A program made the translations under genes and the position numbers. The notes beneath the pieces were generated by a model. The model saw only the letters and a list, made by a program, of their open reading frames with translations. It had not been told where the DNA came from and did not search any database. A DNA stretch of 36,850 nt, from the IMG/VR virus record IMGVR_UViG_3300005731_000099, positions 1 to 36,850 of that record; one strand, 5' to 3'. This DNA comes from a virus. Positions 1 through 36,850 of this stretch are shown piece after piece (the first letter of the stretch is position 1; every line of letters starts with the position of its first letter).

Positions 1-54
1 GGCAAAGCTGGAATGCACGACTCTATGGTGGTGGTGTTTGATGGTAGAACTTAG
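1..54 (+). CDS. C-terminal end of phage Dam-type DNA adenine methyltransferase (partial)
   Basis: The window opens in frame with 17 codons ending in TAG. The peptide contains GMHDSMVVVF, which resembles the C-terminal strand of phage N-6-adenine methyltransferases (family pattern G..SM.VVF). The start of such a gene lies at the other end of the window (36740-36850), so both pieces are probably one gene cut by linearisation of a circular or permuted genome. Together they give 54 residues, while the family is usually about 150-200 residues, so roughly 300-400 bases would be missing between the ends. The catalytic DPPY-type motif would lie in that missing part. An alternative is two different methyltransferase genes. 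Confidence 0.7.
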   Translation, partial: GKAGMHDSMVVVFDGRT

Positions 55-62
55 CATTGTTT

Positions 63-110
63 ACAACTAAAATATAGACAGCGTTTTAATGATTTTTATA
101 ATTCGTTATC
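63..110 (+). repeat. attC-like palindromic element E1, downstream of the methyltransferase
   Basis: This element starts about 10 bases after the methyltransferase stop. It has AAC at 65-67, a spacer, a left arm at 74-82 (ATAGACAGC), a loop containing CGTTTTAATG (82-91), a degenerate right arm at 91-99, and GTTA at 105-108. Bases 65-91 are an exact 27-base copy, on the opposite strand, of 20897-20923 (element E2). The loop sequence recurs in element E3 at 36684-36693. The plan resembles an integron attC site, but that reading is an inference. A decayed terminator is the simpler alternative. Confidence 0.5.
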
Positions 111-117
111 GTATGTT

Positions 118-294
118 ATGACCAGAGAGCAAAGCAAACTACTAAAGCTAATAGAACGCACTCCCTATTTTATAAGCGTAGAGAATGACGTGATTAACAT
201 TAGGTGGTTAGAGTTTGACACAGCTAGGAAGTGTAAAGCGTTAAGGAAGTTGATGAGGGATTATAAGTATAGAGTGCAAATGTCAATCGAATAG
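118..294 (+). CDS. Hypothetical protein, 58 aa
   Basis: This is an ATG-to-TAG open frame of 58 codons beginning MTREQSKLLK. It is rich in Lys, Arg and Glu, predicted helical at its C-terminal half, and has no membrane segment. It starts just after palindromic element E1. Its last 12 bases overlap the end of the convergent nuclease gene on the minus strand. I do not recognise a family. Position and codon pattern favour a real small early gene. Confidence 0.5.
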   Translation: MTREQSKLLKLIERTPYFISVENDVINIRWLEFDTARKCKALRKLMRDYKYRVQMSIE

Positions 295-564
295 AACAGA
301 CAAAGCAGATTCTAAGCTATTCACTACATGGTAAGTACCACCACGCCACTCATCTTTAAATTTCTGTTCTCCTGGTGTTAGCTTCTGTTTACTCGGTGGT
401 TGGTTGCCGTCTTTAATCTCCATGATATACGTCACTCCTTTATATCCGACTAGAATATCAAAGCAGTTTTTAAGCTGTGAGGTTATTAATACGGATGCGC
501 CTACTCTTCTAAGTCCGTTTACTATCTCATTTTGGTTAGCGTCTACTCTTGCTGCTCTTCTCAT
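283..564 (-). CDS. VRR-NUC-like PD-(D/E)XK nuclease, 93 aa
   Basis: This small protein carries the core of the PD-(D/E)XK nuclease fold: an early Glu (E13), D36 in CFDILVGY, and E49-x-K51 in the following strand (IMEIKDG). It matches the short phage VRR-NUC or resolvase-like proteins of about 90-100 residues. Such enzymes are thought to cut branched DNA during replication, recombination or packaging. That role is family knowledge and is not shown here. A host-type promoter (569-599, minus strand) ends almost at the ATG, so the message may be leaderless. The gene is transcribed toward the window start, against its neighbours. Confidence 0.75.
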   Translation of the reverse strand: MRRAARVDANQNEIVNGLRRVGASVLITSQLKNCFDILVGYKGVTYIMEIKDGNQPPSKQKLTPGEQKFKDEWRGGTYHVVNSLESALSVLFD

Positions 565-568
565 GGGC

Positions 569-599
569 GGAATATAATGAAAAAATAATTAATATCCAA
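569..599 (-). promoter_or_regulatory. Bacteroidota-type promoter for the VRR-NUC gene
   Basis: On the minus strand, TTGG (599-596) is followed after exactly 19 bases by TATATTCC (576-569). This is close to the Bacteroidota housekeeping form TTTG-N19-TAnnTTTG. The predicted start of transcription falls on or beside the ATG at 564. Confidence 0.5.
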
Positions 600-623
600 T
601 AGTGTTAATTAAAAAAATAGTAT

Positions 624-631
624 TATATTTG
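624..631 (+). promoter_or_regulatory. Candidate -7 element (TATATTTG) for the 655 gene
   Basis: TATATTTG matches the Bacteroidota -7 consensus TAnnTTTG exactly. No clear -33 TTTG is visible at the usual distance. The 20-odd base leader that follows contains ACATTAAAAC (637-646), which is repeated before the gene at 35726. Confidence 0.45.
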
Positions 632-654
632 ACTAAACATTAAAACAAAGAACA

Positions 655-873
655 ATGGAATATTTAGAAAGAAAGATTTTAAGACTACAAGCGGCAATGA
701 ATAAAGCGTTTAGAGACGACCCAACGGATATTATAATTCCTGATGACTTGCAACACTTAGCAGACTTAAAAAAGGAACTGCAAGATGTAGAGATAGAATT
801 AATAATTAAGGTTAACGAGTTGGAGGGTATTTATCTTTATGGCGAGGACAGACCTAAGAATAAGTTTATGTAA
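655..873 (+). CDS. Hypothetical protein, 72 aa, early
   Basis: This is a charged, mostly helical small protein with alternating hydrophobic residues (EYLERKILRLQAAMNKAF and ELIIKVNELEG), compatible with a short coiled coil. No family is recognised. The start is set by ATG at 655, behind a TATATTTG promoter element and an A-rich leader without a Shine-Dalgarno sequence. It is the first gene of a long plus-strand run of overlapping early/middle genes. The next ATG overlaps its stop (TAATG). Confidence 0.65.
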   Translation: MEYLERKILRLQAAMNKAFRDDPTDIIIPDDLQHLADLKKELQDVEIELIIKVNELEGIYLYGEDRPKNKFM

Positions 874-1025
874 TGGGATTAAGTAAGTTACTATTCATGT
901 CAGTACGTGAGCATGAAGCACAATTAACTGACTATCAATTAGAATTAATTAATAAAATAAAAGAAGATGAACAACTCAGAGAGATTAAACCAGCTGTACA
1001 AAAAGTACGAACTGACAAAAGATGA
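873..1025 (+). CDS. Hypothetical small protein, 50 aa
   Basis: This frame starts at an ATG that shares a base with the preceding stop codon, an arrangement typical of translational coupling. It encodes MGLSKLLFMSVREHEAQLTD and then a charged helical tail ending KVRTDKR. It overlaps the next gene by 59 bases, which is more than other neighbours here, so it could be spurious. No family is recognised. Confidence 0.4.
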   Translation: MGLSKLLFMSVREHEAQLTDYQLELINKIKEDEQLREIKPAVQKVRTDKR

Positions 1026-1491
1026 TTATTTTAAGCATAAGTTTTATACGATCATAACAAGATCAGGCATTGATAAGATACAAGCTAAAGAGAATATTAA
1101 GATAGAGTACGATATCTGCAAAGCAAGTGAGGACAACAAGTATATTATTATACAAGCTTTTGCAAGTCATGGCGATAGAACTATTCAAACCTTTGGAGAG
1201 TCAAGCCCTAGCAATACAACAAATAGTTATCCAGTAGCGATGGCAGAGAAAAGAGCAATGAGTCGTGCCGTTCTTAAGTTAGCAGGTTTTTATGAGTTAG
1301 GCGCTTTCGGAGAAGATGAGAGCGATGAGTTTGATAAAAATAAAAAGCCATTCCTAACTAAGAAGCACAGAGACTACGAGAAATTAGTAAACGATTTAAA
1401 ACAGGGGACTCATAGAACGGGTGAATTATTATCTGGATATGAGATGAGTGATGAACTTAGAGAAGAACTAGAGGAGGTAGCTAATGGTTAA
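967..1491 (+). CDS. Possible single-strand annealing (ERF/Rad52-like) protein, 174 aa
   Basis: The protein has a beta-rich N-terminal half (IKIEYDICKAS, KYIIIQAFASHGDRTIQTFGE) and a conserved segment at residues 89-109 (PVAMAEKRAMSRAVLKLAGF). Such A-E-K-R-A-x-x-R-A-x-L segments occur in phage annealing proteins of the ERF/Rad52/DdrA type and in related Bacteroidota phage proteins. The C-terminal third is acidic. In phages these proteins anneal single strands during recombination-dependent replication. Assignment from one motif is tentative, and conserved hypothetical protein is the safe label. It overlaps the DnaA-like gene by 8 bases. Confidence 0.5.
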   Translation: MNNSERLNQLYKKYELTKDDYFKHKFYTIITRSGIDKIQAKENIKIEYDICKASEDNKYIIIQAFASHGDRTIQTFGESSPSNTTNSYPVAMAEKRAMSRAVLKLAGFYELGAFGEDESDEFDKNKKPFLTKKHRDYEKLVNDLKQGTHRTGELLSGYEMSDELREELEEVANG

Positions 1492-1858
1492 TGCAGTAAC
1501 ATACGTGGGGTTAGATATTAAGGCTAGGGATAGAGCAGTTAACAGAAGCAGGACGCTATCTGATTGGCGTAAAATCTTAAAGGATTACGGAACAAAGAAA
1601 GGGATGAATATAGACAGCTTATTATCTATGCATCCTATACCTAAAAAAGGGGATAGAGTTAGAGAGTATGTTTATGTTAGGCAGTCTCTATGGCACATAC
1701 TAAACAAGACTTACGGGTTTAGTTTAGTTAAGATTGCTGATGCTTTTAACAAGAATCACGCTACAATAATTAACGGAGTTAAGGCTGTTGATAACGCTTT
1801 AGACGGATTCAATCCAGAACTTAGAGAGATTTACGATAATTTTATAAAGGAGATATGA
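1484..1858 (+). CDS. DnaA domain IV-like helix-turn-helix protein, 124 aa
   Basis: Residues about 61-105 (YVYVRQSLWHIL, then SLVKIADAFNKNHATIINGV) follow the helix-turn-helix and signature helix of DnaA domain IV, where RQIAMYL, S..EIG..FG.RDHTTV is the usual pattern. The basic residue and His-Ala-Thr triad of the recognition helix is kept. There is no AAA+ domain, so it may bind DNA at a replication site or act as a regulator but cannot itself be a full initiator. It sits in an overlapping early gene run. Binding specificity is unknown. Confidence 0.65.
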   Translation: MVNAVTYVGLDIKARDRAVNRSRTLSDWRKILKDYGTKKGMNIDSLLSMHPIPKKGDRVREYVYVRQSLWHILNKTYGFSLVKIADAFNKNHATIINGVKAVDNALDGFNPELREIYDNFIKEI

Positions 1859-2082
1859 GAGCAGAAGAGAAAGCAAAAGAGTTAGTTGAAAGGTTTATCT
1901 ATAATGAGGGCTTTGGCATAACCGAAGATAGTGGGGTGATAGGTATAAATAAATATCATCAAGCCAAACAATGCGCTTTAATTTGTATTGATGAAATGGA
2001 GTCAGATGTTTCAGAGCATTATTATAACAACCGAATAAGAGATTACTATAACGATTTAAGAAGAGAAATTGAGAAACTATGA
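1855..2082 (+). CDS. Conserved small Bacteroidota phage protein, 75 aa
   Basis: This acidic helical protein begins MRAEEKAKELVERF, has CALICIDEM in the middle and ends YYNDLRREIEKL. The layout K-A-K-E-L-V ... A-L-I-C-I-D-E ... E-I-E-K-L is one I associate with small uncharacterised proteins that are very common in flavobacterial phages. Function is unknown. ATGA overlap with the DnaA-like gene indicates coupled translation. Confidence 0.65.
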   Translation: MRAEEKAKELVERFIYNEGFGITEDSGVIGINKYHQAKQCALICIDEMESDVSEHYYNNRIRDYYNDLRREIEKL

Positions 2083-2213
2083 GAGCAAAGTATAAAGGGG
2101 AATTAGTGTATATTAAATACGAGCCTAAAGAGCATGACTATGCGTTAGTGAGTTATAATAAAGACTTTAGTAAGCGGTTTAAGGTTAATAAGAGTGAGTT
2201 AAAAGGGATATAA
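2079..2213 (+). CDS. Hypothetical small protein, 44 aa
   Basis: This is an ATGA-overlapped frame encoding a basic, beta-rich peptide (KYKGELVYIKYEP, YALVSYNKDF, RFKVNKSELKGI). The alternating pattern could form a tiny SH3-like or beta-barrel fold, but this is only an impression. Tight coupling to the upstream stop supports translation. Confidence 0.5.
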   Translation: MRAKYKGELVYIKYEPKEHDYALVSYNKDFSKRFKVNKSELKGI

Positions 2214-2264
2214 AGTTATTAACATTTGCAACCTATTTAAAAAATAAGCGTTATATTGCCACAC

Positions 2265-2792
2265 ATGAGTCCACAAGAGGCGGTACAAGAAGTAATTACA
2301 GATGACACATGGTTAAAGCTGTGTAATAAGTGGACGACTAGAGACGGGCAAACACATTTTGCAGGGGATTTATACGGGGAGTTTTGTTTAACTATGCTAG
2401 AGTACGATCCTAAAAAGATTCAATCTATGCTAGATAATGCTAAAGACATGAGCCATCCACTAGATTTAGTGCGCTTGTGTTGTTTCTCTGTTCTTAATCG
2501 AATGTGGAATAGTAGCACTAGCCCTTTTTATAGGAAGTATAGAAAGCATTTTGTAATAGATAGGCTAAGTTATGAAGCGGAGTTTTTAGATGAGCCGATA
2601 GACATTGAGACGTTTCTAGTAAGTTACAATAAGGTCAAACAAGATGCACCACGATTAGAAGTATTAATGACTAGGTTGTATGCAGAGTTAGGAAGTTTTA
2701 GAGCCATTGAAAGAGAGGTAGGTATTAACCATCAAACAGCATTTAGATATGTTAGAAAGTTTAGAGATAGATTTAACTCCAGCGATTATTAG
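2265..2792 (+). CDS. Sigma-70-like transcription factor, 175 aa
   Basis: The N-terminal half (FAGDLYGEFCLTMLEYD, residues 32-48, followed by helices to SPFYRKYRK) resembles the region 2 helices of ECF-type sigma factors. Residues about 142-170 (GSFRAIEREVGINHQTAFRY) form a region 4-like helix-turn-helix. Its length suits a minimal sigma factor. I infer a role in redirecting host polymerase, perhaps to the repeated late motif upstream of the structural genes. The ATG at 2265 is preferred over a TTG nine bases upstream. TTTG (2225) and TATATTGC (2252-2259) upstream may be a promoter giving a near-leaderless message. A small terminase-type DNA-binding protein is less likely because a terminase small subunit is present at 4044. 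Confidence 0.6.
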   Translation: MSPQEAVQEVITDDTWLKLCNKWTTRDGQTHFAGDLYGEFCLTMLEYDPKKIQSMLDNAKDMSHPLDLVRLCCFSVLNRMWNSSTSPFYRKYRKHFVIDRLSYEAEFLDEPIDIETFLVSYNKVKQDAPRLEVLMTRLYAELGSFRAIEREVGINHQTAFRYVRKFRDRFNSSDY

Positions 2793-3009
2793 TTACTTCT
2801 GGTTACTCACACCGTTACCAGGATTAGCAATGTACCACGCTAACAGATTAAATCTAAGGAGTTGGATTAAGTTTTTAGTATCTAAATTAGCTTGTAGTCA
2901 TTGCGTTCCTTTTTGGTTAACGATTGGGATATGTTTTAACAGCCCTAACCTATTAGTATTGATATTTATAAATGTAGTATTAACTAAATTAACAATCAGA
3001 TTGACATGA
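2749..3009 (+). CDS. Small membrane protein with CxxC motif, 86 aa
   Basis: Two hydrophobic segments (residues about 12-28 and 52-80) flank a CSHCVPFW motif. Similar short proteins with a Cys-x-x-Cys-x-x-Phe-Trp motif next to membrane helices recur in Bacteroidota phages without known function. The gene overlaps the sigma-like gene by 44 bases in another frame. Possible roles are membrane remodelling or a superinfection block, but nothing here decides this. Confidence 0.6.
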   Translation: MLESLEIDLTPAIISYFWLLTPLPGLAMYHANRLNLRSWIKFLVSKLACSHCVPFWLTIGICFNSPNLLVLIFINVVLTKLTIRLT

Positions 3010-3287
3010 TATTTAATAGGAGATATAAAAGGTTAAGGGAGGATATAAACAAGGCTAGGGCTGAAGATTTGGGTAGTATACTTATGATGCTTGACCCAGT
3101 TATTAAAAAAGGAGACGAGGTGGACGGAATGAAAGTATTGGACGTTGTTGATAGAATCTGTAATGTTTGTGTGGGTGAGCGGTATAATTATGTGAACATA
3201 ACTTATGAACTGATAGTTAAAACAAAAAAGGGCGAACATTATACGCATACCTATATTGCTGAATGTAGACGCATAAAAAAAATATAA
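3006..3287 (+). CDS. Hypothetical protein, 93 aa
   Basis: The basic N-terminus (MIFNRRYKRLREDINKAR) is followed by a compact beta-rich domain (DPVIKKGDEVDGMKVLDVVD ... YVNITYELIVKTKKG). The segment KKGDEV-GMKV resembles small barrel folds in which a loop precedes a strand pair. No family is recognised. ATGA overlap with the membrane protein gene supports the start. Confidence 0.6.
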   Translation: MIFNRRYKRLREDINKARAEDLGSILMMLDPVIKKGDEVDGMKVLDVVDRICNVCVGERYNYVNITYELIVKTKKGEHYTHTYIAECRRIKKI

Positions 3288-3299
3288 AATAGATAAATT

Positions 3300-3398
3300 A
3301 TGAGCGAAGACAACAAAGAAACGGGATTACAATTATTCTTAACATTGGTAAGTATCGGTGTTACTATTTGGGTACTATTTAGCGTGTTTAATTCGTGA
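3300..3398 (+). CDS. Single-pass membrane peptide, 32 aa
   Basis: The frame encodes a short hydrophilic head (MSEDNKETG) and one membrane helix (LQLFLTLVSIGVTIWVLFSV). Its stop overlaps the following GTG start (GTGA), a typical coupling signal. Such tiny membrane peptides are frequent in phage early regions. Function is unknown. Confidence 0.5.
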   Translation: MSEDNKETGLQLFLTLVSIGVTIWVLFSVFNS

Positions 3399-3682
3399 GT
3401 GAATTAGAGGAAATATTATTTAATGATGCTTTAGAAGTAGTGTCTTACGAGTCTATATTAGAGGCTAGAGGGTATAAGTCCAATAGGGTGCAGATAAACT
3501 ACTTCAATAAAGGATGCATTGATGGGATTATTTATGATAATAATTTAGAGTGCTTTACCCATTTAGTATATCCAAAAGGGATAGGCAAAGGCATTACGTT
3601 TGATGATAACAGCACAGAAGCATACTTTGATGATGTTGAATATATCGAAATAGAGATACCACATTTTAACCCGATTAAATGA
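3395..3682 (+). CDS. Hypothetical protein, 95 aa (GTG start)
   Basis: This acidic protein has a likely mixed alpha/beta fold and segments ILEARGYKSNRVQINYF and YIEIEIPHFNPIK. The GTG start is chosen because it overlaps the stop of the membrane peptide and no ATG lies nearby in frame. The family is not recognised. Confidence 0.55.
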   Translation: MSELEEILFNDALEVVSYESILEARGYKSNRVQINYFNKGCIDGIIYDNNLECFTHLVYPKGIGKGITFDDNSTEAYFDDVEYIEIEIPHFNPIK

Positions 3683-3876
3683 GAGAGTTAGCAATAAAGC
3701 ATAAGGATTACATACTACATTGCTTAAAAGAGAATCAATGTAGGAATGGACTAATAAGAACTGAGTTATTCACAGCATACATAGCTGAGACTGGCGCAAA
3801 AGTAAATAAGTCTTGCCCTAGTTGTGTGTTAACAGAAGTATATCCAGCGTATAAAAAGATAATAGATGCTTTATAA
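3679..3876 (+). CDS. Hypothetical protein, 65 aa
   Basis: This small protein has three Cys (HCLKENQC and SCPSCVLTEVY). The CPSC pair could form half a metal site or a disulfide. ATGA overlap with the preceding gene supports the start. No family is recognised. Confidence 0.5.
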   Translation: MRELAIKHKDYILHCLKENQCRNGLIRTELFTAYIAETGAKVNKSCPSCVLTEVYPAYKKIIDAL

Positions 3877-4051
3877 TACGGTAGCAGAACTATACGGATT
3901 TAACCACGTTAAACTAAGAGGGGTTACACCTGATGAACTATTAAGTAAAAGAGTTAAAGAGGTTAAGGATATGTTTAATAGGTCTGTAAAGAGCAGTAAA
4001 TGGTTTTGGACTGATAATGGTTTATGTATTAAAATTATATTGAATGAGTAA
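3866..4051 (+). CDS. Hypothetical protein, 61 aa
   Basis: This helical small protein contains GVTPDELLSKRVKEVKDMF and a Trp-rich end (KWFWTDNGLCIKIILNE). It overlaps both the previous gene (11 bases) and the terminase small subunit gene (8 bases), so it belongs to the same transcription unit. Function is unknown. Confidence 0.5.
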   Translation: MLYNTVAELYGFNHVKLRGVTPDELLSKRVKEVKDMFNRSVKSSKWFWTDNGLCIKIILNE

Positions 4052-4508
4052 CCTAACAGATAAGCAAGAGAAGTTCGCACAGCTAGTAGTTAAACTAGGG
4101 AATCAATCAGAAGCGTATAGACAAGCGTATGACGTTACAGACCCTAAAGCGGATTGGATACCATCTAAGGCTTCACACTTAATAGCTGAGGACAATATTA
4201 AGGCAAGGATTCAAGAGATTAGAGACGGTGCAAAGGCTAGGAATCAAATAGACTTAGATACTATTGTAAGAGGGCTACTAAAGATAGTTGACCAAGCGGA
4301 TGAGGTCTTTGACTTAGCTAACTTAAAGGACGCTTCTAAGGATGAGACTAGACGGTTCTATAGGTTAATGAGTCAGACTAATAACAGTCATAAGATAGCA
4401 GCTTATAAAGAGATAGCTAGGTTATTGAAGCTAGATGATCCTGAAGCGGATAAAGGAGGTACTACTAATGTGACTAACTTTTACTTTAACGAAAAGAGTA
4501 ATGATTAA
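4044..4508 (+). CDS. terS: Terminase small subunit, 154 aa
   Basis: The N-terminus follows the Terminase_2 pattern: LTDKQEKFAQLVVKLGNQSEAYRQAY, then a helix ending ASHLIAEDNIKARIQEIRD. This is the DNA-binding helix-turn-helix of phage small terminase subunits. The middle is helical and likely mediates ring assembly, and the C-terminus (TNVTNFYFNEKSND) may contact the large subunit. It recognises the packaging site on phage DNA. Unusually, the large subunit gene lies almost 4 kb downstream, beyond a sugar-transferase island. My certainty about the family is high. Confidence 0.85.
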   Translation: MSNLTDKQEKFAQLVVKLGNQSEAYRQAYDVTDPKADWIPSKASHLIAEDNIKARIQEIRDGAKARNQIDLDTIVRGLLKIVDQADEVFDLANLKDASKDETRRFYRLMSQTNNSHKIAAYKEIARLLKLDDPEADKGGTTNVTNFYFNEKSND

Positions 4509-4641
4509 AATATTTACACAGCCCTTACTAATTGTGGTAGGGATGCCATTTATAGTATTAGGATTTATAGGCAGGATAATGTATGAAGCTATAGAGTTCG
4601 GTATTGAACTTGCTAATGACTTTTTTGAAAGATATGATTAA
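4501..4641 (+). CDS. Small membrane protein, 46 aa
   Basis: The frame encodes MIKIFTQPLLIVVGMPFIVL and a following amphipathic acidic tail (YEAIEFGIELANDFFERYD), so one membrane helix is expected at residues 8-25. It overlaps the terminase small subunit gene by 8 bases and the next glycosyltransferase gene by 8 bases, which supports translation. Function is unknown. Confidence 0.5.
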   Translation: MIKIFTQPLLIVVGMPFIVLGFIGRIMYEAIEFGIELANDFFERYD

Positions 4642-5662
4642 AATACTATACGTAGGGTATCAAGGTAGCGGTATATTTAACTATAGACTAATGCCACATA
4701 ATTACTTAGACCCTAATAAGTTTGAAGTACACCATACGCCAATGATAGATACTGGTAAGGACTTAACAGAGGATTTAAAGCCATACGACATAGTAGTATT
4801 TAACAGACTCGTAGCATCTCACAAAGGTAAGGACTATACAGATAAGACTATAAACGAGATTAAGGCAGCAGGGTGTAAGCTGGTTATTGATGTAGATGAT
4901 TACTGGCAGTTACCAAAGTACCACGACTTGCACAAGGAATACGAAAAGAGTTTCAGAATACGTATGGTTAAATGTCTTAGGGCTGCAGATATTGTCCTAT
5001 GCGCTACTCCTTTTTTAAGGGATAAGGTATTACCATACAATAAGAACGTCCATGTAATTAAGAACTGCGTAGATTATAGGGATAGGCAATGGACGTGGAG
5101 TGACACTAAAACACCAAGCGATAAGTTAAGGGTAGGCTATACGGGTGCAGCACACCACTTAAAAGACATTCAAAGTATAGCGGATGACTTTAAACAGATA
5201 GCTAAGTTAGACGTTGAATTGAATTATTACGGATTTGCACACCACAAAGAAGCGTATGAGATGTGTAAGATAATGTCTGATAACGGCAATAACAAAAACT
5301 TTGATGCGTACCCTAGTTTAACTGCTGAATGTTACGGTGCTTTTTATACTAGGATAGATGTACTAATAGCACCACTATTTAAGGATGAGTTTACTAGGTG
5401 TAAGTCTGAATTGAAAGCTGTTGAAGCTGGTTATAATAGATGTGCGTTTGTAGGTTCTAATCAAGAGCCTTATACTTACTTATGTAATGAGTACAATAGC
5501 CATTTAGTTAATCCTGGAGAGTGGGCAGATGCTATAAGTGATTTAATGAATGAGGATAGACGTAAGGAGTTAGCAGGTAATTTATTTGCAGATGTGAGTA
5601 AGGAGTATGATTTAGATAATGAGGTAGGTAAACGTGCAAGACTTTATGAAGAGTTATTATGA
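4634..5662 (+). CDS. GT4-like glycosyltransferase, 342 aa
   Basis: The protein has the two Rossmann-like halves of a GT-B enzyme. The N-terminal half begins MIKILYVGYQGSG and contains LVIDVDDYW and DIVLCATPFLRDKVL. The C-terminal half begins LRVGYTGAAHHLKD and includes SELKAVEAGYNRCAFVGSN, where the family's nucleotide-sugar-binding E-x7-E region lies, and the family-typical NPGEWADAISDLM. It probably transfers a sugar from a nucleotide donor. ATG at 4634 is preferred over an upstream TTG (4604) because the Rossmann strand begins at once. Acceptor is unknown: virion protein, DNA or host glycan. Confidence 0.75.
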   Translation: MIKILYVGYQGSGIFNYRLMPHNYLDPNKFEVHHTPMIDTGKDLTEDLKPYDIVVFNRLVASHKGKDYTDKTINEIKAAGCKLVIDVDDYWQLPKYHDLHKEYEKSFRIRMVKCLRAADIVLCATPFLRDKVLPYNKNVHVIKNCVDYRDRQWTWSDTKTPSDKLRVGYTGAAHHLKDIQSIADDFKQIAKLDVELNYYGFAHHKEAYEMCKIMSDNGNNKNFDAYPSLTAECYGAFYTRIDVLIAPLFKDEFTRCKSELKAVEAGYNRCAFVGSNQEPYTYLCNEYNSHLVNPGEWADAISDLMNEDRRKELAGNLFADVSKEYDLDNEVGKRARLYEELL

Positions 5663-5813
5663 TTTAGAGCAGATGTATCCCGTAGTAGAGTATCATAATT
5701 TAACTCAACGATTCCTGCTAACTAACATCCCTTACTTTATGATTGAGGGCGTTATAATGTACGGTGGTTATAATCTACACAAATACGACTTAGGTAAAAT
5801 ATATTTAAATTAA
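5646..5813 (+). CDS. Hypothetical protein, 55 aa
   Basis: This Tyr-rich small protein (MKSYYDLEQMYPVVEYHNL, PYFMIEGVIMYGGYNL) lies between two glycosyltransferase genes. It overlaps the former by 17 bases, and its stop shares a base with the next ATG (TAATG). No family is recognised. It may be an accessory of the glycosylation island. Confidence 0.5.
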   Translation: MKSYYDLEQMYPVVEYHNLTQRFLLTNIPYFMIEGVIMYGGYNLHKYDLGKIYLN

Positions 5814-6520
5814 TGAGAACAGCAGTAATACTAAATACTATAAACAGATTCCACCATACTAAAGTAGCTTTAGATGTAACCTTGAATAATGCAGGTGCAG
5901 ACTTTGATTTATTCTGGTGGGATAATGGAAGCTCTAACGATAGGATAAAAGACTTAATTAAGGGATTCAATCCTGTATGGAGTTGTGAGGCTGCTAAGAA
6001 TGTAGGTAATCCACCAGCTTACAATGTCATGCTAAGACTTGTTAAGGAGCAAGAGTATGATTATGTAGTAGTGATTGGATCAGATTTAATGCTACCTAAT
6101 AATTGGTTAGCGTTGTATAAGCAGGTACATGAGCTATCAGGCAATAAGGGATTACTTGGTTATGATTGGGGGTTACTTCAAGATGATAAAAGCGTGGCAT
6201 CATTCAACGGTTTTGAGTTGTTTAAATGTCCCTTTGTATTTGGCACGTGGTTCTTTAGTTCTGAGCTATTAGATACGGTTGGTTACTTTAATGAAGCGTA
6301 TAAGATGTACGGAAAATGGGATAGTGATTTTAATTACAGAATAACTAAGAGCGGGATAGATAGTTATTACTTACCTGTTAGATGTTTACACTTAGTAGAT
6401 AGTAATGAGCGCACGTCTGAGTATAGAGCGTTTAAGGATAGGAACTTGAAGGCTAACGAGGAGGTGTATAAAAAGCAGATAGAATTGTATGAGTTAAATA
6501 ATAATTACTATATTGCATAA
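5813..6520 (+). CDS. GT2-like (GT-A fold) glycosyltransferase, 235 aa
   Basis: The N-terminal strand MRTAVILNTINR is followed by DNGSS (37-41), typical of family 2 nucleotide-sugar binding. The metal-binding DxD position reads GSD (89-91), as in some GT2 enzymes. WDSDFNYR (169-176) sits where the catalytic E/D-D motif is expected, with H193 nearby in the usual CLHL segment. It is predicted cytoplasmic, with no membrane helices. Together with the flanking GT4 and GT9 genes it could build a short glycan. The acceptor cannot be read from sequence. Confidence 0.75.
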   Translation: MRTAVILNTINRFHHTKVALDVTLNNAGADFDLFWWDNGSSNDRIKDLIKGFNPVWSCEAAKNVGNPPAYNVMLRLVKEQEYDYVVVIGSDLMLPNNWLALYKQVHELSGNKGLLGYDWGLLQDDKSVASFNGFELFKCPFVFGTWFFSSELLDTVGYFNEAYKMYGKWDSDFNYRITKSGIDSYYLPVRCLHLVDSNERTSEYRAFKDRNLKANEEVYKKQIELYELNNNYYIA

Positions 6521-6528
6521 AAAAAGAC

Positions 6529-6927
6529 ATGAACAAAGCAGAAGAATTAATAGATCAAGCGTTGAGCCACATTGATAAAAATGAGTTATCTCAAGCGTAC
6601 GGAAAAGTCCTGTCACTAAAAGAATCCCTCACACCGCAACCCGAAAGCGAATTAAAACGCCTTTACTTGTGGCTAATGGATGAGAACAGAGAGAAAGCAA
6701 ACACGGCTTTTACTTCTGGAGAGTTGAGGAATGTAGCGAGGGAGATTGAGTATAGGCTAGGTAAGCAATCCGAAAGTGAATTGATTGAGTTTCTTGAAAA
6801 GAATAATATGCAGTCATTAATGGGGTATTACGGACACGCTAAAGCACTTATATTTAATGATCCTATTCTTAAAGTTTTAACTAAATTCAGAGAACACCAA
6901 CAAACCAAGACAGATGAAACTAATTAA
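6529..6927 (+). CDS. Hypothetical helical protein, 132 aa
   Basis: This is an all-helical, acidic protein (EELIDQALSHIDKNELSQAY; LIEFLEKNNMQSLMGYY). Its C-terminal QQTKTDET and underlying DNA are repeated at the end of the 35860 gene product. Both copies lead into a gene starting with ATGAAAC inside the repeat. Function is unknown. Confidence 0.6.
   Translation: MNKAEELIDQALSHIDKNELSQAYGKVLSLKESLTPQPESELKRLYLWLMDENREKANTAFTSGELRNVAREIEYRLGKQSESELIEFLEKNNMQSLMGYYGHAKALIFNDPILKVLTKFREHQQTKTDETN
6898..6920 (+). repeat. 23-base direct repeat, copy 1 (copy 2 at 36247-36269)
   Basis: The 23 bases are identical to 36247-36269. In both places they encode QQTKTDET at the C-terminus of one gene and contain the ATGAAAC start of the next. 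This places the same gene junction before two different downstream genes. Confidence 0.7.
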
Positions 6928-7069
6928 GAAATACGAGAAAAACAGATATTTAATATTTGACTTATTGCCATCTATAACAATTATTAAGGATGGTCACGTC
7001 AAAAAAACGACTATGATTTTCATTGCGTGGTTTATTTGGCAAATTGATATTAAACTTAGAGACAGATAA
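6914..7069 (+). CDS. Small protein with one hydrophobic segment, 51 aa
   Basis: The frame encodes a basic N-terminus (MKLIKKYEKNRY) and a hydrophobic stretch (TTMIFIAWFIWQIDI) that may insert in or lie on a membrane. The start lies within the 23-base repeat and overlaps the previous gene by 14 bases. Function is unknown. Confidence 0.45.
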   Translation: MKLIKKYEKNRYLIFDLLPSITIIKDGHVKKTTMIFIAWFIWQIDIKLRDR

Positions 7070-7213
7070 AACCATCACAAAGGGATAAAACAATAGTTAA
7101 TGACGGATAAAACAATCATAATTTTCTTTACATGACATTAAGCTAGTGTAAAGAATAACGGAATAATTTAACATGATAAATACATCAAGGGTAAAAATAA
7201 GCAAAAATTACCC
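7066..7213 (+). other. Non-coding region with iteron-like repeats and two inverted repeats
   Basis: Three copies of ATAAAAC(C/A)AT occur at 7066-7075 (the first overlapping the end of the 51-aa frame), 7085-7094 and 7107-7116. A perfect 9-base inverted repeat follows, TTCTTTACA (7124-7132) and TGTAAAGAA (7147-7155). A second is GGGTAA (7189-7194) and TTACCC (7208-7213). The stretch lies just upstream of the GT9-like gene. It could be an operator region, a replication origin or an untranslated leader. No convincing gene is seen in it. Confidence 0.5.
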
Positions 7214-7239
7214 TCGTACACATTCACTTATTTAAAGAC

Positions 7240-7959
7240 ATGAAACTAACAGACAAAGAATTTTACATAGAACAAGATAAAGATTTTGGTCTTGGTAATT
7301 TCATTAACTGCACACCGACTATAAAAAGGATATACGATTATTGTGGATATAAGATACCATGCTACTTCAATAGTGATTATGTCAAGGAGTGTTATACTAA
7401 CAGCCCTTACATAGAGGTAATAGATAGTCCTAAAGGTGTGCGTCTGTTTGGTAGTGAGTTGATATGTCGAGAGAATAATATGCCAGATTATCTATACATT
7501 CAGATTCAAGTATTAGGAAGTATAGACGAGAACACACACACTTTTATAGATGACGTAGAGCCTTTAGAAACTAACAGCGGTGTGTTCATAAATGGCAGCG
7601 GTAATGAAGATATATCATACACTAATCTAAAAGCGATAGATAATGATACAATGATGTATCTAAAATCTAAGGCTGATTTAATAGGAACAGGAAGCAAAGA
7701 AGATAGAAAGCGCAATATATTTAACGGATTCTATGGAGACATAAGGACATCACTAGCGTTAATAAAAGGTGCTAAGTTTGTTATATCTAATGATACGGGA
7801 TTATATCACGCTGCTGCCGCTATGAATAAAAAGCAGTTAGTACTATGGAAAGACACAAAGATAACTAAGAATCTAGTGCCTAATAAGAATTGTAATTACG
7901 CAAACAAATACGAATGGAAAGAGAAAATAGATGCGTTCCTTTTAGAGTATATGGACTAG
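7240..7959 (+). CDS. GT9-like (heptosyltransferase-type) glycosyltransferase, 239 aa
   Basis: Near the N-terminus, GLGNFINCTPTIKRI matches the G-x-G-N-x3-x-x-P acceptor-side loop of family 9 enzymes. Near the C-terminus, SLALIKGAKFVISNDTGLYH (171-190) matches the A-x-x-F-x-x-x-D-(S/T)-G-x-x-H donor-binding signature (N184, D185, H190). At 239 residues it is shorter than host ADP-heptose transferases (about 330-350), so it is compact or trimmed in the interdomain region. It follows a repeat-rich gap and overlaps the next gene by 46 bases. Confidence 0.7.
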   Translation: MKLTDKEFYIEQDKDFGLGNFINCTPTIKRIYDYCGYKIPCYFNSDYVKECYTNSPYIEVIDSPKGVRLFGSELICRENNMPDYLYIQIQVLGSIDENTHTFIDDVEPLETNSGVFINGSGNEDISYTNLKAIDNDTMMYLKSKADLIGTGSKEDRKRNIFNGFYGDIRTSLALIKGAKFVISNDTGLYHAAAAMNKKQLVLWKDTKITKNLVPNKNCNYANKYEWKEKIDAFLLEYMD

Positions 7960-8426
7960 AGAGGTCTGGTACTAATTTAATGGAGTGGATAGTAAGAGAG
8001 CATTTTAACCCTAACTATGAAAGGATAGACGTTATAGGTAATAATATACTAATGCGTAAGTATAGAGAAAAGCAGAGCCTAAAGCACACCCTGCCTACTT
8101 GTATAAATGATAAGAATATAGTAATGTATAAGCCTTTTGAACAATGGGTGGAGAGTTGGAATAAGTATTATAAACGTGGAGACAATTACATATTAGGTGG
8201 AGATGTAGGATGTAGTAAGGAGGTTTATGATATGTACTTAAATACAGCGATAGAGTACAATTTAAAGCCTAATGATTTAAGTTTCTTATTAATTAACTAC
8301 AATGACTTAATGGATAACTACGAGTCTGTAATTAAAAGGATAGCGGAGTATTTAGAGTATGATTTAAAAGAAATTAAGCCGATGCCTACTAAATGGATGG
8401 GTACAAACATGAAGCCTATTGAGTAG
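7914..8426 (+). CDS. Sulfotransferase-like protein, 170 aa
   Basis: Residues 12-24 (VYGLERSGTNLME) match the 5'-phosphosulfate-binding P-loop of PAPS-dependent sulfotransferases (G-x-x-R-S-G-T). Later helices (KPFEQWVESWNKYY) and LLINYNDLMDNYESVIKRIAEYL follow the family's C-terminal pattern. It is short for the family (usually 250 or more). Sulfotransferases are uncommon in phages, and with three glycosyltransferases it suggests a sulfated glycan. The long overlap with the upstream gene leaves the start uncertain, but no other start precedes the P-loop. Confidence 0.65.
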   Translation: MERENRCVPFRVYGLERSGTNLMEWIVREHFNPNYERIDVIGNNILMRKYREKQSLKHTLPTCINDKNIVMYKPFEQWVESWNKYYKRGDNYILGGDVGCSKEVYDMYLNTAIEYNLKPNDLSFLLINYNDLMDNYESVIKRIAEYLEYDLKEIKPMPTKWMGTNMKPIE

Positions 8427-9633
8427 AGATATACACATAGAAGTTACGCCCGTATTCACTAAACTATGGGAAGCCCTTAACAATCCAGACGTTAGGGGCA
8501 TTGTGTTAGAGGGGTCTAGTAGATCATCTAAGACGTGGAGTATCTGCCAAGCTATCATAGCATACGGTCAAGCAAATCCTGGTATTAATATTATAGCAGC
8601 ACGTCAGAAATATACATGGGTAAGGTTAAGTATCTTAGACTCATTCGGAAAGGTTGTTAATAGTACGGGTATGGATTTAAAGCTAACTAAAACGCCTTTC
8701 AGTTACAAATGGGGTAATGGTAGCAAGATGCATTTTGTCGGCTTAGATGACGCTCAAAAATATCATGGTGTTGAGACAGACCTAGCTTGGATTAATGAAG
8801 CAATAGAAGCAGGGAATGATGACTTTGACCAAATAGAACAGAGACAAGCAGAGGGCGGTAAATGGATATTAGATTACAATCCTAGTACGGATGACCATTG
8901 GATATACACTAAACTATTAAAGCGTTCGGATGTGGTTTATATTCATAGCACGTTTAGAGACAATCCCTTTATAAGTACAGAGGCAAAGAATAAGATACTG
9001 AGCTATGAGCCTAACGAGTTTAATATCGAGCAAGGCACAGCGGATGAGTTTAAATGGCAGGTTTACGGATTAGGCAAAAGAGCAAGGCGTGAGGGTGTTG
9101 TATTTACTAACTGGTCAACGTGTAAAGCTATGCCTACAGATTATCAATGGGAGTGTTACGGTATGGACTTTGGATTCACTAACGATCCTAGTACACTCAT
9201 TAGGGTAGTTTATGCAGACGGTCAATTATGGTGCGAAGAGTTATTTGGAGAAACTGGAATGACTAACCAAGATATAGGCAATAGATTAAAAGCGTTAGGA
9301 GTAACAAGGGAACATGATATAGTAGCAGATAGCGCAGAACCTAAGAGTATAAAAGAAATTAAGTTACAAGGCTTTAGAATACGTCCAAGCGCTAAAGGAC
9401 AAGATAGTATTAGAGCAACTATCGACTTAGTGCAACAATACAAGGTTAACATACTAGAGGGTAGTGAGGAGTTTATAAAAGAGATGAATAACTATGTATG
9501 GCAAAAGGATAGGGCGTTAGGTAAGTACAAAGATAAGCCAATAGATGACTTTAACCACCGTATTGATCCGCTAAGATATGTAGCAGAGTACAAACTAGGA
9601 AAAAAGAATAGCGGTAAATATCACGTACATTAA
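8419..9633 (+). CDS. terL: Terminase large subunit, 404 aa
   Basis: The ATPase domain shows a Walker A loop at residues 32-39 (GSSRSSKT) and Walker B LAWINEA (122-128, catalytic E127). The RNase H-like nuclease domain shows D250 (YGMDFGF), D304 (IVADSAEP) and D377 to D383 (IDDFNHRIDP). It powers DNA packaging through the portal and cuts the concatemer. Length and motifs fit the PBSX/Terminase_3 type. The start is TTG at 8419 because no ATG occurs before the Walker region, and it overlaps the previous gene by 8 bases. The family call is firm. Confidence 0.93.
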   Translation: MSRDIHIEVTPVFTKLWEALNNPDVRGIVLEGSSRSSKTWSICQAIIAYGQANPGINIIAARQKYTWVRLSILDSFGKVVNSTGMDLKLTKTPFSYKWGNGSKMHFVGLDDAQKYHGVETDLAWINEAIEAGNDDFDQIEQRQAEGGKWILDYNPSTDDHWIYTKLLKRSDVVYIHSTFRDNPFISTEAKNKILSYEPNEFNIEQGTADEFKWQVYGLGKRARREGVVFTNWSTCKAMPTDYQWECYGMDFGFTNDPSTLIRVVYADGQLWCEELFGETGMTNQDIGNRLKALGVTREHDIVADSAEPKSIKEIKLQGFRIRPSAKGQDSIRATIDLVQQYKVNILEGSEEFIKEMNNYVWQKDRALGKYKDKPIDDFNHRIDPLRYVAEYKLGKKNSGKYHVH

Positions 9634-9672
9634 AATTATTTTGTATATTGTGTTAAATTTAAAACTAAAACA

Positions 9673-10128
9673 ATGACATTAAAAGAAGTAAAAAAGCATT
9701 TTAAGAACGCTAAGAGGGTTAAAGAATTGAGCGAATACAAAGAAGTTGAATTTAACCATGAATCAATACATAGTGCGATCGGGTCTTTTTGGGTCAATCT
9801 GGGAGACATGATAGCTCATCGTAATTGTGACGGAACATGGGAACTCGCCAAGATCATAGAATACAAACGCCCTGTTAAGTGGGTAGAGGTTAGGAATCAT
9901 GATAGTCGTAAATGGAAAAAGCGAATATATCTAACAACTATTGAGGGGTCAGATAGTCCTTTTATCACTGTGTGTGATGGTTATACAAAAGAATATCAAG
10001 CAGGTGATGATTTCGTCCATATTAAATGGGAACAAATGAGAGAGATACCACAACAAAAAGAATTAACTATGCAAGAGATTGCAGATAAATTTAACATAGA
10101 AGTAGAACAATTAAAAATAAAGAAGTAA
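9673..10128 (+). CDS. Conserved hypothetical protein, 151 aa
   Basis: The protein has a basic helical start (TLKEVKKHFKNAKRVKEL) and a beta-rich middle (WELAKIIEYKRPVKWVEVRN). A C-terminal helix-turn-helix-like segment reads ELTMQEIADKFNIEVEQLKI. It may be a small DNA-binding or regulatory protein, but no family is named. It is separated from the terminase by 39 bases, has the A-rich leader AAAACTAAAACA before ATG, and overlaps the OB-fold gene by one base. Confidence 0.6.
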   Translation: MTLKEVKKHFKNAKRVKELSEYKEVEFNHESIHSAIGSFWVNLGDMIAHRNCDGTWELAKIIEYKRPVKWVEVRNHDSRKWKKRIYLTTIEGSDSPFITVCDGYTKEYQAGDDFVHIKWEQMREIPQQKELTMQEIADKFNIEVEQLKIKK

Positions 10129-10448
10129 TGAATATCCAAGGTAGAATTAAAGTAATCAAAGACACGCAAGTAATAAGCGATAAGTTTAAAAAGCGTGAGT
10201 TTGTAGTAGAAACAAGTGGAGAGTATCCACAATACATTCAGCTAGAGTGTACACAAGATAAGACAAGCATACTAGACACTTACAAGGTAGGCGATAGTGT
10301 AGATGTATCTATTAACATCAGAGGACGTGAATGGACTAAGGATGGTGTAACTAAATACTTCAACACTATTGAAGCGTGGAGAATTGAGAAAGTAGATGCA
10401 GTAGCGCCACAAGCTGAAACGGTTGTAGAGGGAGACCTTCCTTTTTAA
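10128..10448 (+). CDS. DUF3127 OB-fold (ssDNA-binding-like) protein with SSB-type tail, 106 aa
   Basis: The order of strands (MNIQGRIKVI, KKREFVVETSGEYPQYIQLEC, YKVGDSVDVSINIRGREW, YFNTIEAWRIEKV) fits the DUF3127 family, an OB-fold group common in Bacteroidota and their phages and related to SSB. The protein ends EGDLPF, resembling the acidic DDIPF tip by which SSB recruits partners. I infer that it coats single-stranded phage DNA. Single-base overlaps with both neighbours indicate coupled translation. Confidence 0.75.
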   Translation: MNIQGRIKVIKDTQVISDKFKKREFVVETSGEYPQYIQLECTQDKTSILDTYKVGDSVDVSINIRGREWTKDGVTKYFNTIEAWRIEKVDAVAPQAETVVEGDLPF

Positions 10449-10657
10449 TGGCTAACACTAAACCATATTACAAGGGTAGGGATAGTCTTTATAAGTTTGC
10501 TGATGAATGGGGGTTAAATTCCTATGAGTTTGATATAGTTAAAAGAATAGTAAGATGCAGACATAAAGGGCAATTTATATCGGACTTGAATAAGACAAAG
10601 GACGTTATAGATATCTACTTAAAAGAGAAAGCGGATGCCGAAAAGCTGATAGAGTAG
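10448..10657 (+). CDS. DUF3310-like small protein, 69 aa
   Basis: The sequence PYYKGRDSLYKFADEW, FDIVKRIVRCRHKGQFISDL and KTKDVIDIYLKE follows the short DUF3310 domain (Y-x-x-G ... G-x-x-x-K-Y-x-x-R ... D-L-x-K-x-x-x-Y-L). Such proteins accompany phage nucleotide and DNA metabolism genes, but their activity is unknown. It is the last gene before two terminators and the late block. Confidence 0.6.
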   Translation: MANTKPYYKGRDSLYKFADEWGLNSYEFDIVKRIVRCRHKGQFISDLNKTKDVIDIYLKEKADAEKLIE

Positions 10658-10710
10658 GCAGTATTTAAACCTCATAGTTTTCGGTTCTATGAGCGTTAGA
10701 TAATAGTTTA

Positions 10711-10737
10711 GCCTTGCATTAATTGCAGGGCTTTTTT
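10711..10737 (+). terminator. Rho-independent terminator after the OB-fold/DUF3310 genes
   Basis: GCCTTGCA and TGCAGGGC form an 8-bp stem (one G-T pair) with a four-base loop, followed by TTTTTT. A separate 7-base inverted repeat, CTCATAG/CTATGAG, lies just upstream at 10671-10693. No gene is seen between 10658 and 10889. Confidence 0.75.
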
Positions 10738-10819
10738 GTTATATGGGATATTTGTTGTAGATTAGTACTTTCATAGTGCCTTATTCCAGTAGGGCTGAAT
10801 TTTAATCAAAGAACAATTA

Positions 10820-10852
10820 AGACTAGATATTGCAGTATCTGGTCTTTTTTTT
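10820..10852 (+). terminator. Second terminator, directly before a late motif
   Basis: An 11-bp stem (AGACTAGATAT with GTATCTGGTCT, two G-T pairs) and loop TGCA are followed by eight T. It ends five bases before GTTACA of the late motif, insulating the late transcription unit. Confidence 0.8.
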
Positions 10853-10857
10853 GTGCT

Positions 10858-10888
10858 GTTACATTAACGACATATTAATATTTATTAG
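10858..10888 (+). promoter_or_regulatory. Late motif copy A (GTTACA-N13-AATATTTATTAG)
   Basis: This is one of five copies with identical spacing. It lies one base before the ATG at 10890 and just after a terminator. It is best read as a phage late promoter or operator. The host TAnnTTTG pattern is absent. Confidence 0.7.
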
Positions 10889-10889
10889 T

Positions 10890-11462
10890 ATGAGCTTTAA
10901 AGGTATTACGGTAAACGACTTTATAGAACTTAGGAGGATAGCAGAGGATAATCAAGGTAATCCAGTTAGACAGCAGATTAAGACACTAGCCTATGTGTTA
11001 GGAAGGTCAGAGGATGAGATAGGGGAGTTAAGCTACAAGAAAGTTAAGGAGCTATCTAAGAAGTATTCATGGGCTTACGGTTATCCTGATGCACCTATTA
11101 AAAAGTCATTTAGATTTAAGGGCAGACGTTTTAAGGCTATCCTAGACGCTAGAGATATCAAAGCTGGTCAATTCATAGACAGCACAGAGTTATCACAAGG
11201 AACGGAACTAGAGATGCTAGAGAGGTTACCTATCTTGTGTGGTGTGTTACTCCAGGAAACTACCCGATTCAAAAAGCATTTAAAAGATAAAGACAAATTC
11301 AAGTTAGTTGAGCAGATGCCTATTAACTACGTATATCCTAACATTGTTTTTTTTTGCAAAGTTTACACAGCCTTATTGCCGAGTATAGCACATTATTTAA
11401 AGGAGACGGGGGAGCAGATTCTAGCGCAGCATGGTTTGTCAAGCGATACGGATGGAGAGTGA
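10890..11462 (+). CDS. Tail assembly chaperone, short form (gpG-like), 190 aa
   Basis: The short product begins MSFKGITVNDFIELRR and is helical, with ERLPILCGVLLQETTRFKK before the shift site. It fits the short chaperone of the gpG/gpGT pair that keeps tape measure protein soluble during tail assembly. The ATG at 10890 is chosen because it directly follows the late motif; an upstream in-frame ATG at 10830 would lie inside the terminator. Nine T (11347-11355) at codons 154-155 allow a -1 shift into the T domain. Normal reading adds 35 residues and stops at 11462. Confidence 0.75.
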   Translation: MSFKGITVNDFIELRRIAEDNQGNPVRQQIKTLAYVLGRSEDEIGELSYKKVKELSKKYSWAYGYPDAPIKKSFRFKGRRFKAILDARDIKAGQFIDSTELSQGTELEMLERLPILCGVLLQETTRFKKHLKDKDKFKLVEQMPINYVYPNIVFFCKVYTALLPSIAHYLKETGEQILAQHGLSSDTDGE

Positions 11463-11605
11463 CAATAGATAACTTAGCCAACGGGGATATACTAAAGTAT
11501 GATGCTATTTTTAACATACCAGTAATAGAGTTTTTAAATATGTTATCATTCCAAAAGGATAAACAAAGATTAGAGAGAGAACAAAGTCAGAAAAAAGTTA
11601 GGTAG
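10890..11605 (+). CDS. Tail assembly chaperone, -1 frameshift long form (gpGT-like), about 238 aa
   Basis: After slipping one base at 11348-11354 the ribosome reads TTG CAA AGT and continues 83 codons to TAG at 11605. That frame has no ATG before residue 63 of the extension, so it is unlikely to be translated alone. It contains RYGWRVTIDNLANGDILKYD and PVIEFLNMLSFQKDKQRLE. The W-x-x-x-I-x-x-L-A-x-G-D-x-x-K-x-D pattern is typical of the T part of tail chaperones in Bacteroidota phages. T domains usually bind tape measure protein. The coordinates span both frames. The exact shift is inferred; a separate start or a sequencing error in the T run are the alternatives. Confidence 0.7.
11347..11355 (+). 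other. Slippery run of nine T for -1 frameshifting
   Basis: In the zero frame the codons are GTT TTT TTT TGC. T-TTT-TTT at 11348-11354 fits the X-XXY-YYZ heptamer, with all pairs kept after slipping. The -1 frame is open across and beyond the run to 11605. No strong downstream hairpin was identified by eye. Confidence 0.7.
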
Positions 11606-11608
11606 TAT

Positions 11609-11639
11609 TTTGTTATATTAAATTTTTGTTGTATTTTGC
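11609..11639 (+). promoter_or_regulatory. Bacteroidota-type promoter inside the late block
   Basis: TTTG (11609-11612) is followed after 19 bases by TATTTTGC (11632-11639), close to TTTG-N19-TAnnTTTG. It begins four bases after the end of the chaperone long form and points into a tiny reading frame and a hairpin-rich region. Confidence 0.55.
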
Positions 11640-11660
11640 ATAAATAAACGCAAGTATATT

Positions 11661-11738
11661 ATGGGGCAAATATTCTTAATATTATTAACGGCTGCAGCCG
11701 TATTGCAATTTATAAGAGTTTGGAGGCATCTAAGCTAG
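11661..11738 (+). CDS. Very small membrane peptide, 25 aa
   Basis: ATG at 11661 starts a 25-codon frame that is almost wholly one membrane helix (GQIFLILLTAAAVLQFI) with a basic end (RVWRHLS). A consensus promoter lies about 20 bases upstream. It could be a real peptide or the chance content of a non-coding transcript. Confidence 0.35.
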   Translation: MGQIFLILLTAAAVLQFIRVWRHLS

Positions 11739-11739
11739 T

Positions 11740-11914
11740 ACATTATAAGACATTCTGATTCCTTTAATATTTTGGTATTAGAAACTTTCATGAGCTGTTT
11801 AAACGGGGAACTCACATTACTTAAATGTTGTTTTCCCCGAACAGCTTGATAAACTCTTCAACTATCGTTGCCGTTTTCACACGGGACTTTTAAGGGGCAT
11901 AATGCTATCGCATT
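11740..11914 (+). other. Hairpin-rich non-coding region, candidate structured RNA
   Basis: The largest palindrome pairs AGCTGTT (11793-11799) and CGGGGAA (11804-11810) with TTCCCCG (11833-11839) and AACAGCT (11840-11846), leaving a four-base bulge and a 22-base loop. A second hairpin, AATGC-TATC-GCATT, lies at 11901-11914, and an imperfect 10-bp palindrome precedes 11793. No convincing gene is seen. It lies between a host-type promoter and late motif copy B. Confidence 0.45.
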
Positions 11915-11923
11915 TGTAACCCT

Positions 11924-11954
11924 GTTACATTAATGATGTATTAATATTTATTAG
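11924..11954 (+). promoter_or_regulatory. Late motif copy B
   Basis: GTTACA at 11924 and AATATTTATTAG at 11943-11954 have the same 13-base spacer as the other copies. The GTG start of the tail completion gene follows five bases after its end. Confidence 0.7.
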
Positions 11955-11958
11955 TGTA

Positions 11959-12483
11959 GTGATAGATTACAAAGAGATAGAAAAGTTAGGTAGAGACGTA
12001 CAAGACGTTGTGGGTAAGGCAGCAGCAGATTCCCTAAGTGAATTAGCTACTAAGTTAATAGACATCTTGAAACGTAACGCACCAGACAACAGCGGATTCT
12101 TACAGCAGACAATTAGCGCACTACCATTAAGTCAAACTCCTGACGGCATTAAATTAGACATCACATGGGCTGACTATGGTACGTACATAGATGAGGGTGT
12201 TAGAGGCGCAAAGACTACATACTCAGAATCAACTAGCAGTCCATTCAGTTATAAATCTAAGATGCCACCAACAAACTTTAGTACAATAGGAGGGCAATCA
12301 TTAGCGCAATATGCAGAGTCTAAAGGTATTAGTCCTTTTGCAGTTGCTAAGTCTATATTTAACAAAGGGCTTAGAGCGACTAAATGGGCTACGAATAGTT
12401 TAAGTGGTGCGGAGTTGGAAAGGTTAATAGATGAACTAGCAGTTGAGTTCGTTAAGAGTTTTGAATTTAAGATAGTAAAATAA
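11959..12483 (+). CDS. HK97 gp10-like tail completion protein, 174 aa
   Basis: The start helix is followed by ELATKLIDILKRNAPDNSGFL, which resembles the HK97-gp10 family (basic-hydrophobic helix, then APxxTGxL), and by a strand with WADYGTYIDEGVRG (Y-x-x-Y-V-E-x-G in the family). Such proteins sit at the head-tail joint or complete the tail. GTG at 11959 is the only start near the family N-terminus and lies just behind late motif B. Its stop overlaps the next ATG (TAATG). Confidence 0.65.
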   Translation: MIDYKEIEKLGRDVQDVVGKAAADSLSELATKLIDILKRNAPDNSGFLQQTISALPLSQTPDGIKLDITWADYGTYIDEGVRGAKTTYSESTSSPFSYKSKMPPTNFSTIGGQSLAQYAESKGISPFAVAKSIFNKGLRATKWATNSLSGAELERLIDELAVEFVKSFEFKIVK

Positions 12484-13718
12484 TGGCAATAACAATAGAG
12501 CAACAAAACAGCGGTATAGTTAACGCATACAATCCAATAGACTATGTAGCAAGTTCTACCAATACGGGGCAAACTTCATTCAAGTACATAGCTGACTTAT
12601 ACATAGATGGTGTAAATGTACATAGATACTTAATACCTGCAGACCCTAATTTTAGTGAGTGCTTTGTAAATACCTCTGATATTGTGCAGTCTTATTTGTC
12701 TTTTAACTTTGATGCTACGCTATCCGATACGGTTGTAGAGGAGAACGGTAATAGTATAGTAGAGACTTATATCGAGTTCGGAGAGCAGTACGATGTAGCT
12801 GGTACAATAACAGACTTCACAGCACTAGCAACTACTAACACAATTAAAGCGTTAAACGGTGCTTTAGACTTTGAAAGCTATATTGATTATGACTATACAG
12901 ATTATGAGATAGACGGGACTGGTGCTAATAAGTTTCTAACTAACGCACCACTAACTAGGACGGTATCTGATACTATGAATCATTGGCTTTATGCGATTAC
13001 AGATGAGTCAACTATCTACCCTCATTTATTTGTGATACGAACCTATGATATTAACGGAACACTCAACGGACAATTTCAGATAAACAATAATAACAGAGGA
13101 GGCGGTGCTTTAGAAGATGATCATATTAGAATAGCAAGTGGTTTAAATATTAATAATCTAACCGTTGATGCAGTTGTAACGGGTGCGACTCCAATACTAG
13201 ATGCTGATGTTTATAGCTACTCTATACAGATGTATGATACGGGCATAACCTCCACAAGTGAACTTAGAACCTTTAATATAGATTATGATTGTCTAGGGTT
13301 AGATAAGTATGTGCTACACTTTCAAAACGCACTAGGCGGCTTTGATAGTTTTAGCTTTGATTTAGTTAATAGGTTTGAATGGGATAAGGAGACACAGAAT
13401 TACATGAGTGCAGGGTACACACGTTCAAGCGGTGCGGTTAGCAGAGCCACAAGCACACACCAAAGAAAGTCCTATAATACCACCGTTAAAAAAAGCATAT
13501 CATTGAAAAGTAATTGGATAACAGAGGCAGAGTCGTTATGGCTTAGGGAGTTATTTGATAGCCCCGTTATCTATTTAGAATATCCTGATAATACTATGAT
13601 AGCGGTTAGTGGTATTAGCCTAACACAAAAGACGGAAGATATTACCAAAGTAGACAAGCTATTTAATTTAGAATTAGTAGCGGAGTATTCATTCGATAGT
13701 TACAGACAGAAGTGGTAG
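12483..13718 (+). CDS. Tail structural protein (distal tail/baseplate type), 411 aa
   Basis: This beta-rich protein contains YVLHFQNALGGFDSFSFDL, RKSYNTTVKKSISLKSNW and a closing DKLFNLELVAEYSFDS. This layout recurs in Bacteroidota phage tail proteins located before a large hub protein. The role is inferred from this pattern and from its place between tail completion and the 969-residue protein. No enzymatic motif or signal peptide is seen. Small overlaps with both neighbours indicate one transcription unit. Confidence 0.6.
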   Translation: MAITIEQQNSGIVNAYNPIDYVASSTNTGQTSFKYIADLYIDGVNVHRYLIPADPNFSECFVNTSDIVQSYLSFNFDATLSDTVVEENGNSIVETYIEFGEQYDVAGTITDFTALATTNTIKALNGALDFESYIDYDYTDYEIDGTGANKFLTNAPLTRTVSDTMNHWLYAITDESTIYPHLFVIRTYDINGTLNGQFQINNNNRGGGALEDDHIRIASGLNINNLTVDAVVTGATPILDADVYSYSIQMYDTGITSTSELRTFNIDYDCLGLDKYVLHFQNALGGFDSFSFDLVNRFEWDKETQNYMSAGYTRSSGAVSRATSTHQRKSYNTTVKKSISLKSNWITEAESLWLRELFDSPVIYLEYPDNTMIAVSGISLTQKTEDITKVDKLFNLELVAEYSFDSYRQKW

Positions 13719-16621
13719 AAATTTACATAGATAATACTTTACTAGATACCTCTGACGCGGTTGCCTTTCCGCTTAACTTTTCTATTGCAGATATTAGAGA
13801 ACCTAGTAAACGTCAGCAGTCATTCAGTAAGACTATTAGCCTACCATCTAGTGACGCTAATAATAAGCTATTCACACACGCTTTTAATGTTAATAGATCG
13901 GGCGGTTACAATCCTAATCTAAAAGCTGACTGCTTAGTATTGCAAGATAGCATAGAAGTGTTTAAGGGATCGGCTCAATTAAAAAAGGTAACGCAAAAAG
14001 GCTCAAAGATATACGGCTATGATATTGTTATTTACGGTAAGCTGTCAAATATCTTCTTTGATATTGCTAGAGGTAAATTATCAGAGTTAGACTTTTCAGA
14101 GTTTGACCATGCTTATACTAAAACTAATCAAGACAATAGCTGGGATACTTCAATTATAGAGAACGCTGGAAGTGTAGCCTTTGCGCTTGGTAACGGTTAT
14201 GTATATCCGTTAATAGACTATGGATATTCAACTAATCAGGTAGACTTTAAGGTAACAGACTTAAAGCCTGCTTTGTATGCTAAGACGGTAGTAGATAAGA
14301 TATTTAGCACACATGGCTATACATACGACTCTACTTTTTTTGATAGCACATTCTTTAAGTCTTTAATTGTTCCATTCACTAGACAGCGTTTAGAGATGGA
14401 TAGCAGCGAGATAGAAGCTAAGTTATTCCAAGCAGGTAACAGCGCAAAACAAGAAATAGAGTTCGCAAGTGCAGCAACACCCACAAGCGCACTAAGAGAG
14501 ACGATAGAATTTGATGATGATAGTACGGGCGGTAATTTTGACAACGGTGGTAACTATGACACAGGTGCTTATCAATACACCGTTCCTGATAACGGCATCT
14601 ATTCAATAAATACTAGAATCTATGTAGGCGTTAGACTTGTACCTGATACTCCAGGTATTGCAATGACTCCGACATTTACAGACGTGTTAGATTGTGTGGC
14701 TAGGGTACTTATAAACGGCACCCCTGTTAACACACAAGTATTACAAATAGACTTTGGAAACATAGCAGCCTTTACTACTTCTTACGAGTCAGCTAACACG
14801 ATAGCGCAGCCCGATCCTAACGGCATATTCTTAGGTTCTCAATTTAGCACTTACTCAAACTTATTTAGCGTTTACACTAACTCACTACAATTAACAGCAG
14901 GGGACACCGTTGAGATAGAATTTTTCCCTAGTTCTGGCTCTAGCCAATGGCAAACTTACGGAACTAATGAACGCTTTATAGATGGTAGTTTAAATCTATA
15001 CGGTGGAGACTATTACCTGCAAGTTAAGACAGGTAGCACGTTCTATAATAAAGTAGATAACACAGCGGTAATTGAGGGTGGTACGGTTAATATGTCTAAT
15101 GTACTACCAGTTGAGATTGAGCAAAAAGACTTTCTAAGTAGCATAGTAAAGATGTTTAACTTGTATGTTGAGCAAGATAAAGACAATGCACAGAACTATC
15201 TAATTGAGCCGCGTAATGACTTCTATGTTTCCGCTAATGAAGATTGGGAGTTGAAACTAGATGAGGATAGTGAGCAAGACATTATACCTATGGGTGTGTT
15301 AGATGCTGCTAGATACTTATACTCTTACAAGCAAGATAAAGACTATTATAACGAGTTGTATGAGTCAACTTATGGCGAGGTTTACGGTCAACACATTGAG
15401 GACGTTAATAACGATTTTTTAAAGAATGAAAAGAAAACAGAGTTAATATTCAGCCCTACACCATTAGCAGACAATGGCGGTGCCTCTGATATGGTAATGT
15501 CTAGGATATTCCAAGTAGATAGCAGCAACAATATTAAACCGTATGCAGCCAATATAAGATTATTATACTATGGAGGCTTAAAGACAATTAACGGAGGGCA
15601 ATGGAATCACATAGGGGCTAGTGCTACAAGCTCATTTTTTACTTACCCTTATTGCGGTCACTTAGATGATCCGTTTAACCCTAGTGTTGACTTGAATTTT
15701 GGAATAGTTAAGGAAGTATATTATAATGATAATTGGCAAGATATTACCTGGACCAACAATAATATCTATAATATCTATCACTCTCAATTTATAGATGAGA
15801 TAACTAGTGAGGACTCAATCTTATTTACTGGCTATTTTAGACTACGTAGTAAAGATGTTTATGATATAGACTTTAGAAATCAATACTACTTTAAAAACAG
15901 CTATTGGAGGCTAAACAAGGTTATAGACTTTGATCCTAGTAATGACAGCTTAACTAAATGCGAGTTTGTAAAGATTAAAGAGGTGGCTACGTTTAGCCCT
16001 ACAACGGTAACTATAATCGGTGCAGCAGATGATGATGTAGAATATCCTACTCCAAAGATGAAAACTACCGACATGACAGACGGTAATTCATTCACTAAGA
16101 AGATGGATATTGTAGTAGGTGGTAGTGGTAACATAGTAGCACCTGATGCTAGGATGGTAACTATACAAGGAAACGACAATATAGTAAGCTCTAAGAGTGA
16201 GAATATCCACATAAGCGGAGACGGTAATTTTATCGGAGAGGAAGCTAGTAATGTAGTTCTTATTAACTCTGATAATTTAAGTATAAGTGAATCAGATGTA
16301 ACTTACATCAATGGTAATTTAATAGATGAGAAGATAATAGCATTAAGGACTATTCAAACACTAACGTCAAGCGGTACTATGTCAAACGCTTACAGAACAA
16401 CTTTATGCGACACTTCAAGTGGGGATATAGATTTAACCATAACAGCAGCGGCTAACTCAGAGAGGTTAAGATTTACAATTAAGAAAATAGATGCAGCTAA
16501 TAATGTCAATATAACAACAGCCGCAAGTGATGACATAGACGGCAGTACAACAATAACATTAACAAGTTTAAACGACTCCGTAGAATTAGAGTCCGACGGA
16601 ACACAATATAATATAGTATAA
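13712..16621 (+). CDS. Large tail hub/baseplate protein with beta-repeat tail, 969 aa
   Basis: The N-terminus (FPLNFSIADIREPSKRQQSF, SKTISLPSSDANNKLF) is typical of the large structural protein of Bacteroidota siphophages that likely forms the tail tip hub. Residues about 800-870 contain repeating G-x-x-N-I-V and V-x-I-x-G units (GSGNIVAPDARMVTIQGNDN), suggesting a short beta-helix. The last 85 residues (MSNAYRTTLCDTSSGDIDLT, LRFTIKKIDAANNVNITTA, VELESDGTQYNIV) match a small beta domain common at the ends of phage fibre proteins. GTG start at 13712. It may contact the receptor. Confidence 0.65.
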   Translation: MVEIYIDNTLLDTSDAVAFPLNFSIADIREPSKRQQSFSKTISLPSSDANNKLFTHAFNVNRSGGYNPNLKADCLVLQDSIEVFKGSAQLKKVTQKGSKIYGYDIVIYGKLSNIFFDIARGKLSELDFSEFDHAYTKTNQDNSWDTSIIENAGSVAFALGNGYVYPLIDYGYSTNQVDFKVTDLKPALYAKTVVDKIFSTHGYTYDSTFFDSTFFKSLIVPFTRQRLEMDSSEIEAKLFQAGNSAKQEIEFASAATPTSALRETIEFDDDSTGGNFDNGGNYDTGAYQYTVPDNGIYSINTRIYVGVRLVPDTPGIAMTPTFTDVLDCVARVLINGTPVNTQVLQIDFGNIAAFTTSYESANTIAQPDPNGIFLGSQFSTYSNLFSVYTNSLQLTAGDTVEIEFFPSSGSSQWQTYGTNERFIDGSLNLYGGDYYLQVKTGSTFYNKVDNTAVIEGGTVNMSNVLPVEIEQKDFLSSIVKMFNLYVEQDKDNAQNYLIEPRNDFYVSANEDWELKLDEDSEQDIIPMGVLDAARYLYSYKQDKDYYNELYESTYGEVYGQHIEDVNNDFLKNEKKTELIFSPTPLADNGGASDMVMSRIFQVDSSNNIKPYAANIRLLYYGGLKTINGGQWNHIGASATSSFFTYPYCGHLDDPFNPSVDLNFGIVKEVYYNDNWQDITWTNNNIYNIYHSQFIDEITSEDSILFTGYFRLRSKDVYDIDFRNQYYFKNSYWRLNKVIDFDPSNDSLTKCEFVKIKEVATFSPTTVTIIGAADDDVEYPTPKMKTTDMTDGNSFTKKMDIVVGGSGNIVAPDARMVTIQGNDNIVSSKSENIHISGDGNFIGEEASNVVLINSDNLSISESDVTYINGNLIDEKIIALRTIQTLTSSGTMSNAYRTTLCDTSSGDIDLTITAAANSERLRFTIKKIDAANNVNITTAASDDIDGSTTITLTSLNDSVELESDGTQYNIV

Positions 16622-16622
16622 T

Positions 16623-18212
16623 ATGAGTTACAGTACGCAGAGATCTACAATAATTTATTCAGACTACCAATCAACTTTAGCAGATACGGCAGAAATTGAC
16701 AGCGGGTGGTTAGATATGGAGGGCGTTGATAAAGTCCAATTTAGCGGCTATTCGGACACAGCTGGACTAACAATGACTATAGAGTCAAAAGTAAACAACA
16801 CAACAGCACCCACGCAATTAAGCACACCTGTTACTTATACAGACGGTACTTTTTATTTGTTTAATGTAATTTGCCGTCAAAGGTGGATGAGATTTAAATG
16901 GACTAATAACACAGGAGGAGTAGTTAATGATGCTTCAATGGAGATTAAACAAACCTTTGGAAGCTCAGACAAATTAAGTGTGTTTCCTGTTGGTGTTAAT
17001 CCTAGTATATTTAGCCAAGCGGCATTGGTGCAATCTATAACAAGAGGTAAGCAGCCCGATGGCGATTATGTAGCAGTTCCAGCAGACGGTACGGCGGTTA
17101 GCACAAGTAGTACGTTAACAGCTTCTAGTACTTATACTTCAAGTTGGGTAGATAGTGACGGGTTTAATGAAATAGATTTGCTAATAGCTACAGACGTTGA
17201 GAGCCAAGAAGATGGAATAGTTATAGACTTTACAGACGATGCAAACGCTGGAAGCCCTACAGTGATACTATCAAAAACGTTTAGTTATAACCAAGTGGAT
17301 ATAGACAGGGGGTTTGTGCGTATTAAGTTAGCTCCAGCCTTAGACGGGTTTAGAATTTCATATACAAACGGTGCTACTGGTCAATCTAGCTTTTTTCTAG
17401 TTGCTGATCTAAGAACTAACGGAACGCCTCAAAGGCTTAATGCTGGAGGGTCGCAAGTTGTTAGTGATTTTGGTACAGAGGTCGCACTAGGGGAAGTGCC
17501 GAACTATACAATCGGTGATAAATTCGGGCGTAACTCAGACATAGACACAGGCTCAACGCCAGAGGATATAACAGAAATAGGAGGCATTTATGCTGGTCAG
17601 CCTTTATCATTCACGCCAGAGACTATTGAGGTATTTAGTGCTAGTGTGAATGATACGGCGGTAGGAACAGGGGCAAGGACGGTAAGGATAACAGGCTTAA
17701 AGACATCATCATCTAAGGAGTATGAGACAGAGGATTTAACATTATTAGGGGCAGTAGCCGTAACGTCTAGTAGTAGTTGGTGGCGGGTTAACAAGGTTGA
17801 AGTATTAACAGCTGGTAGTGGTGGTAGTAATGCGGGTATAATTACTTGTAGAGCAACTAGTACAACATCAGTAGTATTTGCTAAAGTACCTGTTGGCTAT
17901 AATCAAAGTCAGATAGCCGCTTACACCGTTCCTGATGGTAAGAAGATGATAATCAAACGTGCAAGGGTTGGAATAACGAGAGCTAACGGATCAGCTGGTA
18001 GTGCAACTATATGCTTACTTAAAAGACCAAGCGGAGGCGTGTTTAATTGTATTAGGGCTTTTGAACTTCAAACAGGGGCAGGTACCAATGTTACTTTTGA
18101 TGGTGGTATTATTTGTGAAGCTGGAACAGATATAAAATTTCAAGTAAAAGACGTATCAGACAATAACACAGTAGCAGAGGCAGGTGTTGAATATTATTTA
18201 ATTAACGCATAA
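16623..18212 (+). CDS. Virion structural/tail fibre-like protein, 529 aa
   Basis: This Ser/Thr/Gly-rich beta protein has no enzymatic motif. Residues about 345-440 (VGTGARTVRITGLKTSSSKE, WWRVNKVEVLTAGSGGSN) follow a G-A-R-T-V-x-I-x-G-L ... R-x-N-K/R-V ... G-x-x-N-x-G-x-I pattern seen in capsid- or tail-associated proteins of marine phages. The C-terminal part (YTVPDGKKMIIKRARVGIT) looks like a jelly-roll-like domain. It starts two bases after the hub gene and touches the tape measure start. Receptor binding is possible but not shown. Confidence 0.6.
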   Translation: MSYSTQRSTIIYSDYQSTLADTAEIDSGWLDMEGVDKVQFSGYSDTAGLTMTIESKVNNTTAPTQLSTPVTYTDGTFYLFNVICRQRWMRFKWTNNTGGVVNDASMEIKQTFGSSDKLSVFPVGVNPSIFSQAALVQSITRGKQPDGDYVAVPADGTAVSTSSTLTASSTYTSSWVDSDGFNEIDLLIATDVESQEDGIVIDFTDDANAGSPTVILSKTFSYNQVDIDRGFVRIKLAPALDGFRISYTNGATGQSSFFLVADLRTNGTPQRLNAGGSQVVSDFGTEVALGEVPNYTIGDKFGRNSDIDTGSTPEDITEIGGIYAGQPLSFTPETIEVFSASVNDTAVGTGARTVRITGLKTSSSKEYETEDLTLLGAVAVTSSSSWWRVNKVEVLTAGSGGSNAGIITCRATSTTSVVFAKVPVGYNQSQIAAYTVPDGKKMIIKRARVGITRANGSAGSATICLLKRPSGGVFNCIRAFELQTGAGTNVTFDGGIICEAGTDIKFQVKDVSDNNTVAEAGVEYYLINA

Positions 18213-20245
18213 TGGCAGAAAAGAAAATACAAGCTAGTTTAGAGTTTAACACTAAAGACGCTCAAAAGAGTGCTAATGACTTTGCTAAGTCTATAGACGG
18301 GGCTACTAAAACACTAGGAGGTTTAGAGGAACAGATAGAAAGAGATTTAGCAGCGTTAAAGAAACTACCTGCTGGAAGTAAAGAGTTTAATAAACTAGCC
18401 GCTGAAATAAGTAAGGCGAAAACAGAGGTAGCTAATTTAGAGTTAGCCTTTGAGACGTTAGACATGGAACAGCGTTTTACGGCTGGACTAGATGCAGTTA
18501 GTGGTGTTGCTGGTGGATTTGCAGCGGTTCAAGGTGCTACTGCTTTAGTAGGTGTTGAGAGTGCAGAGTTAGAGCAGCAACTATTGAAAGTTCAAGCTGC
18601 AATGGTTTTAAGCACTGGTATTAGAGATATCAGTACGGCTACTGCTGCGATGAGAAAACTTAACGTAGTAACCAAAGCACAAGCGGTTGTACAGCGTGTA
18701 CTAAACGTGGTTATGTCTGCCAATCCTATTGGATTGATAGTTACAGCTATCGGACTTTTAGCGGCTGGATTTGTAGCCTTTAGTGATAAGGCTAAGAAGA
18801 TTATGAGCGTGGTACTTGCTCCTTTAATCTTGCAATTCAAGTTAATGAAAGCAGGTATTGAGGCAATAGCAGAGGCGTTTGATATTATACCTGATGCAGC
18901 AGAGAGAGCAGCGGAAGCGCAAAGAATTGAAGCACAGAAAGCAGCGACAGCAGTTAAGAAAGCAGAACGCGAGAAACTAGAAAGCGTAGTTAAGAGTTTA
19001 GATGAAACTAAGAAAGCAGAAGAGGAGCGTTATGATTTTGAGATACGTAAAGCACAAGCAGCAGGTAAAAGCATTGAGGAATTAGAAAAGGAGAAACTAG
19101 GCTTTGTATTAGATAACCTAGCACAGCAAAAAGTTGCGTTACAAGACTTAGCAGACTTTAATCAAGAGATACTAGACAATCAATTTAAGGTAGTCCAGGA
19201 GCAAGGGGAAATACTAGGTAACTTGGAAATTGCTACAGCTAGAATAAGCAAGGCAGCAACAGAAAAGAAGATAAAAGACATAGCTGTATTAGAAGATAAA
19301 GCTGCAAAGGATGAGGAGATACGTGAGATAAAGAAACAGAAAGCAGCACAAGATAGGGCAAACGAAGCGTGGAAAAAAGCGCAAGAGGAGAAAAGGAAAC
19401 AAGAGGAGGATGCTAGGAAAGCACAAGAGGAAGCGGATAAAAAAGAAGAGGAAAGACTAAAAGCAAAGGCAGAGAAAGAAGCGCAGATTGAAGCTGAAAG
19501 GCGTAAAAACCTAGCAGACCAAGAAAGGGAATTTAGACAAACGTTAGAAGATGAAGCAGAGGAAAGATTCCAAAGGTCTTTAACAGAGGAGGAGAGAGAA
19601 ATAACAGCGGTCAATGATAAGTACTTTAGATTAATAGAACAAGCTAGACAATATGGTATTGATACGGCTGAACTAGAACAAGCACAAGCGGATGAACTAC
19701 AAGCGATTAGAGATAAAGCAGGGGAGAAAGAATTAGAGAAAGATAGAGCAATAGCAGAAGCTAAACAGCAGATTACAGATAACGTCATAGCAGGTGCGCA
19801 GTCAGCAACTAAGTTATTAATAAGTGATGCAGACAAAGCGGAGAAAGTACAGAAAGATATTACACTAGCGCAGATAGCAATAGATACAGCAAAGGCTATC
19901 AGTTCATTAACAGCAGCATCACAAGGCAACCCATTAAACGCACCTACGGGAGGTTTAGCTGGTATTGCTCAATTCTCTAGTGGTATTGCTACTATACTAG
20001 CTAATATGGCTAGTGCAGCGGCACTACTTAAAAAACCACGCCCACAAGTAGCAGGTACAAGCGGAGGTAGTTCTAGTGCTTCAAGCGGTGTAGCGATTAA
20101 CTCAGTAGGTAACGGCAGTACTATCATAAATGGTAATACAACGGGGACGCCTGAGCCTGTTAAAGTATTCGTAACTGAAACGGATATAAGCAGTACACAG
20201 AGCGCAGTTAATAATATAGTTGAGAGTGCTACGGTGGTGGAATAG
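18212..20245 (+). CDS. Tape measure protein, 677 aa
   Basis: The N-terminus (EKKIQASLEFNTKDAQKSAN) is followed by a coiled coil, then a hydrophobic stretch near residues 170-195 (NPIGLIVTAIGLLAAGFVAF). A long Lys/Glu/Ala coiled coil spans about 230-530, a second hydrophobic part lies near 585-615, and the end is low-complexity. This is the standard layout of siphovirus tape measures, which set tail length and help DNA entry. By the usual 1.5 angstrom per residue the tail would be about 100 nm. It lies downstream of the tail tip genes rather than after the chaperones. The stop is embedded in late motif C. Confidence 0.85.
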   Translation: MAEKKIQASLEFNTKDAQKSANDFAKSIDGATKTLGGLEEQIERDLAALKKLPAGSKEFNKLAAEISKAKTEVANLELAFETLDMEQRFTAGLDAVSGVAGGFAAVQGATALVGVESAELEQQLLKVQAAMVLSTGIRDISTATAAMRKLNVVTKAQAVVQRVLNVVMSANPIGLIVTAIGLLAAGFVAFSDKAKKIMSVVLAPLILQFKLMKAGIEAIAEAFDIIPDAAERAAEAQRIEAQKAATAVKKAEREKLESVVKSLDETKKAEEERYDFEIRKAQAAGKSIEELEKEKLGFVLDNLAQQKVALQDLADFNQEILDNQFKVVQEQGEILGNLEIATARISKAATEKKIKDIAVLEDKAAKDEEIREIKKQKAAQDRANEAWKKAQEEKRKQEEDARKAQEEADKKEEERLKAKAEKEAQIEAERRKNLADQEREFRQTLEDEAEERFQRSLTEEEREITAVNDKYFRLIEQARQYGIDTAELEQAQADELQAIRDKAGEKELEKDRAIAEAKQQITDNVIAGAQSATKLLISDADKAEKVQKDITLAQIAIDTAKAISSLTAASQGNPLNAPTGGLAGIAQFSSGIATILANMASAAALLKKPRPQVAGTSGGSSSASSGVAINSVGNGSTIINGNTTGTPEPVKVFVTETDISSTQSAVNNIVESATVVE

Positions 20246-20275
20246 TTACAAAACAAATAAAATAATATTTAATAG
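20245..20275 (+). promoter_or_regulatory. Late motif copy C
   Basis: GTTACA begins with the last base of the tape measure stop codon. AATATTTAATAG (20264-20275) ends one base before the ATG at 20277. The spacing is identical to the other copies. Confidence 0.7.
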
Positions 20276-20276
20276 T

Positions 20277-20882
20277 ATGGATAAGGTAAAAGTATTTGAG
20301 ATAGTTATAGAAAATAACCTAGAAGATGAAACGGGGGTGGACTTCATAGCGTTAGTTGACCAACCTGCAATCATGAAGAATTGGATGGCGTTTAATAGTC
20401 AAGAGAATAAACTAGCTTTTAAAAGTGTTGACAATGAGAAGCGGTTAATCATGGGGGCTGCTATGATACCAGACTTAAAGATATACAGACACGATGCAGA
20501 ACGTGGAGACTTCTATGTATATTTCTCTAAAGACACTATCTCAGATATCAGTAAGAAATACCACCGTAAAGGATTTAGTAATAACGTTAATGTTATGCAC
20601 GATCCTAATACACTAGCTACTGACGTATATGTAGTGGAGTCTTTTATAACTGATGAGGCTAGGGGCATATCAGATCCTAAAGGCTTTGACAATCCAGAGG
20701 GGACTTGGTATGTTACTATGCACGTAGATAATGACACTATTTGGAATGACTTTGTTAAGACTGGTCAATTTAAAGGATTCTCTGTGGAGGGCTTATTTAA
20801 TGAGATTGAAGATACAGAGACTAAAGAAGATAAGATACTAAAAGAGATTGACGCTATTATCAAATCAGAGTTTAAGAAATAA
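20277..20882 (+). CDS. XkdF-like prohead protease candidate, 201 aa
   Basis: The segments DFIALVDQPAIMKNWMAF, FSNNVNVMHDPNTLATDVYV (with the family's N-x-x-H position), VESFITDEARG, EGTWYVTMHVDNDTIWNDF and GQFKGFSVEGLF follow the Phage_XkdF family, predicted serine proteases of the capsid module. The ATG at 20277 is chosen because late motif C abuts it; an in-frame ATG upstream would lie inside the tape measure gene. Its product likely trims scaffold or capsid. The stop codon is part of palindromic element E2. Confidence 0.7.
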   Translation: MDKVKVFEIVIENNLEDETGVDFIALVDQPAIMKNWMAFNSQENKLAFKSVDNEKRLIMGAAMIPDLKIYRHDAERGDFYVYFSKDTISDISKKYHRKGFSNNVNVMHDPNTLATDVYVVESFITDEARGISDPKGFDNPEGTWYVTMHVDNDTIWNDFVKTGQFKGFSVEGLFNEIEDTETKEDKILKEIDAIIKSEFKK

Positions 20883-20926
20883 CGAACCATAAACAGCATT
20901 AAAACGCTGTCTATATTTTAGTTAGC
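20880..20926. repeat. attC-like palindromic element E2 between convergent genes
   Basis: TAAC (20880-20883) and GTTA (20921-20924) form the outer pair. ATAAACAGC (20889-20897) and GCTGTCTAT (20906-20914) form a 9-bp inner stem with one mismatch-type pair. The stop codons of the protease gene (plus) and DUF3268 gene (minus) lie in the two outer boxes. Bases 20897-20923 repeat 65-91 on the other strand. A bidirectional terminator is an alternative reading. Confidence 0.55.
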
Positions 20927-21344
20927 TGCAATAAATTTTATTCGCACAATAAGGCTTGCAAACCCGCACAACTTCATTGCAAAGTTCAACGTCAAACATT
21001 CCTATATGCGTAAATTCCTTTGGCGTTCCTATTTGCTTACCTAACCAAGCGTAAGCAGAGTTTCTAACTTCGTGCTTTCTTCTGCCCTGTTTCATTCCTT
21101 TACGCCAAAGTTGGTCAAAGTAAAAGTGTGCCTTCTTTTTTGCCTCCCGCAATTCCCTATTTGCAAGCCTTCCCAACGCTTGCTTACTCGTGCCGTGATG
21201 AACACCTACATAGGAATCACAGTCTTTGCAGTAATAAACCATTCCATAGCTTTTACCGTATATCACGGCACTATCCACGTAATCGGGTTTCTTGCCACAG
21301 TAAGGGCATTTTTTTGCGGTTGTTATATCTTTATCAAATTCCAT
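20922..21344 (-). CDS. DUF3268-like zinc-finger protein, 140 aa
   Basis: A zinc ribbon is visible: C13-x2-C16 (CPYCG) and C39-x2-C42 (CKDCDSYVGVH). It is followed by a helical part with LGRLANRELREAKKKAHFYF, AYAWLGKQIG and HIGMFDVELCNEVVRVC. These match the zinc-finger-containing DUF3268 family, which occurs on phages and mobile elements with unknown function. It runs against the late genes and is bracketed by two attC-like elements (E4 upstream, E2 downstream), so it may be a mobile cassette or moron. Confidence 0.75.
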   Translation of the reverse strand: MEFDKDITTAKKCPYCGKKPDYVDSAVIYGKSYGMVYYCKDCDSYVGVHHGTSKQALGRLANRELREAKKKAHFYFDQLWRKGMKQGRRKHEVRNSAYAWLGKQIGTPKEFTHIGMFDVELCNEVVRVCKPYCANKIYCS

Positions 21345-21369
21345 AAAATTTACAGTTCACTTCGTCAGC

Positions 21370-21425
21370 TAACACAGGGTATAAAAAACTTCGCTTTGCT
21401 TCGCATTTCATACCCAAGTCCGTTA
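21370..21425. repeat. attC-like palindromic element E4
   Basis: TAAC (21370-21373) and GTTA (21422-21425) form the outer pair. GGGTAT (21377-21382) and ATACCC (21410-21415) form the inner stem, with spacers of 3 and 6 bases and a 27-base loop holding two GCGAAG copies on the minus strand. The stop of the minus-strand 21423 gene lies inside the GTTA box. I recall similar palindromes beside cassette-like genes in Bacteroidota, but this was not checked. Confidence 0.55.
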
Positions 21426-21785
21426 TTCACTATCCAGCATCTTCTTAAATCGTGTTATCTCTTGCTCCATTACATCACTATAAAACTGCTTAAAATCTTT
21501 TGTAGAATCAGATTGAGCATGGAGTAAGTATAATACATTCCTTAATCTTTGGCTTTTAGTCTTGCCCTCTAACTCTATATCGCAGTCATCTATTAAATCT
21601 ATTTCTGCTTGTGTTAAGTCTCCGTCATTCTTAAAGTATAAGATACCTATGCCGTTTACCATCTCATCACACTCCATAAATTCTTGAGTGCTTTGTTCTA
21701 GTGTTGTAGTAAATGACAATTTAACGCTTCTATCCTTTCTACGTGTTGCGCTGTCTAGTGTTACCTGTCTAATTATCTTACTCAT
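21423..21785 (-). CDS. Conserved hypothetical protein, 120 aa
   Basis: The protein starts SKIIRQVTLDSATRRKDRSV and contains STQEFMECDEM, IELEGKTKSQRLRNVLYLL and a helical end (FKQFYSDVMEQEITRFKKM). The E-G-K-T-x-S-Q-R-L-R-x-V-L-Y segment is one I associate with uncharacterised Bacteroidota phage proteins. Function is unknown. Its start overlaps the previous minus-strand gene by 8 bases, and its stop forms part of element E4. Confidence 0.6.
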   Translation of the reverse strand: MSKIIRQVTLDSATRRKDRSVKLSFTTTLEQSTQEFMECDEMVNGIGILYFKNDGDLTQAEIDLIDDCDIELEGKTKSQRLRNVLYLLHAQSDSTKDFKQFYSDVMEQEITRFKKMLDSE

Positions 21786-21951
21786 AAGCTATTTTTATTA
21801 AATACGACCATGTATATTGATTTAAAGTTAAGTTTCCATCTACCTCACTATACACCACTTCGTCCGTTATAGGCAGAATAAAATAACCGTCTATTTCAGT
21901 CATCCTATTTATATGATTCTGTAACATTGAACGTGCCTTTCCCTTTGTCAT
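21778..21951 (-). CDS. Hypothetical protein, 57 aa
   Basis: From ATG at 21951 the product is MTKGKARSMLQNHINRMTEI and then a short beta-rich part (YFILPITDEVVYSEVDGN). A longer form could start at 21972, but the TATCTTTG promoter element at 21977-21970 predicts transcription starting near 21964, downstream of that codon. It is the first gene of a three-gene minus-strand unit inside the late block. Function is unknown. Confidence 0.5.
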   Translation of the reverse strand: MTKGKARSMLQNHINRMTEIDGYFILPITDEVVYSEVDGNLTLNQYTWSYLIKIAYE

Positions 21952-21963
21952 AAGTTCAAAATT

Positions 21964-21994
21964 GTTACACAAAGATAATAAAAATATTTACTAA
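21964..21994 (+). promoter_or_regulatory. Late motif copy E, upstream of scaffold and capsid genes
   Basis: GTTACA (21964) and AATATTTACTAA (21983-21994) keep the 13-base spacer but differ at two positions of the second box. The leader to the ATG at 22018 is 23 bases, longer than at copies A, C and D. It overlaps a minus-strand promoter element. Confidence 0.65.
21970..21977 (-). promoter_or_regulatory. Minus-strand -7 element (TATCTTTG) for the reverse-oriented gene cluster
   Basis: TATCTTTG matches the host-type -7 consensus TAnnTTTG. No clear -33 TTTG is seen. It lies inside late motif E on the opposite strand, so the two units could interfere. Confidence 0.45.
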
Positions 21995-22017
21995 TGTACT
22001 AATAATTATTAATTAAT

Positions 22018-22689
22018 ATGAGTTTTAAAGAAAAATTTACAAAGCTATTCGTAGATGTAGATGCAGCAGATCGTAAGACCGTTAGTGAAGCATTTAACGA
22101 AGCTCTTGCAGATTTAGACTCTAGTACTTCTACTAATTCTTTTATTGATGTCCCTACCTCAAATGGTACTATGCTTAGCATTGAACCAGGTGTTGAAGTT
22201 GGTGCTGCTGTTACCATGCCAGACGCAGAAGGTAACATAGTTCCAGCAGAAGATGGAGAGCATGAGCTAGAAGATGGACGTATTATCGTAACGGTTGGCG
22301 GTGTCATTGATGACGTGCTAACTCCAACGGGAGAGACGGTTGAAGTATCAGAAGAAGAGATGAGCGATATTGCACCTAAAGCAGATGCGCCTTCTCCTAA
22401 GTCAGTAATCGAGCGTACAGAAGTGGAGAAGAAATTTGAAGCAGAAGTTGAGGAGGTAGAAGAGGTTGCAGAACCTGCTATTGAGTCAGCATCTAAAGAA
22501 GATTTTGACGCACTTAAAAATGAATTTGCTGCTTACAAAGTAGAGGCAGAAAACAAACTAGACAAAGTGTTAGAAGCTGTTGAAGTCTTAATGGACTTTA
22601 GCGCAGTACAGCCTACAGAAAAACCAAAGACGGCTGGTATGACTATGTCTAGAATAGTAGAGTTTAAAAAACAATTAAGAAAAAGATAA
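22018..22689 (+). CDS. Head scaffolding protein, 223 aa
   Basis: This very acidic protein has the segment DGEHELEDGRIIVTVGGVID (residues about 80-99), a hairpin motif common in scaffold proteins of XkdF-type capsid modules. It also has a Glu/Val-rich coiled coil at about 135-195 and a basic C-terminal helix (MTMSRIVEFKKQLRKR) of the kind that binds capsid protein. It precedes the major capsid gene by one base. Family assignment rests on composition, motif and position. Confidence 0.7.
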   Translation: MSFKEKFTKLFVDVDAADRKTVSEAFNEALADLDSSTSTNSFIDVPTSNGTMLSIEPGVEVGAAVTMPDAEGNIVPAEDGEHELEDGRIIVTVGGVIDDVLTPTGETVEVSEEEMSDIAPKADAPSPKSVIERTEVEKKFEAEVEEVEEVAEPAIESASKEDFDALKNEFAAYKVEAENKLDKVLEAVEVLMDFSAVQPTEKPKTAGMTMSRIVEFKKQLRKR

Positions 22690-22690
22690 A

Positions 22691-23605
22691 ATGAAAAAAT
22701 TTAATTTTGATTTTGACGTTTCCGCTTTAAGTAATTATACAGAAGAACCAGCGGAACTCATTAGAAAAGCGGTAGTAGGTGCTAAAACTATGATGCACGT
22801 TACGCATCAGACAGGTATTAAATCTGCTGAAACTATTAATTATATCGGTGGAGACATTACTTTCCAAGCTGGTGGCACTTGCGGATTTAACGCATCAGGT
22901 ACTAGAGATATCTCACAACGTACTATTACGGTATGTAAGATTAAGGTAAATGAGGAAATGTGTATGAAAACACTAGAGTCTAAGTTTACTCAAAAATTAC
23001 TTTCTCCAGGATCTACTTATGATGAGTCTGATATCCCTTCAATCTTTATTGATGATATGTCTGAGAAGATTGCTTATGAAGTTGAGAAACTTTTGTGGAG
23101 AGGAGACACCGCAGGTTCTGGTAACTTAGCGTTATGTGATGGGTTTAATAAACTTATTGATAACTCTACAGGTGCTGTACGTTCATCTAGTGGTACTGCA
23201 TTTACTGGAAACGAAGTTGCTGTAATTAAGCAATTTGTTTTGGATATTCCAGAAGAAATCAGAGACCAAGCAGGATTAACTGTATTTATGGGTAGAGATT
23301 GGTTTGATCAATACAACCAAGCTATCTTCTCATTGAATAACAGATGGGATGCACCAGAAGATGGAACAGACGGAAAAGTACTTTATACTAATATTCCGAT
23401 TGTAGTAGTTCCAGGATTGACAGGACAAAGCAGAATCGTTTGTACTTACAAAGAGAATATGATTGTAGGGCAAGATTTAGAAAATGAAGAAGAGCAGTTT
23501 GATATGTGGTTCTCTAAGGATGATGATATCCACAAATTGAAAGTTGAGTTTAAACTTGGTGTTCAATTTGCGTTCCCTGAGTTAGTAGTTTACTACGCAG
23601 AGTAA
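22691..23605 (+). CDS. Major capsid protein (HK97 fold), 304 aa
   Basis: Length, position after scaffold and several segments fit an HK97-fold major capsid protein: YIGGDITFQAGGTCGFNASG, FIDDMSEKIAYEVEKLLWRG (spine helix) and LTVFMGRDWFDQYNQAIFS (P-domain), then the C-terminal VEFKLGVQFAFPELVVYY. There is no long N-terminal delta domain, in keeping with a separate scaffold gene. A GC-rich hairpin follows and may limit read-through. Confidence 0.85.
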   Translation: MKKFNFDFDVSALSNYTEEPAELIRKAVVGAKTMMHVTHQTGIKSAETINYIGGDITFQAGGTCGFNASGTRDISQRTITVCKIKVNEEMCMKTLESKFTQKLLSPGSTYDESDIPSIFIDDMSEKIAYEVEKLLWRGDTAGSGNLALCDGFNKLIDNSTGAVRSSSGTAFTGNEVAVIKQFVLDIPEEIRDQAGLTVFMGRDWFDQYNQAIFSLNNRWDAPEDGTDGKVLYTNIPIVVVPGLTGQSRIVCTYKENMIVGQDLENEEEQFDMWFSKDDDIHKLKVEFKLGVQFAFPELVVYYAE

Positions 23606-23618
23606 TTAAGTTAGTAAT

Positions 23619-23646
23619 AGGAGGGGGCTAGTTCCCTCTCCTTATT
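23619..23646 (+). terminator. Terminator or attenuator after the capsid gene
   Basis: AGGAGGGGG and CCCTCTCCT form a 9-bp stem with one G-T pair and a six-base loop, followed by TATTT. It is unusually GC-rich for this genome. The short T tract suggests partial termination between capsid and tail tube genes. Confidence 0.65.
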
Positions 23647-23659
23647 TAAAAATATAAAT

Positions 23660-24175
23660 ATGAGTTGTGTAACATTAACGGGATATACTTTAAGCTGCGA
23701 TAGAGCAAGTGGTGGAGTTAAGACGGTGTACATGGTTGAACACTCTGATATTACATCATACGCTCAAAATAGCGCTGGACTTGTAACAGGTATTACCCTT
23801 GCAAGTGGTGTTGTTTTAAAAGAGTATGAAGTACAAAGAGAGGACAGCGATTGGACTGAGACGTTTGCAGGTGCTAGAGAAAATAGAACTGTAGCATGGG
23901 ATCAGACACTAAGACTTAAAATCCACAAAAAGGATGCAGCTATTAGAACAGAGATTTTAGCATTAGCTAACTTCACAGGTGCAGCGATTGTACAAGAGGA
24001 AGATGGCGGATACTATTTCTTAGGTGCTGATAGCGGTTTAGATATGACCCCTACAACGGCTGGTCAGTCAGGTATCAATAGAGAAGATATGAACGGCTGG
24101 ACTATTGAGTTGCAAGGTAAGGAGAAACTAGCAGCACCAGAAGTTGATAGTTCTATCATTGCAGGTTTATTGTAA
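23660..24175 (+). CDS. Major tail tube protein, 171 aa
   Basis: The protein follows the Bacteroidota phage tail tube pattern: Cys-rich start (MSCVTLTGYTLSCDRASGGV), KTVYMVEHSDIT, a strand pair (LKEYEVQREDSDWTETF, TVAWDQTLRLKIHKKDAAIR), then YYFLGADSGLDMTP and WTIELQGKEKLAAPEVDSS. It polymerises into the tail tube around the tape measure. Location right after the capsid gene, 3.4 kb beyond the tape measure, is unusual. Confidence 0.8.
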   Translation: MSCVTLTGYTLSCDRASGGVKTVYMVEHSDITSYAQNSAGLVTGITLASGVVLKEYEVQREDSDWTETFAGARENRTVAWDQTLRLKIHKKDAAIRTEILALANFTGAAIVQEEDGGYYFLGADSGLDMTPTTAGQSGINREDMNGWTIELQGKEKLAAPEVDSSIIAGLL

Positions 24176-24196
24176 TAATATCCTAATATAATTAAG

Positions 24197-24224
24197 AGCC
24201 TACGTTAATAGCGTGGGCTTTTTT
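24197..24224 (+). terminator. Terminator after the tail tube gene
   Basis: AGCCTACG and CGTGGGCT pair over 8 bases (one G-T) around a short loop and are followed by a run of six T. Late motif D follows after about 20 bases, repeating the terminator-plus-motif arrangement seen at 10.8 kb. Confidence 0.8.
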
Positions 24225-24244
24225 ATGCTCTATAATTAAATTCT

Positions 24245-24275
24245 GTTACAAAAAACAAATAATAATATTTATTAG
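24245..24275 (+). promoter_or_regulatory. Late motif copy D
   Basis: GTTACA (24245) and AATATTTATTAG (24264-24275), with a 13-base spacer, end one base before ATG at 24277. This copy most closely resembles copy A. Confidence 0.7.
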
Positions 24276-24276
24276 T

Positions 24277-24612
24277 ATGATTAAAGATATTTTTATAGAT
24301 GCTATTATAACCACACCTAAAACAGGTAGAGTTGTAATTGTTGACGATCCTAGTCAATACGATAGATACAAAGCGTTAGGCTTTCACTACATTTTTGAAG
24401 ATAGCAAAGAGGTAAAAGAAACGCCAATAGAAAAACCAGAAAGTTTGGAAGAGCCTAAAAGAATGTCATTCCCTTTAACTACTAGCGAGAAACTAGCTAA
24501 TAAAACTAAAAAGGAATTGATAGAAATAGCAGAAGAGAAAGGACTAGATGTAGTAATTAATATGCCTAAAAAAGCAATCATAGACTTAATTAATGATTCT
24601 GATTTATCATAA
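24277..24612 (+). CDS. Hypothetical structural protein with SAP/HeH-like C-terminus, 111 aa
   Basis: The N-terminal half is beta-rich (IIT..TGRVVIVDDPSQYDRY). The C-terminal helices (LANKTKKELIEIAEEKGL, then MPKKAIIDLIND) match the helix-extended-helix pattern of SAP/HeH/LEM-like domains, often DNA-binding. It is the first gene of the portal unit behind late motif D and overlaps the next gene by 20 bases. Its precise place in the particle is unknown. Confidence 0.55.
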   Translation: MIKDIFIDAIITTPKTGRVVIVDDPSQYDRYKALGFHYIFEDSKEVKETPIEKPESLEEPKRMSFPLTTSEKLANKTKKELIEIAEEKGLDVVINMPKKAIIDLINDSDLS

Positions 24613-24991
24613 TACTACTAATAAAGTTGCTTTAACACTAAGCGAAAAAACTACAATAAGCACTCCTACTTACTTGTTTAGTTTTACCAATGTGCAAACG
24701 CAGTACAATATTACATTCATTGCAGATGATACATCATGCAACACAGATAGGTTTAATTTATTTGACATCATAGAGAATACTACACAAGATAGATTAAATG
24801 GAACGGTAACGCTCCACGATGTAGGGCAATGGGATTACACCGTATACGCTCAAAGTAGCACAACTAATTTAGATGTAACCCTAGCAGATGAAACGGTAGA
24901 GACAGGAATGGTTAAAGTATTAAGCGGTGCATCAGACACAGATACCACCTACACACTAGACGAAATAGACGTACAATATGACCCAGAGTAA
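24593..24991 (+). CDS. Conserved structural protein, 132 aa
   Basis: This beta-sandwich-like protein contains TYLFSFTNVQTQYNITFIAD, RFNLFDIIE, a W-D-Y-T-V-Y-A-Q-S motif and VETGMVKVLSG. The pattern recurs in Bacteroidota phages directly before the portal gene. It may be a decoration or connector-associated protein. The exact role is not known. It overlaps both neighbours. Confidence 0.55.
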   Translation: MILIYHNTTNKVALTLSEKTTISTPTYLFSFTNVQTQYNITFIADDTSCNTDRFNLFDIIENTTQDRLNGTVTLHDVGQWDYTVYAQSSTTNLDVTLADETVETGMVKVLSGASDTDTTYTLDEIDVQYDPE

Positions 24992-26966
24992 AGAACATAA
25001 CAGACCTCTTTTTATAGGTTTAAATAAGCATGAGTTACCTAACTTTGTTGAGAAGCCTAATAATGATATAGTATTATTTGGAGATAAGAACGACTACCCA
25101 CAAGTATTAATTGACTTGTATAATAGTTCTACTATTCATAACGCTATAATTACGGGTAAAGTTAATTACATTGCTGGTAGTGGTATTGACATTGATACGG
25201 ATATGCTTAAAACCGTACAACAAATTGCAGATGCTAGGCAGATAAAAAATAACGCTAATCCTGATGAGACACTAGAAAGTGTTATGTCTAAAGTAGCTTT
25301 AGACTTAGAGTTATTTAACACTATTGCATTAGAGGTAATATGGAAGCCAAATGGTAAATTTGATTTATACCATGTCGATAATAGTCTAGTGCGTATATCT
25401 CCTGATGGGGAAACTTTTTACTATTCTCCTGATTGGAGTAAGATTAAAAAGGACACACCAGAGAACAGAGAAAAGGGTTTTAAATCTTGGAGTAAGTTTG
25501 ATAAGAACAATAAGAAAGGCGCACAGCTATTATACTACACCGTTCACAGAGCAGGGCAGAAGCACTACGCACTCCCTGAGTATGTTGGTGCAGTTCCTTA
25601 CATTGAGATAGATAAGAAGATAGCAGAGTATCACTATAACCACTTAGAGAACGGTTTTATGGGTGGTACGGTTATCGCTTTAAGCGGTCAATATCCAGGA
25701 GAGGAAGCGGCAAAGGAAACGGCTAAAGCTATCCGTAACCAATTTCAAGGCACTAGAGCAAAGGAAGCTGGTGGTGTTGCTATCATTTGGCAAGAAGAGG
25801 GAGAGGGAGAAACTAAGATAGAGTCCTTAATGCCTAATAACTTTGATAAGCAGTTCATGCAGTTGCTAGATCAAACAAGGTCAATGATATTTACAGGGCA
25901 TAGAGTCACAAGTCCTGCACTTTTTGGAGTTGAAACTAATAGTAGTTTTGGCAACCGTACAGAGATTATAGAAAAGATGGAAGTCTTTCAGTCTAACTAT
26001 GTAGATGGTAGGCAAGAGATTCTAAATAATATTATTAAAGAGTTGTACGATGTCAAGTATATGACTATGGCAAGGGTGCAACCTATTAAAGAGGTTTTAA
26101 GTGAGTCGGCTTTATTACAGATAGCTACCACGCAAGAACTTAGAGAAATGGCAGGGCTTCCTAAATTAGATAGTGACGTATCTAGTAATAGTGTTGCGGA
26201 TGCATTAGGTACTATATCGCCATTAGTCGCGACTAAGGTACTAGAGACAATGACAGCGGAGGAGATACGTAATATAGTAGGACTGCAAGGCGGTGCGGTT
26301 AGCAAGTCATCTACCACTATACAGAACGCTAAAGAAGATAAAGGACTAGATAACCTAATGTTATTGATGTCTAAATTCGGCAGACCTGCTGATAACGTGA
26401 AAGTATTATTCTCTAAAGAACTTGAAATTGTAGATGATGCCTTAATAATTGATGAGCATAGTTTTAGACTAGACTTTGAAACAACGGAGTTTGACAATAA
26501 GGTATTAGCTATTTTAAAGGACAATAAAACACTTCCTTTAGCAGATGTAGCAGAAGCGTTAAACACGTCTTTAGATCGCGTTACAAAGAGCGTAGCAAAG
26601 CTAGTTGACGATGGTTTGCTAGACGTTAAAGTAAACAACCAACCTAACGAGCCAGACGTAAACAGAGAACTTACACCAGAAGGAGAAGAAGTAGCAGAGA
26701 CTATCGAACTAGAGGTGGTTTATAGATATGTGCTTAGATCGAGTGCAGACGCTGGTACGTCTCCTATCATTAAAGGTACTAGAGACTTTTGTAGAAGATT
26801 AATAACATTAAATAGAGTTTATACTAAAGATGAGATTGACCAACTAACAGCTATAACAGGTAGAGACGTATGGTTAAGACGTGGCGGTTTTTGGAATCGT
26901 GGAAAGAATAAACCTATCAGCCCGTCATGTAGACACATTTGGAGACAAGAATTAATAGAAAAATAG
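24978..26966 (+). CDS. Portal protein fused to a winged-helix segment and a Mu gpF-like C-terminus, 662 aa
   Basis: Residues 1 to about 400 fit a phage portal: IVLFGDKNDYPQVLIDLYNS, HNAIITGKVNYIAGSGI, LPEYVGAVPYIEIDKKIAEY, and GHRVTSPALFGVETNSSFGN. Residues about 505-555 (KVLAILKDNKTLPLADVAEA, TKSVAKLVDDGLLDVKVN) look like a winged helix. Residues about 580-662 (TRDFCRRLITLNRVYTKDEI, then WLRRGGFW and SCRHIWRQ) resemble the C-terminal part of Mu gpF-like minor head proteins. The portal forms the DNA channel and nucleates capsid assembly. The added domains suggest a merged minor-head function. The start overlaps the previous gene by 14 bases. Confidence 0.8.
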   Translation: MTQSKEHNRPLFIGLNKHELPNFVEKPNNDIVLFGDKNDYPQVLIDLYNSSTIHNAIITGKVNYIAGSGIDIDTDMLKTVQQIADARQIKNNANPDETLESVMSKVALDLELFNTIALEVIWKPNGKFDLYHVDNSLVRISPDGETFYYSPDWSKIKKDTPENREKGFKSWSKFDKNNKKGAQLLYYTVHRAGQKHYALPEYVGAVPYIEIDKKIAEYHYNHLENGFMGGTVIALSGQYPGEEAAKETAKAIRNQFQGTRAKEAGGVAIIWQEEGEGETKIESLMPNNFDKQFMQLLDQTRSMIFTGHRVTSPALFGVETNSSFGNRTEIIEKMEVFQSNYVDGRQEILNNIIKELYDVKYMTMARVQPIKEVLSESALLQIATTQELREMAGLPKLDSDVSSNSVADALGTISPLVATKVLETMTAEEIRNIVGLQGGAVSKSSTTIQNAKEDKGLDNLMLLMSKFGRPADNVKVLFSKELEIVDDALIIDEHSFRLDFETTEFDNKVLAILKDNKTLPLADVAEALNTSLDRVTKSVAKLVDDGLLDVKVNNQPNEPDVNRELTPEGEEVAETIELEVVYRYVLRSSADAGTSPIIKGTRDFCRRLITLNRVYTKDEIDQLTAITGRDVWLRRGGFWNRGKNKPISPSCRHIWRQELIEK

Positions 26967-27488
26967 ATGGCATTTACTTATTTAATATCAGAAAGAGCAA
27001 TAAAGGAATACAGCCCTTTAGACGGCAATGTAGATCAGAAGATTATCAAGCCACTAATAAGAGATGCACAAGAGATTTATATTCATTCAAGATTAGGAAC
27101 GGACTTGTATAATAAACTTATTGCAGATGTTCAAGCGTTTGAAACTAGCAGCACTCCAATTCCTAGCCCTTACGATGTGTTGTTAAATACCTTTGTGATG
27201 AATATTCTAATGTTTAGAGTATTAGCAGACGTACCAGACTTTATCAGTTTAAAGATGCGTAACAACGGTGTAATTAAACAAGGTAATTCTAACGGACAAG
27301 CAGGACAGATAATAGACTATCAAAGATTATCAGATAAGTTTGAGGCTAAGGCTAGAGCATGGGAGGCTAGGTTAGATATGTGGCTATGTGAAAAGCAAGA
27401 TGATTTACCAGAGTACACAGATAACACAGATGATGGAGACGTACACCCTCAAAAAGCTAGACACGTAGGGGGGCTATATTTAGGTTAA
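26967..27488 (+). CDS. Head-tail connector (DUF6712-like) protein, 173 aa
   Basis: LISERAIKEYSPLDGNVDQK followed by IKPLIRDAQEIYIHSRLGTD and LYNKLIADVQAF is the pattern of the connector family found directly after the portal in Bacteroidota phages. Predicted helices agree with gp6-like adaptor folds. The protein would join the portal ring to the tail. It starts immediately after the portal stop. Confidence 0.7.
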   Translation: MAFTYLISERAIKEYSPLDGNVDQKIIKPLIRDAQEIYIHSRLGTDLYNKLIADVQAFETSSTPIPSPYDVLLNTFVMNILMFRVLADVPDFISLKMRNNGVIKQGNSNGQAGQIIDYQRLSDKFEAKARAWEARLDMWLCEKQDDLPEYTDNTDDGDVHPQKARHVGGLYLG

Positions 27489-27491
27489 GAT

Positions 27492-27608
27492 ATGGGTAAA
27501 AAATACCAGAGTAAAAAAGAAATTGAAAAGAAGTTAGATAAATACTTTAAGTCAAAGAATGACCACACTAAATCAAATAGTAAACAGAATACAAGTAATA
27601 GCAAATAA
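27492..27608 (+). CDS. Lys/Asn/Ser-rich small protein, 38 aa
   Basis: ATG at 27492 opens a strongly basic low-complexity peptide (MGKKYQSKKEIEKKLDKYF, then KSNSKQNTSNSK). It overlaps the next gene by 50 bases in another frame. It may be a real small virion or DNA-binding peptide, or a chance frame in A-rich DNA. Confidence 0.35.
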   Translation: MGKKYQSKKEIEKKLDKYFKSKNDHTKSNSKQNTSNSK

Positions 27609-28776
27609 CCATTACCAAACTCATACGTTTGATAGCGGTACTATTTCGCAGTTCCTGGAGAAAGACCAAGCAGGAGATATAATATATCCTTGTGTTTACT
27701 TAGAGGAACAAGATCCCACAAGTACGGGCGGCGCTATGTATTTTAACTTTAATTTGTGGATAGTTGACTTAGTGCAAAAAGATAGAACTAACGAGCGTGA
27801 GGTAAAAAGTGATTGTCTGCAAATAGCTACAGACTTTATCTATTTAATGGAACGCTTTGAATTTATAGGAGAAAGTGGAGAGGCATTTTTTTACACTAAT
27901 CAAACGGTTAACTATCAATTTCTAACAGAAGATTTACAGGACAGGATAAGCGGAGTACGTGCATCATTCTCATTAAAACAGCCTTTTAATTTTAACAAAT
28001 GTGCTACACCAATAACAGATAATACTAATAATTGCGTACCCGTTACACCTTATAATATTTTCAGTACTTTATTTGATGGTGTTAACCAACTATTAAAGGT
28101 AGATAGTTCTGCTTATTATAGCTATGATTATGATAAAGAAATGGCTGTTAGCTTTTGGTTTAAAACAACAGAGTCAGGGATACAGGCGTTTGTAAGTAAA
28201 TGGACTAGCGTACCACCTGTTAGAGGGTGGCAGGTTATAATGACATCAGGCAAAATCAGGTTCCAGTTTGCTAATAGTGGCGGTAGTAAATTAGCGTTAC
28301 AAAGCATTAACACTTATAATGACGGAGACTGGCATCATTGTTTATGCTATAAGTCTACAAGTTCTTTAGCTGGCGCAATGGTTATGTATGTAGATGGTGT
28401 AGCAATATCTACCACCGTAACAGATAACACGCTAGGAACACTAACAACTATTAACAGCGTTGAGGCTACGGTGGGTGCTATACAACCTACTCCTAGCTTG
28501 TTTAATAACGGCAATCTTAAAGACATTTCTATCTATGAAGATTACACAATGGCGTTAAGCGATGCGTTACAAATATACAATAGCGGAGAGCCTACAGATT
28601 TAACGTCTTTAACTAGCAATTCTGGTATGGTAGCTTGGTGGAGGTTAGGAGATAATGCTAGTGATAACTTTAATAGTGATGTAGCTAACGAGTGGAGATT
28701 TTACAATAGTGTAGATAGTAAGCATTTAGACTCATCTAATATGGTTCTAGGTAGTAGGGTTGCAGATGCTCCGTAA
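27559..28776 (+). CDS. Tail terminator-like protein fused to a LamG/concanavalin-like domain, 405 aa
   Basis: Residues 1-160 (TLNQIVNRIQVIANNHYQTH, YPCVYLEEQDP, FNLWIVDLVQKDRTNEREV) resemble small tail terminator/completion proteins. Residues about 165-370 resemble a LamG domain: YNIFSTLFDGVNQLL, KEMAVSFWFKTTESG, NDGDWHHCLCYKS, and AMVMYVDGVAI. LamG domains often bind glycans or serve as virion decorations. The fusion would display a lectin-like fold at the top of the tail. There is no frame break between the parts. Confidence 0.65.
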   Translation: MTTLNQIVNRIQVIANNHYQTHTFDSGTISQFLEKDQAGDIIYPCVYLEEQDPTSTGGAMYFNFNLWIVDLVQKDRTNEREVKSDCLQIATDFIYLMERFEFIGESGEAFFYTNQTVNYQFLTEDLQDRISGVRASFSLKQPFNFNKCATPITDNTNNCVPVTPYNIFSTLFDGVNQLLKVDSSAYYSYDYDKEMAVSFWFKTTESGIQAFVSKWTSVPPVRGWQVIMTSGKIRFQFANSGGSKLALQSINTYNDGDWHHCLCYKSTSSLAGAMVMYVDGVAISTTVTDNTLGTLTTINSVEATVGAIQPTPSLFNNGNLKDISIYEDYTMALSDALQIYNSGEPTDLTSLTSNSGMVAWWRLGDNASDNFNSDVANEWRFYNSVDSKHLDSSNMVLGSRVADAP

Positions 28777-28784
28777 TAATTAAA

Positions 28785-28812
28785 ATAAATAAATAAATAA
28801 CAAATAAATAAA
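28785..28812 (+). repeat. AAAT-type short tandem repeat upstream of the 28815 gene
   Basis: Several AAAT/AAAC units in tandem fill most of the gap between two genes and end close to the ATG. The stretch gives an A-rich leader and may vary in length by slippage. Confidence 0.6.
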
Positions 28813-28814
28813 AC

Positions 28815-29141
28815 ATGGCTAAAACAATTAATTTTTCAAACGGTACACAAGCGGTGTACATGGATAACGCAGACTTAGAAAAGGTTGCATTTCAAATAGT
28901 AACAGACGGTAGTTTTGACGGTACTACTACAACGGCTAAACTACAAGAGTCTTGTGATGATTCTAACTGGCATGATGTAGAAGATTCAAGTGGTAACGCT
29001 GTAGAGATTACCGTAGGGGCTGCTTCTACTTCTTATATGTTAAAGTCTAGTATTGTATTTGGTCAGTATGTTAGATGTCTAGTTACCGTTGGAGACGCTA
29101 CTACAGGAAGCGCAGACGTTCACAATAACTATAAGGCGTAG
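28815..29141 (+). CDS. Small virion structural protein, 108 aa
   Basis: This all-beta, acidic protein (TQAVYMDNADLEKVAFQIVT, LQESCDDSNWHDVEDSSGNA, FGQYVRCLVTVGDATTG) looks like a small immunoglobulin-like or decoration domain in which one strand carries W-H-D-V. The position among virion genes supports a structural role. No exact family is recognised. Confidence 0.55.
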   Translation: MAKTINFSNGTQAVYMDNADLEKVAFQIVTDGSFDGTTTTAKLQESCDDSNWHDVEDSSGNAVEITVGAASTSYMLKSSIVFGQYVRCLVTVGDATTGSADVHNNYKA

Positions 29142-29142
29142 T

Positions 29143-29874
29143 ATGGCTAATGTAGTAATAAAACCAGAGCCTATACTTGTAAGTTCATCTAATACGGTGG
29201 GTTTATACGACTATGACACTTTCTCTATGGGGGGTAGTAGTAGTAATAATGTTATTTTTGAAGATCAATTTAACAGGGGTACGCTTGGCACAGACTGGAC
29301 ACTAACTAATTTAGGTTCTGCTAATGGTGTTACTTTTGATATGCCTGGAACAGCGGCTAGATGGAACTGCGCACACACAGCTACATCTGTACAACCAGCT
29401 AGAGAAAATAATATAACAACCGTTCAAACCTTTACGGAGGGCACAGTTGTCGTTATTTGTCAGCTATCATACACAGATACTACAACTATTCTAGCGCAAT
29501 ATGAGGTAGCTATATGGTGGGATAATGATAATCGTTTTTATTTCGGTAATGAGTCAGCTACTAATCAAATGTTTTTTAGAACTAGAGAGGGTGGTAGCGT
29601 AAATCATAACTACATATCGGCAACAGCAACACTTAATAGCACTTATAAAATAATATGGGATAGGGTCGCAGAAACTCTAGCGTTTTATTATTGGAATGGT
29701 TCTGCATGGGTATCGGTAGCCACAGCTTTAGATGTTAGCGGTGTTGTTACTGGTGGGGCTGATCCTGTTATTAGCCTTGCTGCTTCTGATAGAAACACTA
29801 GAAACGGTGGAGATACTGGTACATTTGATTATGTGTATGTATTAAATCAAGATATAAGCACATTAACGCCTTGA
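29143..29874 (+). CDS. Concanavalin-like lectin domain virion protein, 243 aa
   Basis: After a short N-terminal anchor, DQFNRGTLGTDWTLTNLGSA opens a concanavalin-like domain. It continues with ENNITTVQTFTEGTVVVICQ, QYEVAIWWDNDNRFYFGN, TYKIIWDRVAETLAFYYWNG and a final FDYVYVLNQDI. This second lectin-like protein in the same block may bind host glycans. ATG at 29143 is used instead of an in-frame upstream start inside the previous gene because the junction TAGTATG is typical here. Confidence 0.6.
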   Translation: MANVVIKPEPILVSSSNTVGLYDYDTFSMGGSSSNNVIFEDQFNRGTLGTDWTLTNLGSANGVTFDMPGTAARWNCAHTATSVQPARENNITTVQTFTEGTVVVICQLSYTDTTTILAQYEVAIWWDNDNRFYFGNESATNQMFFRTREGGSVNHNYISATATLNSTYKIIWDRVAETLAFYYWNGSAWVSVATALDVSGVVTGGADPVISLAASDRNTRNGGDTGTFDYVYVLNQDISTLTP

Positions 29875-29875
29875 T

Positions 29876-30061
29876 ATGAACTTTAAAGAACTAGACCACA
29901 AGATAAATGTATCACTAGGCTTAGTGTTGTTTCTCATTGTGGCTAGTTGGTTCGTTAGTGAGTTCTACCATAAACAGAATACGCTTGAAGATAGAATGGA
30001 TAAAAGATATAATAGATTAAATGAAAAGGTAAAAGAGTTACATAATGAAAGAGCAGATTGA
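29876..30061 (+). CDS. Membrane protein with coiled coil, 61 aa
   Basis: One membrane helix (residues about 13-29, LGLVLFLIVASWFVSEF) is followed by a charged coiled coil (LEDRMDKRYNRLNEKVKEL). It lies between the last virion gene and the holin candidates, and overlaps the next gene by 17 bases. It may be a lysis accessory such as an antiholin, but this is inferred from position only. Confidence 0.5.
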   Translation: MNFKELDHKINVSLGLVLFLIVASWFVSEFYHKQNTLEDRMDKRYNRLNEKVKELHNERAD

Positions 30062-30254
30062 TAAAATAGAGACTGATGTTAGAGACATCAAAAAGGCTTT
30101 ATTAGGGGATGAGTTTAACACTAGCGGCTTAATAAGTCGAGTAGATGAGAACGCGGAGTACATTAAAAAGGATAAGAAATTCAAGTGGACGGTGGCAGGG
30201 TTTTTGACTGCTATCGCTTTATTTAAGGATAAAATAATATCGCTAATATCATGA
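30045..30254 (+). CDS. Holin-like membrane protein, 69 aa
   Basis: A coiled coil (EQIDKIETDVRDIKKALLG) and a segment GLISRVDENAEYIKKDKKFK precede a single C-terminal membrane helix (WTVAGFLTAIALFKDKIISL). This resembles small helix-plus-membrane proteins next to lysis genes in many phages. It may be a holin or holin partner. The stop overlaps the next ATG (ATCATGA). Confidence 0.55.
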   Translation: MKEQIDKIETDVRDIKKALLGDEFNTSGLISRVDENAEYIKKDKKFKWTVAGFLTAIALFKDKIISLIS

Positions 30255-30430
30255 TAGAAAGAATATTTAAGAACTGGAAAACAAGCGCAATAGGTGTGCT
30301 TATTATACTGATAACTTTATTTATGGTATTTTATGAGGTTGCGACACTCACAGAGGTTGGTGGTTTTTGGGCTGTTAGTTTAGTGTTGTTATATTCAAGA
30401 GATCGTAATGGCACTATTCAAAGCAAATAG
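30251..30430 (+). CDS. Holin candidate, 59 aa
   Basis: After a basic start (MIERIFKNWKTSAIG) come a strong membrane helix (VLIILITLFMVFY) and a second hydrophobic segment (GGFWAVSLVLLYS), then a charged end (RDRNGTIQSK). The N-W-K-T-x-x-x-G start is common in Bacteroidota phage holins. It overlaps the endolysin gene by 23 bases, a typical holin-endolysin arrangement. It would open the inner membrane at the end of infection. Confidence 0.65.
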   Translation: MIERIFKNWKTSAIGVLIILITLFMVFYEVATLTEVGGFWAVSLVLLYSRDRNGTIQSK

Positions 30431-30887
30431 AGAGATTAAGTATCTTATAATTCATTGCGCTTATACTAAGGAGTCAATGGATATAGACGCTGATGATATA
30501 GACCGATGGCATAAAGCTAAAGGATGGGCTGGTATTGGTTACAATCACTACATTAAATTTGACGGTACAAGACAAGAGGGTAGGACTTTAAATAGAGCAG
30601 GAGCACACACGTTAGGATATAATAATAATTCTATAGGTGTATGTCTAGAGGGCGGTATGAGTGAAGATGGTAAGCCTAAAGATACTTTAACCATTGACCA
30701 ATGGGTAGAGGTGCTAAGATTATTTAGAGAATATAAACAGCTCTATCCTAATTTGATATTAGCAGGTCACAATCAATTAAATAAAAAAAGCTGTCCTAGT
30801 TTTGACGTTAGAGAGTATGCGGATAAATACGGATATTCTGATAGTTGCTTACAATCTAAGCCGCTTGTGAAAATAAAAAAGGGATAA
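30408..30887 (+). CDS. Endolysin: N-acetylmuramoyl-L-alanine amidase (T7 lysozyme type), 159 aa
   Basis: The Amidase_2 fold is clear: KYLIIHCAY with zinc ligand H16, GYNHYIKFDG with Y45, RAGAHTLGYN, SIGVCLEGG, and LILAGHNQLNKKSCPSF with H121, K127 and C129. These match T7 lysozyme H17, Y46, H122, K128 and C130 almost position for position. It cleaves the bond between muramic acid and L-Ala in peptidoglycan. There is no signal peptide, so release depends on the holin. The family call is firm. Confidence 0.92.
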   Translation: MALFKANREIKYLIIHCAYTKESMDIDADDIDRWHKAKGWAGIGYNHYIKFDGTRQEGRTLNRAGAHTLGYNNNSIGVCLEGGMSEDGKPKDTLTIDQWVEVLRLFREYKQLYPNLILAGHNQLNKKSCPSFDVREYADKYGYSDSCLQSKPLVKIKKG

Positions 30888-30907
30888 CAGAACGCTACCC
30901 CTTTCTC

Positions 30908-30935
30908 CGTTGTTCTTGCGTGACCATTAACAACG
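30908..30935 (+). other. Inverted repeat between endolysin and spanin genes
   Basis: CGTTGTT (30908-30914) and AACAACG (30929-30935) are perfectly complementary around a 14-base loop. No T tract follows, so a simple terminator is unlikely. It may shape translation of the spanin gene. Confidence 0.4.
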
Positions 30936-30980
30936 ACATCAAAACAAATGAACAGCACTAAGATACAAAACTATTCCACC

Positions 30981-31397
30981 ATGAGATACTTTTTTTTGTT
31001 AATGTTAATAACTTTGTTAAGTTGTTCCCCTCAAAAGAAACTACAACGGCTTATTAAAAAGCATCCCGAACTAGCACAGACAGATACTATAAATGTAATT
31101 GACACGGTAACATATGAGACTATTAAAAAAGATACGGTATTTAGTAAAGAGACTTTCTATGATAGACTTAGAGACACTATTATTATTAATAATGACCGTC
31201 TTACTATTCGTCAATTTTATCATAGCGACAGCATCTTTATAGAGGGCGAGTGTAAAGGCGATACTATTATAAGCGTGATACCTATTGAAGTTGAGAAACT
31301 AAACAATGTTATATCCAATAAAATACCTTTGTACTTTTGGCTTTTATTTGGTGGTGTCGTTTTAATTACTATCTTAGCCCTAATCAAAAAACGATAA
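30981..31397 (+). CDS. Unimolecular spanin (u-spanin) candidate, lipoprotein with C-terminal membrane helix, 138 aa
   Basis: The N-terminus MRYFFLLMLITLLSCS is a lipoprotein signal with lipobox LLSC (C15). A periplasmic linker rich in D-T pairs follows (VIDTVTYETIKKDTVF), and residues 115-134 (PLYFWLLFGGVVLITILALI) form a membrane helix before KKR. An outer-membrane lipid anchor and inner-membrane helix in one chain is the plan of u-spanins such as T1 gp11, which fuse the two membranes in the last step of lysis. ATG at 30981 fits a signal peptide better than the one at 30948. Confidence 0.75.
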   Translation: MRYFFLLMLITLLSCSPQKKLQRLIKKHPELAQTDTINVIDTVTYETIKKDTVFSKETFYDRLRDTIIINNDRLTIRQFYHSDSIFIEGECKGDTIISVIPIEVEKLNNVISNKIPLYFWLLFGGVVLITILALIKKR

Positions 31398-31401
31398 CCC
31401 T

Positions 31402-32202
31402 ATGAAAAAGCGCCTTTTTTACGACGTCGAAACATCATTTTGTCAAGGTCATTTTTGGCGACCTGGTTGGAATCAAACAATAAACCCTAGTCAAATAATG
31501 AGACATACGCAAATCATTAGCGTATCGTGGGCATGGGATGATGAACCAGTACAAAACTTAGATTGGGGCTTAAAGAAGCAATGTGATAAGAAGCTACTCA
31601 AAAAGTTTATTAAGGAATTAGACAAAGCGCATGAGATAGTAGCGCATAATGGTAAACGGTTCGACATTAAATGGATAAGAACTAGAGCAGCGTATCATGG
31701 TTTAGATATGAAGCCTAGCTATAATGAAGTTGATACTTTAAAGCTATGTAAAAGATATTTAAACTTACCATCTAATAAGTTAGCGGAGGTCGCTAGATAC
31801 TTTAGTTTGACGGCTAAGTTAGATCCTGGAGGGATACAAACTTGGATAGATGTAATAATCAATAAAGATAGAGCAGCACTAGACAGAATGTTAGAGTATG
31901 GCGATGGCGATATAATAACGCTAAGAGAAGTATTTAAGAAGCTGCAACCTTACGTTTATCCTCAAACTAACTTCAATGTATTAACTGGTGGCGAGAAGTG
32001 GCAATGTCCTGAGTGCAAGAGTTCTCACGTTAAAGTTAATGGTAAACCTTACGCAACAGCAGCTGGTACGGTTAAAAACTATATGGCTTGTACTAAGTGT
32101 AACACAACGTACACGATAAACAATAAGACGTTTAGTGATTACGTTAAGTTTAGATCATTACACCCTAGTGCAAAGGGTAAGGATTTTGACGTACTAAAAT
32201 AG
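31402..32202 (+). CDS. DEDD-type 3'-5' exonuclease/RNase H-like nuclease with zinc ribbon, 266 aa
   Basis: The RNase H-like fold shows FYDVET (D8, E10), VAHNGKRFDIKWI (D88) and YGDGDIITL (D168/D170), the four acidic residues of DEDD nucleases. A C-terminal zinc ribbon follows (C202-x2-C205 and C230-x2-C233). The form resembles RNase_H_2-type exonucleases seen in phages. It may proofread or process replication intermediates. It is convergent with the primase gene, and a palindrome lies between their stops. Confidence 0.8.
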   Translation: MKKRLFYDVETSFCQGHFWRPGWNQTINPSQIMRHTQIISVSWAWDDEPVQNLDWGLKKQCDKKLLKKFIKELDKAHEIVAHNGKRFDIKWIRTRAAYHGLDMKPSYNEVDTLKLCKRYLNLPSNKLAEVARYFSLTAKLDPGGIQTWIDVIINKDRAALDRMLEYGDGDIITLREVFKKLQPYVYPQTNFNVLTGGEKWQCPECKSSHVKVNGKPYATAAGTVKNYMACTKCNTTYTINNKTFSDYVKFRSLHPSAKGKDFDVLK

Positions 32203-32221
32203 TATCTTATTCTGATACTAT
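32199..32221. terminator. Bidirectional hairpin between convergent exonuclease and primase genes
   Basis: ATAGTATC (32199-32206) and GATACTAT (32214-32221) form a perfect 8-bp stem around a 7-base loop, overlapping the ends of both genes. It lacks a long T tract but is placed to stop transcription from both sides. Confidence 0.55.
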
Positions 32222-33001
32222 CCAGTCGTTAATGTCGTTATATCCTTTAAATATACTACGCTTATCTACGCCGTTTTTTATTTTCTTAAAGCACTCATCA
32301 CCAGCTTTATCATTATCTCCGTAAAATATAGCACCGTCTTTATTCTCAACGGAATCAATAAAAGACACAGAGTTTAAAACTATGCACGTATCTTTAGGTG
32401 TTTTATTGTACTTAGACATTAAGCTCAGAAAGTCTATAAAGCCCTCAAATATATGAACCTTACTACTGCCTTTTATTGTTGTAAACCATTTCGGGCTAGT
32501 TGATATTTTGATATATTTATTCCTTAACTCATAGCCCCCTTTATCGTTTTTAAATCCGATAGCGTACTGAGTTTTATTATTTAGGTCAAATGCTATTTCC
32601 TTACAATACTTTTTTGCTATTTGTATGTTGATACGTCTACTTTTCAAGTAGCTAATTAGATACGCTTTGCTTAACTCTGATTCGCTGATTATCTTTATCG
32701 GAGACTTAACAGCTTTAGGTTTAACGCTTTCAAATACTGAGCCACTTAAAAAAGATATAGCCTCTTTAAAATCTAATCTATCTATCAATTCAACGAGCCT
32801 AATAACATCTCCTCCAAAACCAGCCCCATAATCAAACCAAGTATTTTTACTATTGTTAACGCAAAAGGATGCTGTTTTCTCATTTCTAAAAGGGCTTAAA
32901 AAAAAGGAGTACCTAGAGTTGCTGCGTTTATCTAGTTCAAATCCTTTGCCTATTAAATAATCAACGCAAGATTTCTGTTTTATTTCATTTAGTTCTGTCA
33001 T
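32207..33001 (-). CDS. DNA primase (CHC2/TOPRIM type) with a cysteine-poor zinc-finger domain, 264 aa
   Basis: The N-terminal domain keeps the primase frame around the zinc finger (YSFFLSPFRNEKTASFCV, TWFDYGAGFGGDVIRLVELI) but lacks the four metal ligands. The TOPRIM domain shows HIFEGFID (E186) and IFYGDNDKAG (D229, D231). It would synthesise primers for the ATPase encoded upstream in the same operon. ATG at 33001 is preferred; an upstream ATG (33031) would overlap the previous gene. The reduced metal site is typical of some mobile-element primases. Confidence 0.8.
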   Translation of the reverse strand: MTELNEIKQKSCVDYLIGKGFELDKRSNSRYSFFLSPFRNEKTASFCVNNSKNTWFDYGAGFGGDVIRLVELIDRLDFKEAISFLSGSVFESVKPKAVKSPIKIISESELSKAYLISYLKSRRINIQIAKKYCKEIAFDLNNKTQYAIGFKNDKGGYELRNKYIKISTSPKWFTTIKGSSKVHIFEGFIDFLSLMSKYNKTPKDTCIVLNSVSFIDSVENKDGAIFYGDNDKAGDECFKKIKNGVDKRSIFKGYNDINDWIVSE

Positions 33002-33003
33002 GT

Positions 33004-33258
33004 CTATTTGTTTTTCATAAATTCTCCACAAGATACTATCTTTTTTTGATCCATAGCGTCTAATAATTCTTTAACCGTTCTGCAATATTCTCTGCTATCA
33101 TTCTCGGATAAACTTCTAAACCACCATTTTTTACTATCTGCGGTCGCTTCTAAGAGGTTAAAACCACTAAAGTAGTACATAGTATTACCTGACTTAAAGA
33201 TAAGCCCGTAAACAGGCTTAAAACGATTCGGATATATTTCACTATCAAAAATCATCAT
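33004..33258 (-). CDS. Hypothetical protein, 84 aa
   Basis: The start MMIFDSEIYPNRFKPVYGLI resembles the first strand of a DEDD/DnaQ-like nuclease (FDxE), as if it were an exonuclease fragment. The remainder (YYFSGFNLLEATADSKKWWF) shows no further catalytic residues. This may be a reduced or decayed nuclease, but that is a guess. It sits between the ATPase and primase genes. Confidence 0.55.
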   Translation of the reverse strand: MMIFDSEIYPNRFKPVYGLIFKSGNTMYYFSGFNLLEATADSKKWWFRSLSENDSREYCRTVKELLDAMDQKKIVSCGEFMKNK

Positions 33259-33382
33259 TACAAAATTTCTTATTAGTCTCGTGACATTCTATGAAAGCAG
33301 ACACGATACCAGCGATTATTAATATTATTAATTGGGCTGGATTAGGAATCCATAGTAGTAATTTAAAAAGGTAAGGTATCAT
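33245..33382 (-). CDS. Small membrane protein, 45 aa
   Basis: ATG at 33382 overlaps the end of the ATPase gene by 20 bases. The product is mostly one or two membrane helices (MIPYLFKLLLWIP, then AQLIILIIAGIVSAFIE) with a polar C-terminus. It ends 14 bases inside the next gene. A membrane peptide within a replication operon is notable. It could anchor replication to the membrane, but this is speculative. Confidence 0.5.
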   Translation of the reverse strand: MIPYLFKLLLWIPNPAQLIILIIAGIVSAFIECHETNKKFCNDDF

Positions 33383-34322
33383 CTTCTAAGAAATTATCAA
33401 AGCCCTCGAAGTTATCATTAGGCTTTATTGTTGTTTGTTCTGGTTTATTCTTTTGGTCGTGGTATCTATATCCCTTTAAAGGGTCTTTACCTCCTACAAT
33501 GAATCCGCACCCTTTGTTATAGTCGCATAGTACGGGTTCATTTATCCACGTTTGCTTACCTCCAGTATCAGTGTCTTTTACTTTCTTAACTTCTACCATA
33601 GTGTAGAACCACATAGTGCGGTGGTCTATTAGTCTATGAATTATAATAAAATCATCTACTTTGTTTGTGAACGGCTTGCCCCCTTCAATATCTGATTTGA
33701 TTGGTGGCATAGTATGACCAGCCCAATCATGACTCTCTGGGTAACTTGCTCCACGTCTGCCTGATGCTGTGGCGGGATGGCAATTAACGTAAATAGTTTT
33801 CTCTAGTTTCTTACAAAATAATCTAAACGCTCTCATATTTTTGTAGTTTATATCGTAAGAGAAGCTACTATCTAGTCCGTTGTAGGGATCAATTATACCT
33901 GCATCAAAATCTCCTACAGACTCAAATATCTTTAACACATCTTCTGGTTTATATTCCTTTCTGTTGTCTACAAAATAAAAGTGGCTTTCTATTTTATCGT
34001 TGCACTCTTCTATCTCTTGGTGTGTTAGACTCATAAACTCTTGACCGTAATACATTTGTATCATATCTCGTATGACCTTGTACGTCTTATTTTCATCCAT
34101 AAGCATTACAAACTTTAGATCATGTCTTAAAGCTAGACACAGAAAATACCACATAGCCCAATAAGATTTACCTACGTTATCATGTCCTAGTATGATATTA
34201 GTTTGCTCATATTTAAATCTTACATAGTCATCTAATTCACATCCTATACCTAGCCCTTTAGGTATCTTACCGTCTCGATAGTCTTTTAAAGTATTTAGAC
34301 TTGCTCTTTTTTGTTCAATCAT
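33363..34322 (-). CDS. RecA/DnaB-like replicative ATPase with SSB-type C-terminal tip, 319 aa
   Basis: The ATPase core shows Walker A GHDNVGKS (46-53) and Walker B FDAGIIDPYNG (139-149, D145), with KTIYVNCHPATASGRRG as a later conserved segment typical of phage DnaB/RepA-like helicases. The chain lacks the DnaB N-terminal domain. It ends LEDDTLPF, resembling the acidic tip of SSB. It is likely the replicative helicase or a recombinase-like ATPase, with the helicase favoured by the neighbouring primase and loader-like genes. Confidence 0.75.
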   Translation of the reverse strand: MIEQKRASLNTLKDYRDGKIPKGLGIGCELDDYVRFKYEQTNIILGHDNVGKSYWAMWYFLCLALRHDLKFVMLMDENKTYKVIRDMIQMYYGQEFMSLTHQEIEECNDKIESHFYFVDNRKEYKPEDVLKIFESVGDFDAGIIDPYNGLDSSFSYDINYKNMRAFRLFCKKLEKTIYVNCHPATASGRRGASYPESHDWAGHTMPPIKSDIEGGKPFTNKVDDFIIIHRLIDHRTMWFYTMVEVKKVKDTDTGGKQTWINEPVLCDYNKGCGFIVGGKDPLKGYRYHDQKNKPEQTTIKPNDNFEGFDNFLEDDTLPF

Positions 34323-34864
34323 TTGTCTTGTATTTGTCTCATTACATTACTAGCATAATCATTACTACCGTTCTGCGTTACCTCCTCAATGTACTGCAAG
34401 GTGTTTAGTAAACTACTCTTCCAGTTCTTAATCTGTTTACCGTTTCCGTTTTTCCAACCGTTCTCAATCCAACTATCGTACTTCAATCTTAAATGACTTA
34501 GGCTAACCTTTGGTTTTTTTGTTAGAGCATACGCTTTAAAATCTTCAAACTCGGGTATAGTGTATTCTACTTTCTCTTTCTCTTTCTCTTGTACGGCAGG
34601 GGTTACCCTACCCCCTTGCCTACCCCCTTGCATAGGGTCATTAGTTTTATGTTTATACCCCTTCACTTGCTGGTCAATACTATCATATTGAGCAGTCCAC
34701 ACTAAGTCAACAATTAAACTCAATTCACTTGGCTCAACATCTAGGAACTGCTTATCTAATAATGCAGATATAAACGCTAATTTATCTTTATCATTTGGTA
34801 GCCTATTAAATACATCATAATAAGACCTATAAAAATTAAATGCTTTTCTTTTTGTCTCTTTCAT
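34319..34864 (-). CDS. DUF6291-like replication initiation/loader protein, 181 aa
   Basis: The N-terminal part (KRKAFNFYRSYYDVFNRLPN, LAFISALLDKQFL, DSIDQQVKGYKHKT) fits the DUF6291 domain found in Bacteroidota phage replication proteins. The C-terminal part (LRLKYDSWIENGWKNGNGKQ, IKNWKSSLLNTLQYI) resembles the region of phage initiators that contacts helicase. A Glu/Lys linker (QEKEKEKVE) joins the two. ATG at 34864 is chosen because the domain starts there. It overlaps the ATPase gene by 4 bases. Confidence 0.7.
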   Translation of the reverse strand: MKETKRKAFNFYRSYYDVFNRLPNDKDKLAFISALLDKQFLDVEPSELSLIVDLVWTAQYDSIDQQVKGYKHKTNDPMQGGRQGGRVTPAVQEKEKEKVEYTIPEFEDFKAYALTKKPKVSLSHLRLKYDSWIENGWKNGNGKQIKNWKSSLLNTLQYIEEVTQNGSNDYASNVMRQIQDK

Positions 34865-34866
34865 GT

Positions 34867-35130
34867 CTAGTCGGCGTTTTTGAATTCTAGCAACTTTTCT
34901 GATGCGGTTGATATATTGGTATAAGTCCAAGCCCAAACGCCAAAACTTTTAGACTTAGGGTAGCTTATACAGCCCCATCTATCATTCTCTACTCTTTTAA
35001 AAACTTCATAATGAGTATTACCATCGCTTTCTACTAGATAAATAAATCCGTATTCAGTTTTTTTAACTTGGGTAAACTTAAACCCTTTTACTTCTCCTTT
35101 GCCTATAAAGGACTTTTCTAATTCTCTCAT
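34867..35130 (-). CDS. Conserved hypothetical protein, 87 aa
   Basis: This beta-rich protein contains FTQVKKTEYGFIYLVESDGN, HYEVFKRVENDRWGCISYPK and WAWTYTNISTA. The pattern is one I know from uncharacterised proteins of flavobacterial phages. It is the first gene of the minus-strand replication operon, behind a structured leader of about 100 bases. Function is unknown. Confidence 0.6.
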   Translation of the reverse strand: MRELEKSFIGKGEVKGFKFTQVKKTEYGFIYLVESDGNTHYEVFKRVENDRWGCISYPKSKSFGVWAWTYTNISTASEKLLEFKNAD

Positions 35131-35145
35131 GTCATTAAAAATTAA

Positions 35146-35233
35146 AACCTCTATAAATCCAGATGCTCTTCACTTCATCTTTCATTATAGAGGTTAGTTA
35201 AAAACTCTTTTGTCGCTATTGTGAAGAGGCGAC
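35146..35233 (-). promoter_or_regulatory. Structured leader with three interleaved inverted repeats
   Basis: Arms A are 35146-35156 and 35185-35195 (11 bases, perfect). Arms B are 35166-35173 and 35221-35228 (CTCTTCAC/GTGAAGAG). Arms C are 35212-35216 and 35229-35233 (GTCGC/GCGAC). One B arm lies in the A loop and the other in the C loop, so the stems are interleaved and could compete or form a pseudoknot. The region is the 5' leader of the replication operon. Confidence 0.55.
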
Positions 35234-35239
35234 TATGTA

Positions 35240-35270
35240 CAAATATAGTTATTTTTTTTGATTCTGCAAA
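35240..35270 (-). promoter_or_regulatory. Consensus Bacteroidota promoter of the replication operon
   Basis: On the minus strand, TTTG (35270-35267) and TATATTTG (35247-35240) are separated by exactly 19 bases, a full match to the host housekeeping consensus. The promoter overlaps the 3' end of the 35249 gene. Transcription should start near 35233. Confidence 0.75.
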
Positions 35271-35602
35271 CTTATTGCATCATTAATTAAGTATTGAATC
35301 TCATTATAGTTATCTACTACCAATGTATCTTCATCATCATTTAAGACGATAGTAGATAAATCCACTTCCTCATGGTCTACTTCATAGCAGTTAGTAGATG
35401 GATCGAATAAGCCTATACCCTGATAGTTAAATATAAATTCATATCTATCCTCTCCATGATATGCTTCTACTACAAAGTATGTTTCCATGTGTCCTAGTTC
35501 TACATCTGGGTAAAGGTCTGATAAGCACCTAGTACTATCGCTAACTTCAAATTCTAATTTACCCGCCTTAATAAGTTCTTTTACTTGTTCTACTTGTTTC
35601 AT
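35249..35602 (-). CDS. Acidic hypothetical protein, 117 aa
   Basis: The product from ATG at 35602 begins MKQVEQVKELIKAGKLEFEV and is rich in Asp and Glu later on (VLNDDEDTLVVDNYNEIQ). The N-terminal helix followed by GKLEFEVSDSTR is compact. Acidic early proteins may mimic DNA or bind host factors, but no family is recognised. Starts at 35623 or 35653 are possible; 35602 is favoured by its A-rich leader. Its end carries the replication promoter. Confidence 0.55.
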   Translation of the reverse strand: MKQVEQVKELIKAGKLEFEVSDSTRCLSDLYPDVELGHMETYFVVEAYHGEDRYEFIFNYQGIGLFDPSTNCYEVDHEEVDLSTIVLNDDEDTLVVDNYNEIQYLINDAISLQNQKK

Positions 35603-35670
35603 GTTGTAATGTTTTATATTCATAATTGATTTATTGGTGTAAATGTAAAACAAAGAAAGTTAATAAAAAA

Positions 35671-35702
35671 CTTGTGTATTAAAAAAGTTTGATATAATTT
35701 AG
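35671..35702 (+). promoter_or_regulatory. Candidate promoter for the 35726 gene
   Basis: CTTG (35671-35674) and TAATTTAG (35695-35702) are separated by 20 bases, an imperfect host-type promoter. The leader holds ACATTAAAAC (35709-35718), as before the 655 gene. Confidence 0.35.
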
Positions 35703-35725
35703 CCCCGAACATTAAAACTAAACAA

Positions 35726-35854
35726 ATGAATCAAACACTTAAAAACATCATCCATATTCAAGCCCAGCTATTAAAGTTGAGAGAGCGTAAGAACGTCGTG
35801 GTGTTTCCAAATAGGGAAACTTTTAACCCTGATAAGGTGCATATTAAAAACTAA
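35726..35854 (+). CDS. Hypothetical small protein, 42 aa
   Basis: This is a basic helical peptide (NQTLKNIIHIQAQLLKLRER) with a short strand (NVVVFPNRETFNP). It has its own promoter-like element and the A-rich leader shared with other early genes. Function is unknown. Confidence 0.5.
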   Translation: MNQTLKNIIHIQAQLLKLRERKNVVVFPNRETFNPDKVHIKN

Positions 35855-35859
35855 AGACA

Positions 35860-36273
35860 ATGGGAAAATATAAACGGATAAAAGCAAAACCAAAGAAGGA
35901 AAAAAGATTTGCAAACGTGAAGATGATTCTTGACTTAATGCACGAACATAAGGATAAAATTGAAACATTACCTGTAACTAAAATTCAAGTTGAAAAACGT
36001 GATGTAGAACAAGGTGATAAATGGGATAGTGAAACAGGGTTTGAATACTTAATCTTTTTTGCGGATAAGAGTGCCTACCTTGTTGGTGAGACTAAAATAA
36101 TTGAAGACCGAGAAGATTATGCACAAGCCGATAGTTGGATGCAGCATTATTGCCGAGACTATTACCAAGAAAGATGGACTGTACCTGCTCTTGAAGTTCT
36201 TGAAAAGCTAGAGGCTGTATTGTTATATGTAACTACGGGATATACACAACAAACCAAGACAGATGAAACATAG
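35860..36273 (+). CDS. Hypothetical protein, 137 aa
   Basis: The N-terminus is strongly basic (GKYKRIKAKPKKEKRFANVK) and the rest mixed alpha/beta (FEYLIFFADKSAYLVGETKI). The C-terminus QQTKTDET is encoded by the 23-base repeat shared with 6898-6920. No family is recognised. It lies five bases after the previous gene and overlaps the glucosaminidase-like gene by 11 bases. Confidence 0.6.
   Translation: MGKYKRIKAKPKKEKRFANVKMILDLMHEHKDKIETLPVTKIQVEKRDVEQGDKWDSETGFEYLIFFADKSAYLVGETKIIEDREDYAQADSWMQHYCRDYYQERWTVPALEVLEKLEAVLLYVTTGYTQQTKTDET
36247..36269 (+). repeat. 23-base direct repeat, copy 2 (copy 1 at 6898-6920)
   Basis: The copy is identical to 6898-6920 and covers the end of the 35860 gene and the ATGAAAC start of the 36263 gene. 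Confidence 0.7.
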
Positions 36274-36661
36274 AAACGCATATTTACTATTTATCATACT
36301 AATTACTCTAATGCTTATCGGTAAGAGTGTAGGGGCGCAAGATAAAACAGAACTTGTACAGCTTATCAAAGGGCATGGAATAGAACACGCAGAGATTGTG
36401 TACGCTCAAATGATGCTAGAGAGCGGTAACTTAGAGTGTACTGATTGTAGTTGGTCAAATTATTCCAACCCGTTCGGTTTTCACAATGGTAAAAGGTATC
36501 TAGTTTATGATAACTTAGAACACGCTTTGCAAGGATATAAGGATTGGCAAGAGTGGCGTTGCCCTGATTGTGAGAGTGAGGCGGAGTATTATGATTGCCT
36601 TGTTAAGCATTGGGGTGCTGTTAATATGGTAGGATATGTTGAGAAACTTAAATTAATATAG
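36263..36661 (+). CDS. Secreted glucosaminidase-like peptidoglycan hydrolase, 132 aa
   Basis: A signal peptide (residues 1-25, hydrophobic AYLLFIILITLMLIG, cleavage after VGA) precedes a lysozyme-like domain: IVYAQMMLESG with candidate catalytic E53, NPFGFHNGKRYLVYDN, ALQGYKDWQEW, and VGYVEKLKLI. This follows the glucosaminidase pattern (Q-A-x-x-E-S-G ... N-x-F-G ... Y-x-x-x-x-x-A ... Y). Four Cys (TDCS and PDCE) suggest disulfides in the periplasm. It could aid lysis or modify the host wall during infection. Palindrome E3 follows the stop. Confidence 0.7.
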   Translation: MKHRNAYLLFIILITLMLIGKSVGAQDKTELVQLIKGHGIEHAEIVYAQMMLESGNLECTDCSWSNYSNPFGFHNGKRYLVYDNLEHALQGYKDWQEWRCPDCESEAEYYDCLVKHWGAVNMVGYVEKLKLI

Positions 36662-36663
36662 GA

Positions 36664-36710
36664 TAACGTTGAGTATAAACGGTCGTTTTAATGCCGTTTA
36701 TACATTGTTG
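36664..36710 (+). repeat. attC-like palindromic element E3, upstream of the methyltransferase
   Basis: TAAC (36664-36667), a perfect 10-bp stem GTATAAACGG (36673-36682)/CCGTTTATAC (36694-36703), spacers of 5 and 3 bases, and GTTG (36707-36710). The loop holds CGTTTTAATG, identical to E1 and E2. It begins two bases after the glucosaminidase stop and lies 30 bases before the methyltransferase ATG. Confidence 0.6.
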
Positions 36711-36739
36711 TAGACTGTGCGGATTTAAAAAGATAAATT

Positions 36740-36850
36740 ATGAAAAATAGAAACATACCACATAAAGACGATTGGGCTACACCACCATATTTTTATGATG
36801 AATTAAACGGTGAATTTGATTTTAACTTTGACCCTTGCCCGTATCAGCAC
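36740..36850 (+). CDS. N-terminal part of phage Dam-type DNA adenine methyltransferase (partial)
   Basis: The 37 codons to the window end include KDDWATPPYFYDELNGEF and DFNFDPCP, the signature start of phage N-6-adenine methyltransferases (D-x-W-x-T-P ... F-x-x-D-x-C-P/A). The enzyme moves methyl from S-adenosylmethionine to adenine N6, often to protect phage DNA from host restriction. The gene runs off the window. Its likely end is at 1-54. It lies between attC-like elements E3 and E1. Confidence 0.85.
   Translation, partial: MKNRNIPHKDDWATPPYFYDELNGEFDFNFDPCPYQH

Follow-up and report, generated by a model that had tools for sequence, protein, structure and literature searches.

In canonical integrons a cassette consists of a gene followed by its attC site, and the outer boxes of attC sites conform to the 7-nt consensus sequences RYYYAAC and GTTRRRY. 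Sites of this kind with methyltransferase cassettes were described in virulent phages, including Polaribacter phage P12002L, by Qi et al. 2023 (PMC9892861), where the GTTRRRY box is also given. In that work the attC2 site of P12002L recombined with attI1 under IntI1 and attC1 failed, and the sites of this phage are said to lie in "divergent directions". The phage element beside methyltransferases is, therefore, already published. The sections of PMC9892861 considered here, unlike the present analysis, contain no polarity rule, no sibling-phage insertions and no Bacteroidota family. The mirror-image polarity and the link to an insert-less recombinase described below were not found in print, and among the matches listed for the exact sequence CGTTTTAATG in the literature no title was on this subject.

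The DNA analysed here (the window) comprises the 36,850 nucleotides of the virus record IMGVR_UViG_3300005731_000099. It contains three elements, named E1, E2 and E3, which are listed together with the neighbouring genes in Table 1. At a probability of about 0.8, E1–E3 are attC-type sites of a family specific to Bacteroidota, and capture as a cassette is the most likely origin of the Dam gene lying between E3 and E1.

Table 1. Position of the elements and adjacent genes in the window.
Feature	Position	Strand	Remarks
Dam-type methyltransferase family, last 17 residues and stop	1..54	+	GKAGMHDSMVVVFDGRT (translation)
E1, degenerate element of the E3 family	59..113	+	left AACT, right CGTTAT, imperfect stem
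58-aa gene starting just after E1	118..294	+	first downstream frame
E2, third element	20875..20929	-	between two converging genes; left half near-identical to E1
Gene directly before E3	36263..36661	+	weak glucosaminidase-like match
E3, attC-type element	36659..36715	+	TAACG, 5-nt spacer, 10-bp stem, loop TCGTTTTAATG, stem, ATT, GTTG
Leader, E3 to methyltransferase start	36716..36739	+	GCGGATTTAAA
Dam-type N6-adenine methyltransferase, first 37 residues	36740..36850	+	cut by record end

The initial annotation had described E1 and E3 as palindromes with a common loop, an outer AAC/GTT pair set off by short spacers and no T tract behind them, all of which is borne out by the sequence. The loop CGTTTTAATG occurs three times in the window (0.12 expected), and its combination with paired arms and AAC/GTT boxes, a set of features picked post hoc once the sites had been seen, was found three times in the window versus none in 1000 first-order Markov sequences. 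The outer AAC/GTT core boxes are able to pair in all three elements, and in E3 the outer boxes are separated from the inner arms by unpaired spacers of 5 and 3 nt. The E3 stem is perfect and that of E1 is not; E1 and E2 have AACTAAAATATAGACAGCGTTTTAATG in common, lack the G after AAC and end in CGTTAT. By inspection, the boxes of E3 (GGATAAC/GTTGTAG), E1 (TTACAAC/GTTATCG) and E2 (AGCTAAC/GTTATTT) depart from the full RYYYAAC/GTTRRRY consensus, and an element of P12002L (30003-30061) carries the right box GTTAGGC. Viral contigs other than the window's own record were scanned with two E1/E2-subtype patterns and with a pattern matching the E1 junction, and no further copy turned up; one half-site of the subtype was present in Rhodobacteraceae phage LS06. 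Rfam gave no match to the elements, and DUF805b, at 10628, is distinct from them.

A covariance-model search had been proposed as a check in the initial annotation, and two such models picked up all three elements. The family model (R1) scored E3 at 71 bits, E2 at 53.4 bits and E1 at 45.1 bits, the best match elsewhere in the window being 14 bits. The second model (R2), constructed from bacterial-contig copies alone, gave 70.1 bits (E 1.2e-16) for E3, 39.4 bits for E2 and 24.0 bits (E 0.0015) for E1, with noise not exceeding 16 bits except for the mirror strand of E3 (19.6). The elements of P12002L belong to the same family, with R2 scores of 56.7 and 45.7 bits on the two sides of a methyltransferase gene, although the published attC2 was not matched to the present P12002L coordinates.

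As judged from its sequence alignments, the family to which E1–E3 belong is a Bacteroidota attC-type hairpin with the CGTTTTAATG loop, compensating arms, unpaired spacers and AAC/GTT boxes. Thirty-nine distinct phage elements were collected with a pattern that included AAC and left the 3' arm free; all six free positions were paired in 36 of them and GTT was present in 39/39. In alignment A3, 98.0% of the cells were paired (83.8% after shuffling), the covariation score was 0.376 (0.114 shuffled; at most 0.09 for slid structures) and 80 cells had changed on both sides (27.1 shuffled). The boxes outside the stem are conserved across the family alignment; conservation of the loop is partly the result of the way the copies were selected, since CGTTTTAATG was the search key. 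Alignment A1 was made from 83 of the 102 unique rows, whereas the rows of A2 (n=56) and A5 (n=34) were chosen manually for their clean boxes; A5 contained no row from viral contigs, phage records or the window, although prophages may be present among its contigs.

The initial annotation also placed a methyltransferase gene between E3 and E1 across the window ends. The gene is real, and its 37-residue piece matched phrog_111 (E 5e-7). Lauvirus lau218 has a Dam protein of 142 aa (PF05869) to which this piece was 67.6% identical over the N-terminal 34 residues by tblastn, and the C-terminus of that protein, CGMHDTMVVIFKG, resembles, by eye, the 17-residue end in the window. Pfam gave no direct match to the 37-residue piece, and the likeness to PF05869 rests on the two protein ends present in the record. 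Comparison of the two fragments with the 142-aa Lauvirus protein indicates that ~86 codons are missing and that the record does not represent a closed circle. Bracketing of the gene by E3 and E1 can thus be soundly deduced but is not seen on contiguous DNA. The gene before E3 matched PF01832 below the Pfam cut-off (E 1.1e-5, 26.5 bits versus 30.2), and the 58-aa gene after E1 had no Pfam match.

Comparison of related phages with and without the gene, another check named in the initial annotation, gave clean boundaries in two sibling pairs, with breakpoints at most a few bases away from the AAC(G)/GTT boxes. In P12002L/P12002S an extra methyltransferase unit of ~0.9 kb lies inside a shared TAACGT, and the unit gained or lost has the order attC-leader-gene. 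In P12024S/P12024L, with flanks 99.4% and 96.6% identical, a methyltransferase unit and a mini-hairpin of 31 nt replace each other, the exchange being delimited by GTTGT and ACAACG. At a further pair of loci (L003 and L138) the upstream gene is the same and the element is 87.5% identical, with a different gene downstream. For the window phage no such pair is available, since searches with the gene preceding E3, the terminase (six loci at 28-31% identity) and the gene adjacent to E2 brought up no close relative, and a DNA search of phages with positions 34500-36850 matched the Lauvirus methyltransferase alone.

These data bear on three other explanations. The palindromes might have no role in recombination and serve at gene ends as transcription terminators or RNA hairpins, as the position of the elements close behind stop codons, the location of E2 and the strong hairpin of E3 would allow. 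This is very improbable, given the missing T tract, the conserved boxes outside the stem, the exchange breakpoints in these boxes and the bacterial copies in arrays near a recombinase; a terminator role may nevertheless exist alongside recombination. Only slightly less improbable is that the elements are simply shared sequence used by ordinary homologous recombination without a site-specific enzyme, a possibility raised in Qi et al. 2023 (PMC9892861). Element and leader are 75-93% identical between otherwise unrelated phages, and a PF00589 tyrosine recombinase was found neither in the window nor in 40 of the 46 records searched (out of 55 first named). However, the two element copies at the P12002S insertion have different arms and loops, with TAACGT alone in common at the join, and homologous exchange requires neither a fixed polarity nor compensating arm changes. 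Third, the sites could be inactive relics of an ancestral cassette entry, the methyltransferase now being an ordinary phage gene. The degeneration of E1 and the lack of a second state of the locus in a close relative are consistent with this, but E3 is intact and conforms to the family consensus, and in a distant relative of the gene before E3 (L019, 74% nucleotide identity) the next gene follows directly, with neither element nor methyltransferase. We consider relics unlikely, although the least so of the three.

Under the attC-type reading, one strand would fold into a hairpin, presumably as a single-stranded substrate, and a tyrosine recombinase, probably of the host, would bind the paired AAC/GTT boxes. 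Strand exchange at the YAACG box would then insert or swap element, leader and gene, and the phage could in this way exchange modification genes that may protect its DNA from host restriction. For the window phage itself, whose Dam gene is cut by the record ends, whose E1 is degenerate and for which no close relative was found, exchange is an inference.

In bacteria, marine ones included, the copies lie in cassette-like arrays of tandem co-directional genes, and a XerA/IntI-like tyrosine recombinase occurs in their vicinity with significant frequency. Canonical IntI (TIGR02249) arrays likewise carry tandem co-directional genes between folded AAC/GTT sites, long variable sites included, with a tyrosine recombinase nearby. 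In contrast to those, the recombinases associated with the present family scored 197-212 bits against TIGR02249, below its cut-off of 265, and left model positions ~180-240 unmatched, which we take to be the expected place of the integron-integrase insert. Assignment of the elements to canonical IntI was dropped: TIGR02249 matches over the cut-off occurred in 0/28 element-bearing genomes, elements were present in 5/20 genomes with an IntI match versus 100/375, with no excess, and no element was found in five canonical IntI loci with ~1.5 kb flanks.

The integron-cassette plan put forward in the initial annotation is thus supported at the family level, through R2, the arrays and the sibling-phage exchange, but with flipped polarity: canonical cassettes end in attC, and the unit gained or lost between P12002L and P12002S begins with it. 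The order "gene then attC" was abandoned for the phages after the comparison of P12002L and P12002S. With AACG required, which leaves E1, E2 and both P12024S elements outside the count, 36 of 54 phage elements were +E+ and none -E-, whereas 1 of 45 bacterial elements was +E+ and 29 were -E-; among informative copies the phage polarity was seen in 36/36 from phages versus 1/30 from bacteria. A looser earlier count, not deduplicated, gave 20 +E+ and 3 -E- in 36 viral rows, and 1 +E+ and 39 -E- in 58 bacterial rows.

We tentatively propose, at slightly under even odds, a Bacteroidota integron-like platform with insert-less XerA/IntI-like recombinases and a mirror-image pool of phage cassettes. 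If true, it would consist of attC-type hairpin arrays that standard integrase criteria would miss, and the insert-less recombinase would bear on what integron integrases need for acting on folded sites. The flipped polarity could keep phage and host pools apart, since a phage unit in a host array, or a host unit in a phage, would read backwards; it is a sharp, testable fact about the relation of the two pools.

The phage pool, if real, would carry attC before the gene and consist largely of DNA-modification genes, possibly with other counter-defence genes. This suggests that marine Bacteroidota phages reload anti-restriction genes via integron-type sites, which could allow lytic phages that have no integrase of their own to change their modification pattern. 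Stretches resembling the E3 leader follow many phage elements, their column consensus being just modest. The first gene after the element (n=48, Pfam) was an N6_N4 methylase in 11 cases, a C5 methylase in 5 and Mom in 1. Before the element (n=41 of 46, the five left out of this set, A7, also following another element), there were one N6_N4 methylase, two C5 methylases and one D12. The excess of methyltransferases after versus before the element gave p 0.006, with families taken as separate proteins.

The window, a linear viral record from IMG/VR (36,850 bases), has genes for a terminase, a portal protein and other phage functions, and one palindromic element is present in it three times (E1, E2 and E3). 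The window was searched with the covariance model R1, which has 56 rows, E1-E3 among them; the best match elsewhere scored 14.1 bits and the mirror strand of E3 21.8. R2, a covariance model whose 34 elements all come from bacterial contigs, also found all three. The loop occurs three times against 0.12 expected, and loop, arms and boxes combined did not occur in any of 1000 Markov sequences; a chance origin of E1-E3 is therefore very unlikely.

Positions of the elements and other features, with covariance model scores
Feature	Record	Position (strand)	R1 bits	R2 bits (E value)
E1	window	59-113 (+)	45.1	24.0 (0.0015)
E2	window	20875-20929 (-)	53.4	39.4 (6e-8)
E3	window	36659-36715 (+)	71.0	70.1 (1e-16)
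Dam-type protein, first 37 residues	window	36740-36850		
Dam-type protein, last 17 residues	window	1-54		
DUF805b RNA motif (RF02914)	window	10628-10660 (+)		
Element with longer, unrelated loop	phage L098	about 2761-2820		
Element with longer, unrelated loop	phage L180	5483-5540		
Inverse-layout mini-hairpin	L004	5222-5287		
Inverse-layout mini-hairpin	L006	3714-3779 (-)		
Inverse-layout mini-hairpin	L026	5741-5806 (-)		
Inverse-layout mini-hairpin	P12024L (L179)			
E1/E2-like hairpin	L194	2490-2560		

The initial annotation had placed a methyltransferase gene between two related palindromes. The relatedness held, as E1 and E3 score as one family with both models. Both Dam pieces at the record ends resemble the 142-residue Dam of Lauvirus lau218 (PF05869), the C-terminal likeness being judged by eye; about 86 codons are absent between the ends, and we therefore infer the E3-methyltransferase-E1 bracket across this gap. 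The DUF805b RNA motif (45 bits, cut-off 35.6) lies within the phage, where a short gene ends.

A viral scan yielded 33 stretches, chance matches among them, and a further one, in which the 3' arm was left free, 44. All six free positions were paired in 36 of 39 distinct elements and GTT was present in all 39. Paired cells made up 98.0% of the element alignment, with a covariation of 0.376 versus 0.114 after shuffling and at most 0.09 for slid structures. Two phage elements have longer, unrelated loops that resemble the variable tops found in classical attC sites. The family's usual loop was also seen in mini-hairpins whose layout is inverted (GTTR-arm-CGTTTTAATG-arm-YAAC). A hairpin of Rhodobacteraceae phage LS06-2018-MD05 (L194) resembles E1 and E2 (AACAGCGTTTTAATG ... 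ATTCGTTATTC) and has no clear left box.

For the polarity count, each element was oriented to show the loop as CGTTTTAATG, with AACG to its left; E1, E2 and the P12024S elements fell outside the count because they have no AACG next to this loop. Both flanking genes lay on the loop strand in 36 of 54 phage elements and both opposite in none, the rest being mixed or one-sided, whereas for the 45 bacterial elements the figures were 1 and 29 (p 7e-18). With 90-aa frames the counts (loop strand/opposite) were 25/0 and 1/26. Methyltransferase-type families, taken as separate proteins, were more frequent after the phage elements (17/48: N6_N4 methylase 11, C5 methylase 5, Mom 1) than before them (4/41: N6_N4 1, C5 2, D12 1; p 0.006). 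One of the 48 genes after an element matched the Acb2/Tad1 hairpin domain; this match suggests that anti-CBASS or anti-Thoeris genes are carried alongside methyltransferases.

Among sibling phages, P12002S has an extra methyltransferase unit of ~0.9 kb compared with P12002L. Each join falls within TAACGT, the arms and loop differ between the two element copies of P12002S, and the insertion is consistent with the phage polarity, the unit being attC-leader-gene. Between GTTGT and ACAACG, a methyltransferase segment of P12024S is replaced by a 31-nt mini-hairpin in P12024L, with flank identities of 99.4% and 96.6%. L003 and L138 have the upstream gene and an element in common and differ in the next gene. 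As for the window, in the distant relative L019 another gene comes immediately after the gene that precedes E3, and there is no element between them. The most probable mechanism is that a host recombinase acts on the folded single strand of the element and that units are exchanged at the YAACG box.

Profile search found no PF00589 protein in the window, and 6 of 46 searched records, which may be fragments, had one. A single genome scan gave 63 stretches, nearly all Bacteroidota by title. The bacterial arrays inspected consist of co-directional genes with short elements of the family between them; that of L195 also has longer folded separator sites ending in CGTT(A/G). Seven recombinases of an XerA/IntI-like clade (277-453 aa) were inspected, and the clade scored 192-238 bits with NF040815 and 197-212 with TIGR02249, short of the cut-off of 265. 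An element lay within 25 kb of a clade recombinase in 11 of 28 cases versus 0 of 44 XerC/D-type controls (p 7e-6); the other 17, often with an element on another contig, count against the link. R2 matched 20 of 395 genomes sampled from a single phylum, presumably Bacteroidota since G005, one of its genomes, is titled Tenacibaculum; the clade recombinase was present in 13 of these 20 and in 103 of the other 375 (p 0.0008). Canonical IntI showed no excess in the same sample (5/20 versus 100/375), and none of 28 element-bearing genomes had one over the TIGR02249 cut-off. We infer the host origin of the acting enzyme, and which enzyme it is.

Qi et al. (2023, PMC9892861) described phages with attC sites and methyltransferase cassettes, among them the Polaribacter phage P12002L. 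Of its sites, attC2 underwent IntI1-mediated recombination with attI1, and attC1 did not recombine. By title, no other prior description of the element family or its polarity was found, preprints and most subscription papers being outside the scope; the finding is therefore a variant, with flipped polarity, of the phage attC sites already known. A review names Bacteroidota among integron-bearing phyla (PMC8618304), a further paper describes the integron insert as not fully conserved within its subgroup (PMC8138268), and the IntegronFinder 2.0 paper (PMC9024848) identifies Salinibacter ruber as the only member of Bacteroidetes proper with a complete integron. Of the 395 sampled genomes, 105 had a canonical integron integrase scoring above the cut-off of TIGR02249, far more than the rarity reported for complete genomes of Bacteroidetes.

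Follow-up and report, generated by a model that had tools for sequence, protein, structure and literature searches.

Exchangeable putative sulfotransferase and acyltransferase genes beside a conserved glycosyltransferase pair between the terminase genes of an environmental phage lineage

The glycosylation of virions by phage-encoded glycosyltransferases is established in the mycobacteriophages (Freeman et al. 2023, as cited in PMC11256854 and PMC12619734). For phages such as Che8, the acceptor proposed in these two citing accounts is a capsid or tail protein. The same accounts place the genes of the relative Maravista near the 3' end of the genome, unlike the glycosyltransferase genes reported here, which lie between the terminase genes terS and terL. 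The present lineage, known here from its genes alone, also differs from the Che8-type systems as described there in having a putative sulfotransferase or acyltransferase gene in an exchangeable slot. The marine flavobacterial phage phi18:1 of Cellulophaga likewise has a glycosyltransferase among its structural genes that is conserved in the genus, but this is a single gene with neither slot nor sulfotransferase (PMC11946311). A podovirus from Manatee Spring (MW202801) has a relative of the GT2 gene described below (28% identity) in a run of sugar-modifying genes just after its capsid region, although at another position and beside other enzymes (radical SAM-like, PhyH, methyltransferase, NodB), with no sulfotransferase annotated. 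Genes of the Sulfotransfer_3 family are borne by OM43 phage-type and Synechococcus phages, where their function is considered unclear by the authors, who describe no linked glycosyltransferase set and no exchange slot (PMC10580990). Phages T4 and RB69 encode GT-B type glycosyltransferases that act on DNA, but these need hydroxymethylcytosine from a thymidylate synthase homologue (PMC6024577), which is absent here. A literature search found no paper on sulfated phage glycans.

The window, meaning the whole stretch of DNA that was analysed, is 36,850 bases and spans the entire IMG/VR virus record IMGVR_UViG_3300005731_000099. The genome is probably circular or circularly permuted and nearly complete, since both ends of the record seem to lie within one Dam-type methyltransferase gene: a short Dam-like reading frame opens at the 3' end (36740-36850; PF05869 E = 0.019, sub-threshold) and the 5' end, inspected by eye, looks like the tail of such a gene. 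Replication genes, a portal, a capsid-like protein, a head protease, a tape measure and an amidase are recognised in the record. Candidate virion proteins lie at 12483-13718, 16623-18212 and 22691-23605, the last of them capsid-like. By capsid and portal, the Nonlabens phages P12024S/L, which come from seawater, are the nearest named phages (23-26% identity), and the host is therefore likely to be a marine flavobacterium. Alignments of terL and GT4 gave no confirmed match in bacterial genome contigs, and hence neither a prophage nor a firm host. No tyrosine integrase was found in the nearly complete record. The phage is lytic-looking, with the module in its late (packaging and structural) gene block.

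The island and its borders are made up as follows.

4044..4508, + strand: terS, terminase small subunit, left border of the island (Terminase_2 4e-10; phrog_51 3e-17)
4501..4641, + strand: small ORF of 46 aa, hydrophobic, overlapping the terS stop and the GT4 start (sequence inspection; putative coding)
4634..5662, + strand: GT4-type glycosyltransferase, core (phrog_7162 6.5e-41; same-site orthologues 49-51% identical)
5634..5813, + strand: small ORF between GT4 and GT2 (3' part like the small ORFs of five relatives in this position, 'IEGV...KIYLN')
5813..6520, + strand: GT2-type glycosyltransferase, core (phrog_2456 4e-10; orthologues 53-55% identical)
6529..6927, + strand: 132-aa ORF, first gene of the variable slot (without family match)
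6914..7069, + strand: 51-aa ORF with a hydrophobic stretch, variable slot (without family match)
7070..7239, + strand: AT-rich intergenic stretch of 170 bases in the slot, directly before GT9 (fold z = -1.4)
7240..7959, + strand: GT9-type glycosyltransferase, variable slot (PF01075 3.3e-8)
7914..8426, + strand: ST1, sulfotransferase-type, variable slot, overlapping GT9 and terL (PF00685 above cut-off)
8419..9633, + strand: terL, terminase large subunit, right border of the island (Terminase_3 5e-20; 66-67% identical in eight relatives)

A first-pass annotation had placed GT4, GT2 and GT9 enzymes and a sulfotransferase-like gene between terS and terL, and the family matches bear this out, as they do the identities of the two terminase genes. 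The small ORFs, the 170-base gap, the occurrence of the island throughout a lineage and its exchangeable 3' slot are additions to that account. The gap shows no clear RNA structure, and a scan of it for promoter and terminator patterns scored below the shuffled mean. The annotation had also taken terS and terL to be usually adjacent. This holds for the Bacteroides and Parabacteroides relatives examined, although the abutting gene in Parabacteroides has no annotation beyond hypothetical; Nonlabens phage P12024S has a small ORF immediately next to terL and no glycosyltransferase there. In the examined relatives that have no island, then, the gene preceding terL abuts or overlaps it.

A two-sequence terL alignment used as query identified eight relatives, L010 to L017. 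All eight have GT2 upstream of terL, and seven of them have GT4 upstream of GT2; the contig of the other, L012, starts too late to reach GT4. On contigs that extend beyond GT4, this gene is preceded by a terS-like one, with a Terminase_2 match in L017 and homologues in L022 and L024, while the gene in this place in L013, L015 and L021 is from an unrelated family and is a putative terS from its position. The GT4 and GT2 orthologues are intact, at the same site and have 49-55% amino acid identity, so the arrangement is more than chance. On these comparisons the core of the island, made up of GT4, a small ORF and GT2, is a fixed feature of the lineage, and the island is no one-off insertion. The view of the island as inserted, in the sense of a recent single event, is therefore not supported; only the slot after GT2 turns over. 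Recent horizontal insertion was also considered on the basis of composition and rejected: the G+C and GC3 of the island are near the values of its neighbours, and composition is thus no clear marker of foreign origin. A slight drop in G+C is seen in the slot genes relative to their neighbours.

The match of GT4 to phrog_7162 covers residues 51-340, and that of GT2 to phrog_2456 covers residues 53-228 (4.2e-10). Pfam Glyco_transf_4 gives no more than a sub-threshold match for GT4; PF00535 is sub-threshold for GT2 in the window but above cut-off in its homologue in L018, a more distant phage. Among close relatives, dN/dS is approximately 0.03-0.1 for GT4, 0.03-0.08 for GT2 and 0.08-0.13 for ST2, a sulfotransferase-type gene of the relatives; these are the three genes covered, ST1 and GT9 having no close homologue found. 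The low ratios indicate that GT4, GT2 and ST2 are working proteins under purifying selection.

The slot holds two small ORFs, GT9 and ST1 in the window. In L010 and L016 it holds a hexapeptide acyltransferase gene and a gene for a 206-aa protein, which by eye is GT-A glycosyltransferase-like and is without a family match. A diverged copy of the GT-A-like protein is found with ST2 in L011, L013 and L014, and ST2 alone in L012, L015 and L017; these sequences are few and include several near-duplicates (GT4 is identical in L011, L013 and L014), and the counts of slot types are not frequencies. ST2 passes the cut-offs of both sulfotransferase families. Scans with PF00685 located sulfotransferases in the slot only, with none in L010 and L016.

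The exchange of the slot can be seen in the alignments. L016 and L013 are 93.7% identical up to position 1685 of L016, which is the last base of GT2, and 92.0% identical from 2786, six bases into terL. Within the slot their sole match is a stretch of 65.5% identity in the GT-A-like gene. The exchange breakpoints thus coincide with the final GT2 codon and with the opening codons of terL. The alignment of L013 with L015 covers either flank of a clean gap, which contains the GT-A-like gene, a case of one gene being present or absent. DNA identity between L016 and L010 is 83-84% for the slot genes but just 73-76% for GT4, GT2 and terL. This is best read as the exchange of whole genes or modules between conserved anchors, and sequence comparison gives good support to both the enzymes and the exchange slot.

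GT9 reaches 33.6 bits with PF01075 against a cut-off of 22, the match being limited to the C-terminal donor-site signature; heptosyltransferase models match the same C-terminal part. Searches of phages and viral contigs with GT9 gave no match.

The sulfotransferase assignment of ST1 is the weakest of the island gene calls. ST1 has 24.9 bits with PF00685 (cut-off 22) and 25.9 bits with PF13469, just under the cut-off of 27. A scan of the genome with PF00685 hits a single place in the entire record, at 24.1 bits, which is ST1. The sequence GLERSGTN (residues 14-21), counted as an N-terminal P-loop-like 5'-phosphosulfate-binding motif, aligns with GGRSGTS in L018 and GCAKTGTT in L013. At the 3'-phosphate-binding position of PAPS-dependent sulfotransferases an Arg is usual. 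The predicted 3'-phosphate site of ST1, KPFEQWVES, aligns with RPISERIAS of L018, with the Ser retained and Lys in place of Arg. The L018 protein is a clear member of its family (Sulfotransfer_3 1.7e-10), and ST1 has 30% identity to it (pairwise E 7e-5). Alignment of the P-loop, the KPFEQWVES segment and a C-terminal block with this protein supports the call. ST1 and ST2 are approximately 20% identical, and their profile comparison, made with shallow alignments, gave no significant score. ST1 alone had no match in 50,697 phage records, its peptides had none in viral contigs, and there was no convincing sequence match in the PDB. Structure models of ST1 are not confident (pLDDT 36 alone, 58 with four relatives); the top solved-structure match of the low-confidence pLDDT 58 model was SULT2A1, at a Z of 4.0 that is not above background.

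Members of the GT4 and GT2 families are also neighbours of head or packaging genes in more distant phages. In L018, with a terL 27% identical, GT4 is directly before terL, and an acyltransferase, a sulfotransferase and GT2 follow in that order a few genes downstream. The order in L025 is a GT9-looking gene (without family match), terS, a methyltransferase, GT4 and terL. Directly after the capsid gene, L032 and L033 have GT4, an epimerase, an unknown gene, GT2 and a methyltransferase-like gene. In phAPEC8-type phages, relatives of GT4 (26-30% identity) belong to a series of four glycosyltransferases in a row close to replication genes, so the GT4 family can also occur away from head genes.

The first-pass annotation held that the set could build and sulfate a glycan. 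Glycan building is upheld by the gene families, their conservation and the gene classes of the relatives; sulfation is no more than probable. There is about an even chance that these enzymes, expressed late, assemble a short glycan whose terminal decoration is exchangeable, with virion proteins as the most likely acceptor. GT4 and GT2 would place the first sugars and the slot genes would finish the glycan. In the window phage, GT9 may add a sugar and ST1 may transfer sulfate from PAPS made by the host, while in the relatives other enzymes would add acyl groups, sugars or sulfate. Genes for nucleotide-sugar or PAPS synthesis were not seen in the island, and the host must therefore supply the donors. 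With less certainty, the acceptor may be a virion protein, or several, glycosylation taking place in the cytoplasm either ahead of assembly or in its course, and exchange of the slot might then alter the particle in its charge and surface chemistry. The position in the late block is circumstantial as regards a virion acceptor.

It is also possible, though rather unlikely, that the cassette acts on the host surface and alters the LPS core or capsule of the infected cell, against superinfection or the binding of progeny to debris, with the slot mirroring host glycan diversity. GT9 belongs to the heptosyltransferase family, the hexapeptide enzyme of the relatives is nearest to LpxA and NeuD-type acyltransferases, and GT4, GT2 and GT9 enzymes of this size build LPS cores too. 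Phage-encoded enzymes are known to modify host surface glycans, but the paper that discusses this considers complete surface modification in lytic infection likely to be futile (PMC11990801). The cassette sits among late genes, moreover, and the nearly complete record lacks a GtrA flippase (PF04138), which was detected in the controls, as well as a tyrosine integrase. Late-gene position, the lack of these two genes and the mycobacteriophage precedent are the reasons for which a virion protein is favoured as acceptor, with middling confidence.

The other two explanations are less probable. That the genes are ordinary morons, unrelated passengers in a permissive spot between terS and terL without a joint pathway, would suit the quick turnover of slot contents and the unrelated PP-loop-like gene found at this spot in the distant relatives L002 and L004. 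It is doubtful because all replaceable genes of recognisable or suspected family are of sugar-modifying classes, the same classes recur together in L018, and purifying selection acts on the fixed GT4-GT2 core. Glycosylation of the phage DNA against restriction, with slot exchange following host defences, is the least probable and would be surprising. There is a diversity of DNA glycosyltransferases in phages (Pyle et al. 2024, as cited in PMC12619734), and the distant relatives of GT4 in phAPEC8-type phages are paired glycosyltransferases. Against this, a thymidylate-synthase-type hydroxymethylase (PF00303) is absent from the window and from four related records, with working controls, and the TET-associated glycosyltransferase (PF20691) has no match, with one control detected. 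A search for TET/JBP oxygenases gave no match in the record or in any control genome. The only DNA-modifying genes seen are the Dam-type gene fragment of the window and a C5 methylase in L019. The earlier argument against DNA as acceptor, from the lack of hypermodification genes, is strengthened by the near completeness of the record and by the lack of a thymidylate synthase homologue there and in the four related records.

Taking the virion as the acceptor, it may tentatively be suggested that this tailed phage lineage makes sulfated virion glycans, or in its sister phages acylated or further glycosylated ones, that are switched by whole-gene exchange in a fixed slot between GT2 and terL, in the manner of bacterial antigen-switching loci. 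Three divergent sulfotransferases, as assigned here, share one genetic setting, in which glycosyltransferases lie next to terL, and in one lineage an acyltransferase module can take their place. This shared setting provides a concrete and testable hypothesis for the function of phage sulfotransferase genes, which have been reported without a proposed function (PMC10580990). If the virion is the acceptor, virion chemistry would be under diversifying exchange in environmental phages; if it is the host surface, this would be an unusual route of surface remodelling in phages that have neither GtrA flippase nor tyrosine integrase.

The presumed terS upstream of the GT4 gene belongs to two unrelated families in phages that are otherwise close, one in relatives L017, L022 and L024 and the other in L013, L015 and L021, which means that exchange has affected the island's left border as well. 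In L017, a ParB-like gene (a sub-threshold match) and then a DUF3440/PAPS-reductase-domain gene are found 5' of terS (L017:1794-4191). In the distant terL relatives L002 and L004, a PP-loop-like gene ('SGGKTSSYxA') without a Pfam match is immediately 5' of terL (1667-2530 and 7156-7995, respectively), and the small gene preceding it may be terS.

Two further features of the window are:

5634-5813, small ORF between GT4 and GT2, overlapping the GT4 end; also L010:933-1082, L013, L015, L016 and L017

27559-28776, protein of the tail region that carries a concanavalin A-like (Laminin_G_3) domain

The small ORF is a conserved small protein. Its 'IEGV...KIYLN' ending is retained immediately 5' of GT2 in the window, L010, L013, L015 and L016, and slightly farther upstream in L017.

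The record ends (window 1-54 and 36740-36850) resemble the end and start, respectively, of one Dam-type methyltransferase gene, and their appearance suggests a nearly complete genome, circular or permuted. The Laminin_G_3 tail-region protein is a candidate host-glycan binder.

Follow-up and report, generated by a model that had tools for sequence, protein, structure and literature searches.

Putative phage-specific late promoters next to virion gene starts in a virus of Bacteroidota-type bacteria

In phages phiEco32 and 7-11, middle and late promoters go with a phage-encoded sigma factor (PMC4331800). The housekeeping promoter of the Bacteroidota is composed of a -33 TTTG and a -7 TAHHTTTG element; in F. 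johnsoniae, the latter ends 4 or 5 nt before the transcription start, and the leader exceeds 10 nt in 87% of transcripts (PMC6847099). In bacteria, leaderless genes have been recognised by a -10-like box some 10–12 bp ahead of the start codon (PMC3160421). The open-access literature searched contained no description of late promoters for P12024 or any other flavobacterial phage.

The virus considered here is a virus of Bacteroidota-type bacteria. Its genome, IMG/VR record IMGVR_UViG_3300005731_000099, is a contig of 36,850 bases, analysed at full length and referred to below as the window; the genes include those for tape-measure, protease, capsid-type, portal, terminase and amidase proteins. 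The motif GTTACA-N13-AATATTTANTAR, which in the dyad register reads GTTACA-N15-TATTTA, occurs in it five times, always on the plus strand and upstream of a late gene. We consider it probable that these motifs are phage-specific late promoters with near-leaderless starts, most likely read via a phage-encoded ECF-like sigma factor.

Such a system would resemble those of phiEco32 and 7-11 in having a small phage sigma factor, few well-conserved phage-specific promoters, and the host sigma factor acting early. Unlike them, it belongs to another host phylum, the motif is unrelated, and the ATG is situated at or next to the predicted start. The distance from the box to the presumed start is the same as in the Bacteroidota housekeeping promoter, and the box of the relatives of this virus, TATATTTA, resembles the -7 element; however, TTTG is replaced by GTTACA, the spacing is shorter, and the last G of the -7 element is absent in every copy. 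Moreover, the transcripts of F. johnsoniae are mostly leadered, whereas the starts predicted here fall at the ATG. The leaderless genes with ORF-adjacent -10 boxes (PMC3160421; PMC12340547) likewise carry a -10-like box, some 10 bp ahead of the start codon, but they are host genes with a housekeeping box, whereas here we deal with a phage late regulon and a -35-like partner at a fixed spacing.

The five sites and their genes

All five copies were confirmed by pattern match at the positions and on the strand reported in the first-pass annotation (Table 1), with GTTACA invariant and a spacer of exactly 13 nt in each. The tail had been described as T(T/C)TA(G/A); this part needs a correction, as the copy at 20245 reads AATATTTAATAG, and hence the tail is AATATTTA-N-TA-R, the rest of the description being right. 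The gaps to the start codon are also as described, one base at 10858, 20245 and 24245, four bases (before GTG) at 11924, and 23 bases at 21964, and none of the five sites fits the host form TTTG-N19-TAnnTTTG.

Table 1. Coordinates of the predicted regulatory elements and of the genes discussed in the text
Feature	Coordinates	Strand	Sequence, position or evidence
Candidate phage sigma factor, ECF-like, 178 aa	2256..2792	+	orthologue matches, profile alignment, viral fold hits
Intrinsic terminator before promoter 1	10819..10854	+	terminator 10819-10846; -13.6 kcal/mol, z -3.8
Late promoter 1 (predicted)	10858..10888	+	GTTACATTAACGACATATTAATATTTATTAG; ATG at 10890; pattern match
Unit 1 first gene	10890..11462	+	tail assembly-type; possible frameshift partner 11354-11605
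Late promoter 2 (predicted)	11924..11954	+	GTTACATTAATGATGTATTAATATTTATTAG; GTG start at 11959; pattern match
Unit 2 first gene	11959..12483	+	weak phrog_29822 match
Late promoter 3 (predicted)	20245..20275	+	GTTACAAAACAAATAAAATAATATTTAATAG; ATG at 20277
Unit 3 first gene, head maturation protease	20277..20882	+	PHROGs protease families, best named E 2e-15
Late promoter 4 (predicted)	21964..21994	+	GTTACACAAAGATAATAAAAATATTTACTAA; scaffold ATG at 22018; predicted leader ~22 nt
Unit 4 first gene, putative scaffold	22018..22689	+	suggested by gene order; capsid PHROGs hits next door
Major capsid gene	22691-23605		directly after putative scaffold; PHROGs hits
Intrinsic terminator before promoter 5	24194..24225	+	-16.5 kcal/mol, z -4.35
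Late promoter 5 (predicted)	24245..24275	+	GTTACAAAAAACAAATAATAATATTTATTAG; ATG at 24277
Unit 5 first gene	24277..24612	+	upstream of portal gene 24978-26966
Host-type promoter	35240..35270	-	TTTG-N19-TATATTTG, exact; before minus-strand early/replication genes

The exact pattern yields no match in 100 shuffles. In an exhaustive scan of all 6-mer pairs with spacers of 8–20, the highest count in the genome, five copies, is reached by GTTACA-N15-TATTTA and its overlapping registers, and the maximum is three in each of 30 dinucleotide shuffles. The weight matrix constructed from the five sites gives them scores of 35–43 bits; the next best place on both strands scores 5.3 bits, leaving a gap of about 30 bits. 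The set has the sequence features of a phage-specific late-promoter regulon, that is, a common motif with a fixed spacing that precedes several late units and is absent elsewhere.

The motif of promoter 3 begins within the tape-measure stop codon. Between the protease and scaffold genes of the window there are two genes on the minus strand, and hence the scaffold/capsid unit needs a promoter of its own.

In IMG/VR, the window pattern has 52 matches, all of them single in their contigs, and these were treated as chance occurrences. A scan of the window for sigma-70 type promoters produced 52 sites, compared to 43 expected, and was uninformative.

Counterparts in related phages

The relatives were found by a capsid search and then with a two-sequence profile, the capsid proteins being 67–77% identical; the capsid search of GTDB genomes produced no relative and hence no host assignment. 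In about ten relatives the motif is present at the orthologous protease, scaffold and 24277 starts wherever the region is covered; the scan of related phages proposed in the first-pass annotation does find it at orthologous late genes. Three of these relatives (G001, G002, G003) have exactly three sites each without mismatches, and no further site at up to three mismatches. The terminase side is covered by two contigs, L104 and L118. In both, the motif precedes the ortholog of the 11959 gene, standing directly before the ATG and behind a hairpin with a T-tract, and in neither of these two relatives, which cover the 10858 region, was a counterpart of the 10858 copy found.

At every gene the relatives' site has the form GTTACA-N14-TATTTATWART, with G for A in one copy. 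The spacer is thus N15 in all window copies and N14, that is, one base shorter, in all copies from the relatives; a control pattern whose spacer was one base too long yielded no true site. Such a concerted change is expected for sites with one trans-acting reader. The first-pass annotation had named loss of spacing conservation in close relatives as evidence against its reading, and this is not what is observed in the intended sense, as the shift amounts to one base and is the same at every site. TATTTA occupies positions -11 to -6 from the ATG in three window units and in the relatives, and the adjacency to the ATG is kept at the orthologs of the protease and 24277 genes. The scaffold copies are situated 20–23 nt from the ATG throughout the relatives, and the intervening sequence diverges.

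The list of sites from the relatives contains 26 entries that represent 15 distinct sequences, several contigs being near-identical, and since the regular expression contained the motif words, the invariance within the list is due to selection and it is the gene-by-gene retention that serves as evidence. The exact pattern of the relatives followed by ATG occurs in 15 stretches in 2.9 million viral contigs, and those of them that were compared with the window all come from this phage group. The distant relatives L010-L012, L015, L074, L076-L077 and L087-L088 yielded no comparable dyad, and the architecture is not shown there.

Hairpins followed by T-tracts end directly upstream of the copies at 10858 and 24245, in agreement with the first-pass annotation, and a few bases before the relatives' sites L008:7344, L104:12500 and L118:5435, the hairpins in L104 and L118 being weak by z-score. 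As the hairpins end just upstream, transcripts that include the motif could arise only by readthrough of the terminator. RNA folding of the motif copies produced no consistent fold.

A parallel set is found in phage P12024L, a distant relative by its protease, capsid, portal and terminase. Its top dyad is AACAAA-N14-CGTTAA with overlapping registers, present in five exact and two near copies, all 5–6 nt before the ATG, at genes 179, 3031, 5412, 22090, 24771, 26011 and 27612. Like the phage group described here, P12024L has the arrangement hexamer-N14-hexamer-N5/6-ATG, with the upstream hexamer at -32 to -27 in P12024L and the window alike (A of ATG being +1), a predicted sigma gene upstream of the terminase, and similar kinds of genes at the sites; unlike in the window, the words are AACAAA and CGTTAA, and all seven sites abut the ATG. 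Contigs with relatives of the P12024L protein gp35 (47–67% identity) keep the sites at orthologous genes, with the ATG mostly at 6 nt and in a few cases at 8–9 nt. Finally, in the Bacteroidetes contig L123, which encodes a more distant sigma relative (29%), two ATG codons are preceded at 6 nt by a CGTTAT box; one of them belongs to the gene that follows tape-measure, and with only two sites no statistical claim can be made. Judging by sequence, a phage sigma factor with putative late promoters adjacent to start codons is a recurring architecture.

A candidate sigma factor and host-type promoters

The likely reader of the motif is the product of ORF 2256-2792, a putative sigma factor encoded upstream of the terminase genes. 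Its orthologs in L102-L106 are 41–43% identical, and all five match the NCBIfam sigma70-ECF family TIGR02937 over the full length at about 2e-4, below the curated cut-off. In family searches the window protein alone matched no sigma family, and its formal assignment to the ECF family is established only in part. The profile of ORF 2256-2792 aligns in region 2 with the family of gp35 (P 76%, E 2e-5), and gp35 of Nonlabens phage P12024L itself passes the Pfam Sigma70_r2 cut-off. The structure model of the window protein is of medium confidence (pLDDT 74), a second model being of lower confidence, and the better hits in a viral fold library include proteins named sigma-70 region 2 and sigma70-ECF (E 0.015–0.05). 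Sequence and fold searches of PDB with the candidate gave nothing significant, with sigma factors frequent among the fold hits; tblastn with a sigma ortholog had no match among named phages, and no anti-sigma factor was identified in this system. The gene had been overlooked in the first-pass annotation.

In addition to the exact host-type promoter of the minus-strand genes, host-like boxes, read by eye, are seen upstream of the sigma gene and its orthologs. It is likely that the host sigma factor would act early and the phage one late.

Predicted starts and competing readings

In the preferred model GTTACA would serve as the -35-like and TATTTA as the -10-like element, read by the host RNA polymerase with the small phage ECF-like sigma factor, the latter being made early from host-type promoters. 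In the Flavobacterium frame, the box (AATATTTA in the window, TATATTTA in the relatives) ends 5 nt before the ATG, and hence transcription of three units would begin at the A of the ATG or one base earlier; these units are predicted to be leaderless or nearly so. The leader would be about 3 nt for the 11959 unit and about 22 nt for the scaffold/capsid unit. The -10-like box is thus found at the distance from the start codon that is taken as a sign of leaderless genes. We infer the promoter identity, the transcript starts and the reading protein from comparisons of sequences, and our confidence that the five motifs would act as promoters is high.

The promoter reading of the first-pass annotation agrees with the orthologous retention, the concerted spacing, the terminators upstream, and the distance to the ATG, which equals the Flavobacterium box-to-start distance plus 0–1 nt. 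The same annotation had also suggested a translational operator at the mRNA level, to which we add a ribosome-recruiting element before start codons. Three copies indeed stand next to the start codon, and through them A occupies -3 and -6, a feature that favours initiation in Flavobacterium (PMC6847099). However, several copies are only a few bases 3' of terminators, the scaffold copies lie at a distance from the ATG in all relatives, with diverging sequence between, and the motif has neither a fixed relation to the start codon nor a conserved RNA fold, while its upstream half and fixed spacer suit a -35/-10 layout. Since terminators stand upstream and the scaffold copies are off the ATG, the data are consistent with a promoter and not with an operator on the ribosome side, and we consider the latter highly improbable. 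It is also decidedly unlikely that the motifs are late promoters whose transcripts begin either far upstream or several bases into the gene; the mRNAs would then not be leaderless, and the adjacency to the ATG would be meaningless. One of the five units does have a predicted leader of about 22 nt, but the adjacency is retained at the protease and 24277 orthologs, and P12024L, with a different motif, repeats it at 5–6 nt in all of its seven sites.

The main rival, which we regard as unlikely, is that the late promoters are served by the host housekeeping sigma factor, with a phage activator bound at GTTACA taking the place of the -33 contact. The box of the relatives differs from the Flavobacterium TAHHTTTG by one base and is equally far from the presumed start; the identification of ORF 2256-2792 as a sigma factor has only moderate support, and its product could be an activator. 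On the other hand, every copy has A in place of the last G of the host box, the window form of the box is further from the host one, and the gap between GTTACA and the box is shorter than that after the host -33 element. Moreover, the P12024L set combines CGTTAA, which is unlike the host box, with a protein that has a clear sigma-70 region 2, and an activator would leave CGTTAA unexplained without a second mechanism.

The phage sigma reading offers a candidate sigma–promoter pair for late transcription in a phage group without transcription data in the literature searched. According to it, virion mRNAs would lack leaders in bacteria whose translation follows unusual rules, and since the cultured phage P12024L shares the architecture, the prediction is directly testable. 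As the lineages have different promoter words with the same geometry, sigma specificity may be approached through sequence comparison.

More broadly, we consider it an even bet that a late programme is widespread among siphophages of the Bacteroidota, with a phage sigma factor that diverges fast and co-evolves with its promoters at a fixed distance between promoter and AUG, producing mostly leaderless virion mRNAs. If so, such mRNAs would function in a phylum where mRNAs are normally leadered and free of Shine-Dalgarno sequences, and a short leader would set the scaffold/capsid unit apart. The word pairs in question are GTTACA/TATTTA here and AACAAA/CGTTAA in the P12024L group, with CGTTAT of L123 possibly representing a third form.

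Probable frameshift before the tape-measure gene

A run of nine T residues is found at the same place in the window and in the related viral contig L118 (GTTTTTTTTTGCAAAG), and at the equivalent position in another relative, L104 (GATTTTTTTTTGCAGAG). In all three, an overlapping reading frame carries on in the -1 frame. A programmed frameshift at this run is likely; it would affect a gene of tail-assembly type that precedes the tape-measure gene.

Coordinates of the features in the window and other contigs
Feature	Contig	Position	Remark
Nine-T run and overlapping frame	window	11340-11605	before tape-measure gene
	L104	11810-12069	
	L118	about 5110	
Long strong hairpin	window	11790-11848	upstream of proposed late promoter 2
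Two inserted genes	window	20922-21785	minus strand, between protease and scaffold
Cassette between small and large terminase genes	window	4604-8426	
	L092 (relative)	10313-12944	
Portal gene	window	24978-26966	
Two CGTTAT boxes	L123	11744 and 19556	each 6 nt before ATG

Possible promoter-related elements

The Bacteroidetes contig L123, which also encodes a distant gp35-like sigma factor, has ATCA at the same distance upstream of its CGTTAT boxes. These two sites possibly represent a third such promoter word, beside GTTACA/TATTTA in the window and AACAAA/CGTTAA in the P12024L group. The hairpin upstream of proposed promoter 2, with arms AGCTGTT...CGGGGAA and TTCCCCG...AACAGCT, lacks a T-tract.

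Other genes and a protein extension

The terminase cassette, retained in part in relatives, comprises glycosyltransferase-like and sulfotransferase-like genes, the putative functions being assigned by eye from sequence. One of the minus-strand genes encodes a DUF3268 zinc-finger protein (E 9e-38); both are absent from the related contig L008, its protease-scaffold gap being about 150 bases. The product of the portal gene is extended at its C-terminus, and this added part weakly matches winged-helix transcriptional regulators.
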